Assembly: GCA_949358305.1 (NCBI GenBank)
Contig: OX442315.1
Location: 18,070,427-18,130,426 of the forward strand
Origin: Strigamia acuminata
Taxonomy: Eukaryota; Arthropoda; Chilopoda; Geophilomorpha; Linotaeniidae
Length of the DNA stretch: 60,000 nucleotides
Direction of reading: 5' to 3'
Every line of letters starts with the position of its first letter. Positions within the stretch are counted from its first letter, which is position 1. Positions 1 to 60,000 of this stretch are shown one piece after another. The notes below the pieces were generated by a model. The model was not told where the DNA came from and did not search any database. It saw only the letters and a program-made list of their open reading frames with translations. The position numbers and the translations under genes were made by a program.

Positions 1-347
1 TCAAGGCGCTTGTTTTCGATTCCCTTTTTTATGTTTACTTTTACCTTTTTTTTTCTTCTCCTTCTGTTGGATTGAAATCAGAAAGCAAAATTTATTCTTT
101 TTTTTCTTAATATTGCATACTTGGAGCTGAAAAATGGGTGCATTTTGCGGTGCTGAATTTGAGTTTCCATTAGTCGCTGTCTAAAACAGAACTTTGAATG
201 CACCCGAGCTATTTTACTTCGGTTTGTTCGTGCGATTGTCAGAAATAATTGGCAGTGGCGGACTGAGTCTAAAAATATTGCTTGTCAGGCGACTTAGGGG
301 GCCCACCCACACGTAATAATATTTACATATTTCTAACGTAATTGTCT

Positions 348-737
348 ATACTCTGTCCCGATACAACGTTGTCCTATTTCCCAATTGGTTGAGCTGGATT
401 ACGCCTAACTGTGGACTGTGCTCTACTACGCGGAAAAGTAGTTCTGTTTATTTTCAATGAATTTTTGTGTAAAAAGTAATTAGAAGGATGGATTTTATTA
501 AATTGGTAATAATATATTCATTTTATTTGCTAAAATAAGCTCTTTTCCTTTTTAATCAATCCAACAATGTTTGCATAGGTTGTTGGTTTCTTTTGGCTGG
601 TGAACAAAGGTTTTGTTTTTTATTGGTTGTTTTGCCTAGTTAGGTAACAACAATTCTTGTGTTATGGGCTACTTTTTTGTGCCACTACACCAGTGATACG
701 GCTTGACTTAGGACAACGTTGTATCAGGACAGAGTAT
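348..737. mobile_element. possible TA-flanked inverted-repeat element
   Basis: A 29-base segment at 348-376 (starting ATACTCTGTCCCGATACAAC) recurs in reverse complement at 709-737 with one mismatch. This looks like the terminal inverted repeats of a roughly 390-base non-autonomous DNA transposon. Both ends abut TA, the duplication typical of Tc1/mariner elements. No coding sequence is seen inside. The family is inferred from the ends only. Confidence 0.45.
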
Positions 738-841
738 AATGTTCAAGGAAGTCCACTTCATGTACGAGTATTTAATGAATACGCTCAGAACACTTGCCGC
801 TCGAATGTGCAGCACAGACTGGCATCTATGCTCATCGTTGT

Positions 842-894
842 TTGGTTAACCGGTCGTTCGCTTAACCGACGTTCCGATAATCGACATTCTACTG
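842..894. mobile_element. Tigger/pogo-like transposon terminus
   Basis: Read in reverse complement, the segment begins CAGTAGAATGTCGATTATCG next to a TA. This resembles the ends of Tigger/pogo elements, which typically start CAGTAGAAC/TCTCGATTATC. A matching opposite end was not found, so this is a solo or truncated terminus. Confidence 0.4.
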
Positions 895-2261
895 TATGCA
901 AAACTCCAAAAAAAATAAAATAAAAGGTTTACGTGTGGATGGACAGTGGACAGCAGGAAGGTAGAAGTTAAACACCGGCAGTAAATTTTTATGTCAACAA
1001 AAGACAAGTGTATATTTTTTTTCCCTTCCTACTTTCTTTTCTTTTTGTTTCCTTCCTTCCTCTCTGCGCTTTGTTTTGTTTTTTCCCTTTCCTTTGTTTT
1101 TCTTCCCCCATTTCGGAGAAGCCAGTTCAATTTCCATGTTGATAGGAGTGTAAATGAAGAGCACTTTTACTTTTCCTCTTTTTTCTCTCTTTCGGTGAAC
1201 TCTGAGCCAAGTGAAATTCAATTTGCTAGCTTGCTGTTTTTGGCTGCTCACCTCTTGTCTTGATGGAACAGCAAAGTGAAACGATGCATACACCAGCAAC
1301 CACTTTGACTTCCGCCTTGCACACCCCCAGTTCCTCGCGCTTTCTTTCTCTTTCTCATTCTCTTTCTCCATCCCAACCTTATACACTTGTCTAATTTTTT
1401 CCCCATTCTGCTGATGGTAAGTCAATTGTAATCAGCCGTCGCATTTCCAAGCCAACAAATGAGGCAATCAAACACAATAGCTTCGTTACCAATCATTTGC
1501 CCACAACTTACATTCCATCTTATGCGCACCGAATTCACTGCAGTCTGCAGATGAGTCCGACAGGGATCAAGTCGCCCAGAAGCTGCCGCCAATTTATCTT
1601 TATACTTGCCTCATCATCTCTTCAAAGCCGTAAAATTTTATTGACGTTCCAACATTTGATGCCACGACGAAATGATGGTCTTCATCCCACATCCTAAATC
1701 TAAATTTGATTTTCTCATGCTCAGAGTACGTGGTCGAGCTCAAAGAGTTGGCGTTAAGTGTGAAAGGCATTGCGGTGAATTATTAGTGGGGATTTTCTAG
1801 CGACGAAACACTAGAGAGAGGTTTTCTTTCTTTTTTTCTTCTTTTTTCTTTTTTTTTCGTCCTCATCATAAAAGCTTAATGCGTAGAATAATTTTATTCG
1901 TGCAGACATGGGATAATGCGATCGTTGATGTGAAAACGCGAGGGATTTTTGCATGAGTACAGCTTTATTTGCATGTTTCAGAGGGAGAATTGGTGGCAAA
2001 ATTAAAATAAAAAGTTCGTAGCAAGCAACGACCACCAACTGTGTTTTTTCTTCCTGTTGTGCTTAATCTTAATGAAGCGTTGATTAAGTCCCTAGTATCT
2101 CATGCTGGGTTAAAAGGGTTACTCTTATGTTGCAGTTACTGGGATGATTGGATGCGGCAACCCGAGCAGAGGCGGGAACGAGCCTGTATCAGGCCGGAAA
2201 TCTCGAGGACGAAAACCTTTGGCAAGATTGGAGTTAGCAAGTAAGTTGTTCGCGAAGAATT

Positions 2262-2320
2262 CTTCTTCCACTTCTTCTTCTTCTTCTTCTTCTTCGCCTT
2301 CTTCTTCTTCCTTTTTGTTG
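2262..2320. repeat. CTT-rich microsatellite
   Basis: Imperfect (CTT)n run with a few interruptions. The polyserine open frame across it is a product of the repeat. Confidence 0.8.
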
Positions 2321-3794
2321 ATGTCAACTCGTTGTTGGTGTTCTTATCTCGGAAGAATGAGCGAGCCGAGCGCGAAAGGGCTTCTGGTTGGCCGACCGCG
2401 AGATACTCAAAATGATGCTTTGCTAGAATCAACAGCTCGTTACAGTGGCTGATAAACATCAGTGAGAAAATGGGATGGGGGACGTTGCGAGCTGCAATCT
2501 TAGATTTGAAGTGCAAGTTCACGGAAATTTACTCTTGTTATTTGCCACGCTAAAGATGGTGTTGGATCAAGTAGTTCATGAATACATTTATTTTTCTCAT
2601 CACATGTGTGTTTTTAGCTTTAAGATATTTTTCTTCAGCATTAAGTTGTGACTTGTCACACAATAAGATGCAGCACAAAGAGGAGTAATTAGAATTGAAA
2701 GGAAATGATTTAAGTAATGAGTTTGAATCGAAGCCCAATTTCAGCGCATTCACAATATCGCGATTCAATTGTGTGCTAATGAATAACTATTCAGCAGTTG
2801 ACGTGCCAAATTATATTCGGTGCTGCGCTGCCAACAATTAATTCGTTCGAGTTTTAGCATTAAGCGAGAAACGTTGTTTTTCTTTGTTTCCTTTCTCTCT
2901 CTTCTCGAGCTTGGCGAGTTGATGCAAATTGCATTTGTGGAGTGCAGCGTAATCCCTTTCCTCTTAGCAAAGACTCGGGGTTGTTTAGTGTGGCACAACT
3001 TTGCACTTTGTTTCCTTTTTACCAACTTCATCCTTTTGGGGTCAGCTATACTTTGGCTTGTTACGTGGTAGTGGTGGGCATCGGCTTCTTAATCATGCGT
3101 ATTCGAACACCTTTTCCCTTTTTTTTTTGTTCGGTGGAATTGAAAACACAATTACTTGGAGAGTTTGGTCGAAATGGCAGAGGCAAGTAGCAGCCGTCGC
3201 ACCAATTTGGAGTTAGGACTATTGGCTTTTTTTGTTTGAACTTGGGAGTCTCAATGGTTGTGTGCACAGGCAGAGGCAGAGAGAGAGTGAGAGAGAGAGC
3301 GGGTGCGGAAAAAAGGAGACTTCCATTTCTATTGCAAACAATTTTCCATTTCCTCGTCTTTGTGCTTTGCAACGTCAAGAGAATTTTCCAAGTTGCACAG
3401 AGAGACAAAAAAGGGAGAGACTTCGATTTTTGCGTGTGTTTGTCTTTGCTCCATCCATCTCGTAAGTAACAACACTCATACAGTGAAATGTGTTTTCGTC
3501 TTCCACTGAACCGCAGTGTCCGCGATGTCCGCGAAGAAAAATGACCTGCCATAAATTGGATCATGTTTAGAGCCGGCCAGAAGGAGGAACTACTCAGGCG
3601 AAACCATAGTTTTGATTGCTTAGTGCTTTAGTGCGTTTTGGCTTTCTGTGGGAATTGGTCAAAAGGGAGAAGGAAGAATTATTCAATTGCTTTCTCTTGA
3701 TTTATATATATATATATATTTCTTTTAACGTCGAATAAACTATCTTTTTTTTATTTTTTATTTTTTATTTTATTATTATTATTTTTTTTTTCAG

Positions 3795-4546
3795 TGGCCT
3801 TTTCTATGAAAAGCATTTAAAGTATATCAAACTTAACGAACAATTCGTGCCTTTCACCAAGAAAAATCTTTTGTATTTGATTAAGGTGAGTGAAGAGTTG
3901 ATATTTAATTACGTTGTGGTTCATTTAATTCTTTTATAGGATAATTACGATGTGCAATTTGTAAAACAAGTGTACGATTCACCTTCAGTAACATACGAAC
4001 AACTGAAAAACGGACAAATTACTCCTACGGGAAGTGTCCGCGTGTCTTACGATTCAAAAGAGAGTTTTAAGAGACTAACTAAACTTTTCGGTCTTATGGA
4101 CGACTTAAAGGTATATATATAACGCTGATATAGTTTGTTTTGAGTGTAACGTATATTCATGTTTGTATTTCAGTCTGGGGTCCCGCGAACCGGTTATCGG
4201 GGAGTTATTAGTTTCATGTATAATAAACGGAGAGTTTATCTGTCACCAACTCCAGATTGGAAAAGTTATGATCCTAGTTGGAGCTAGTACATATTACAAT
4301 CTAAGGCTCAGGGATTTAATATTGAGGTGAGTAACTACTTGTTGTTTATTTTCTAATTGCAATCAACACGTTACCTTTTTCTTGTAGTTTGAAAAGCCAG
4401 AGATTAAAGATGTTGAGTTGGATTTCTGTGAAATGTCATCGCGTCGATGTTGGAGGAAATTGAGCACAAAGAAGTGGAAGTTTGGATTATCACCTTTTTT
4501 GGTTTTTCTTTTCATAAAATGCAGGTTTCAAGAGATTCAACATTAA
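3795..4546 (+). pseudogene. unrecognised four-exon gene piece with in-frame TAG
   Basis: Four exons share one reading frame through good splice sites: 3795-3885, 3940-4110, 4174-4326 and 4388-4546. Acceptors follow pyrimidine tracts and donors are gtgag, gtata and gtgag. The first exon enters with one leftover base, so at least one upstream exon is missing. The later introns are all phase 0. The product contains segments such as DNYDVQFVKQVYDSPSVTYE and SGVPRTGYRGVISFMYNKRR, which I do not recognise. A TAG at 4285-4287 interrupts exon 3 (after DPSWS), yet 13 more codons, a proper donor and a final 53-codon exon follow in frame. Options: a protein ending at the TAG with a spliced 3' UTR, a recent nonsense allele, a base error, or readthrough. 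Marked pseudogene because of the stop; this is uncertain. Confidence 0.45.
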
Positions 4547-4549
4547 TTT

Positions 4550-5670
4550 AGTTTTTAAGAGAAGCATTTAACGTTTGATAATTTTGTTGTTTGTATTTGT
4601 TTGTTTTGTTTTTCATTGGTGTGGGATTTGCTCAATTAGGTATTCGTGTGAATTATTTCGGGCTTTTGCGTGACTAATACACGTGCACTCAATGACAAAT
4701 TTTTGTCTTCCATGTAACTGTATTAGAAAAGATTTTACAAATTAGTAAACAACAAGTGAGGTGTATTAAATCTCGGAAAGATAAATTAGGGGACGATAAC
4801 TTGATTTTTTTTTAATTTTAATTTTTCTTTTTTATATTGTATAATAATAATCCTTTGTTTAATTACTGAAGTATATTACAGAATTTAATTACACACAAAT
4901 TTTGTTTGAATATTATATATAGAAAGAATATATGGCTTGTGACAAATATAGTTTTAAGAAAAAAAAATTATTTTTTTCTTTCACTTAATTTTAAAGATTT
5001 TAAAGAAGTTTCATGTTTGTGCCAAGAGTAAGTTTATGAAAAAATTCTTTGTTCGTTGATGTTGCGGAAAATAACTTTAATTTTGTTCGTATTGTATTAT
5101 TACATGTTACTTGATCGACACACACATATTCATATTATTTCGATTCTTTTTCCGTTAGTTTTTGTTTATTACATATTTTTTAAAATATGCCACATTTCAA
5201 ATGCTCAACTTGTGGTCTCACTGTGTCAATACAAAATATAATAATTGCATCAAAAGGCAATCATGTACAGATGCCAATTATCTCTGTGATTTACTTTTTT
5301 TAAATTCCAAACTACTTAGTTGATGAGTAATGAACTTCTTTTTAATAAATTTCTTGGTGAATCACTGATAAATGAATTCATTTATTATTTATTAACTGCT
5401 GGCACCACAACGTAAAACGATCAATCATCTTGTTTACAATATTCTTTCTATTCCTTTTTATTTTACGTTCTCTACTGTGTATGAATAGATGGTCCGCAAA
5501 TGTATTTTCCAAGGCTCAAAGGATCAGTCGGTTATAAAAACAATCGTATACTAACGCATTGAATCTGTCATGATTCATTTTGGCACAATTTATCATATCG
5601 TTTTCCTGAATTGTGGAGAAGAAAAAATAAAAATAAATCTTATTAGTGGCTGTCATTTTTACTCAAATGT
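4550..5670. other. AT-rich spacer, nothing recognised
   Basis: Very AT-rich sequence with only short open frames and no recognisable repeat or RNA. It separates the plus-strand gene piece from the minus-strand orphan exons. Confidence 0.5.
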
Positions 5671-5675
5671 AACAT

Positions 5676-5878
5676 TTATTTTGTCTCTTTTAGTGCCATG
5701 GCATTGACTATGTTATTGAAACATTCGTCAGCTCGACCTAGTACATCAACTTGTAATTTTACCAGGTAGGTGCAGTCGTAATCTTTGATATCGAAAAATC
5801 CATTTCTGAAATTAGATTAGAAAGTTGATTAAATTACTTCCCGGTGGAAACCTTTTCGAACACGCATGTTATAATCCT
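5676..5878 (-). CDS. possible 3'-terminal exons of an unknown gene
   Basis: On the minus strand two candidate exons (5838-5878 and 5676-5815) join in frame: acceptor ataacag, a 41-base exon, donor GGGAA|gtaatt, acceptor tttcag, then a 140-base exon ending in TAA. The conceptual tail contains DYDCTYLVKLQVDVLGRADE, of normal amino-acid composition, and is not recognised. No upstream exon was found before the next minus-strand gene ends at 6365. It could be an alternative last exon of that gene, part of an unseen gene, or chance. Weak support. Confidence 0.3.
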
Positions 5879-6364
5879 CTGTTATAAAAAATATGAAAAG
5901 AAATTTTGAAAGTAACTACCGTAGTTAATTATAATTACGAGTCGTTTTGGCTTTTAAAATTTAATAATTCAATCAATCCAAGCTACATCAAGCAAACAAT
6001 TATTTTTTAAGTTTACAGATAAATAAAATAAATAAATAATTATTTTTGGATTTTATGCTGAATAAAATAAAACCTTTAGAAAAAATAGATGCATGCGGTG
6101 CTCTCCTTTAAGCTGTACTGTGTGCATGCATATGTATGTCCCAAATTACTCGAAACCGGATAAATTTACACATTTTCGGAAAGTAAAAGTTATTTTTGTT
6201 AGAATAAATTCTCGTTACGAATTCCGATTCCCTCATTCTAAAATTTTCAGATGTTTTTTTTTTTTCAGCAATTAATATTCTAATTTTTTTTTTAGCCCCT
6301 ACACTCAGATTTCACATATTGCTATAGTTGTACACTGATTAAATTTCTTTCAAAAGAAAAATAG

Positions 6365-7326
6365 TTAGCAAAATCTTGGATGTATGGGAGTGAAGTTGCT
6401 TTTCCTTTCACTGAGGCGTTTAAATGCCACAGCTGGGTCAGCATCATTCTCCGTAATGATATCTTTCAACCATTTCGATAAAATGCAGAATTTGTTGTGA
6501 CGCGATGATTTTAGAGTCATCATCATTGTTCCTCTTGCTGAACGAACTGACTTCGGTGAATGTTGCTGAAATTTAATTATTTCAAAGTAAAATTACCACA
6601 ATTTTTTTTAAAAGTAATTACACCTGTAACCTTTTTGTCCGAGGTGTTTGGGGCGACTATGTGCTTTAGATCTTCAATACAGCTTCGTAAACGTAATAAA
6701 CATGGTAGATCTCGGTTTCCAGGCTAAAAATAAAAAAAACATAACATTAGTTATGGTTGGTTGTATGTTTACTTGGTGGTGTATATTTACATGCAGCCAT
6801 TTGTTTAGAGACTGCGAAACCAATTTTTTTTTTTCGCTGGTTGTTAACATTTCTAGATATTGTAGTTTCAACTGAAAGTGAAAAACTAAGAAATCAATGG
6901 CTGTAGTTTACTTCTGCCCCAATGTTTGCCATTGTTAGGTTAGGTTAGGTCAGGTCAGGTCAGGTTAGGTTAGGTTAGGTCAGGTTAGGTCAGGTTAGGT
7001 TAGGTTAGGTCAGGTTAGGTGCCGCAACACAGTGAAAACACGAAACACGCAACACAGTGAAATCACGAAACATTGGGGCAGAAGTAAACTACAACCAAAT
7101 CAATAAAATAATCCGTGCAAGTAGACTAACTGCAAATTACCTTATAATCCGAATCGTTTTTTCTTTTTATTAATTCCGAATATCTAATCCACGATGCTGT
7201 GGTTTGTGCCGAAACTGGAAACACTCTTAACTGCAACTCGTACGGGACAAGAATTGAATTCTGTTTTGCTTTAAAATTAACCATTTGTTTGGTTGGATTT
7301 GTCATGACTACTAATGCTTGTTCCAT
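6365..7326 (-). CDS. unrecognised 186-residue basic protein, four exons
   Basis: A clean gene model: exons 7141-7326, 6791-6871, 6631-6723 and 6365-6565 total 561 coding bases including the TAA stop. All three introns are phase 0 and use normal GT-AG sites. An in-frame TAA five codons upstream of the ATG fixes the start at 7326. The product opens MEQALVVMTNPTKQMVNFKA. Later parts are rich in Lys, Arg and Ser, for example KSVRSARGTMMMTLKSSRHN, and it ends IHPRFC. There is no signal peptide or membrane segment. The middle (LKLQYLEMLTTSEKKKLVSQ) could form a helix. I recognise no family, so no function is assigned. Intron 1 carries a small inverted-repeat element with TTAGG-type repeats. The consistent phases across four exons argue for a real gene. 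Confidence 0.7.
6899..7096. mobile_element. hAT-like MITE with TTAGG-repeat core and 8-base duplication
   Basis: Terminal inverted repeats of about 29 bases (6899-6927 and 7068-7096, core TGTAGTTTACTTCTGCCCCA, one mismatch at the outer end) flank a core of about 15 degenerate TTAGGT/CAGGT units (about 6936-7020), then short AACACAGTGAAA-type repeats. AAATCAAT occurs immediately outside both ends (6891-6898 and 7097-7104), an 8-base target duplication typical of hAT-type transposition. It sits inside intron 1 of the unknown minus-strand gene. No transposase is present. Confidence 0.75.
6936..7020. repeat. degenerate TTAGG/TCAGG tandem repeat
   Basis: About 85 bases of TTAGGT, CAGGT and AGGT units related to the arthropod telomeric repeat TTAGG. 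It lies wholly within the MITE above, so it is interstitial and not a chromosome end. Confidence 0.85.
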
Positions 7327-7787
7327 TTGTTTGTCGTGTTACATTTTTTACTATTTTGTATTCCTTTTCACTCTTTACAGATATTTTAGGTGAAATTGGA
7401 CATCTACGAAAAATTCCAGGCTTGTTTTACATTAATAGCCATTTTTTCTGCTCGTGGATACTATTGTTCACATAATAATCATCCCAGTCATTTGTATTGC
7501 ATTTTTATCGTACAGTATCTTTTTTATTCCGTTTTATTATTCCTTGCAAATCTTCCCGACTTTTATATACTTTTATCGTTTTATTTATTTACTTTTACTA
7601 TCATAAATATGGTTATAGTAAGTTTTACTTCAGCTTTCGGTATGTGATTGCTGTGGTTTATGTATTCTGTAGTTGTACGACACGCGGTCAAAATATTCCG
7701 ACATTTATTACATGTTAAAAACAACTATAATGATTTACAGTTTAACTAAATGGTTTTATTAAAAGTAAAAGAAAGAAGAAAAGTATA

Positions 7788-10046
7788 TTATAATTTTGTT
7801 TCAATTGAAACATTTAGTTCTCCGTTTCCCGGGTTTATATCTTCCATTTGCAACTCTCGTGAATCAAAAATCCAATCTTGCTTTTTCCCACTAGCAAAAA
7901 GCAAGTAAAACAATCCTCCAAATGCGTAAGCACCCATGCCTATATAAAATACTATCGACCATTCTTGTAAAGTTCCCTAAAAGAAGGCAGAAATTAAGAT
8001 GACAAGTTGCAACCTGAATTTCATTCCTACATTAGGTGTGACAAATCCCACTATCATAGGTGAGACTATTCCTGGAATTGTTCCAAATAAATTTGTAATT
8101 CCCATCAGTATTCCTGCGAACTGAGGTGCAATATCCACATGATTAAGAAAAAATCCACCTAAAATAAAAATTAAACATTTCATTACTTGAAAAATTCAGA
8201 AATACACAGATGTGTCTCACCAGAGTATGCTAGTCCTGAAAATGTTTGCAACACAACGATCACTACAACTGCATAGAAACGTTGAGTGCAGTTCAACATG
8301 GTTAAGAAAAACATACAAATACCGGGTATAAACATCCCTAGAACAAAACAGTTTAGGAAATTAAATCCATTTGATTACAAACTGCAATTTACCAATTGTG
8401 TTAAATGTTTTACGAACTGCAGTAGTGCTCATCAACTCTCTTCGAATTAGATAATCCGATAATTTCCCACTAACTAATGTGACGATCAAAGTGGACACAT
8501 AAGGAAGGGCCGATAGGAAACCATTCTAAACGCGAAAAAGTGAAGTTAATTGATGAAATATTGAAATATTGCAATGATAAAAACCTCCTTGAGTCTGAAT
8601 TTATGAATATCATCCATGTACGTGGGCAAATTAATGACCAATGTGTAAAGTCCCCAATTAGCTGTTAAATGAGCTATTATGATTGCCCAAACTGGACCAG
8701 ACCTGAAAAATTTTCTCCATGGAATTTCAATTTTCTGCAAACAAAATAAAATTAATTATTTCAAAAATTGCACTCGGAAGAAAAGCAATACTTCTTTTTT
8801 ATAATTTCTTAGGCCAGCGTTTTCTAAATACAGTTTCTCTTCTTGACTAATTCTCGGATGTTGTGCGTAATTGTCAAAAACTAAGTAATTTACTCCAAGT
8901 ACCCAAATCATACCAATTGAACCTGTATTACACGTTAATGTATAAATTCATTGTGTTTGTAAGAAAACAAAAATTAAATTAAATAAAAACCTGTAACGTA
9001 AAAAACAGATGGCCATCCACCAGCAAAACCATGTTTGCACAAGAAGCCAGATAAAGGAAAAGTGATAATTGTGCCAACATAAATTCCTAAATCAAACAGA
9101 AAATTACATGTCGCAAGTATAAATACAGTACAATAGAGTTTTGAAATGTTTATACCCGAATAAGCTAGAGATAAAAGTAAACCTCTTTCATTTGCAGGTG
9201 CCCAATTGCCAATCAAAGAGTGAAAGGCAGGAAAGGAAGTTGCCTGAACAGAATAACGTTTAATATTAACCGTTTTAAAAATTGTTTTTACTATACTTAC
9301 GGCAAACATTCCTTGCAATATTCTAACTGCTAATAAAACATAAGGATCTTGTCGTGAGCTTATTGGTATTAGAAGAGTCAAGATGCTTGTCACCCCGAGT
9401 CCAACACTAAGTACAATTTTTGCTCCAAATCTAAAGAAAACAAAAAACATGACGGTGATTTTACATACTTATATTTTGTAACTTTTGCATACTTTTCACA
9501 TAACCACCCAGCTGGAATTTGGGTTAAAATATAACCGTAAAAAAACGCTCCTAGGAGTGATCCTTGCAAGGATTTACTCCAATCAAACTAAAATATTTAA
9601 AAAATCAATTTATATAAATTAAATATCGACAAATTATTGAATATACTTCTGCATTGGGAATGCTGGAGATAGAAACAGTCACACTTTCATTATGGAATTG
9701 CTTCAACAGCAAACATTCATCTTGACGGTGACTAATAACTGTATTAGCAAGAGTTGGCTTGTGTACCATGCACACCATTGCAAATCCTAAATTCAGTCTT
9801 AAAACATAGGTAATAAGGCATCCAAAAAAAGCCATCAGTGTTATAACCAAACGGCTTGATGATAACAGGTGAGCTGAAAAATGAAATCAGCTAAGAAATT
9901 TTTTTTATTTTATAACGAAATATTTTAAATTGAAAAAGTAGATTTTGCTATTTACCCGATTTATTTGAAGCTTCACTGTTACTGCTTTCATTTTGATCAC
10001 CGTTCGGTATAAATTGAACCGTATTGGGCATTTTGTTAACATTCAT
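7788..10046 (-). CDS. SLC17-family anion transporter (sialin / vesicular glutamate transporter-like)
   Basis: Multi-exon major-facilitator transporter of the SLC17 family. Members move organic anions such as sialic acid, glutamate or phosphate with protons or sodium across lysosomal, vesicular or plasma membranes. The ATG is at 10046 ([16 protein letters not shown]...) and the TAA at 7788-7790. Exon 1 is 9956-10046, exon 2 is 9647-9873, exon 3 is 9493-9587 and exon 4 is 9301-9430; roughly eight more follow, with introns of 50-80 bases. Family signatures in order: TM1 [15 protein letters not shown], an N-glycosylatable lumenal loop after TM1 (HNES), [20 protein letters not shown] then [96 protein letters not shown] and the C-terminal [20 protein letters not shown]. 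Substrate cannot be told from sequence. The cytosolic tail is acidic. Confidence 0.9.
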
Positions 10047-10049
10047 TCA

Positions 10050-11230
10050 ATTTTGAACTAACTTGTAAGATAAGAGTCTAGTACGAGTAATATTGAAAAT
10101 CGCGTCATCGAGGTAAAATTGACGTAACGTAATTTGCATAATGGATTTTTTTTTTTTTAAAAATGATTGGCTTAAAAAAATTTATTTTTTCAAGTTTGGC
10201 ACTCATTGTACAATGTAGGTGTCCTAGAAATGGACGACTAGAAGGTAAAACAAAAAAAAAGTGGGAAGTATCACAAAAACACTGAACATTGCCGAACATG
10301 AACATATTTATTTGTTTGTGCTCATTTCAACTTAAGAATAAAGCTAAAAGTCAATACATTGTGACATTGATAAAGATTTTAGTAAGTTGCATTTGTAACT
10401 TAAAGAAAAGAAAACAGAAACAAAAAAGATAAATAGAACTAAGCTGGTAAAATAAAATGATTAATCTCAAATTCTGAGATGAACTTGTACTGAAAAAGCA
10501 ATAACTGTTTTTTCGTTAGTTTTTACTTGTACTGACAAACTATATAAAGATAAACATTCAACGAAATTCTTTCATGCTAATAATAAATAACAAGTGATAT
10601 GCAAAAATGAGTTTAGACGTGTTTCTGCAGACACGGTCTCGTTTTCATTACATCTACACCTTTTACATTTTAAAATAGAATTGGACTAAGATTGACTGCG
10701 TAAAAATTTTGCAGTTTATTTATACTACTAAACTTTAATGTATGATTTTGAAAATAAATAGAATGTGGTATATCAAAGTAAATTTCTCGAATACACTCAC
10801 ACTTGTCCACATTGTTTATAATGTAATGTAAACACCTTAGTATTAAATTAATTTAGCTATCTCTAGCTTCTCGATCAATACGATTTTCAAAAAAATTATT
10901 ACAAATACACTATAGCAAAATTCCCTTTGATTTGTCACGTTACAGAGTTGGCATAACTCTCCTCTTTCAACACGAAGGAATGAACTGAATTTCAAAAACA
11001 ATAAACCCTTTACAATTCTGTTTTGAGCAAATTATACAATGTACAAACAAAAACAAACGTTGTTTTCCAAATTAATTGTAACATGTAAATACACAACGTC
11101 TGAATAGTATACATTTGAATGAATGTGAAATGGAACAAAATAAAATATTTGACAATATTTGACAAAATGAGTATTTCTTCTAACTAAATATAAATTACTA
11201 ATAAATAAAATTAAAATAGAGATCATATTT
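10050..11230. other. spacer between SLC17-like gene and JAZF1
   Basis: AT-rich, without a supportable gene. The 5' flank of the transporter gene lies at its left side. The 3' UTR of JAZF1 probably occupies part of the right side: the stop is at 11234 and AT-rich, polyadenylation-like stretches follow on the minus strand. Confidence 0.5.
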
Positions 11231-11233
11231 TCA

Positions 11234-12873
11234 TCACACGAGCGGTACGGATATCTTTATTGGCATTGCGGGGAAAGAAGTGTTTGGAGTATTGGGCGAG
11301 GTGGGAGTCAGAGGACTGTAATTCACCAATCCCGCTTGCAACGGATTGGGCCGAATGGGTTGGGGCGAGGCACTAGGCGGGGGAGTGAGCATTGCGTTGG
11401 GAATGCACGTAGAATTTGGAAGACAGAGAGGCATTGAAAGCGAGGATGGGGTGACAACGACATTGTGGCTGCACGTAGGCACACTAGGCGATATGCTCGC
11501 AGTAGACACTTCCGATAAATCTGCATTGGACACTACGACCGCACCATTTCCGTGGTGCACAATCGCATGGCTGCGAAGACCTTTGGACGTTTTGTAATTT
11601 TTCCCACATTGGCACTTAAAGGCTTTCTTCACTCTAAATCGAACAAAAAAGCGCTTCAAAATAAATCGACAATTACATTTTCTCGTAGCCAAACCTCGCA
11701 TCTTTGCGGTGACCATTTTTCGCGTGGTATTTGATTCCGTTTACGTTTTTGTACCGTTTTTTACATCCAGGCACTGGACAGGCAAAAGGTTTTTCTTCGT
11801 TAGAGTTGGTTGGCCTCATCATTCTATGCACAAATCAAAAAAATTATTTTTCTTTAATTAATTATTTTGAAATTACGTCTCAAGTCTCAACCTGCTGCCG
11901 TATCGAAGAATGAATTCCGAACTGAACTCCTCTTGGGTGGTCCAAGAATCATCGCTGTCTTCCGACTCGCTTAGGACTTCGTCGTCATCAAATTCACTTC
12001 CAGTTGGCGTTGTACTTCGGATGGACACAGCTGGGGACAAGGCTCGTTGTTTGCGTTTCAATATGTCCAAGTTTTCTTTTCGTGCAGCATCAGTGAAAAA
12101 TCTAATTTGAATAATAAATTTTTTTTTTTTAAATTAATTAATTAATTCTATTTACTTACCTTAAGATATAACTAAGCGGAAGACAGGATGGCTGCTGGGA
12201 TTCTTGTTTTTCTAATACTCTGGGATCGTAATCTTTAAATAAAAATATTAAATGTCAAAAAATAGAAAAATATTTTGATCGACGTCGCTTCCCTGCATTA
12301 CTTGCAGTTATTTTAAGTCATTATTTAACAATTCTGCCACCAGATTGTTTAGGAAATGTATTGATTCGTTTTTGAAACGTATTTTGCAATTTTTTCAAAC
12401 ATTGCACTTTGAATCGGAGTTTAGTTTATCGCGTTTCGGGAAAAAAACGCGTGCTCTGCCGAGAAGTCACGTGGCGAGCAAAGGGGGCAAAAAAAATTAT
12501 TTTGAAAAAACAAATCTTTAAATTGTTTTGCTTTTTTTAGAAAACGAATCAAAAAAAGAAATAACGATGTTTTTAGGTTTCGATTTAAGTGTTTAAACGG
12601 TAAAAAAAAAATTAATCGAAAAATATCCACAAAACATTAATTCTGCCCATCATCCGGACGACCCAACATGGATGCAACGAGATTAAGTGAAGCAATGTGA
12701 GTCACGTTTTACAAATTTGCATCCAGACGAGCTTCCCATTTACAATTTGCATTGTACAAATAATGCGTTTTACCTAAATGTGTATCTTCTATATGTTGAA
12801 TGAGGTCACCCAAGGTGGGGAATTTTATCCCACAGCCATTGAATTTACAAATGTTGATCAAGAAGACCGCCAT
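11234..12873 (-). CDS. JAZF1: JAZF1 zinc-finger protein orthologue
   Basis: Nuclear C2H2 zinc-finger protein. Vertebrate JAZF1 (TIP27) is a partner of nuclear receptor TR4 and a subunit of the NuA4/TIP60 acetyltransferase complex. Exons are 12774-12873, 12160-12232, 11892-12101, 11695-11823 and 11234-11633, totalling 912 bases (303 residues). Order: finger 1 (CKFNGCGIKFPTLGDLIQHI...H), then YDPRVLEKQESQQPSCLPLS, FFTDAARKEN, the acidic block RSTTPTGSEFDDDEVLSESE with DSDDSWTT, finger 2 (EEKPFACPVPGCKKRYKNVN...H) and finger 3 (KAFKCQCGKNYKTSKGLRSH). The Pro/Ser/Thr-rich tail of about 90 residues is not found in human JAZF1, which ends soon after finger 3. An in-frame ATG at 12918 would add 15 residues; MAVFL at 12873 matches the family start better. 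It is divergent from the ATP synthase gene, suggesting a shared promoter region. Confidence 0.93.
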
Positions 12874-12918
12874 GACCAGCCGCCGATGTCCGCGGCTGGG
12901 TTCGAGAATCTCATTCAT

Positions 12919-13512
12919 GCTGACCGGTCGAAAAATGTATTTACAATTAATATCTCGATTGTTGCACTGTAAACTGATAATGTATGACGTTTCATAAACC
13001 GGTCGCGATATTTTGTTTCGAAAAAAGTAATCTTTAATTTATTGCCATAATGAAATACAAAACAAACCGATAACAGTAAAAAAAAAGAAAGATTCCATTT
13101 TATTTTAGAAATGCAAGAGTAATTAATTACTTATTGCTGCATTAAAATTGTTTTTGCAACGCCACGTTTTAGTTTCAGCCCGAGCTAGTGAGCCGTGGGC
13201 GTCATTTAGCGCATGCGTGGAAAGATAACTCGGCTTCTTCCCTGTTCTTCTTCTTCTTGAGGTATGCATTTTGTCGAGCTAATCCGCTTTCATCTGGTAA
13301 CATCCACTATCGTAACTCTTACAACCTATTAAATTATGGTTGCAGATCCTATTGCAATGATAATTTACCGTTCTTAATGTATAAGTACTGTCTAAAGCAC
13401 AACTAAAATGCACCTCTCCCAAAACCGACCAAAATGGCGGAGTTGCCGACGAAATAATTTCATGAATTTTTCTTTATTTTCAGTCTTTGAAGACCCTTAG
13501 CTAAACCCAAAA
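12919..13512. promoter_or_regulatory. divergent promoter region JAZF1 / ATP synthase c
   Basis: A 590-base gap separates the two start codons, which point away from each other, so both promoters must lie here. A CCAAAATGGCGGAG motif at 13429-13442 resembles the YY1/Pho site (core AAGATGGCGGC) common close to start sites of housekeeping and mitochondrial genes. A pyrimidine-rich AG at about 13480 just before the ATP synthase ATG looks like the acceptor of a 5' UTR intron. Start sites themselves cannot be placed. Confidence 0.45.
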
Positions 13513-14306
13513 ATGTACGCATGCACCAAATTTCTCGCGCCTTCAGTCAGAAGTGCGGTAAGTTTCATAAAACGCTTAAAAAATTATAAAAGACTTAAAA
13601 TGTTAAAGAGCCGAGTGTTTAATTATAAGTCGCGTAGAGGTTATTTTAAGCCTGGACAAGGTCAGTGCTTACAATAGACCTAAGACTATATTTTTTTTTG
13701 TCTAAAGGAAATTGCTAATATTAATATTTTAATTTTATTTCCAGATTCTGTCTGGAACAAAAGCATACATCAGACCATTAAGCACCTTGAATTACAACAC
13801 CGTTGAAGATGTATAATTTATATTTTATTTTGTAAAAATTGATATTTACACACTTTTTCACTTTACAGGTTAAACAGAAAAGCTTGGTTTCTGCATCGAG
13901 TCCAATTCTGACTATGGTAAATTTAAATAACGATGAAAAACGGACAATTTTCTAAATTAAAATATTCAACAGATGCCACGAAACTTTCACACAAGCGTCG
14001 TTCAGAGAGATATTGATTCTGCGGCCAAATTTATTGGTGCTGGAGCTGCAACCGTCGGCGTGGCTGGTTCAGGTACGAGTATTTACTGGATTTAAAATTT
14101 AAAAAATCATTTTAGTAATGAAAACGATGATTTGATTGTCAGGTGCCGGAATTGGAAGCGTGTTTGGTAGCTTGATCATTGGTTACGCTCGTAATCCGTC
14201 TCTGAAACAGCAATTATTTTCCTATGCCATTTTGGGTTTTGCCCTATCTGAGGCCATGGGTCTCTTTTGCTTGATGATGGCGTTTTTGTTACTCTTTGCC
14301 TTCTAA
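13513..14306 (+). CDS. ATPsynC: mitochondrial ATP synthase lipid-binding protein (subunit c)
   Basis: Subunit c of the Fo rotor ring in the mitochondrial inner membrane, carrying the proton-binding carboxylate. Five exons: 13513-13557, 13745-13810, 13869-13916, 13973-14072 and 14143-14306 (423 bases, 140 residues). Residues 1 to about 65 are a mitochondrial targeting presequence with Arg, Lys and Ser and no acidic cluster ([15 protein letters not shown]...). The mature hairpin starts near [20 protein letters not shown] and continues with the glycine-rich helix [20 protein letters not shown], the polar loop RNPSLKQQ, and helix 2 [20 protein letters not shown] with the essential Glu in ALSEAMG. 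It ends LLFAF. Sequence and length fit ATP5MC/ATPsynC closely. The presequence is spread over four small exons. Confidence 0.96.
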
Positions 14307-14309
14307 GCC

Positions 14310-15970
14310 AAATAATTATAACAATCATAAACGTGTGAGCTGTTCGGTCTTCACTTCAAATCTGGATCATTTAGAAATAGTTGGTTTATTTTTTTGTTTT
14401 CTTTCTGTGGAATTTGTTTTTTCTTTTTATTTTTTCACACCTAATTCAAAAATAATTTCATTCCATCTTTTGATGACACTTAACCTATAAAACGATCCAG
14501 ATTTGGGGTGAATTTTTAAGCTCTTAGTGTACTAAACAATTGGGATTATGCCGAGATTCGGAATAAAATAATTCATTAGGTTTGAGTGGAGAAAAGTTCT
14601 AGAATATGAAAAGAAATACTGCCAATGTTCTTGAAATAGATTTAAAGCCACTCCACACTGTACGATAGTAGATGTGAATAAAAATCCTTAAACGAAAAGA
14701 ATCTATTCATTAGCTTTTTGTAATTTCATTTTCAAGTTGAGAATATTTTAAATTTACAAAATTTCTTGGAAGTTTACAAAGTCAATTACACATTTTTAGT
14801 TAAAATTTATACTAATGTCGCCATGAAAACTTTTGAAGATGTAAGCGAACAGAAACCTTTACTCGTGAAAATTGTGTCAACACACAAGACAAATATGGTA
14901 GAACACAGACCAGACTTGTTCCAACTGCTTATATAATTATTTTTTTTAGTTTAAAAAACAATGTGCTCTCATGAACTGAATACATTGGAAGTTTGGACAA
15001 ATTGTTGATTTCAACAGATAGTATGAATTAAATTTTTATTTTACATAATATTACAAAATAAACAAAAATATTTTAATTAATTTCATTTGTCACGATCCAC
15101 TTACCGATTTATGTTTGTTAATTTACCTTTTGACTAGTGTTAATTGTTCAGTTTGTTTTAATTGGTTCCTCTAAGTTTTTTTTACCTGTTTACTCTTAAT
15201 TATGTGCATATACTCATGCATATGAGTTATCCTGACTCAATTCTAATTAATATTCACAGCCCTGATCCTTTTCCGACTCGGGCTTCATTTGCATTGCAAC
15301 GTGTGATTGGTTTAGCAGATCTGGATCAGTCTTCCGGTTGGGCCTGAAATGCATAAGAACCTATTCCGGGCCCTGATTTATTCTCTGTGGACTAAGAGTT
15401 CAGTGGCCATTGTCTAAAACCGTATCAAAAACCTAAGATACTATGGTCATCTTCATAGCTTTGAGTTCGTCTTATCTATACATGTGTAATTAGTCAAATT
15501 TATAATTTTACGGCAAATGACACAGGCTAAACAAATGTTGATTTGTCCTCGCCATCCTAGTAAAAGCGGTATTGTCCCTCAAAATTACACGCTAAAAAAA
15601 TTTATTTTTGTGGCCCGGGCACCCCGAAGCTTGCAGCACCCATGTTTTCTGAACATCCGAAACAAAGTAACGAGTATAAGATGAAAAGATGCATGCGGAG
15701 CAATTTTATCACAGCTCCGATAGATGGCAGCAGTTTATTATGTGAAGCGCGGGAAATTTAATTTCCACATTCAACTATTTCTTTCTACAGAAAACAGACA
15801 CGTAGTACATAAAAAGTTAATTTTTATTTCTGCGAATGAATTTTTTTTTCAAAGACAACACAACATGCAAATCTTTTTTTTTTTTGTATATTTCAAATCA
15901 TACAGAATCCAAACATTTATAGTAACAGCTCTAAATGTTTATAATAAAAATTTCTTCAATCGATGAAGCG
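14310..15970. other. spacer between ATP synthase c and the small Gly-rich gene
   Basis: Contains the 3' UTR of the ATP synthase gene and AT-rich spacer. No open frame with recognisable or well-composed protein, no tRNA-like cloverleaf and no clear repeat was seen. Confidence 0.5.
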
Positions 15971-15971
15971 T

Positions 15972-16343
15972 CTAACCGTGTTTGCCTTTTCCACCACCAC
16001 CGTAGCTCTTTCCACCTCCGTGGCCGCCTCCATGACCGCCTCCACGAGAGTGTCCGCCGCCATAACCTCCACCGTGACTGCGTCCACCTCCATAACCGCC
16101 TCCCTTTTTAGCGCATTCTACAGTGTAGAAGCTCGTAACGCACGTCAACACGAGAGCAATAAGGATCTGAAAAGGACATCAAAGTTGCACTAAACTTTCA
16201 AAAAACAAATCGAAATAATGAAATTGAATTAAAATCAGTTTAAAAATACAATAATATTTCTCCTACCGTATTAAACCTTAGAATGAACGCACAATTATTT
16301 CAAGAGTAAATTTAAGACTTACCAGTGTAGTTGGACGGAACAT
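15972..16343 (-). CDS. small secreted Gly/His-rich peptide
   Basis: Two exons: 16323-16343 (seven codons, MFRPTTL) and 15972-16166 (TAG stop), giving 71 residues. The intron is phase 0 with a GTAAG donor. The signal peptide spans the junction (MFRPTTL-ILIALVLTCVTSFYTVECA). The mature peptide of about 45 residues consists of GGGYGGG, HGGG and GGGHGGG units and ends in KGKHG. Such peptides occur among arthropod cuticular, glue or antimicrobial Gly/His-rich proteins; the true role is unknown. A TATATAAAG at 16376-16384 lies at a plausible distance upstream of the ATG. The gene layout (micro exon 1 plus signal core at the start of exon 2) matches the two large genes at 51.5 and 56.8 kb. Confidence 0.8.
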
Positions 16344-16375
16344 GGTTGCGACTGAAAAGTTGGTTTAACCTGGAG

Positions 16376-16384
16376 CTTTATATA
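16376..16384 (-). promoter_or_regulatory. TATA box of the Gly/His-rich peptide gene
   Basis: TATATAAAG on the minus strand, 33 bases upstream of the ATG. Transcription would start very near the ATG, so a short leader is expected. Confidence 0.65.
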
Positions 16385-16389
16385 GTCCA

Positions 16390-17460
16390 CGATTTGCAAT
16401 TATTCGTAAGACGGAAGAGGGAGTTGATCTTTCCCAAGCCAAGGTCGGCGCGTGCGCAATGAACAATCGCACGTTTCGCTTTCGGCTTTATCTTATCCCT
16501 CTCCTTGACTCGATTTCTCTACCTCAAAATCTTTTAGTTGCTGCATATAGTCTTGTGAAATTTTGAGCTCCCATCCACGACTCGTCCTTTAGAAAAGAGG
16601 TTACCACAAAATATTGAAAATAATTCACGGTTTAAGGCCGGACCTTGGCTATTTTGTATTCATCATATAGCCTTCACTCTAAAAAATAAATAAATAAATA
16701 AATAATAAATAATAAAATCGCAGTCTTTTTGTGACTTTCTAATTTTATCGTGCTAATTAATTAAAGATTTCATACCTTTAATATTAAGTTGACCCTGTTT
16801 TACTATTTAGGGTAACAAAGGGTTAATGTGACAAAGCGATTACAATCTAGAAAAATTTTGGCCTCTTTCTCTCTGTAAGTGATTTGATATAGGTGGAGTT
16901 TTTATTTATTTATTTATTTATACAAACAGCCATTCTAACTTCTTGCGAGTTTGTAATTTTAATCTCTTAAGCTTTTCTTTCATGTTTTTCATTTTTTTTT
17001 CATTGAATTTCAATTTAAGGTCGACTACTTCAGGAAGATACCATCAAACTTTTTCTTTCTTCTTGGATGTCACTTAAATCATTTTTTTGACATTTTAAAT
17101 TTGAGGTTTCTTGTAGAGAGATTATAAATTTTTTAAGGTCATATTAATTACATCTTAAGTGTATATATTTTTGCAGAAATCTTTTTTCTGTGTGGGAAAA
17201 GTATCAATAAACTTAGAAAGTGAATTGAGGACATATGGGTGTACATGAGCAATTATACTCGCAGCTGCTTGAGGTTCCGATGATTCATGCCATTATTAAT
17301 TTTAATTCTTTATTTTTATGTTCATGTTTGCAATGCCTATAATGACAATCATTAAGCGAGACTAGAAACCTAATGTCATTTTTCTGTGTTGATGAGAATT
17401 GTTTGGCCTCGATCAAAATTTCACACTTTAATTTTTTTGTTCAAGTGTCCACCATCAGTT
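16390..17460. other. AT-rich spacer
   Basis: No gene supported. Short AAAT and ATTT simple repeats occur near 16680 and 16905. Confidence 0.5.
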
Positions 17461-17468
17461 ATTTGTTA
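17461..17468. repeat. target-site duplication ATTTGTTA, left of copy 1
   Basis: The matching copy ATTTGTTA is not at the other end of this transposon. It lies at 49032-49039, right of copy 2. See the exchanged-duplication finding. Confidence 0.8.
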
Positions 17469-18505
17469 CGGAGTGGTTAAACCCACAGAAATTCTGTGGA
17501 AATAACCACGTGTTATTTCCACAGAATTTCTGTGGAATTAACACGTGGTTATTTCCACAGAATTTCTGTGTAAATGCCGAGTATCTGTATGTTATTTCCA
17601 CAGAAATTCTATAGAGATGATGAAAAAATTAAAAAAACTTTTATTTACAGTGTAAGCTCTGTAAACCGGACATAGCACCGTCCGGATAGCTGTGTGGACC
17701 GGACAGTTTGGAGGTCCTGATTTGGTCCCAACCTATACCCAGCAATACTAAATCCCCTCTCCCATCCAGACAGCCTTTTAGTTCGGACAACTTTCTGGGA
17801 CCAGTCCCCTGTCCGGTCTACGGAGCTTACACTGTAATGAATTTAATACATTAAGAAATATATCATTGACAAATGCCGTAGCTTTGGCTGCGTAGCACCT
17901 AAAGGATCTGCATACGTGCAGAGCACAACATCCAATAGGGATGTGGTATTGTGAATATCGGTGCAAGAAACCAGTGCCACTAATTGAATTATAATAGCGT
18001 ACTTTGCAGATTATCAGTTTAAAATAATTAAAATAAAAGTTTCTAAAAATTTAACTCTTAATAAATAGATAAAAGTAATTATATTTATTCGGAATTTACA
18101 TAGGCTTTTTGTGGAAATTACAGATATTTCCACAGAAATACCCATGTAAATTCCACAGAAAATCTGCACGTATGCAGATCGTGTAGGTGCTATCTATTAA
18201 ATTCGTTAAATAATTTTTTTTTTTTTTTTTTAATTTTTACATAATCTCTCTAGAATTTCTGTGGAAATAACACACAGATATTTCCACAGAAATTCTGTGG
18301 AAATAATACACAGAAATTCTGTGGAAATAACACAGATATTTCCACAGAAATTCTGTAGAAATAACACACAGAAATTCTGTGGATATAACACACAGATATT
18401 TCCACAGAAATTCTGTGGAAATAACACGTGGTTAATTCCCCAGAAATTCTGTGGAAATAACATGTGGTTATTTCCACAGAATTTCTGTGGAATTAACGCT
18501 TGCCT
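17469..18505. mobile_element. 1.04-kb palindrome-rich hAT-like element, copy 1
   Basis: A 1037-base element nearly identical to 47993-49031. The ends are imperfect inverted repeats: inward from the left CGGAGTGGTTAAACCCACAG and from the right AGGCAAGCGTTAATTCCACA, both running into CCACAGAAATTCTGTGG. That near-palindrome, or half of it, recurs at least four times in the left arm and about nine times in the right arm, so each end can fold into many hairpins. The 8-base duplications suggest a hAT-type mechanism. A 187-base TA-flanked MITE is nested inside. Open frames rich in FPQNFCGN come from the repeats. There is no transposase. Confidence 0.85.
17648..17834. mobile_element. nested Tc1/mariner- or pogo-like MITE (copy 1)
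   Basis: 187 bases beginning CAGTGTAAGCTCTGTAAACC and ending in its imperfect reverse complement (..GGAGCTTACACTG), flanked by TA on both sides. The same insertion at the same place is in the other copy, so it entered before the 1.04-kb element was copied. Confidence 0.75.
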
Positions 18506-18513
18506 AAAATAAA
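18506..18513. repeat. target-site duplication AAAATAAA, right of copy 1
   Basis: This 8-base sequence also lies directly left of transposon copy 2 at 47985-47992. On the coding strand it is TTTATTTT within the dystroglycan codons L-Y-F. Only one copy is present in the intact exon, which supports its being the insertion duplication. Confidence 0.8.
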
Positions 18514-18739
18514 GCCAGGTTGGTAAAACCGAGTGCCCGGCAGTTGCAACCTGTAAAAAAAAACAATATAAAATTTAATAAACCACCGCTATTTTTTTAT
18601 TTATTGATTTTTTTTAAAAAAATAAAAATGATTCCACTCGCCTGATACTTGATTACATGTCCGCGAAACGCGTCACTGGGAATATGATACTGAAATAGCT
18701 GTCCTACAGTGGCATCGTGCAAAACTTGTTGAAACTCAA
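18506..18739 (-). CDS. DAG1: dystroglycan, 5' exon and first part of the split exon
   Basis: Two minus-strand coding blocks of dystroglycan. Exon 18642-18739 encodes HDATVGQLFQYHIPSDAFRG followed by HVIKYQ, the start of the N-terminal cadherin-like domain of alpha-dystroglycan (human counterpart GTAVVGRSFRVTIPTD). It ends CAG|gcgagt, a GC donor. After a 91-base intron the next exon starts at 18550 (GTTGCAACTGCC...) and encodes VATAGHSVLPTWLYF, matching human VSAAGKEALPSWLHW. Translation then runs into the 1.04-kb transposon at 18506. The rest of this exon (KPSTSILEGVPLEDDVGQNY...) lies at 47900-47992, on the wrong side. Exons for the signal peptide and extreme N-terminus were not found. The acceptor of the first exon lies within the first unit of the 62-base array. 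Confidence 0.88.
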
Positions 18740-19340
18740 CTGCAAATTCATAAAATGCATCCCCATTTATCGCCCACCGTGCGAAACTTGTTGAAACTCA
18801 ATTGCAAATTCATAAAATGCATCCGAATTTATCGGTCATCGTGCAAAACTTGTTGAAACTCAACTGCAAATTCATAAAATGCATCCCCATTTATCGCCCA
18901 CCGTGCGAAACTTGTTGAAACTCAATTGCAAATTCATAAAATGCATCCGAATTTATCGCCCACCGTGCAAAACTTGTTGAAACTCAACTGCAAATTCATA
19001 AAATGCATCCGAATTTATCGCCCACCGTGCAAAACTTGTTGAAACTCAACTGCAAATTCATAAAATGCATCCGAATTTATCGCCCACCGTGCAAAACTTG
19101 TTGAAACTCAACTGCAAATTCATAAAATGCATTCGAATTTATCGCCCACCGTGCAAAACTTGTTGAAACTCAACTGCAAATTCATAAAATGCATCCGAAT
19201 TTATCAGCCAAGTTGCAAAACTTGTTGAAACTCAACTGCAAATTCATAAAATGCATCCGAATTTATCAGCCAAGTTGCAAAACTTGTTGAAACTCAACTG
19301 CAAATTTATAAAATGCATCCGAATTTAACGGCCATACGGT
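18711..19340. repeat. 62-base tandem array, homogeneous part
   Basis: About ten units of roughly 62 bases. Each contains AAACTTGTTGAAACTCAACT, then GCAAATTCATAAAATGCATC, then CGAATTTATCGCCCACCGTG or a close variant. The first unit overlaps the first base positions of the dystroglycan exon at 18642-18739. In the minus sense every unit contains ATGAATTTGCAG|TTGAG, the splice acceptor used by that exon. 62 is not a multiple of three, so the array does not encode repeats. Confidence 0.9.
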
Positions 19341-20400
19341 ACAGAACAAGCTTCAATTCATAAAATAAATCCAAAAAGCATCCGAATTTATCGCCTACCG
19401 TGCTAAACTTGTTGGAACTTCACTGCAAATCCACAAAACACATCCGAATTTATCGCCTATCTTACAAAACTACACTGCAAATTCGCAAAACACATCCGAT
19501 TTTATCGCCTACCGTACAAAACTTCACTGCAAATCCACAAAACACATCCGAATTTATCGCCTGCAGTGCAAAACTGATTGAAACTAAACAACAAAGTCTA
19601 AAAACGCATTCGATTTTATCGCACACGATGAAAACTAGCTTCCATCCGTACAATAAATCCAAAAGAGCATCCGAATTAATCGCACACCATGCAAAACTAC
19701 ACTACAAAATCACAAAAAACAAATTAATTTATTGTCTATTGTGCTAAACCTAACCTAACCTATCCTTAATCTAACCTAACTTATCCTTAACCTAACCTAT
19801 TCTTAACCTAACCTATCCTTAACCTAACCTATCCCTAACCTAACCTATCCTCATTTCCGACACTTTTGAGTGTCATTTTCGGACTCAGTAGGCTTTATTT
19901 TGTATGTAACCAAACTTTGGGCCCATTCCGAAGGGGGCCATATTCTAAAGTAACCCCGAAACGAAACAGCAAAACTAATAAATGTATCCGAATTTATCGC
20001 CTACCATGCTAAACTTTACTGCAATATCACAAAACACATACGAAGTTATCGCCCACCGTGCAAAACTTGCTGAAACTACTCAGTAAAACCAAAAAACGCA
20101 TCCGAATCCGAATTTATCGCTCACGCCCAAACACAAGTTGAAATTGCTCCGAATACCTAAAAAACACATCCTATGTGCTACTGAACTGCGAGTCAAATAG
20201 ACGACTAAAACATATCCGAATTCATCGCCCAGCGTGCAAAACTTGTTGAAACTATACTGTGCAAATCCAATAAACGTATCCGAATTTATCGCTCATGATC
20301 CAAACTGGCTTCAATCTGTACAATAAATCCAAAAAACATATTCAATTTATAGCAGGTGTGCAAAACCTGTTGAAACCGAGCATTGATATAACAATACCGT
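19340..20400. repeat. decayed 62-base-type array with CCTAA insert
   Basis: Diverged units of the preceding array (CATCCGAATTTATCGCCTAC, AAAACTTCACTGCAAATCCA and similar) continue with variable spacing to about 20400. They are interrupted by a run of CTAACCTAACCTATCCTTAA units at 19747-19855 and a short non-repeat stretch. Confidence 0.75.
19747..19855. repeat. degenerate CCTAA tandem repeat
   Basis: About 110 bases of CCTAACCTAACCTATCCTTAA-type units, the complement of TTAGG with a longer 20-21 base period imposed. Interstitial. Confidence 0.85.
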
Positions 20401-21650
20401 ATTGCATTGCTTTCATGGGCGATAAATCGGGTTTTTTCCAAAGCATAATCACCACTCACAAGCTCACAAGTCAGAGGAATTTCAACTCCTAATTAATAGC
20501 AACTTGAAAACATAGATGGCGCCACTGTTTTCCAACCGCAAACTGTCTCTGCTCGCTCCTGCCATCTAGAGACGACTGAGCGAAATAATACCGCATTGAA
20601 TACCGCCCAAAAATTGCTTATCATCAAACACAGGCGATTTACGAAAAACAATGTTTTCGTTTTTACTCGCCGAGAGATTAAGGACAATTTTTAGAACGAT
20701 GTTTGAACATTTGGAGCAACTCATTTGAGATTTTATTTTAACTGTATTCAAATTTTTTGTAAATTAAATTTTTGCTCTATTCTCTCGATTTTTGGTTTCG
20801 CCAGCTTGTGTGTTGCGGAATATTTGTACAAATTGTTTGTGTATTCTTCAATTATTATTGAAATATTTTTTGTTCAAAATTAATAAAAGCAAAATCAAAA
20901 TAAACTCGTTATGTTTATATTTTATTCAGCTCTTTAAGCATTTCCATCTTCTTTTTAAAAAATTCTTTGCTTCTTCCCCGCTCTTTTCTTCTGTTTTGTG
21001 AACATGAATTCAACCACGAACATTGTGTTCGTGATTCAATGATCCCGATTCAAATACATTTATTTCACTTCTATGACAGCAATTTATTCAAAAACATTTA
21101 ATTAACCATCAATTTTTAATTTAGCTTTAATCTAAAATTACCCATTGCAGAACTCCACCTTTTATTTTAATGTTGTTCTTTTTTGTTGCTTTTATTTTGT
21201 TATTCTTTTTTGTTGCTATTATTTTGTTATTCTTTTTTGTTGCTTTTATTTTGTTATTCATTTTTCTTGTTCTTATTTTGTTATTTTTCATCATCCTTTT
21301 GTTTTACACATATTTTTGCAAACTGTGGTACAATTTTCTCTAGAATTTTTAAACGAAAATTACACAATCTCAAAACAAGTAAAATATAACAAATAAAATA
21401 AAAAACAGCAAATGCTTCATTGATGACGACATCCGATGCTTCATTGATGACGACATCCACTGCTTCATTGACTGCTTCATTGATGACGACATCCACTGCT
21501 TCATTGACTGCTTCATTGACGACCCTAAATTCCACAAGAACAAAATAAAATAAAATTAAATTAAATTAATAATCAACAATAAAACATTAATTTAAATAAA
21601 TTACCTGTAAAAATCTGCGTAGTGGTAAAATCCTTTTTCCTTCCATTACT
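20400..21650. other. spacer before the main satellite
   Basis: No gene is supported. It includes the motif GATGGCGCCACTG at about 20516, TTTTGTTATTC-type short repeats at 21180-21290 and the 21412-21525 minisatellite. The sequence at 21575-21650 is the right part of the satellite spacer also found at 23860, 26280 and 28300. Confidence 0.5.
21412..21525. repeat. short minisatellite GCTTCATTGATGACGACATC
   Basis: Units of GCTTCATTGA, TGACGACATC and CACT repeat about six times. The minus-strand frame VNEAVDVVINEA is a product of the repeat. Confidence 0.8.
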
Positions 21651-22141
21651 TCCATTTGGATTTACTTCCCATTACTTCCATTTGGGTTTACTTCCCATTA
21701 CTTCCATTTGGGTTTACTTCCCATTACTTCCATTTGGGTTTACTTCCCATTACTTCCATTTGGGTTTACTTCCCATTACTTCCATTTGGGTTTACTTCCC
21801 ATTACTTCCATTTGAGTTTACTTCCCATTACTTCCATTTGGGTTTACTTCCCATTACTTCCATTTGGGTTTACTTCCCATTACTTCCATTTGGGTTTACT
21901 TCCCATTACTTCCATTTGGGTTTACTTCCCATTACTTCCATTTGGGTTTACTTCCCATTACTTCCATTACTTCCATTTGGATTTACTTCCCATTACTTCC
22001 ATTTGGGTTTACTTCCCATTACTTCCATTTGGGTTTACTTCCCATTACTTCCATTTGGGTTTACTTCCCATTACTTCCATTTGGATTTACTTCCCATTAC
22101 TTACATTTGGGTTTACTTCCCATTACTTCCATTTGGGTTTA

Positions 22142-22230
22142 CCGTACTGCCTCATTTAAACGCCCGAGTTCATTCAAACGCCGGGCCCGAATAAACGCCG
22201 GGGGTTCGGCGTTTAAATGAGGCAGTACGG
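22142..22230. mobile_element. 89-base palindromic MITE inside the satellite (type copy)
   Basis: Starts CCGTACTGCCTCATTTAAAC, ends in the reverse complement and is flanked by TA, splitting a satellite unit at GGGTT-TA-CTTCC. The GC-rich centre contains CGCCGGGCCCGAATAAACGC. Further copies are at about 24243-24331, 24360-24448, 26871-26958, 27397-27484 and 28729-28816. All sit at the same position of the satellite unit, so they spread with the array rather than by separate insertions; the doublet at 24.3 kb is a local duplication. Confidence 0.85.
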
Positions 22231-23605
22231 TACTTCCATTACTTCCATTTGGGTTTACTTCCCATTACTTCCATTACTTCCATTTGGGTTTACTTCCCAT
22301 TACTTCCATTACTTCCATTTGGGTTTACTTCCCATTACTTCCATTACTTCCATTTGGGTTTACTTCCCATTACGTCCATTACTTCCATTTGGGTTTACTT
22401 CCCATTACTTCCATTACTTCCATTACTTCCATTTGGGTTTACTTCCCATTACTTCCATTACTTCCATTTGGGTTTACTTCCCATTACTTCCATTACTTCC
22501 ATTTGGGTTTACTTCCCATTACTTCCATTTGGGTTTACTTCCCATTACTTCCATTACTTCCATTTGGGTTTACTTCCCATTACTTCCATTACTTCCATTT
22601 GGGTTTACTTCCCATTACTTCCATTACTTCCATTTGGGTTTACTTCCCATTACTTCCATTACTTCCATTTGGGTTTACTTCCCATTACTTCCATTACTTC
22701 CATTTGGGTTTACTTCCCATTACTTCCATTACTTCCATTTGGGTTTACTTCCCATTACTTCCATTACTTCCATTTGGGTTTACTTCCCATTACTTCCATT
22801 ACTTCCATTTGGGTTTACTTCCCATTACTTCCATTTGGGTTTACTTCCCATTACTTCCATTTGGGTTTACTTCCCATTACTTCCATTACTTCCATTTGGG
22901 TTTACTTCCCATTACTTCCATTTGGGTTTACTTCCCATTACTTCCATTTGGGTTTACTTCCCATTACTTCCATTTGGGTTTACTTCCCATTACTTCCATT
23001 ACTTCCATTTGGGTTTACTTCCCATTACTTCCATTTGGGTTTACTTCCCATTACTTCCATTTGGGTTTACTTCCCATTACTTCCATTTGGGTTTACTTCC
23101 CATTACTTCCATTACTTCCATTTGGGTTTACTTCCCATTACTTCCATTACTTCCATTTGGGTTTACTTCCCATTACTTCCATTACTTCCATTTGGGTTTA
23201 CTTCCCATTACTTCCATTACTTCCATTTGGGTTTACTTCCCATTACTTCCATTTGGGTTTACTTCCCATTACTTCCATTTGGGTTTACTTCCCATTACTT
23301 CCATTTGGGTTTACTTCCCATTACTTCCATTTGGGTTTACTTCCCATTACTTCCATTTGGGTTTACTTCCCATTACTTCCATTTGGGTTTACTTCCCATT
23401 ACTTCCATTTGGGTTTACTTCCCATTACTTCCATTACTTCCATTTGGGTTTACTTCCCATTACTTCCATTACTTCCATTTGGGTTTACTTCCCATTACTT
23501 CCATTACTTCCATTTGGGTTTACTTCCCATTACTTCCATTACTTCCATTTGGGTTTACTTCCCATTACTTCCATTACTTCCATTTGGGTTTACTTCCATT
23601 ACTTC

Positions 23606-24015
23606 CATTCACAGCATGTCCCTCGTTTGAGTTCGATTGCTGATACCCGTGAAAATCACTTGACCGTGCACGCCACACGTGTAGGTTTGGCAAGCGGAAG
23701 CGCCTTTTACTTTAGGACCAACTTCCCTGGAAGCGCCTTTAATCTTAGGACCAACTTCCTCCCAGACTCAATGCCAAAATGTGAAAAACATAATTAGTTG
23801 CAATTCCATTGCTGTCCTAAGAAACAAGAAAAAATAAAATTAATAACCAACAATAAATAAAGCATTAACTTAAATAAATTACCTGTAGAAATCTGCGTAG
23901 TGGTAAAATCCTTTTCCATCAGCAAATGCAAGATAGTTTAACACAAATTAGCATTACTCGAGCTGAGTTCTTTTTGCGCCAATGTGTGAAGCCAAGTGTA
24001 ATCACCTTTTCAACA
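23606..24015. repeat. satellite spacer segment (copy 1 of 4)
   Basis: About 410 bases of non-satellite sequence repeated with over 97 percent apparent identity at 26026-26433 and 28041-28447, partly at 29444-29630, with a right-hand remnant at 21575-21650. It contains a tandem pair of GGAAGCGCCTTT units with TAGGACCAACTTCC. Its minus strand has an open stretch of about 50 codons ending at 23606-23620 (EVGPKIKGAS repeated as EVGPKVKGAS, then CQTYTCGVHGQVIF). No coding role is shown. CTACAGgtaatt on the minus strand resembles a splice donor. Confidence 0.75.
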
Positions 24016-27000
24016 TTACTTCCATTTGGGTTTACTTCCATTACTTCCATTTGGATTTACTTTCCATTACTTCCATTTGGGTTTACTTCCCATTACTTCC
24101 ATTTGGATTTACTTCCCATTACTTCCATTTGGGTTTACTTCCCATTACTTCCATTTGGGTTTACTTCCCATTACTTCCATTTGGATTTACTTCCCATTAC
24201 TTCCATTTGGGTTTACTTCCCATTACTTCCATTTGGGTTTACCATACTGCCTCATTTAAACGCCCGGGTTCATTCAAACGCCGGGCCCGAATAAACGCCG
24301 GGGGTTCAGCGTTTAAATGAGGCAGTATGGTACTTCCATTACTTCCATTTGGGTTTACCATACTGCCTCATTTAAACGCCCGGGTTCATTCAAACGCCGG
24401 GCCCGAATAAACGCCGGGGGTTCAGCGTTTAAATGAGGCAGTATGGTACTTCCATTACTTCCATTTGGGTTTACTTCCCATTACTTCCATTTGGGTTTAC
24501 TTCCATTACTTCCATTTGGGTTTACTTCCATTACTTCCATTTGGGTTTACTTCCCATTACTTCCATTTGGATTTACTTCCCATTACTTCCATTTGGGTTT
24601 ACTTCCCATTACTTCCATTTGGGTTTACTTCCCATTACTTCCATTACTTCCATTTGGGTTTACTTCCCATTACTTCCATTTGGGTTTACTTCCCATTACT
24701 TCCATTACTTCCATTTGGGTTTACTTCCCATTACTTCCATTACTTCCATTTGGGTTTACTTCCCATTACTTCCATTACTTCCATTTGGGTTTACTTCCCA
24801 TTACTTCCATTTGGGTTTACTTCCCATTACTTCCATTTGGGTTTACTTCCCATTACTTCCATTTGGGTTTACTTCCCATTACTTCCATTTGGGTTTACTT
24901 CCCATTACTTCCATTACTTCCATTTGGGTTTACTTCCCATTACTTCCATTACTTCCATTTGGGTTTACTTCCCATTACTTCCATTACTTCCATTTGGGTT
25001 TACTTCCCATTACTTCCATTACTTCCATTTGGGTTTACTTCCCATTACTTCCATTTGGGTTTACTTCCCATTACTTCCATTTGGGTTTACTTCCCATTAC
25101 TTCCATTACTTCCATTTGGGTTTACTTCCCATTACTTCCATTACTTCCATTTGGGTTTACTTCCCATTACTTCCATTACTTTCATTTGGGTTTACTTCCC
25201 ATTACTTCCATTACTTCTATTTGGGTTTACTTCCCATTACTTCCATTACTTCCATTTGGGTTTACTTCCCATTACTTCCATTACTTCCATTTGGGTTTAC
25301 TTCCCATTACTTCCATTACTTCCATTTGGGTTTACTTCCCATTACTTCCATTACTTCCATTTGGGTTTACTTCCCATTACTTCCATTACTTCCATTTGGG
25401 TTTACTTCCCATTACTTTCATTACTTTCATTTGGGTTTACTTCCCATTACTTCCATTACTTCCATTTGGGTTTACTTCCCATTACTTCCATTACTTCCAT
25501 TTGGGTTTACTTCCCATTACTTCCATTACTTCCATTTGGGTTTACTTCCCATTACTTCCATTACTTCCATTTGGGTTTACTTCCCATTACTTCCATTACT
25601 TCCATTTGGGTTTACTTCCCATTACTTCCATTTGGGTTTACTTCCCATTACTTCCATTACTTCCATTTGGGTTTACTTCCCATTACTTCCATTACTTCCA
25701 TTTGGGTTTACTTCCCATTACTTCCATTACTTCCATTTGGGTTTACTTCCCATTACTTCCATTACTTCCATTTGGGTTTACTTCCCATTACTTCCATTAC
25801 TTCCATTTGGGTTTACTTCCCATTACTTCCATTACTTCCATTTGGGTTTACTTCCCATTACTTCCATTCCTTCCATTTGGGTTTACTTCCATTACTTCCA
25901 TTTGGGTTTACTTCCCATTACTTCCATTTGGATTTACTTCCATTACTTCCATTTTGGTTTACTTCCATTACTTCCATTTGGGTTTACTTCCCATTACTTC
26001 CATTTGGGTTTACTTCCATTACTTCCATTCACAGCATGTCCCTCGTTTGAGTTCGATTGCTGATACCCGTGAAAATCACTTGACCGTGCACGCCACACGT
26101 GTAGGTTTGGCAAGCGGAAGCGCCTTTTACTTTAGGACCAACTTCCCTGGAAGCGCCTTTAATCTTAGGACCAACTTCCTCCCAGACTCAATGCCAAAAT
26201 GTGAAAAACATAATTAGTTGCAATTCCATTGCTGTCCTAAGAAACAAGAAAAAATAAAATTAATAACCAACAATAAATAAAGCATTAACTTAAATAAATT
26301 ACCTGTAGAAATCTGCGTAGTGATAAAATCCTTTTTCATCAGCAAATGCAAGCTAGATTAACACAAATTAGCATTACTCGAGCTGAGTTCTTTTTGCGCC
26401 AATGTGTGAAGCCAAGTGTAATCACCTTTTCAACATTACTTCCATTTGGGTTTACTTCCATTACTTCCATTTGGATTTACTTTCCATTACTTCCATTTGG
26501 GTTTACTTCCCATTACTTCCATTTGGATTTACTTCCATTACTTCCATTTGGGTTTACTTCCCATTACTTCCATTTGGGTTTACTTCCATTACTTCCATTT
26601 GGGTTTACTTCCCATTACTTCCATTTGGGTTTACTTCCCATTACTTCCATTTAGGTTTACTTCCCATTACTTCCATTTGGGTTTACTTCCCATTACTTCC
26701 ATTTGGGTTTCCTTCCCATTACTTCCATTTGGGTTTACTTCCCATTACTTCCATTTGGGTTTCCTTCCCATTACTTCCATTTGGGTTTACTTCCCATTAC
26801 TTCCATTTGGATTTACTTCCCATTACTTCCATTTGGGTTTACTTCCCATTACTTCCATTTGGGTTTACCGTACTGCCTCATTTAAACGCCCGGGTTCATT
26901 CAAACGCCGGGCCCGAATAAACGCCGGGGGTTCAGCGTTTAAATGAGGCAGTATGGTACTTCCATTACTTCCATTTGGGTTTACTTCCCATTACTTCCAT

Positions 27001-29443
27001 TTGGGTTTACTTCCATTACTTCCATTTGGGTTTACTTCCATTACTTCCATTTGGGTTTACTTCCCATTACTTCCATTTGGGTTTACTTCCATTACTTCCA
27101 TTTGGGTTTACTTCCCATTACTTCCATTTGGGTTTACTTCCCATTACTTCCATTTGGGTTTACTTCCCATTACTTCCATTTGGGTTTACTTCCATTACTT
27201 CCATTTGGGTTTACTTCCCATTACTTCCATTTGGGTTTACTTCCCATTACTTCCATTTGGGTTTACTTCCCATTATTTCCATTTAAGTTTACTTCCCATT
27301 ACTTCCATTTGGGTTTACTTCCCATTACTTCCATTTGGATTTACTTCCCATTACTTCCATTTGGGTTTACTTCCCATTACTTCCATTTGGGTTTACCGTA
27401 CTGCCTCATTTAAACGCCCGGGTTCATTCAAACGCCGGGCCCGAATAAACGCCGGGGGTTCAGCGTTTAAATGAGGCAGTATGGTACTTCCATTACTTCC
27501 ATTTGGGTTTACTTCCCATTACTTCCATTTGGGTTTACTTCCATTACTTCCATTTGGGTTTACTTCCATTACTTCCATTTGGGTTTACTTCCCATTACTT
27601 CCATTTGGATTTACTTCCCATTACTTCCATTTGGGTTTACTTCCCATTACTTCCATTTGGGTTTACTTCCATTACTTCCATTTGGGTTTACTTCCCATTA
27701 CTTCCATTTGGGTTTACTTCCCATTACTTCCATTTGGGTTTACTTCCATTACTTCCATTTGGGTTTACTTCCCATTACTTCCATTTGGGTTTACTTCCCA
27801 TTACTTCCATTTGGGTTTACTTCCCATTACTTCCATTTGGGTTTACTTCCCATTATTTCCATTTAAGTTTACTTCCCATTACTTCCATTTGGGTTTACTT
27901 CCCACTACTTCCATTTGGCTTTACTTCCCATTACTTCAATTTGGGTTTCCTTCCCATTACTTCCATTTGGGTTTACTTCCCATTACTTCCATTTGGATTT
28001 ACTTCCATTACTTTCATTTTGGTTTACTTCCATTACTTCCATTCACAGCATGTCCCTCGTTTGAGTTCGATTGCTGATACCCGTGAAAATCACTTGACCG
28101 TGCACGCCACACGTGTAAGTTTGGCAAGCGGAAGCGCCTTTTACTTTAGGACCAACTTCCCTGGAAGCGCCTTTAATCTTAGGACCAACTTCCTCCCAGA
28201 CTCAATGCCAAAATGTGAAAAACATAATTAGTTGCAATTCCATTGCTGTCCTAAGAAACAAGAAAAAATAAAATTAATAACCAACAATAAATAAAGCATT
28301 AACTTAAATAAATTACCTGTAGAAATCTGCGTAGTGGTAAAATCCTTTTTCATCAGCAAATGCAAGCTAGTTTAACACAAATTAGCATTACTCGAGCTGA
28401 GTTCTTTTTGCGCCAATGTGTGAAGCCAAGTGTAATCACCTTTTCAACATTACTTCCATTTGGGTTTACTTCCATTACTTCCATTTGGATTTACTTTCCA
28501 TTACTTCCATTTGGGTTTACTTTCCATTACTTCCATTTGGGTTTACTTCCCATTACTTCCATTTGGATTTACTTCCCATTACTTTCATTTGGGTTTACTT
28601 CCATTACTTCCATTTGGGTTTCCTTCCCATTACTTCCATTTAGGTTTACTTCCCATTACTTCCATTTGGATTTACTTCCCATTACTTCCATTTGGGTTTA
28701 CTTCCCATTACTTCCATTTGGGTTTACCGTACTGCCTCATTTAAACGCCCGGGTTCATTCAAACGCCGGGCCCGAATAAACGCCGGGGGTTCAGCGTTTA
28801 AATGAGGCAGTATGGTACTTCCATTACTTCCATTTGGGTTTACTTCCCATTACTTCCATTTGGGTTTACTTCCATTACTTCCATTTGGGTTTACTTCCAT
28901 TACTTCCATTTGGGTTTACTTCCCATTACTTCCATTTGGATTTACTTCCCATTACTTCCATTTGGGTTTACTTCCCATTACTTCCATTTGGGTTTACTTT
29001 CCATTACTTCCATTTGGGTTTACTTCCATTACTTCCATTTGGGTTTACTTCCATTACTTCCATTTGGGTTTACTTCCCATTACTTCCATTTGGGTTTACT
29101 TCCCATTACTTCCATTTGAGTTTACTTCCATTACTTCCATTTGGGTTTACTTCCCATTACTTCCATTTGGGTTTACTTCCATTACTTCCATTTGGGTTTA
29201 CTTCCCATTACTTCCATTTGGGTTTACTTCCCATTACTTCCATTTGGGTTTACTTCCCATTATTTCCATTTGGGTTTACTTCCCATTACTTCCATTTGGA
29301 TTTACTTCCATTACTTCCATTTTGGTTTACTTCCATTACTTCCATTTGGGTTTACTTCCCATTACTTCCATTTTGGTTTACTTCCATTACTTCCATTTGG
29401 GTTTACTTCCCATTACTTCCATTTGGGTTTACTTCCATTACTT

Positions 29444-29905
29444 CCATTCACAGCATGTCCCTCGTTTGAGTTCGATTGCTGATACCCGTGAAAATCACTT
29501 GACTGTGCACGCCACACGTGTAAGTTTGGCAAGCGGAAGCGCCTTTTACTTTAGGACCAACTTCCCTGGAAGCGCCTTTAATCTTAGGACCAACTTCCTC
29601 CCAGACTCAATGCCAAAATGTGAAAAACATCTTTACTTGCAATTTGTGGGTTCCATCCATTGCTGTCGAAAGAAACAAATAAAAATAAACATTTAACAAA
29701 TTACTTTTAGAAATCTGCAACTGTCGTCAGGAAGGCCAAAATCCACGAAACAGGCAGCAAGCGGTCGATCATTGGATTCATGCGCTTCTTTGCATATTGC
29801 GCATCGAATTCGTGTCTCCAGATCATCACCTGGAGGCACCAATTCGATCATCGCATTGAGTTCGTGTTTCCAGATCGTCACCTGGAGACACGAATTCGAT
29901 CAAAG
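29444..29905. repeat. last satellite spacer and imperfect palindrome
   Basis: 29444-29630 matches the left half of the satellite spacer and then diverges. At 29805-29905, CGAATTCGTGTCTCCAGATC and related copies form an imperfect tandem and inverted structure (GAATTCGTGTCTCCAG ... CTGGAGACACGAATTC). No gene. Confidence 0.6.
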
Positions 29906-31366
29906 ACATGTAAAACCTTTATTCTTGATATTTTTGCCGACATTCTTACAAAGACGTTACATACACAAATCGGTCTCCAAACGGCAGCAATTAATTTCCC
30001 TGAAAAAAGAAAAAAAATAACAAACAAACAAAAACAACTTATTAATGGCAAAACATCCACCGACACAATGCCATGCAAATAACATTTCGTGTCCTAATTG
30101 TTTTTTTTTACGTAGGCATGATATAACATTAAGCCAGTATGAAAAATAAACTTCTGAAATATTGCATCAACCTGCAAAAAGACAAAATCGTGACGCGCGC
30201 TTGAAAACATTCCATGCTCCAACTACAAACCATCTATATAAAAATTCAATTGAAAGCATTTCTGCATTCCTTCCATCATTACATTGAGCCTGTAGAAAAA
30301 ATAATTAAATTTCTTTTAAAATTTTAGTAATCAACAAGTATTGCTTAATTCGTATTCACGAAATTTTTCTCAATTTACCAAATTGGTTGCCAATGGTTGC
30401 TGCTGTTCTAGGCCGTCACGTTTCGCTGCTCTTCTTCCTACAATGCAGTCTCGTTCTTATTTCCCGTATTACGATCGGACTTACAACCAGTAGTTACGTT
30501 ACTTCTGGGTAACGAATCGGAATACCACTGGAAAGAGAAAAAAATAAAAATAAATAAACCAATAATTTATTAATGTCAAATTAAAAACAAGTATGGCCGT
30601 GCAGGAACTCTACATAAATAAAAGACGCCTCAAATCTGTAGAAAAAATAAATTTCTTTTGCAATTTTAGTATTCATAAGCCTATCTTATTTTATTTCACA
30701 TTTAATTTGAAGCGAAATTTATTCACCCAAGTGTGTGTGCTGATGAACACACTCAGCTGCCATTTGTTTGAATTACTAAGTTTCTTGAAAATTAAAAATT
30801 AAAAATGCCAAAATTCATTATGGAATTTGCTAAAATATTGATAAATTTGAAAAGTGCACTTACCAATCGACATTTTGAAGCTCAGGAAACTTTATTCCTC
30901 ATTAAGGTGAGGATTGAGTTGTTAATAATGGCGGGAAATTTGATTCCACCCTAGTCCGCCTTCTGTTAGAAAAAAAACTAAAAATGCCAAAAATGGTTAA
31001 TTATGTCGCTGTTTTTCAACAATTCTGGAACATTTACAATCTTAAATGTAATTTAGATAAAGAAACTCAAATTCCCACCTCAAACCGAGTAGATGGCTGA
31101 AGATTAATTCTAAATATACCACCCAATGGTTGCCAGACTACATACTGTTCTACTTCCCACAATGCAATCTGATTCTTACCTGCGGTCGCTGTCGTTGGCT
31201 CAGAACCAAGCCACTTCTCCGCACGTCCATGACCTTCCCTATCAAGACTAGGATATTATGAACTTGATATTATTATTATTATTATTATTACTAACCCCAA
31301 CTGCCACGTTTGAATTCAGGCATCTATTACTGTGCTTTTCAAAAATATAAAAATATTGCTGATTCA
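29906..31366. repeat. low-copy dispersed repeat block, left
   Basis: No gene. Segments here recur elsewhere in the window. 30390-30480, 31115-31190 and 41525-41620 share CAATGGTTGC...CACAATGCAATCTGATTCTT. 30840-30970 is related to 32025-32165 and 41225-41370 (ACTTACCAAT...TTTGAAGCTCAG...GGCCTTCTGT). 30620-30760 is related to 35420-35580. These are old copies of one or two unknown repeat families. Confidence 0.6.
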
Positions 31367-31370
31367 TTAA

Positions 31371-32004
31371 CACTAGAACGGCCAGACCGGTCATTTTGAC
31401 CGGAACTGCTGTTTAAAACAGCTGCAGCAATAAACCCAATGGGTTTACGATGCTGCTAATTTGTGACTTTAGCTGATTTATGATGCTTTATATCATAAAT
31501 CATCAAAAGTTGCATTTATCTTAAGAAATAATAAAAAAAAAGTGAATTGACCTAGAACGGCCGAAACCGGTCAAAATAACCGGTTGAAATCACCTGAACA
31601 ATACGTCCACCAAACTGCACTAAACGTGCACCAAACGTGCACCAAATGGGCACAATACGTGCATACAACGTTTTGGCATCAAACTGATCCAGTAACACGC
31701 GAAACATGCGAAGAAAATACCAAAACAAAAATTGATGGTTTTTATAAAATCTGATAAAATTAAAAACGGAAATTTAATTTTATCAGGTTTTATAATAACC
31801 ATCCATTTTTGTTTTGGTATTTTCTTCGCATATTTCGCGTGTTACTAAATCCATTTGATGTCAAAACGTTGTATGCACGCATTGTGCACGTATTGTGAAA
31901 GTATTTTGCACATTTGGTGCACGTATTGTTCACGTTATTGAAAACCGGTCATTTTGACCGGTTTTGGCCGTTCTAGGTAGGCGGAAATTCCGGCCGTTCT
32001 AGTG
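31371..32004. mobile_element. piggyBac-type foldback MITE
   Basis: 634 bases flanked by TTAA on both sides (31367-31370 and 32005-32008), the piggyBac target duplication. Ends are CACTAGAACGGCC and its exact reverse complement GGCCGTTCTAGTG. Subterminal ACCGGTCATTTTGACCGG palindromes lie near both ends, and the interior (about 31590-31935) is one long imperfect hairpin (TGCATACAACGTTTTG...CAAAACGTTGTATGCA). No transposase. Confidence 0.88.
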
Positions 32005-32299
32005 TTAAATTATTTCCTAAAATATTGTTATATTTGGAAAATGTACTAACCAATGTGTATTTGAACATCTAGGGACTTCATTTCCCATTATGAAGTTGTG
32101 GATGGCTCAAAATCAAATCTCTAAAAATGGCGCCCGATTTATTTTCAACGTGGTCTGCTTTCTGTTTAAAAAAAAAATTTTATAATTCCTTAAATTATTC
32201 TGCTTGTAAATAGTCAATTTTGGAATCTTTTACAATCTTAAATTTTGTTTCAAATAAGCATTTCCCACCTCGAAATGCTGAAGATATTACTAAATATAC

Positions 32300-32795
32300 C
32301 ACCCAAATTATTCTCGTAAAGATCCCAACTTTTCTCGTAAAAATCCCAACTTTTCTTGTAAAAATCCCAAATTTCTCGTAAAAATCCCTACTTTTCTCGT
32401 AAAAATCCCTATTTTCTCGTAAAAATCCCAACTTTTCTCGTAAAAGTCCCTACTTTTCTCGTAAAAATCCCTATTTTTCTCGTAAAAATCTCTATTTTTC
32501 TCGTAAAAATCCCTATTTTTCTCATAAAAATCCCTATTTTTCTCGTAAAAATCCTTATTTTTCACGTAAAAATCCTTATTTTTCTCGTAAAAATCCTTAT
32601 TTTTCTCGTAAAATTCCCTATTTTTCTCGTAAAAATCACAATTTTTCTCGTAAAAATCCCTATTTTTCTCGTAAAAATCCCTATTTTTCTCGTAAAAATC
32701 CCTATTTTTCTCGTAAAATTCCCTATTTTTCTCGTAAAAATCACAATTTTCTCGCAAAAATCACAATTTTCTCGCAAAAATCACAATTTTTCTTG
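32300..32795. repeat. 21-base minisatellite TTTTCTCGTAAAAATCCCTA
   Basis: About 23 units of 20-21 bases. Because most units are 21 bases, the minus strand stays open for 149 codons as (NRDFYEK)n. The composition, lack of signal or flanking exons and variable unit length argue that it is not coding. Confidence 0.9.
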
Positions 32796-32924
32796 TAATT
32801 CTAATCAGGCTGGGGAGTTTCGGTTGAATAAATTTTTTTAAAATTTAAAATTTTAAAATTTTAAAATTTTTTCGATTTTAATCATTTTTTCGTGTTTTTA
32901 CGCAGATTAAACATGGTATTAAAC

Positions 32925-33015
32925 GGATTCTACATAGACTGAGCCCTATTATTACACGATTTAACAGAGTTTATTCCTATTATTACACGATTTAACAGAG
33001 TTTATCCCTATTAAT
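32925..33015. repeat. short tandem repeat CCTATTATTACACGATTTAA
   Basis: Two full and one partial 30-base units (CCTATTATTACACGATTTAACAGAGTTTAT-type), followed by TGCTTCACTGCATCACAAAT, which is shared with 35090 and 37390. Confidence 0.7.
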
Positions 33016-33382
33016 ACACGTTTTACGTTGTCAGACGACAGCTGTCAGGTAACACTAGATGCTTCACTGCATCACAAATTAACAAATACCGCATACCGGT
33101 ATGATGTTTTTACTTTTAATATTTTTTTTTGGTTTAACTTTGAAAAAGTTTACTTTAAAATAATGAGAAACTATTGTTAAAGGTATTTCAAAACTTTTCA
33201 AGAATTTTTTATTAAATTATTATAAAAACGTGTAAACTCATGTAAAAGAATAAAATCGTGCTATACCAAGTGTAAACAGTTTAAAATCGTGCTATATCGG
33301 GTTCAAACAGTGTAAGAATGCTCAAAAACATGACAAAATGATTATTGAAAAAAATCGAAAAAATTCATTATAAACCATGGAA

Positions 33383-34198
33383 CATTTTTTTCTCAACTCT
33401 TGAGGAACTTTTGGGTCCAAATCAAGAAATCATCTCATATATGTTAAATTGGATTAAAGTTAAAATAACTGAGATGGCCACTGGAGTTGTCTGATTTTTT
33501 TTTGTGTGAAATACTCTCGCGCAAATTTCGATGTTTATTTTTGGTTTTTGTCGTGTTGCTACAACCATCCCCCATATTTTTTTATTCATCAAGATTTCTT
33601 TCTAAAATGTCTCTGTACATATAAGGATCAATTATTTCTTCGATGGATTGGAGATTTCCAACTTTTTGCATCCACAAACCAACACTGATGTAGAGTATTT
33701 TACTGTTGGCTAACTTCAATTGGTTTTGTAATGTGTTAACATTACAAAATCAATTGATTTTTGGTACAAAGGTACAAGGAGTGACAAAAGCAAGATTTAA
33801 CTATTTGTCAAACAAAAGAAAAGGGTGTTTAGATTAGACACAACAGCATTTGGCTCAACGATCTACAGCCAACAGTAAAACGCTCCACATCAGTGTTGGT
33901 TTGAGGATGCGAAAGGTCTGAAATCTCCAATCCATCTAAAAAATAATGGATCCCTATGTTTACAGAGATATTTTAGAAAGAAATCTTGATGAATAAAAAA
34001 AAATTGGAGTTGGTTGTAGCAACACGACCACAACCAAAAATAAACATCGAAATTTGCGCGAGAGTATTTTACACACAAAAAAAAAATCAGACAACTCCAG
34101 TGGTCTTCTCAGTTATTTTAATCTTAATCCAATTTAACATTTTTGAGATGATTTCTTGATTCGGACCCAAAAGTTCCTCTAGAATTGAGAAAAAATGC
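33383..34198. mobile_element. long-arm foldback element
   Basis: Two arms of about 340 bases (33383-33720 and 33857-34198) are reverse complements with a few mismatches. For example GGAACTTTTGGGTCCAAATC near 33402 matches GATTCGGACCCAAAAGTTCC near 34160, and ACTCTCGCGCAAATTTCGAT occurs on both arms. The 136-base loop holds its own small inverted repeat CAATTGGTTTTGTAATG / CATTACAAAATCAATTG. Only arm-derived open frames are present. It could be an inverted duplication of an unknown repeat or a foldback transposon. Confidence 0.8.
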
Positions 34199-34444
34199 TA
34201 CGTGGTTGAAATTAACATTTCTTGATATTTGGTGTAAAATATCTCCGTCAATGCTACTGAAATTGCTTGAAAGTATGGCTGAATGATTAAAAGCAATACT
34301 ACAAGCTAAAGGATGGCCAACAAAGCTTTAACAGACATTGTTGTAAGGTTTTTTGATGGTTAACAGAGTTTGTTAACTTACTTTTGCCTCCCCAAGATAC
34401 AGCCGTTAGAATCAACATGATGCGTTTGTTAACTTAGTTTTGCC

Positions 34445-34462
34445 CCCCCCCCCCCCCCCACT
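34445..34462. repeat. poly-C tract
   Basis: About 17 consecutive C. Prone to length error in sequencing. Confidence 0.9.
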
Positions 34463-34464
34463 GT

Positions 34465-35370
34465 AAAGAAAGGGCGCCTCAAATCTTTACAATCAGCTTG
34501 TAGAAAAAATAAATCTCTTTTAAAATTTTAATATTCAACCTTGGACGAACACTAGTGTTCGTCCAAGATTCAACCAGCATATCTTAATTCGTATTGAATT
34601 TCAGACGGAATTTACCTCGATTTATAAAGTGATTACCATAAGTTGTAAATAATGAATTTTTTAAGATTTACTTACACAAGTGTATGTTTGTGCATTTCCT
34701 GTCGAACTCGAACATGATGTCGACGAAGGCCAATTGTGGTGTCATTACGGCGGCTGTATAATTGGATATTTAATCTGAAATAAAGAGGAAAGCAAATTAA
34801 ATACATAATTTACACAAAAATATTTAAAATAATAAATTTTCAAAGAAAAATATATATTTTTATTAATATTTTTCTTATTTTTCCTTTTCTCCCCCATTAT
34901 TCATGTAAAATTCCAACTTGTTCTTGCAATTCTAATCGAGCTGGAAGTTTTACTTGTAGGTGAATAAAAGTTCTCAAAAAAATCAATTTTTTAATTTTTT
35001 CTTGTTTTTACAACTGTTTAACCTCAATAACACACGTTTTTAAACTTTTTACGTTGACAGATAGCAGCTGTCAGTTTACAATAGATGCTTCGCTGCATCA
35101 CAAATTAGTAAATGTACGATGTTTCACTTTTTTTCGAAGGTTTACTTTAAAATAAATTGATAATTTATTGTTAAAGGTAATTCAAAACTTTACAGAATTT
35201 TTTTTAACAACATATTGTAAAGACAGTATGTACTCATGTAAACATCGGATAAATAATGTAAAAATGTCTAAAATCGGGTTCAAACCGTGTAAAATCGTGC
35301 TACATCGGGTTCAAACAGTATACGAATGCGCAAAAACATGACAAAATGAATAAAAACGAAAAAAAAATCG
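34465..35370. repeat. segmental duplication, unit 1
   Basis: About 905 bases matching 35675-37680 in direct orientation (GGGCGCCTCAAATCTTTACA ... AAAATCGATAAAACTTTAAG). Apart from unit-specific insertions both are about 870 bases. Unit 1 carries the 27-base palindromic insertion at 34549; unit 2 carries the solo LTR. Each unit is therefore the empty-site control for the other. Confidence 0.85.
34549..34575. mobile_element. 27-base palindromic micro-insertion with 8-base duplication
   Basis: TTGGACGAACACTAGTGTTCGTCCAAG, given here only as its arms TTGGACGAACACT and AGTGTTCGTCCAAG, sits between two copies of ATTCAACC. The paralogous unit at 35725 has a single ATTCAACC and no insert, which proves a 27-base insertion with an 8-base duplication. 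The insert is an essentially perfect palindrome. It may be two fused hAT-type ends with nothing between. Confidence 0.85.
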
Positions 35371-35674
35371 ATAAAACTTTAAGACGTATTAAAAACGGGA
35401 GGACACCACGTTAAACCAGTTGGAAAAAATAAATTTCTTTTGAAAATTTATTATTCATAAGTAATATCTTAATTCACATTTAATTTGAGGCAAAATTTAT
35501 TCACCCAAGTATATGTGCTCATGAACAGACTCGTCCGAATTCAGCAAGTTTCGTAAAAATTAAAAATACCGAAATTCATTAAATTATTTCCTAAAAACCT
35601 CAATAACACACGTTTTTAAATCTTTCTACAGTCCTTCCAAGCAAGTATCGCTGTGCAGGATCACTACATAAAGA

Positions 35675-37680
35675 AGGGGCGCCTCAAATCTTTACAATAA
35701 GCTTGTAGAACAAATAAATCTCTTTTAAAATTGTAATATTCAACCAGCATGTCTTAATTCGTATTGAATTTGAGACGGAATTTACCTCGATTTATAAAGT
35801 GATTAAGTTGTAAATAATGAATTTTTTAAGATTTACTTACACAAGTGTATGTTTGTGAATTTCCTCGTCAAACTCGAACATGATGTCGACGAAGGCCAAT
35901 TGTGGTGTCATTATTGCGGCTGTATAATTGGATAATTAAACTGAAATAAAGAAGAAAGCAAATTAAATACATAATTTACATAAAAATATTTAAAATAATA
36001 ATGTCACGGCCCGGTGTTACGCGTACAAAACGTACGCATTGTTAACCCCGTGTTTTGTTCCGAGTTAAACCTTAATTTGTCTTTACCTTGTGTTGTTGTA
36101 TTGTTTATGTTCATTCGTGAGTTTTCCTCATTTTCCTTCTATCTTATCGCTTACTCACTCCTAACTTTCTCTTCATTCTCTCACTTTTCTCTTATCTACT
36201 CCTAGTTTTTCTTCTTTAGTTTATGATTTTGATGCAAGTCTATTTGCATATCTATTCTGGTCAGTACGCGTCGGCGTTAGTCATACACTTAGTATGCACC
36301 GACTGTACTGATTGGCTCTTGACTCTTCTGTGATTGGCCAAGCTTGGTTGAGTCCAAGTTTACCTCTCACCCTATTTTTCCTCTTTTGCTTCAGTTGATC
36401 TCAGTATCCCGAACGCGTAGGTGCTCCTTTGGAGCCGGTGCTCATGGCTGAGGTTTAACTCCGAAGCTCACTCGTAGCCTTGCATTCGCCCTGGAATTCT
36501 GCAACACGGTTTCAGGCTTTCATTTCATTTCGCGTGTTAACTCACGGTTTTACACCACTCGTTCACCATTTGTTTTCCTGCTCCTTTTTGTTCATGTTTT
36601 ATCGCCGTGACGCGTTATCCAAGGCCAAACAGGATTTGTTGGCCATAAGTTCGAAGTTTGTGTCGTTTATTTCGCGTGCGCGTGCATTTAGCTTAGTTTA
36701 GCCGCCTGCCAGTTGGGCTTTAGCTTTAATTAAGCATTAAATCAGGTTTAGAGTTAGGTTTAGGGCCCGTGCGTTGTATAAGCACGAGTAAATCGCCCAT
36801 CCTCGTTCAAACTCGACGGTTTGGGGTTGCTTATGAGCCACTACGAGACGTGCATTCGTTTGCCTTCGTGTGAAAACACGATTGTTGGCGGGTCACGCGT
36901 TGGGTTTTGGTTCAGACGCGACTACCGGACATTCTGTCCCCGAGTTTTACAGCTCGGGATACCCGACCACAAATAAATATTAGTGTGGTGCACAGTATCT
37001 GAGAGTGTGTTAGCTGCCACTTCCTGCGCACATTCGATTTACGGCAGGTACGAAACTACCAGGGTGTGTGAATTTACTGTTTCGCGGCGTCTTTCAAACG
37101 CTTCTAAACCACCTAGACTCGCGATCCATCACAATAAATTTTCAAAGAAAAATATAAATTTTTATTAATATTTTTCTTATTTTTCTTTTTCTCCCCCATT
37201 ATTCATGTAAAATTGCAAATTGTTTTTGCAATTCTAATCGGGCTGGAAGTTTTACTTGTAGGTGAATAAAAGTTTTCAAAAAATCAATTTTTTTAATTTT
37301 TTTTTCGTGCTTTTACAACTGTTTAACCTCAATAGCACACGTTTTTAAACTTTTTACGTTGACAGATGGCAGCTGTCAGTTTACAATAGATGCTTCGCTG
37401 CATCACAAATTAGTAAATGTACGATGTTTCACTTTTTTTCGAAGGTTTACTTTAAAATAAATTGATAATGTATTGTTAAAGGTATTTCAAAACTTTGCCG
37501 AAATTTTTTTAACAACATATTGTAAAGACAGTATGAACTCATGTAAACATCGGATAAATAATGTAAAAACGTCTAAAATCGGGTTCAAACCGTGTAAAAT
37601 CGTGCTGCATCGGGTTCAAACAGTATAAGAATGCGCAAAAACATGACAAAATGAATAAAAACGAAAAAAAAATCGATAAA
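35675..37680. repeat. segmental duplication, unit 2 (carries solo LTR)
   Basis: Second copy of the 34465-35370 unit, interrupted at 36002-37133 by a TG...CA element. After removal of the insertion the two units align end to end. The right end of this unit abuts the last recognisable exon of the GTF3C2-like gene. Confidence 0.85.
36002..37133. mobile_element. solo LTR (1132 bases)
   Basis: Begins TGTCACGGCCCGGTGTTACG and ends CGCGATCCATCACA, so it has the TG...CA ends of a retrotransposon LTR, and it is flanked by a 4-base duplication ATAA shown by the uninterrupted paralogue at 34830. AATAAATATT near 36970 could be the polyadenylation signal. No gag/pol or second LTR is present, so it is a recombined solo LTR, probably Gypsy- or BEL-like; the family is not determined. 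GC content is higher than its surroundings. Confidence 0.8.
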
Positions 37681-37732
37681 ACTTTAAGACAATTAAATTT
37701 AAATAAATATTAACTAGAAATATTTTACGTAC

Positions 37733-40700
37733 GAATCGTTTTCTTGATATCCTTTTCAAATTACCAACGCCGTGTAGAAGTTGGGTCAAAACTGTGTCCA
37801 CAACTTCACCATTCGAATCGCAAGTAGCCGTACAATTTAGCCAATCATTAACGGACACTTGCTACAAAGAAAAAATGTAAACATAAATTTCAATAATAAT
37901 TTAACAAATAATGATAAAATTACCCAAATGGAGCCGTTATGCGCCGCTAAACATCGCGAGCCATTACCGAAATAGCCCGTATCCACAAACCTTAGATTCG
38001 TTCGCCATAAACTAAAACAAAATGAATATTTGGTTAAATTTTTAATCTTTAAATGTTATTTTAGTCAATTTCCTACTTATAGCATTCCTCCTGCGTTACA
38101 AACACGCCGCACCAATAAGGCGACCAAGCTACACTGAGTAATTTACCGAGTTTTTGTGAATTAATGGGTAAATTTATGTCTTCGGTTGACCAAACATGAA
38201 CCTGACGATACCAACCAACTGTGGCTATATACTTTCCATTACTAAACGGAGCCCACACAACATCTGCAGAATTTTAGATGATATTTAAGCATTGTACACA
38301 TAAATCACGCAACACGAGTAAAACTTACCTTTAACGCAATCAGTATGTGCTCTAAAAATTTTATAAGGACTATAAATTATTTCCGAATTGGAAGATTCAG
38401 GTGACGACTGTTTATGAAGTAAAGGCGACTCTGCAAAAATATTCCAAAGTGCAACGTATCCTAAAATTAAAAAAAAATTAAAAAATTAAAAATAAGTAAA
38501 CTTTTAATTAAAAACAAACAATAAAATACAGACCATTTGTAAATCCGCCAGCAATTCTTGCATGTCCTTTATGTCTTTCCCACGACATAGTTAAACATTG
38601 GCCATCAATTTTTAAATTAACGCTACCCTGCAGCAGCACGGGTTCAGTTTGCAAAATAATGGTCGGTTTGACTCGGCAAATGGGTAAACCAGGTGCTTTG
38701 GAAAGCGAATCGGGAAAAGGTACGCTAAATATGGGTTAAAAAAATAATTTGAATTCAATCTCGTGAATATTAAACTTAGAATTACCTAAAAATGTAAATT
38801 TTTCAATCCGAGCACGCAGCTGCTAACAGCCTTAAACGTGGCAACGTTTTATTGTTATTCTAGAAAAATAAAAAACAGTAAAAATTTATAATCTAAACAT
38901 TAATATTTTGATCTTTTGCTACAATTCTCACATTTTCATCATTCCAGCAACCACTTGGACACCATTCTAATTTTCACACGTCACCAAAATCGTGAGCAAT
39001 ACCCAAAACAAATTTCGATTCCAACGAGGAACTGCAATAAAAGAACATTAATAAACAAATTTTGCTTTAAAATTTATCAAAAACATACTTTGATCGTGTA
39101 TCTCCGACTTGCCAAATCTGAATAAGACCTGGTTTGTTAAGAGTTGAAGAAACCGGAGCTCTGTCTTCCATGGCTCGGTGACTAGACAAAGTCAAGTATT
39201 GGTCGCATACTTTGTTTGCGGGTGTTGGGCACCATGCCATTGCCCAAACTGGACCTCCCATAAATAAGGTACTACGATTGATTTGAGCAGAATCTAACAA
39301 ATTAATCAAATTAATTATTTAGAACAATAGTTTAGAAAATAGAAGGAAAAAAAATAGTTTATAATACCAGATTGTTGTTTGCATGTAAATCGATCTAATT
39401 TAGTCCAAGTAGAAACTGGTTTTTCTTTTTTAACTACATCTACAACTTGAAAAGATATTGAAGTAGTTTCTTCTGGCAGGTACTGTTGGCAATCCCTGCA
39501 AATAAAAGTTCAAAATAATTTCAAATTTTTTCAATTTTTCAAAATTATTTGACTCACAACTCGGAAAGCCTTTCCCAATTACTAACATCTGGAAGCCATT
39601 GATAAAATAAGGAAGTTTCATAATTTCTTTTGTAACTAAAACAAAAACAAATTACAAATAATTAATTTTAACAAACATCATTTTAGTGTCAATAATTACT
39701 AATCGTATGTCCAGTCTGCAGCTTGCGATAATGGTTCAAAATCGTGACCGACCCGAAATGCTGACATGTTGAATTTCCCGTAACCAGATTGACCCTGATC
39801 TAAAAATATGTTACAAATTAAAAAATAATTCAATTCAAATTAAATTTAAACCGTACTTGATGAGCCGTCTTCATTTTCAGAATCTGATTCGCCAATACCG
39901 CCAAAGGAATGCTAAAAATACAAAAAAAATTATATCACCACCAAATTGTAACTTTAGATGCTTAAAAATACCATTTTATCCACATGGGCTTGCATTTGAA
40001 TCTCCCTTCTGCATTTCTTTTTACATATGTTGCATACGTAGCAGAGTGATAAAGTAGAAAACTTGCAGAAAACAAAATGCCTTTTCATATCCTTCAGCGC
40101 AGTGAACTCCTCAAAACACCCCTATAAAAGAATTTTTCAAATTAATTACCCAAAATCTCAACAAAAATCCTGCATAGTCTTACGGTATTATTACAAGTTG
40201 CTTTTCCATTACTCTCAAGCTGTTTTTTCCAATCGGAATAATTCTGGGTCGTGATGCGTAAACCAGGTTTCGTGTACATTTTCTGTAAAAATCAAAAAAT
40301 CCAATATAAAATAAATTTAACAAAATAACAAAAATCCAAATACGTACATATGAATCTGGAAGTTCGTAATTACTGTCCTCAGATTCGCTGGACTCACTTT
40401 TCGCAACCGCATTGCTCCGGTCATCCCTAAACAATTTTCTAGCGATTTCACTAACTTTTTCTCTAGCCCTATAAAAAAAATAATCTTAATATTTCATTAT
40501 TTTTTTTAAAAAAAATAAAATTTTTATGCCTTTTAGCAGCAGATCTTATTTGGGTGCCGTCATCCGCCTCTTGCTTCGGTGGTGGCGGCGGCGGCGTAGT
40601 GGGTGTATGCGATGTCTTCACGTGAGTCCTCATGCTAGCTTCCTTCAGTTTCTTACCGCAAACTTTGCATTCGATCGAAACACTCTGAAACAAAAAATTG

Positions 40701-41060
40701 ATAAAATTGAATATTTAATGTAATAATTAAAACAAATCGTTACCTCCTGGCCACAGATTGTTAAATGATATTGGTAGCCACCTAAAGAAATAAAAGTCTT
40801 CCCACAGCCTTCCCTCAAACAATGAAGTCTCTTCAACACGTGCAGTGTTTTCTTTAACGCTTGAATTTTCTCCTCTTCGCTAATTGCTTGATTCACACCA
40901 TTTTTTCGAGCCTGAATTCGTACGCAAATTAAACGCGACACTTTAAAAATAAGCGATTTTATCCTACCAATCCATTGTGCGTGATCATCGCATGATTATT
41001 AAATTGCGGCTGAGTATTAAATTTTTGTTTGCAGACTCCGCATTCAATTTTATATATAGG
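37733..41060 (-). CDS. TFIIIC subunit GTF3C2-like protein with N-terminal zinc fingers (partial)
   Basis: WD-repeat protein resembling the 110-kDa TFIIIC subunit GTF3C2, part of the factor that recruits RNA polymerase III to tRNA genes. At least twelve exons are seen, for example 40968-41060, 40744-40911, 40530-40684, 40348-40468, then on to 37733. N-terminal half: C2H2-like fingers (CGVCKQKFNTQPQFNNHAMI..H; CLREGCGKTFISLGGYQYHL; CKVCGKKLKEASMRTHVKTS; CNICKKKCRREIQMQAHVDK), a polyproline, and acidic serine runs. C-terminal half: LFMGGPVWAMAWCPTPANKV, PGLIQIWQVGD, WKLEWCPSGCW, LRLLAACSDGKIYIF, VVWAPFSNGKYIATVGWYRQ and LLSVAWSPYWCGVF, the blades of the GTF3C2 propeller. One intron is GC-AG (after 40530). 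No start codon exon was found above 41060, and no 3' exon after 37733, where the gene runs into a duplicated repeat; unspliced readthrough would stop at 37616. Confidence 0.8.
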
Positions 41061-41099
41061 CTAAATCAAGATAAAAAAATTAATGTAAAATAAAATAGT

Positions 41100-41700
41100 A
41101 TTAAAAATTAATTACAAACAAGAAATTTGAGGCAAAATTTATTCACCTAAGTATATGTGACTCGTTCAATTTCAGCAAGTTTCGTAAAAAAAATTAAAAA
41201 TACTGAAATTCATTAAATTATTTCCTAGAATATTGTTAAATTGTAAAAATGTACTTACCAATACATAATTTGAAGCTCAGAAAATCTTATTTCTCATCAA
41301 GGCGGCGTGGATGGCTCCGAATTGAGTTGTTAATAATGGCGATTAGATTTCAGCGTGGTCGGCCTTCTGTACAAAAAAAAAAACGAAATATGCCAAAATT
41401 CGTTAAATTATTCTGCTGTTTTTCGACGATTCTGAAACATTTACAATCTTAAAAATAATTTAAGATAAACAAACTCAAATTCCCACCTCGAAACGATTGG
41501 ATGGCTGAAGATTCATTCTAAATATACAGGCCAATGGTTGCTGCTGTCGTAGCCATCGCGTCAGAACACATTGTACTCTAATTCTTCCCACAATGCAATC
41601 TGATTCTTACTGCGCATGTGCGTGACCTACTCCGAGGCTAGGTTAGGATATTGTTTCCTTGATTTATTATTACGAACCTCAATTTCCATTAGTTATTTAT
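41100..41700. repeat. low-copy dispersed repeat block, right
   Basis: Sequence related to 30840-31240, 32020-32300 and 35480-35600 (GGCAAAATTTATTCACC, TTTGAAGCTCAG, TTGTTAATAATGGCG, CCCACAATGCAATCTGATTC). It lies between the first visible GTF3C2 exon and MON1, where the missing first exon of the former is expected. Confidence 0.65.
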
Positions 41701-41893
41701 TTTTAATGAAGCCAGATTAATATCAAAAATTAAATAAATAAAACAAGTCATATTTAATCCCTTGATTATTTTACCGACAGCGCCGGTCAGCGCCCACTTG
41801 TGTAGAATACTTAATCTATACTGACACCAGCTGAGAGATCTCTTGCGATGATCTTCAAATTTCACTGACACCGAGTAACGATGGACAGTGGGC

Positions 41894-43951
41894 ATGTATG
41901 ATATGATAACCAGCGAAGAAAACAGTGACTCAATGGGTAAATCACAGAAAGGCATATTTTTACAGATTAGACATCTTAATTTTGTGTTTTTCTTATTCTA
42001 GGTGATGTTTCGGAGACTGTTGCAGTGGAGGGCGATGTGCCGCAAGATTTTGAACCCGGTAAAAGTACACACTGTATGTTGGTGACAACAAATTCTTACG
42101 ATGAAATTCAGGAAGAACTGGAATCCGAACAAACTCCTCAAAACAGTGAAAGACGTCAATCAACTGGAAGCACTACTGCGAAAGAATTCGAGAAAAGCGG
42201 TTCAGCCGACGGTGATCATTCCGAAGAAACAAAAGTATTAATTAATTTAAATTATTGTTTTTATGTAGTCATAACTCATTCATGTTCCGTCACAGTTAGA
42301 AGAAACTGCATCGCAGTTATGTGATTTGTCCGTGGTGTCTAATTTTCCCGAATGCGACGAACCGAGCAACGAAACGTTAAACAGTGACGATGATTACGAA
42401 TATATTCAAAGTAGCGAATGGAGGCATAAGAAAAAGCATATTTTTATCTTAAGTGAAGCTGGCAAACCGATTTATTCACACCACGGGAAAGAAGACAAGT
42501 TGGTCACGCTTATGGGTGTAATTCAAGCATTGATATCTCATATACAAAATAATAATGACACATTAAGAAGTATCATTTCGGGAAAACATAAATTTGTTTT
42601 CTTACAGAGGGGACCGATAATTCTCGTAGCTGTTTCTAAGGTATAATAATCAATTAATTTTATTTTTGGCAGTTGAAGTAAATAATAAATTTTCTTTTCT
42701 TCAGGGTCATGAATCAATTCCACAATTAATGATGCATTTAACTTATTTATACAATCAAATTCTCTGCTTGTTAACCCATAAAACAATTTGTCACATATTT
42801 GAAAATCGTCGTAATTATGATTTAAGACGACTGTTGTCTGGAGTTGAAAAGTTTCTAGATAATATGCTATTTCTTATGGCGCACGAACCGAGCTTTTTGT
42901 TAGGTGCCGTGCGTTGTTTGCCAATGGAGAGCAATATTCGGGAAGTTGTTAGTCAAACTATAGTATCGAGCTGCAGTAAAAATAAAGTACGTATTTTGTT
43001 TATAAAACACGAAATTGAAGATGATTTAATTTTCGGTAAAATAATTATTTACAGGATTTGGTGTTCGCTTTTCTCGTGGCGAAAAATCAATTGATAACTT
43101 TAGTCAGAATGAAAAAATATTTCATTCATCCAGCCGATCTACACGTTCTTTTCAATTTAGTTAATGCTTCAGAGTCGTTCAAAACAGCCGAATCGTGGAT
43201 GCCTATTTGTTTACCAAAATTTGACTCAAAGTAAAAAACGTTTTTTATTTTTCTTGTGTTTGTTATATCTAATCCGTTTTTTTAAAATATTTCAGTGGTT
43301 TTCTTCACGGTCATGTTTCTTATATCGATGACAAATGTGAAGTTTGCCTTTTGTTGCTGTCGGTCGATAGGGATGCATTTTTCCAATTATCTGAATCAAA
43401 AACAAAAATTGTCGAGGTAATTGCTCAACGGAATTATCAAAAGATTTGATTTATTTACACACATTCTTGCAGAAACTGAAGAAAACCAACATCCTTAAAG
43501 CAATTACAGAATCTGTGAACAACGACAAATACGAAATTGGGCAAGTCGGAATAGCAGATTTGCGTCATTTCATTTACAAGTCAAAAAGCACAGCTCAGTA
43601 CACGAGCCCGGAACTCGAAACTCCCTACGTGACGCAGAAAGAACAAGAACGGCTTTTTGGCTTGTATCTCTACCTCCACCAGCGCATACACAGTGCGTCG
43701 AGGCCTCTTAAAATGTTATTTCACGTTGGTGATAAAGAAACGATGCTAGGATGGGTAAATAATAAATTATAATAGTTTCATTTCATGTTTTAATTCTCAT
43801 TTTTCCGCAGGTGACAACAGGTTTTGAGTTATACACCACTTTCGAGCCACTAGTGACCAAATTGGTAGCTATCACTGCAGTTAATAAACTGTTGCGGTGG
43901 ATTAAGAAAGAAGAGGAAAAATTATTTATTCTCATTCCTTCCGTATTCTAA
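41894..43951 (+). CDS. MON1: vacuolar fusion protein MON1
   Basis: MON1 pairs with CCZ1 as the guanine-exchange factor for Rab7 and drives conversion of Rab5 to Rab7 on endosomes and autophagosomes. Eight exons: 41894-41936, 42002-42234, 42296-42640, 42705-42986, 43055-43230, 43296-43416, 43473-43754 and 43811-43951. They sum to 1623 bases (540 residues) with all frames consistent. The N-terminal 130 residues are acidic, Ser/Thr-rich and variable. Family blocks: WRHKKKHIFILSEAGKPIYS, LVTLMGVIQALISHI, KHKFVFLQRGPIILVAVSK, LTYLYNQILCLLT, NYDLRRLLSGVEKFLDNMLF, FLVAKNQLITLVRMKKYFIH, SWMPICLPKF, GFLHGHVSYID and the tail TGFELYTTFEPLVTKLVAIT. An earlier ATG at 41881 hits a stop after six codons, so 41894 is preferred. 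It converges with dystroglycan, whose stop is 970 bases away. Confidence 0.95.
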
Positions 43952-43954
43952 CTT

Positions 43955-44915
43955 TATCAGCAAATAAATAACAACTTTAATTTGGTTTGACGTCAAAGTT
44001 TGTTTAATTTTGGGTCAAAATGAAGAAAGAGAATTTGAAAAACCACCTTTATTTCATGCTAAATTGTAAACTTTTACTTAAAAATTGAATTTAGTCTTCA
44101 TCCAAATCAAAACGGGGTTATACATCAAGCTAAATAAATTCTTACAAACAAATAAATACATTGCATGAAAGTAGTGATATGTGGATGTAACTTATTATAA
44201 ATTATAAAATAAACTAGAACTACTCCTACTAGTTTGCATTTGTTGCAGTGCAAAACCATGTTCAATATTTCAACTACAGAAACTATAATTATACGAACCA
44301 TTGAGTGTAAACATTTCAAATGTCTATTCGCCCGAGGTAACTTGCAGTACTGAGCAGATGGCAAAACAAAAACTTGCCACATAATAAATCTTTAATTTAA
44401 AGCTGACATGTTTTCGGCATTAATTTAAAACAAAACGGAAAAACAACTCAACTTTTCAAGAGCACCGTATTTAAAACATACAAAATCAAATTAAAATTAA
44501 AAAAAAACAAAAATACATTAAATAAAACAATCGTATCGTTATGACATTCTATTATTTCATCATTAAATATTATTTTCAATATTTCAATATTTAGTAAAAA
44601 CACGCTTGGAATACAAAGCAAATAAATCATAAAATCAATCTATTATATAATAAACTATCAAACTTTCCTTTTTTCTTAAATAAAAACGCATTTAAAAAAA
44701 AATATCAGTAAAAGGAAGAAAAAAAAAGTTGAAATGTAAATTTCAACAGTTTCCGTTAGTCAATCGACTGTATCAACGTGTTAAAACCTCAAATCATTCG
44801 TGTCGTATTACTGTATTACTGTATTCCCCCTTTCTTTACTTTCAATAAAACATTAGTCAATGTTGATAGCGGCGAAGCAACTCCTCGCCACTAAACGCGA
44901 AAAGAAGGCCCAGTC
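43955..44915. other. shared 3' region of MON1 and dystroglycan
   Basis: AT-rich gap between two convergent genes. AATAAA at about 43964 on the plus strand is a likely MON1 polyadenylation signal. On the minus side the dystroglycan 3' UTR probably occupies much of the gap. No other gene is seen. Confidence 0.5.
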
Positions 44916-44920
44916 AACGA

Positions 44921-47900
44921 TTACGGAGGCACATAAGGAGGTGGCATGCGATAAGTGAGTGCATGTTTGGGCCAATGCATACGATTATCCCGATCGGCAG
45001 TGACAGGCGGCGGCGGCTGATACAGCGGCGAACTCTCGGGAGGTTGTGCTTGCTGCTGTTCCAGCGTTGGTGTCTGACGAGAGCGATGGTATGGCGACTT
45101 GGAATGCCTGGCACTGCGCGAGTGATCATGTCCGTGTAAGGGCGGAGTGGAGGGGCTGCTACTGCCCGAAGACGTTCGTGGGTATTCGGGTGGAGGCAAT
45201 GGCGGCTTCTCCTCCTTCATAATCATGGGATGTTTAGCCGAATCCGGTTTCTCTTCCAATTCGTGCGTGAAAATCACCGGCGCGCCTCGCTTCACAAAAG
45301 TGCTGCTGTCTTCCATCGTCATCTTCCCCTTGCGCTTCTTCCTGTACAGAATACACGCGACGATCGCAGCCACGATTAACATGGCCGCAATCACCAGGGC
45401 AGGAACTATGGTCGAAATGTAGATATCGTCATCACTTGTCGCTTGCCGTGGCTTCTCCGTTGTGGTGATGAGCACGCCCGACGTGGGCGTGATGTAATTC
45501 ATGCAAACGCCGTACGGAGTGGCAATTGCCTTCGTCACGTTGAACTCCGGCCTCATCGCCTCCGTCAAATTGCTCGCGACGAGGCCTTCTTCCGTCATCA
45601 AATAAGAGAGCAACGCGATAATAGATTGTTTGGGGCACGCTTTCTGCGAGAGGGTCGTGTTGGTCCACGTGAATATCACCGATCCGCCCCTTCGCAATTC
45701 CAGATGCAAAGATCTGGTATCGCCTTGCTCCTCGTCGAAGAACGTGTCGTCCTTAATTTTGTACTGAAAAAACTGCCCTTCGGTTGCATTGACCATGTCG
45801 ATGGGATTGGGCACTCGCGGTGCTGTGTTTATACGAGTAACGTGGGGAGGCGTCGTGGTCACGTGGTGCTTGCAATGGCTGTACCACCTGATAGAAACGA
45901 GTGGCTGCACGTTTCCAACTCTGAAATCGGGCCCGAGCGCTTGCTCCAGACGAGACCTCTGATGCTCCTTGTCCTTCCTAACGAGGATATTACGCAGTCG
46001 CTCGATCTCCTTGATTGGACAACCGCTCCTCTCTACGAGCGTGTCGTTAGTCCAGGAAAATGTTCCCATGCTGGAAGATAGCACCGTCATGGCGGACTCG
46101 TTTAGACTGCCCACTTCGCCAAAAACCTTGCGCAAACGAGTCAGCAATTGCACGTTTCGATCCAGAATCATCGGAAAGGCTGATTTGTCGTACTCGACTT
46201 CCAACACAAATTCGTGATTCACCGCGAGGTCCATGGCGTGTTGTTCCACGTTAATTTCTATCGCCTCCCGAGCAATTTCGCCGTGTTTATCAACGGCCTC
46301 CAAAAGGAACTCCCAATGATTGATAAAGTTTTTAGCCGGCAGACCATAAAGCATTTGTCGTTTGGCGTCGAACTGCATCCAAAAATCGTCGGCGATTTCT
46401 TTCCCCTCGTCAGTTAGGAAGCGCAGCTCAAGATTGGGCGTGTATTTCTGTTCGCGGTCGTAAAAGGTGTCTTCGGGAATATGGAATTCAAAGTATTTTC
46501 CAGCGACGATAGATCTTTTTTGAATTCGGTTGCGAACAACCGGACCCGTGTTGTGGAACTCGGTCGACTCTAACGTCGACGTTCCTTCCTCCACCGACGG
46601 ATGAACTAAATCTGGAGTAAAAAGAGGCTGGTGTAAAACCGGTGTAGACGTGTGGAAGGGTTTCCAGTCGGTTGGTTCGCTCGGAATTTCGTCGGGAAAA
46701 ACTCGACTCGGTTCCAGAAAGACTGTCGTATGGTGCAAATCGGGTGTGGGCACTGGTGTCTGATAATAACGGCTCTCCTTTCTGTAATAAGTGTTTCTAT
46801 CGTGACCTCGCGAGTGAGGATAAGTCGTCATGTCGTGAACGTGCATGTGACGGCCTCTTGTTTTGGTTCGTTGATGTTGCTCGTGGTGTTGGGGATGATG
46901 AGACGGATACGTGCTGGCTTCGAGGAAGGTCGGCGATGCCATGGTGGGAATGGAGCGCATCGGAGGCTGCACTTCACTCTCGTCAAATGATTCTTCGAAC
47001 CGATTGTCGTCGTCGGTGTCCCAAAAATGAGGAATAGCTGGCTTTGTCGGTATAAGAGCCGGCACAGGAGTTGAATAATCAGACCGGAGCTGGCGCTTAA
47101 CTCTCAACGACTGCGTAAGCAAATGCTTGGTCAAATGCCAGCCGATTACGGGCACTCCGACAACCTGCGATAAAGCACCGTTGCGAGCGTCGGATTCCAA
47201 TTTCGTTATCGCTTCTTCTATGCTGGGAGTTAAAATTTGGCATGCGATTTTCCATACGATAACTGCATTTGCTGTTTGATGTAGTTTGGCATTTCCTGGT
47301 CCGGCTCGAATGGCAGAATCGTCCAGACTATTACGATCGCTTCGTGTTAACACTTGAAGCTCGTCCTGAAATCGAACGCACGTTTTAATCGAGAGCACAT
47401 TTGCAACAATTACAATTACAATTCAATTACCTGAGGTGCGTTTAGATACTCGGATGTTTTCAGTATCAATTCACATCGATTTGAACTGGGCAGCGTTGAT
47501 ATGTTACTGTCGATGCTAATAACTAGCCTCCACGAGGAGTCACTCCTCTGGCAATGATGATTATCTTCGGTCGTCAGTGACCGAGTGGGAATTTTAGATT
47601 CGTGATTAGCGGGTAAAACATCGATAAAAAAGACATCATTGGCAGTGTCATTTGCTAAACGAATTAAACAAACCATTTATTTTTTTTATAATATTAAATA
47701 TTAAAATAACTAAATAATTAACGTCACTTTACTGCGACAAAAACAATTATGGTTTCAAGGAAATAATGAAACAAATTATCACGTGATTTTTACAAGGTTA
47801 AGCTAATCGTAAACTAAAGCCATTAAATTTTATACGAAAAAAATAATTTCAACCACTAGAAACGCAACTAAAAAATATATAATTACGTATATACCGTACC

Positions 47901-47992
47901 TTCTCCATAAGCCACAACTGAAATATAATTTTGGCCTACATCATCTTCTAATGGAACTCCTTCTAAAATAGACGTGGAAGGCTTAAAATAAA
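44921..47992 (-). CDS. DAG1: dystroglycan, main part (alpha C-terminal half and beta subunit)
   Basis: Dystroglycan links laminin and other matrix ligands to dystrophin. Exons: 47900-47992 (second half of the split exon, KPSTSILEGVPLEDDVGQNY), 47431-47654 and 44921-47365 (TAA at 44921). In order: end of the first cadherin-like domain; a region matching human [23 protein letters not shown] (here AGPGNAKLHQTANAVIVWKI); furin-type site RVKR|QLRSD at the place of human RVRR; a Ser/Thr/Pro/His-rich mucin-like stretch; a second cadherin-like domain (GKYFEFHIPEDTFYD ... MQFDAKRQMLYGLP); GTFSWTNDTLVERSGCP; then a shortened second module (GQFFQYKIKDDTFFDEEQ ... VIFTWTNTTLSQKACP); transmembrane helix STIVPALVIAAMLIVAAIVA; juxtamembrane YRKKRKGKMTMEDSSTFVKR; WW ligand PPPEYP; and the dystrophin-binding end MPPPYVPP. 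Upstream it is cut by transposon copy 2. Confidence 0.95.
47985..47992. repeat. target-site duplication AAAATAAA, left of copy 2
   Basis: Partner of 18506-18513. On the coding strand these bases are the TTTATTTT of the dystroglycan exon immediately before AAGCCTTCC. Confidence 0.8.
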
Positions 47993-49031
47993 CGGAGTGG
48001 TTAAACCCACAGAAATTCTGTGGAAATAACCACGTGTTATTTCCACAGAATTTCTGTGGAATTAACACGTGGTTATTTCCACAGAATTTCTGTGTAAATG
48101 CCGAGTATCTGTATGTTATTTCCACAGAAATTCTATAGAGATGATGAAAAAATTAAAAAAACTTTTATTTACAGTGTAAGCTTTGTAAACCGGACATAGC
48201 ACCGTCCGGATAGCTGTGTGGACCGGACAGTTTGGAGGTCCTGATTTGGTCCCAACCTATACCCAGCAATACTAAATCCCCTCTCCCATCCGGACAGCCT
48301 TTTAGTTCGGACAACTTTCTGGGACCAGTCCCCTGTCCGGTCTACGGAGCTTACACTGTAATGAATTTAATACATTAAGAAATATATCATTGACAAATGC
48401 CGTAGCTTTGGCTGCGTAGCACCTAAAGGATCTGCATACGTGCAGAGCACAACATCCAATAGGGATGTGGTATTGTGAATATCGGTGCAAGAAACCAGTG
48501 CCACTAATTGAATTATAATAGCGTACTTTGCAGATTATCAGTTTAAAATAATTAAAATAAAAGTTTCTAAAAATTTAACTCTTAATAAATAGATAAAAGT
48601 AATTATATTTATTCGGAATTTACATAGGCTTTTTGTGGAAATTACAGATATTTCCACAGAAATACCCATGTAAATTCCACAGAAAATCTGCACGTATGCA
48701 GATCGTGTAGGTGCTATCTATTAAATTCGTTAAATAATTTTTTTTTTTATTTTTTAATTTTTACATAATCTCTCTAGAATTTCTGTGGAAATAACACACA
48801 GATATTTCCACAGAAATTCTGTGGAAATAATACACAGAAATTCTGTGGAAATAACACACAGATATTTCCACAGAAATTCTGTAGAAATAACACACAGAAA
48901 TTCTGTGGATATAACACGCAGATATTTCCACAGAAATTCTGTGGAAATAACACGTGGTTAATTCCCCAGAAATTCTGTGGAAATAACATGTGGTTATTTC
49001 CACAGAATTTCTGTGGAATTAACGCTTGCCT
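47993..49031. mobile_element. 1.04-kb palindrome-rich hAT-like element, copy 2
   Basis: 1039 bases, same orientation as copy 1 and differing from it at only a handful of positions (for example GTAAGCTTTG versus GTAAGCTCTG, and CCATCCGGAC versus CCATCCAGAC), so the two are recent relatives. The left end sits inside the dystroglycan exon; the right flank is ATTTGTTA. In the minus sense the element stays in frame with dystroglycan on this side for about 40 codons, and TTATTTCCACAG motifs resemble splice acceptors. The nested MITE is at 48172-48358. Confidence 0.85.
48172..48358. mobile_element. nested TA-flanked MITE (copy 2)
   Basis: Same 187-base insertion at the same internal position as 17648-17834, flanked by TA, with two visible base differences. 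Confidence 0.75.
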
Positions 49032-49039
49032 ATTTGTTA
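49032..49039. repeat. target-site duplication ATTTGTTA, right of copy 2
   Basis: Partner of 17461-17468 left of copy 1. Confidence 0.8.
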
Positions 49040-49077
49040 TCCATAAGTCACACAAGGGGCACTCGGTAAAACCAAGG

Positions 49078-49107
49078 ACGACTACTCCAAGTAGTCGTCC
49101 TTGGTAA
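49078..49107. mobile_element. 30-base palindromic micro-insertion with 8-base duplication
   Basis: Arms CAAGGACGACTACT and AGTAGTCGTCCTT surround a tiny centre and lie between two copies of GGTAAAAC. Size, near-perfect palindromy and 8-base duplication match the micro-insertion at 34549, whose arm TTGGACGAACACT is similar. No empty copy is in the window, so the insertion is inferred from the duplication. Coordinates may be off by a base or two. Confidence 0.7.
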
Positions 49108-49109
49108 AA

Positions 49110-50690
49110 CGCTGAACGGTTCTCCATTATTGTTAGAAATAATTTTTTTAAATTCAAGAAAGTGTTATTTTTTTTGGCTAAATGTCCCATTTTTCCACCG
49201 GAAATGTTCTAGTTTTTCGTCTAAAAAAGAAATAATTATTTTTTGCATTCGTAAGTTTTGTTTCCTCTCATTCGCTTGCCCGTCATTGGTTTCCATGGAT
49301 CACTACCGGTCGCTACCGGTAAAAGTTACAATTTCACCAAAAAAACCTTTACAAATTACAAACTAACGTAAAAGTCTTCGCACAAGATGGAATAAAAACC
49401 AAACTTTACAACAGAGAAAGTGGGAAATTGAATTTGAAAAGTATCCATCATTAGAATAATAAATAAAAATAAAAAGTATAAACACTGTGGGAATAGAAAA
49501 AGGAGTTTTCACAAGTGGGGTGGAAAATGAAAATATCCACCAATAGCAAGAAAGTCTACACGAGGGATACAACAGAGACATGAAAAACAGCAGTATACAT
49601 TTATTCGGTATCGTGTTCTTCATTACTGATTCCTGTCAGGAAAATTGGCCACTGCAAACTTAAACTCCGTAAAGCGGAAAGAATCAAGAGTACGACATAT
49701 AAAAGAAGGGTGGAAAGCGAGGCAGCCATCTTGAGTTACTCGTGATACTCTTGACTTTTGACCAAGAGGTGGCGCCACCAGTTATTCCATTGTCTCTGCT
49801 TTTGAAATGAAATGAAAATCACCATGGTCCCCCAATTAACAAAAAATTTCCACCATTGTTCATTAAAAACATAAAACAAGTTCGTTCGTTTTTGTTTGTA
49901 ATTTTTTTCTTTCATTTTTTAATAGTTAAATCCCTATACGATTTGTTATTTAAACTCAAAATAACATAATGTCAACAATTTGATCATAAGCCTCGTTTCA
50001 GGTTCGCAGTAGATTTTACATTCCTTTTTTCTTCATTCTTGATAGAACAATGGCGGGGAGATGACCACTGCATAGAATAGAACATTGCGGGAAATGACCA
50101 CTGCATATAATAGAACATTGCTGGAAATGACCACTGCATAGAATAAAACATGGCGGAAAATGACCACTACACAGATTAGACATGACGGACAATGACTACT
50201 GCATAGAATAGAACATAGCGGAAAAATAGGAAATGACCACTGCGTAGAAAATCCGTGACACGTAAAAATGTGAGTAATTATTTAAATACTTTTGCTTTGA
50301 CCTTTATTTGATGTCTGTATTTTGTTGACTCAATTGTTGGTTTGGTTTGTAATCATACCAGCTGCCATTTTGGCATTTTGCCGCATATTGTCAATGGCAA
50401 TGGAAGGATATTCTGTATTTTCAAATTCTGAACAAGAACATATTTTTGATAAAATACAGTGAGACATGTCTACGACCACACTGAGGGTGTAAAAAAATGT
50501 TTTTTTTTGTATGGTGTGGGAAGATTTGTAGTGATCTGCTATTGTGTTATTTAATTAAACAAAATGATTCGCTATAATTTGCTAAAAGTTGTAGGCCGCT
50601 GCCAAATGCCAGGTGAATATTTAAAGATTTTTCTAATACGGTACCTTTGTAAACAGCGACCAAAAACTCGAGAAATACATACAGTGGTGG
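49110..50690. other. spacer with minisatellite
   Basis: No gene supported. A minisatellite lies at 50040-50260. The remainder is AT-rich single-copy sequence. Confidence 0.5.
50040..50260. repeat. minisatellite GACCACTGCATAGAATAGAA
   Basis: About six units of 33-40 bases built on AATGACCACTGCATAGAATA followed by GAACATTGCGGGA or variants. Confidence 0.8.
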
Positions 50691-50691
50691 A

Positions 50692-51220
50692 AAAAAGTTT
50701 GAGACTACTACAGGTTTCTTAGTTGCAAGTCAAATTTTGACTTGAAAATTTATTTACAGGTTTATGTCATGACAATAAAGCATTGTTTAAAATTATAAGA
50801 TAATAACTCAAATCAAATTTAAAAAATAAAAAAAATTGTTCAAAAAATGTCATTTATGCTGGAAAAAAGTTTGTGACCATGTGCTCTAAATCATCAAAAA
50901 TATAACCAATTTTCATTTCTAATGTATGGTATGCTTCCTATTCGTTCTAATAACAATAATGAACCTATTTGTCATTGAATTACCAGTAACTAAATATTTT
51001 AGATTATTCGGTGTTGTCCTTAGCATGGGTAGGTGCATTATTTGGTGAAATTCAAACATTGGAACATTAATTTCATCTCTAAATGGAAGAAGAGTAGTGT
51101 ATTGCTTCAGAATGTGGTGAAACAAATGCAGAAATTGGTGTAACAACTGCAAGAATTGGCATCAAAATTTGACTTGCAACTAAAAAACCTGTAGTGGTCT
51201 CAAACTTTTTTCCACCACTG
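50692..51220. mobile_element. Tc1/mariner-like MITE
   Basis: 529 bases, TA on both sides. It starts CAGTGGTGGAAAAAAGTTTG and ends in the reverse complement. The terminal repeats of about 50 bases contain AGTTGCAAGTCAAATTTTGA. Subterminal AAAAAAGTTTGTGACCATG continues the family look. No transposase frame survives. Confidence 0.85.
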
Positions 51221-51504
51221 TAACTTGCTCCAGTGAACATTTTCCTTTGGGCAGGTGACCACCTAATACCGGTTTCTTATCCATTAATCCAATGAAAAAA
51301 ATATTAGTGTTAAAAATATGGACTTCTAGCAAGTTGGTTTACTTCAGTTAAGACTTTTTTTTAAATTTCTCATTGCTACACCTTTGCTTTACAAAAATAA
51401 AGAGGACACAAATTAAACAATAATTACAGTGCATTTATTCGTATAAAACATTTACAACATATGACACTATGTACAAATATTTAAATAAATTGACTAGTGA
51501 TACG

Positions 51505-54082
51505 TTAGTATCGGCCGTATCCGCCGTATCCGCCGTATCCTCTAAGACCACCACCGTAGGCCATTGGTTTTCCACTATACACCATTGGTTTGCCACCATA
51601 CGACATCGGTTTTGCACCATACACCATCGGTTTTGCACCGTAACCTCCATTGCTGTATCCAACCATCCCTCCTCCATGCCCATATCCACCCATTCCCCTT
51701 CCATGCCCGTATCCACCCATTCCTCCTCCATGAACACCTGAACCATATCCACCCATTCCCGCGCCATAACCTCTGATGTTCGAACCACTCATTACACCTC
51801 CATAACCTCCCATTCCTCCGCCATAATTTGCTTTCTTGTATCCACCCATTCCTCCGCCGTAATTTCCTTGCTTGTATCCACCCATTCCCCCTCCATAACC
51901 TCTTTTAGGATATCCACCCATACTCACACCTCCGCCGTAACCACCCATTCCCTTGCCGTAACCTCCTCCATAGCCTCCGTTTTTGTATCCACCCATTGCA
52001 CCGCCGTATCCACTCGTGCCACCTTTTTTATATCCACTCATTTGCCCATCGTAGCCTCCATTTTTGTATCCACTCATTGCACTGCTGTGTCCATGCAATT
52101 CTCCATTTCCTTTGCCATATCCACTCATTCCACCACTCCCTTTGCCGTATCCACTCATTCCGCCACTTCCTTTGCCATATCCACTCATTCCGCCACTTCC
52201 TTTGCCGTATCCACTCATTCCTCCACTCCCTTTGCCATATCCACCTTTCTTGTATCCCTCTTCTTTTCCATATCCTTCATCTTTTTCGTATCCACCTTTT
52301 CCGTAACCGTCATCTTTCTCGTATCCGCCTTTGCCGTACCCATGTGTTGGATGCTCGTAATCTTTTTTGTAGCTGCCTTGTCCATATTCATCATCTTTTT
52401 CATAGCTGTCGTCTTTGTCATATCCGTGGTGCTTTCCGTATCCATCTTTTTCGTATCCGTGGTGTTTTCCATATCCGTCTTCTTTTTCATAACTGTCATC
52501 TTTTCCATAGCCTTTACCCTTTTTATATCTTTCGTCTTTCTCGTACCCGTCGTGATCTTTTCTTCCATATTTTTTACCCTTAGCCGATCCATCATCTTTT
52601 TCATATCTCTTGCCCTTACTATATTCATCATCTTTTCCGTACCCGTCTTTGTGAGTGTATTTGTCCTTCTTGTAGCTACTTTTGCCGTATTTATCTTCAT
52701 GACTGTCATCGTATTTTGAATATTCGTCGTCTTTTTCATAGCCATCGCCATCCTTTTCGTATTTATCATCGTATTTGTCATCTTTACCGTACTTCTTTTT
52801 CTTGTACCCACTGCTGCTTCCGTAACCATCATCTTTTCCGTATTTATCGTCTTCGTTGTATTTCTTTTTCTTGTATTCGCTGCTGGTCCCGTATCCGTCA
52901 TCTTTTCCGTATTTATCGTCTTCGTTGTATTTCTTTTTCTTATATTCACTGCTGGTCCCGTATCCGTCATCTTTTCCGTATTTATCGTCTTCGCTGTACT
53001 TCTTTTTCTTGTAGCCACCGCTGCTCCCGTACCCGTCATCTTTACCGTATTTGTAGTCATCTTTACCGTATTTGTCGTCTTCGCCGTACTTCTTTTTCTT
53101 GTGGGAACTGCTGCTGTCGTAGCCGTCATCCTTTCCGTATTTGTGGTCATCTTTTTCGTATTTGTGGTCATCTTTTCCGTATTTATCGTCTTCGCCGTAT
53201 TTCTTTTTCTTGTAGGAACTAGTGCTCCCGTAGCCGTCATCTTTTCCGTATTTGTAGTCATCTTCGCCGTACTTTTTTTCCTTGTAGTCACTGCTACTGT
53301 CATACCCATCGTCTTTTGCGTATTTGTCGTCCTCGCCGTGCTTTCTTTTCTTGTAATCACTGCTGCTGCCGTAATCGTCTTTTCCGTATTTTTCATCTGT
53401 GTATTTGCCGTCATCTTGTCCATAGTCGTCGTACGATCTACCCCCGTATGATGTGGCACTGGCAACTTGATCTTTGCTCACTTCTGACCGTGACTTCTTT
53501 TTCTTGGCTAATGCTGCACTGTTGAGCAACAGTAAGCATAGCACACAAATCTAGAATTGAAAATCGTTAAGAGTTAACATCGTCTGAAATGATTGAAATG
53601 AATGTTTAGGCCTTTTTCGCTTTTATTGCAATTTTTTTTAATCGGCGGCATCTGGTGGCTTTTTTGTGTATCCAGCTATAAATAAATTTCTAAAGTGTAT
53701 GATGCTTTCGTTAACCAGTATATCAAAATTTTAAAAGTGTGTTTACATTTTTAGTATTATACTATCACTGGGATATACTGTAGTTTTTAATTTGGTGCAT
53801 TCTTACTTGGTGTTAGTGTGCAGCCATGTCACTAGATGGAATCACCTTACAGTCGCGCATAAAAAATTGCTTGTACACAAAAAACGACCAATTTTAAAGC
53901 AAGAAAACTTCTATGTGCGTATAACAAGGGAAAACAGTGTCGCCATCTGTGTTTAAAAGTTTGCGTGAATTACACAAGCCATCTTAGCGATTAAATTTTA
54001 AAAGTTGGTGGGATGAAGGAAAGAAAAATTGAATTTTTTTTTTATAAGAATTGCTAATTGCTATACTTACATGTACGTTCAT
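51505..54082 (-). CDS. large secreted Lys/Asp/Tyr/Gly-rich repetitive protein
   Basis: Two exons: 54071-54082 (four codons, MNVH) and 51505-53550 (TAA stop), 685 residues; the phase-0 intron is 520 bases. The signal peptide MNVH-ICVLCLLLLNSAALA ends before KKKKSRSEVSKDQ. Residues about 30 to 440 are a polyampholyte of imperfect 20-25 residue repeats (KKKKYGEDDKYGKDDGYGSS), with equal Lys and Asp and a Tyr every few residues. Residues about 440 to 685 change to GKGSGGMSGY, GGYGGGMGGYKQGNYGGGMG and finally KPMVYGGK-type units. Two blocks of this kind suggest an extracellular structural, adhesive or cuticle-hardening protein with Tyr available for cross-linking. No known domain such as chitin-binding RR is present. 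TATAAATA lies at 54184-54191. Confidence 0.85.
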
Positions 54083-54183
54083 GTCTCGAGTGTGAAAGAA
54101 TTCCAATGTTTGGTATCCTTTAGACAGTGTGTGTTTGAGTGAAGCTGTTGTTGCTATGTGTTGCCAAGTATTGCAATGGACAG

Positions 54184-54191
54184 TATTTATA
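54184..54191 (-). promoter_or_regulatory. TATA box of the Lys/Asp/Tyr/Gly-rich gene
   Basis: TATAAATA on the minus strand about 100 bases upstream of the ATG in exon 1. A leader of about 75 bases is implied. Confidence 0.65.
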
Positions 54192-54199
54192 CCTGTCAA

Positions 54200-56835
54200 G
54201 GGCCTTACACCCTTAGTTTTTATTTTTTTTCTTTTGTTTCATTTTTTTTTACTTTAATCGATGACACAGATTATGGGCTTTAGCACATGCGGCATTCGGC
54301 AAACGTGGGAGTATTGCAATCCGTCAACCATGCAGAATCCATCTGTAGACAGGTGAACGCACATTCAAGAAAAAGAAAGGGTTACTAAGGGATAATTTAA
54401 TTTTTTATTTACTTTTTTCCGGGTGTATGATTGATTTTTTTTTGCGACAAACTGTTGTCACTTTAGTTGCGCTATTTTTTTGACAAATTTTGCCCATCAT
54501 CAGAGTAAAAGCTTTTTTCGGGGTTTTGTAGCTTATCGAATCAGGTTTTAGGTTTTTACGCATGATTCAAGCAATTATGCATGGACTTACAATTTTTCAC
54601 TTTTATTTAATTTAAATTTTTTTTTTTTTTAATATTTGTAATTTTAAGAAAATATATTTTAATTTTACCATTTTGTTAATTATCTAACTACGAAATGAAT
54701 GGGAGAAAGTAGCTATGTCTGAATAATCATAAATAACAAGGTTAATGATGTCGGGACGCTACAATAGATCACATCACTCCACCCATAATTTTCATTTCTA
54801 TTTAAGGCAGCAATGAATTTCTGCTGCTTTTTTATTCAAATAAGTTATAGCGGTATGTGGGACAAATTATAAGATTTATTTCAGTAATAAATGACAGCAA
54901 CGGTTACTAAAGATTTTGATCTTTGTGATTACTATTCATAAACAAACAAGAGTGTGTTCGCTGAATCCACTAATCACAACACGTGTGTGTGCATATTTTA
55001 TAATTTTGGATCATTGCAATCGGCATTTACTTTTATTTGAGAATTCATTGATTTTAGTCATTTCTTTTATTTTAATAAATTTAGTTAAAGTGTCCAACAT
55101 GGGTTGAACATGGTTTTTAATGAATTTATACTGTAAATATGCATGTATTCGTATAATACGAATATATATTGCGGCGACTTTAAACTATTTGATGTTGAAC
55201 TCAATATTGTTTTAAGGTGATATTGGGTCTACAGCTGTTTATAGGGTCTGATTCACAGACAATTTAGATCAAGTTTTTTATTTTTCTTCAAAAAAGTGAT
55301 TGTCAAATTTCGATGATTTTTTTCTCCAGTTCTATTGATTGATAATTCAACGGTTGTTGGAAAGGTTTCGGGTTTTTGATTTGAATAAATCATTTTTTTT
55401 TCTTGAACGAAATAATTGCTGTTGTGTGTGAAACAACAACCGATAAGAAATAAATGCTTGAATGAAGCATGTTCAGGTCAATGCGTGCGAATTGAGAAAA
55501 GAACAGAAAAGAGTAATTCCAGTTGTTGCTGATGCTTGAAAATTGACAAAAGAGTATTGACCTTGATATAACTTTAAGAAAAAGAGTTGACTTAAAAACC
55601 CTGCCTCACTGTAACTGTTTCAATTGTGGTGACCTAAATCTAGGGATTTTGACACAAAAACATTTTTATTTATACCAGAATTTTTTTTCTTACAAATAAA
55701 TAGTGAAGTATTACATTTCCTAACTTAATATACATATAAATTCTCACTGCGTACAGGATAAGTAAGTCAAAAGTTCAGAAACATAAAAATGTAGGTGTGT
55801 AGATATAGAAAGTAGAGGATCCAAAATTTTGAATCAAAGTTACGTATTCTGCTCAGAAGCAACCAAGTCGATTATCTTTTATGTGGGAACTGGTGGGAAG
55901 GTAACTGTCCTCAAACTATGTTGGTTACCGCACATGTGGTTTCGCGCAGCAATGACATCACTGCAGTTATGTGTGACTATCACTCGCGTGAACACAGAGG
56001 GGATTAAAAAGACTTGTACAGTCATGGATAAAAAAAACTTCTTTTCAGTTTAGCTGTTTTAAGTTTATCATTTCTGCACCTTGTGCTGATATTTCTGCTT
56101 GCATTCAAGAAGAAATTATCAGCGCAAAGTGTAGAAAGGCTACACACCAGGTGGTATAAAAATCCATTGAGTTTCAATGACATCGATCATGACTCGGTCT
56201 CTCGTCTTGCCCTAACAACAGTATTAAAAGATAGACCAGGCAAATAATGATAGATAAACTTAAACTGAAAGGAAGTTGTTTTTGTCCACGACTACTTATT
56301 TCTCACTCAAAATTAAAAATTGGACAGATTTACATTAGAGGTTAGGCAATTGCATTTTTTCCCTTCAAATTACTTATAAGTTGTTCTCAGTTGCTTAAGT
56401 TCAGAATGCTCCATATAAAAAGTAATGAAATTACAGGTTTTAAATGATAGGGTAAGGCAGCTACTCAGATGACACCACCACACTTATCTAAATTTTTCCA
56501 GTGGTGAATGGTAAGCTGCCTGCCTGCTCGTTCTTTCTTGCTGGTTTCGTCTTCCTGCGGGTTGTTTCGGACCACACGTTAGGGATTAATAATAAGTTTA
56601 ATGGTTGTAATTCATTTAATTTCTTGAACATACAAAAGTATTAATGCAGAAGATATTTCAATCCCAATACAAAGCAGCATTATTATATTGACTAGTATTT
56701 ACAATAAGTATTTACAATTCATTATCTTATAGAATTTACATTTCATACAAGGTTTACTTGATCACAGTATTTACACACAATCGGTTAAAGAAGTTGGCAA
56801 GTGTTTCGGGAAATATGGACGTTTGGGACAAATAA
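54200..56835. other. spacer between two secreted-protein genes
   Basis: AT-rich, with no supportable gene, RNA or repeat. It should contain the 3' UTR end of the upstream gene at its right edge and any enhancers of the secreted-protein genes. Confidence 0.5.
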
Positions 56836-56840
56836 TTTAT

Positions 56841-58477
56841 TTAATATCCTCCGTAACCTTCATCTTCTTTTCCGTATCCGTCGTCGCCACCTCCATACCC
56901 ACCCATGTCGTATCCTCCTCCACCTTTTCCATAATCTTCATCGCAACCTGAAAATTTATTAACAAAGTAATAATATATTATTTATTTCTACTAACTCCTC
57001 GTAAAAAGTGAAAATGTGTGTTTAAAAAAAATTACCTTTGCCATAATCATCGCCTCCTTTTCCGTAGCTTTCTCCACCCTTTCCATAGCCTCCCATCTCG
57101 TAACCACCTTCTTTTCCGTACCCTTCTTCCTTTCCATATCCACCTCCTTTTCCATACCCTTCTTCCTTTCCATATCCGCCTCCTTTTCCGTATCCCTCTT
57201 CCTTTCCATATCCACCTCCTTTTCCATATCCTTCTTCTTTTCCATATCCACCTCCTTTTCCATAGCCTCCCATGTCGTATCCACCGCCTTTTCCATACCC
57301 TTCTTCCTTTCCATATCCGCCTCCTTTTCCGTATCCCTCTTCCTTTCCATATCCACCTCCTTTTCCATATCCTTCTTCCTTTCCATATCCACCTCCTTTT
57401 CCGTACTCTTCTTCTTTTCCATATCCACCTCCTTTTCCATAGCCTCCCATGTCATATCCACCTCCACCTTTACCATATCCACCCCCACCTCCACCTTTCC
57501 CATATCCACCTCCACCTCCACCTTTTCCATACCCATCCCCACCACCATATCCTCCACCACCTTTTCCATAGCCACCCATGCCATATCCTCCACCTCCACC
57601 TCCACCTTTTCCATAGCCACCCATGCCATATCCTCCACCTCCACCTCCACCTTTTCCATAGCCACCCATGCCATATCCTCCACCTCCACCTCCACCTTTT
57701 CCATAACCACTCATGCCATATCCTCCACTGCCACCTTTTCCATATCCACCGCCGCCGTATCCGCCGCCTCCTCCTCCTTTGCCATATCCTCCGCCTCCAC
57801 CCCCTCCACCATATCCTCCGCCTCCACCCCCTCTACCATATCCTCCGCCGCCTCCTTTTCCATAGCCACCCATACCATATCCACCGCCACCTCCTTTTCC
57901 ATATCCACCGCCACCTCCTTTTCCATATCCACCGCCACCTCCTTTTCCATAGCCACCCATACCATAACCACCACCACCTTTTTTTCCGTATCCACCGCCA
58001 CCGCCTCCTCCGCCTCCTCCTTTTCCATATCCACCGCCGCCGTATCCTCCGCCTCCTCCTCCTTTGCCATATCCACCGCCGCCGTTTCCTCCACCTCCTC
58101 CTCCTTTGCCATATCCACCGCTGCCGTATCCTCCGCCGCCTCCCCCTCCGCCGCCTCCTTTTCCATAGCCACCCATACCATAACCACCACCTCCTTTTCC
58201 ATATCTTCCCCCACCCCCGTTTCCATAACCACCTCCACCTTTGTATCCTCCGCCTCCTCCCTTGCCATATCCACCACCGCCGTAACCCATACGTCTGCGT
58301 TTGTTATCACTGCCTACTTTTTCCTCGCTTAGCGTGATAGTTACACTGCATAAAACCAGTGCAAGATAAACCTACAAGGAATTAAACGTAAGTCATGTGC
58401 ATAAATTCAAAGCTATTAAACTTCTGACTTAAAAAGTTTCAAAAAGTATTAGATTTTTGTTTACTCACCCACTGCAT
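56841..58477 (-). CDS. secreted Gly/Tyr/Lys-rich GYGKGGG repeat protein
   Basis: Three exons: 58469-58477 (MQW), 57036-58371 and 56841-56947 (TAA stop), 483 residues. Intron 1 is phase 0; intron 2 splits a Gly codon. Signal peptide MQW-VYLALVLCSVTITLS, then EEKVGSDNKRRRM and a body almost wholly of GYGKGGGGG, GYGMGGYGKGGG and GYGGGGYGKGG units. A more acidic second half has GYGKEEGYGKGG repeats, and a short tail (CDEDYGKGGGGYDMGGYGGG ... EGYGGY) holds one of only two cysteines. About half of the residues are Gly. This composition is that of arthropod cuticle, glue or silk-like glycine-rich proteins; the exact role is unknown. Long open frames in other frames and on the opposite strand come from repeat composition. 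TATAAAAGG is at 58585-58593. Confidence 0.88.
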
Positions 58478-58584
58478 TGTGCGTGTTAGTTAACTTGAGC
58501 TTTCTGACTAGCTGCGCTGGTTTTCTTTCTATCAGGTTACCACCTGAGAGTAGGTGGAGTAATGACTACAAGTTGGTTGAAAAG

Positions 58585-58593
58585 CCTTTTATA
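58585..58593 (-). promoter_or_regulatory. TATA box of the GYGKGGG gene
   Basis: TATAAAAGG on the minus strand about 108 bases upstream of the ATG, a near-consensus TATA box. Spacing is the same as in the neighbouring secreted-protein gene. Confidence 0.7.
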
Positions 58594-58599
58594 CTCGCT

Positions 58600-60000
58600 C
58601 GTGGCAATACAAGGGGCAATTACCTGCCCCTTTTCCGCATCTCAATCTCTTTTTATTTCTTTTGTTAGTCTATGACACGATTTGTAGACCGCCGTCCAAG
58701 GCGGGGGTGATGAAGCTCGTCTGGGTGGCGAAGCATGTCGAAACACCGCCTTGGCTACTGTTTATCTTTGTTTCGTGAGTTGGTGGAATTTCTTGGTTGC
58801 ATACAGCAGTGCAAATGGTTATATTTTTTATTTCTCAATTTTTTTTAAATAGTAAATTTTGAATAATTTATGATATCGCTTTGTTTTTCTTCATATTTTT
58901 TTTTAAATCTATAGAATTCATGTCAATATATTATGAAATAATTGAGTCGTTACAAAATATGTACTGCTCAATTAAATTTCATAGTTTATGTTACTTTAAT
59001 GGGGTAATTTTTTTTTATGTGAAATTTAAAACGTTTTTTTGACTTGTTTTCTCGTTGCACTTTTCAGTAATTATTTTTGGCATTAGTGACTTCTGCTCTC
59101 GAGCGAAGCGTAACAATCTTAAATTTTATTTTGTCTCTGCTGAGGGACTTGTGGTCAAATTACCAGGGTGTTTGAAAGGCGAGAGGGGGCTCGGGCCAAT
59201 CACTTATGTGGGGTTTGTAAAATCTATCGATTTAATATTTTTAAAGTGTCAATTTTCATTTATTGTGTTGAATTTTAAAATTAGTCAAAGTTATTTGTTT
59301 TCTGAATTTATTGAGTGATGACAAGTTTTTACAGTAGCTGCATTCAAAAACTCTAAAACGTATGCAAAACTCGTTCCCATGTTAAAACATTCCCATGTTA
59401 TTCAATGGGAATGACGTCACGTACAAACACGAAACGAGTTTTGCATACGTTTTAGAGTTTTTGAATGCAGCTAGTGTTTTGAATTAGTTACAAGTGTTTT
59501 ATTAATGAATATCATTGTTTTTATCGAGGGCTGTTACAAGAGCCCTCTGGTATGTAAATTCGTTGACCGGTCCTTGCTGACCGGAAGTTGGTCCTGTTTT
59601 TCTGGATCTCCCACCATCTTTTTTCATGTATGAACGTGCTAAAATTTCTACAATTAAAATAAGTTAAGTTTTACCATTTACACTTCGATTGTTATTTGTG
59701 CGTGTCACATTCGTGATTGGGTTATTTCGTAGTCGCGAAAGGGTTTGTAGGGAAAAAAGTTTTGTTTACATCGATTTTTTACGTTGTGGTCGGGACAGGA
59801 TCTTCTATATTGTAAATTTAATAAAAATATTTCTGTAGATATTCTAAATTTTCGAGTTTTTTGTTTCTAATTCGAGAAATACTGGACTTTAATACAGTTT
59901 GCTTAGAAATTGAGAGGACAATATAGAAAAAGAAGGAAAATAAATTTGACAAACCGACCCGACTTTTTTGGGTCAAACCGAAACCGAAATTAGCCCGGAC
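58600..60000. other. right-end spacer
   Basis: No gene supported. It contains a GC-richer hairpin-prone patch at about 58690-58760 (CCGCCGTCCAAGGCGG), the MITE at 59337 and AT-rich sequence to the window end. Confidence 0.5.
59337..59471. mobile_element. 135-base MITE
   Basis: TA on both sides. Inverted repeats of about 45 bases start GCTGCATTCAAAAACTCTAA and CGTATGCAAAACTCGTT. The short centre contains ATTCCCATGTTA and its inverted copy, so almost the whole element can fold into one hairpin. Non-autonomous. Confidence 0.8.

Follow-up and report, generated by a model that had tools for sequence, protein, structure and literature searches.

Two copies of a putative Mutator-like element enclose host genes with switched flanks in a probable 31.6-kb composite insertion of the centipede Strigamia acuminata

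The window analysed here is a stretch of 60,000 nucleotides from Strigamia acuminata (C3:18070427-18130426), and the assembly searched along with it comprises 237.5 Mb in 157 contigs. Within the window two copies of a transposable element, E1 and E2, enclose a segment S of host DNA which contains MON1 exons, parts of the dystroglycan gene and satellite arrays (Table 1). The whole arrangement, E-S-E, is probably a composite insertion (macrotransposon) of 31.6 kb, which would have reached two sites of the genome by means of its outer E ends, the second site being located on contig C4.

Table 1. Features of E-S-E in the window (positions counted from the first nucleotide of the window).
Feature	Position	Strand	Remark
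Outer 9-bp target duplication TATTTGTTA, left copy	17460..17468	.	identical 9-mer at 49031-49039
E1, putative non-autonomous Mutator-like element, 1036 bp, ends CGGAGTGGTTAA...TTAACGCTTGCC	17469..18504	+	
191-bp repeat nested in E1	17646..17836	+	shared by the four composite E copies; missing from four other copies read, one of them truncated
Inner 9-bp duplication TAAAATAAA, first copy	18505..18513	.	single occurrence in native exon
Right flank of the original site of E: part of a dystroglycan exon, intron, and part of the preceding exon	18505..18713	-	compared with native C4:10035835-10036043
Fusion point, native C4:10036043 (dystroglycan) to 62-bp tandem repeat	18713..18714	.	about 1 bp shared at most (by eye)
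G, satellite-rich block with 62-bp, 26-bp and 21-bp arrays	18714..37688	+	broadly collinear with the native block to the left of the gene
X, 3.39-kb GTF3C2-like genomic fragment with introns	37689..41077	-	97.4% to C4:12.107-12.110 Mb
Right remainder of block G, up to the gene edge	41078..41640	+	edge common to native locus
MON1 exons, longin domains	41980..43772	+	Pfam/PDB match
Large dystroglycan exon, 825-aa open frame	44921..47398	-	without 112 codons present in native and Strigamia proteins
Stretch with the dystroglycan exon part which continues the frame broken at E1	47883..47992	-	
Inner 9-bp duplication TAAAATAAA, second copy	47984..47992	.	
E2, second element copy, 1038 bp, same orientation as E1	47993..49030	+	
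Outer 9-bp target duplication TATTTGTTA, right copy	49031..49039	.	

In the initial annotation a dystroglycan exon was described as cut by a transposon, with its halves in the wrong order, and this is what was found. The dystroglycan frame breaks off with VATAGHSVLPTWLYF at E1 and is picked up with KPSTSILEGVPLEDDVGQNY at E2, while the uninterrupted native exon reads VATAGHSVLPTWLYFKPSTSILEGVPLEDDVGQNY and the corresponding Strigamia maritima protein VATAGHSALPTWLYFKTSTSILEGVPLEDDVGQNY. The two element copies are indeed direct repeats of 1036 and 1038 bp, and the inverted repeats of E1, about 100 bp long, are built from tandem palindromic units. The short duplications next to the copies, first described as 8 bases, have a length of 9 bp, of which 8 had been noticed. 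They are exchanged as proposed, TAAAATAAA lying inside and TATTTGTTA outside; the match of a given 9-mer pair would be expected by chance with p ~8e-6 at the composition of the window. The topology derived from them also holds: the exon is restored when S is closed into a circle, and an empty site results when the outer flanks are joined.

The identities given to dystroglycan and MON1 were confirmed by Pfam and PDB sequences. The dystroglycan frame gave a single match in the protein search, from the geophilomorph centipede Strigamia maritima, with 78% identity over 76% of the query. The assignment of GTF3C2 is based on one PDB match (8cli_C, E 8.5e-11), and what is present is only a fragment of the gene; a search of NCBIfam with three frames of this fragment gave no match. 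Scans of the window for Rfam families (at gathering scores) and for tRNAs were both empty.

Queries with the MON1-dystroglycan region and with the 3' dystroglycan flank yielded three candidate places each, all of which were scored. For both queries these were the two E-S-E units and the native locus, which the latter query matched at C4:10,035,366-10,035,860. Since the gene block was found at three places only, the idea of another dystroglycan paralogue with its end to the left of 17.4 kb was rejected. At the native locus (C4:10.011-10.036 Mb) the exon is uninterrupted, TAAAATAAA is present once, and no E end was detected within the surrounding 90 kb. A gene in normal order elsewhere had been named in the initial annotation as an argument against its reading; the native gene does lie in that order, but the place has no E and represents the donor-type locus and not the sign of an error.

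Native positions C4:10,011,008-10,035,843 correspond to 18.7 kb to 47,992 of the window, and C4:10,035,832-10,036,043 to 18,502-18,713. The order in S is thus permuted with respect to the intact native locus, as for a segmental duplication via an extrachromosomal circle: 209 bp from the right of the E insertion point are fused to the block formerly left of E. Over these 209 aligned bases no substitution and 4 gap bases were counted. They had been annotated as part of one exon half reaching to 18739, which requires two corrections: the native sequence stops at 18713, where the 62-bp tandem repeat takes over, and the piece consists of parts of two exons with an intron between them. The fusion at 18713/18714 joins head-to-tail two native points about 25 kb apart. 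It occurs at two genomic places without mismatch and at none further within 3 mismatches, both of them inside the two E-S-E insertions.

Such a junction might also have come from a chromosomal tandem duplication giving S, with E brought into both units by unequal exchange and E-S-E transposed as a unit afterwards. The same junction and product would result, and the long tandem repeats in S would favour unequal exchange. As there is no tandem copy at the native locus and the junction lies only inside the two insertions, this origin is judged distinctly unlikely; its odds are also counted within the composite insertion preferred here.

The edge between satellite block and gene is common to S and the native locus, from which it follows that S derives from a locus of the native type; the idea that the genes of S had been moved into a different satellite block was rejected because of this same edge. 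Within the satellite block, 25 of 46 pieces of 500 bp (window 18505-41504) match the native block with 0-15% substitutions, mostly 3-9%, and many indels. The 21-bp array of G is inverted in the native block, and X has no match there. Pieces related to G occur at more than 30 places of the genome, counts from the whole-genome DNA searches being lower bounds for repeats. Judged by the differences in the satellite block, X, the deletion of 112 codons and the gene block, the reference allele is not the direct donor but a close relative of it. As the native locus is without E, we infer a donor state in which E lay in the dystroglycan exon.

When E was used as a query together with its flanks, 40 of 340 candidates were scored, and four of these matched over nearly the full length: E1 and E2 of the window and a pair on C4, at 12.837 and 12.868 Mb. 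The copies of this pair lie 30.4 kb apart and bound another complete E-S-E, which is on the opposite strand (C4:12.837-12.868 Mb) and has the inner duplication TAAAATAAA as in the window and an insertion of 6 kb of its own. Its outer duplication is a perfect 9 bp, AATATACAT, and differs from TATTTGTTA on C3. At C4:12836412, about 600 bp from the insertion, an uninterrupted repeat unit carries AATATACAT once; as this neighbour shows the target without the insertion, the target duplication can be regarded as real. The same unit marks the C4 target as a repeat, and an earlier view of this target as coding sequence, an exon with a splice site, was dropped. Another repeated segment of 28-35 kb was considered as a sister case and rejected, its left edge not being of the E type and no target duplication being found.

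The second copy also bears on a misassembly, which the initial annotation had left as an option: two ordinary E insertions might have been joined through repeats by the assembler, in a region which does offer two near-identical 1-kb repeats and 7.8 kb of satellite. Against it, the same arrangement at C4:12.84 Mb has different outer 9-bp duplications, 0.43% substitutions over 17,353 sites and its own 6-kb insertion, the native exon is without E, and E plays no part in the fusion junction 18713/18714. With two copies at different targets, an error of this kind is very unlikely and hardly credible.

With regard to the nature of E, pattern searches for its ends, at up to 3 mismatches, returned 19 left and 17 right ends, which paired by their coordinates to 11 short elements, the four of the E-S-E units plus seven whose lengths range from 45 to 796 bp. 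Three complete solo copies carry 9-bp duplications (AAAAATATT, ATGACTTAT and TTACTGTAA/TTATTGTAA), perfect in two and with one mismatch in the third. Duplications of 9 bp, which is within the range of 8-10 bp for Mutator-like elements (MULEs), are thus present at the two outer sites, the inner site and the three solo copies. The nested 191-bp repeat is missing from all four copies read outside E-S-E, a truncated one included, and none of the remaining paired copies is long enough, by its coordinates, to contain it. The left 12-bp terminus CGGAGTGGTTAA has 40 genomic matches compared with 11 for a reversed control; the 12-mer of the right end shows no genomic enrichment, with 32 matches compared with 42 for its reversed control, and is therefore no family marker by itself.

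Comparison of MULE frames for ends of the E type pointed to one element, 2,358 bp in length, at C3:10514936. It has CGGAGTGGTTAA at both ends in opposite orientation and a frame of 506 amino acids matching the MULE domain PF10551 (E 3.4e-18) and related transposase domains, and resembles E in pieces with about 74-97% similarity. No matching target duplication was seen at that copy, and both of its ends are of the left type of E, from which the right terminus of E, GGCAAGCGTTAA, differs. On the grounds of its left end, its 9-bp duplications and the pieces it has in common with this transposase-bearing relative, E is taken as a putative non-autonomous Mutator-like element.

In eight blocks outside the main tandem arrays, 75 of 17,353 sites distinguish S on C3 from S on C4. 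For the gene block the number is 15 of 6,243 between the two copies, and 71 of 6,260 (C3) and 71 of 6,208 (C4) when compared with the native locus (1.13%). In the large dystroglycan exon the native sequence is separated from C3 by 17 synonymous and 5 other codon differences and from C4 by 17 synonymous and 7 other ones, and the two copies are separated from each other by 0 synonymous and 4 other ones. Both S copies have the deletion of 112 codons in common, and the exon on C4 has a further gap of 31 bp. These small counts fit a donor allele which would have been functional until shortly before the spread, with its copies unconstrained since.

Among the four composite E copies, 6 substitutions and one 2-bp indel were found, each private to one copy, while the rate observed in S predicts about 9 substitutions. 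As the two values are near each other, the doubling of E and the two insertions would be close in time, so that doubling and spread appear about equally old. No chimerism is seen among the four copies, whose 8 variable columns are too few to prove transposition over recombination.

This last point bears on another explanation, in which S existed as a circle carrying one E and entered the chromosome through homologous recombination with resident E copies; the second site would have been reached likewise, or E-S-E would have moved there later. A circle integrated through recombination of element copies had been one of the two readings in the initial annotation. It would yield identical exchanged duplications, and in its precedent the outer duplications stem from the resident element and the inner ones from the element of the circle (excerpts of PMC9132208). 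The elements of that precedent are reciprocally chimeric, however, and here the four copies show no chimerism at their 8 variable columns. A resident E with the nested repeat would also be needed at one or both sites, and the repeat is absent from the four other copies read. The exchanged duplications fit, but a nested resident E was not seen among the paired copies, which makes this integration unlikely, and less likely than transposition of the unit.

A transposition of the whole E-S-E unit would account for both sites more simply than recombination. Two direct E copies with one target duplication around them are the product expected when a transposase acts on the outer end of each. Such a transposition is supported by the perfect outer duplications at two different targets, and it is ranked first, with recombination second, on account of the lack of chimeras and the presence of the nested repeat in all four E copies. 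We infer both the movement of the unit by a transposase and the route of the fusion, which may be pictured as follows. In one copy of the locus E would have entered a dystroglycan exon, with TAAAATAAA as the duplicated target. Copying of E and its flanks would then have fused 209 bp of the right side end to end with about 25-29 kb of the left side, with a complete E remaining at either outer edge. A transposase could have acted on the left end of E1 together with the right end of E2, ends which are correctly oriented as a pair, and the whole unit would have been inserted at two places with a 9-bp duplication each time. For the first fusion, re-replication during alternative transposition, a process demonstrated for maize Ac, may be slightly favoured over a multimeric extrachromosomal circle and over a tandem duplication, routes for all of which an identical product is expected. 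A Helitron with read-through was set aside, as a switched order combined with 9-bp duplications at E accounts for the data. It is tentatively suggested, at somewhat less than an even chance, that an animal Mutator-like element made a switched-flank composite by re-replication in alternative transposition, and that the 31.6-kb unit with its host genes and satellite then spread as a giant transposon.

E-S-E is a naturally occurring counterpart, in an animal, of a rearrangement known chiefly from maize. According to the excerpts of PMC4270019, maize Ac/Ds composite insertions contain former flanks which are switched and fused, transposon termini and target duplications, and the flanks are fused at 0-9 shared bp or by homologous recombination. 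Together with the macrotransposons in the excerpts of PMC9910405 they resemble E-S-E in having transposon ends at both edges, an outer duplication, switched flanks and one new junction; they measure 10-28 kb and are able to move again as a unit. The differences concern the duplications, 8 bp for Ac/Ds, whereas E-S-E is a standing structure in an arthropod with a Mutator-like element and 9 bp, and the starting point, which for Ac/Ds in these two sources is two nearby elements in reversed orientation, whereas E-S-E has two full E copies in direct orientation and no sign of a second donor E.

The hominine SVA/lcr16a circle, as far as excerpts of PMC9132208 describe it, has exchanged inner and outer duplications, an element-interrupted gene and a permuted gene order in common with E-S-E; its flanking SVA elements are reciprocal chimeras, which indicate recombination with a resident element and which are not seen in E-S-E. 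Segmental duplications through circular DNA in human (PMC7450558) and, likewise, in cattle change an A-B order to B-A compared with an intact donor and have a junction with little or no homology, as in E-S-E. In the abstract of PMC7450558 the human breakpoints have microhomologies and short indels, in contrast to the transposon ends with target duplications of E-S-E.

Among animal elements, nematode Tm1 (PMC3169594) and Aedes Muta1 (PMC5225508) are like E in their duplications of 8-9 bp (8-10 for Tm1) and their long inverted repeats with tandem units. Tm1, like E, has asymmetric outer motifs, and its transposase has 496 amino acids compared with the 506 of the frame at C3:10514936. In the excerpts of both papers these are single elements of about 1-3 kb and not large composites. 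Ising's TE of Drosophila resembles E-S-E in that host DNA between foldback-type copies was moved as a unit; it extends over hundreds of kb, and switched flanks, unlike in E-S-E, are not described in the excerpts of PMC6431247. According to excerpts of PMC8277862, which surveyed the reference genomes of 100 animals, none of these contained a Mutator element carrying a gene. Inserts of 100 to 5,000 bp were admitted (10,000 were tried in humans), limits by which units of the size of E-S-E would have been missed. In fly populations the same survey did find a gene which the element FB4 had amplified.

In the literature searched, which was mostly open-access, we found no animal composite described as having switched flanks and a Mutator-like element at its borders. 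VANDAL elements belong to the Mutator superfamily. In Arabidopsis, somatic rearrangements near two head-to-head VANDAL21 elements were attributed to alternative transposition (excerpts of PMC12312487). The present case offers a view at the level of base pairs of how a small DNA transposon can lift tens of kb of host genes and satellite, permute and reinsert them, with the donor gene intact. The exchanged inner and outer duplications together with one fusion junction form a signature which can be searched for in other assemblies. The kind of rearrangement is already known, from maize Ac and from the human SVA circle, and the variant seen here involves a putative animal MULE.

Segment T, a second repeated large segment of about 28–35 kb, was found at four places and contains parts of the satellite block of S, the switched-order relative of the native dystroglycan locus. 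The copies of T are 98.6–99.9% alike when compared over 2-kb samples. At three of the four places its right end is the Mutator-type terminus CGGAGTGGTTAA, with differing outside flanks. Two of the four copies share one left edge, whereas the other two are cut at different points. No target duplication was found at the copies. A Mutator-like element on contig C3, with an open transposase frame of 506 amino acids, is a candidate helper for E, the putatively non-autonomous element bordering S; a matching target duplication was not found there either.

Blocks rich in satellite (62-bp, 26-bp and 21-bp arrays) are dispersed over more than 30 places in the genome. Such blocks seem to take up gene fragments: the window copy contains a piece of GTF3C2, and the native block a different insert.

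The copy of S on contig C4 contains an insertion of about 6 kb (C4:12838514–12844552, corresponding to window position 47518–47524) which is absent from the window copy and from the native locus. This insertion, the ends of which (GTGAGTTGT and ACAACTTAC) adjoin the short repeat AATAACT, is another putative transposon. Window stretches 31371–32004 and 36002–37132, both within S, are without counterpart in the C4 copy.

Repeats, frames and elements in the window and elsewhere in the assembly
Feature	Position	Strand	Remark
Interstitial array	window 6934-7020		GTTAG/AACCT units
Interstitial array	window 19747-19851		GTTAG/AACCT units
Satellite-rich block	window 18714-37688
Satellite-rich block	C4:10011000-10029200		native
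Satellite-rich block	C4:13666000-13676000
Segment T	C6:8713387-8742518
Segment T	C8:9490878-9519411
Segment T	C3:6539354-6574308
Segment T	C8, starting ~8994131
Long repetitive frame	window 51505-53544	minus	Gly-, Tyr-, Lys-rich
Long repetitive frame	window 57022-58290	minus	Gly-, Tyr-, Lys-rich
Long repetitive frame	window ~15975-16178	minus	Gly-, Tyr-, Lys-rich
Mutator-like element	C3:10514936-10517293		2,358 bp; identical 12 bp at both ends

The long repetitive frames of the window perhaps encode secreted structural proteins. The units of its interstitial arrays resemble the arthropod telomere unit.
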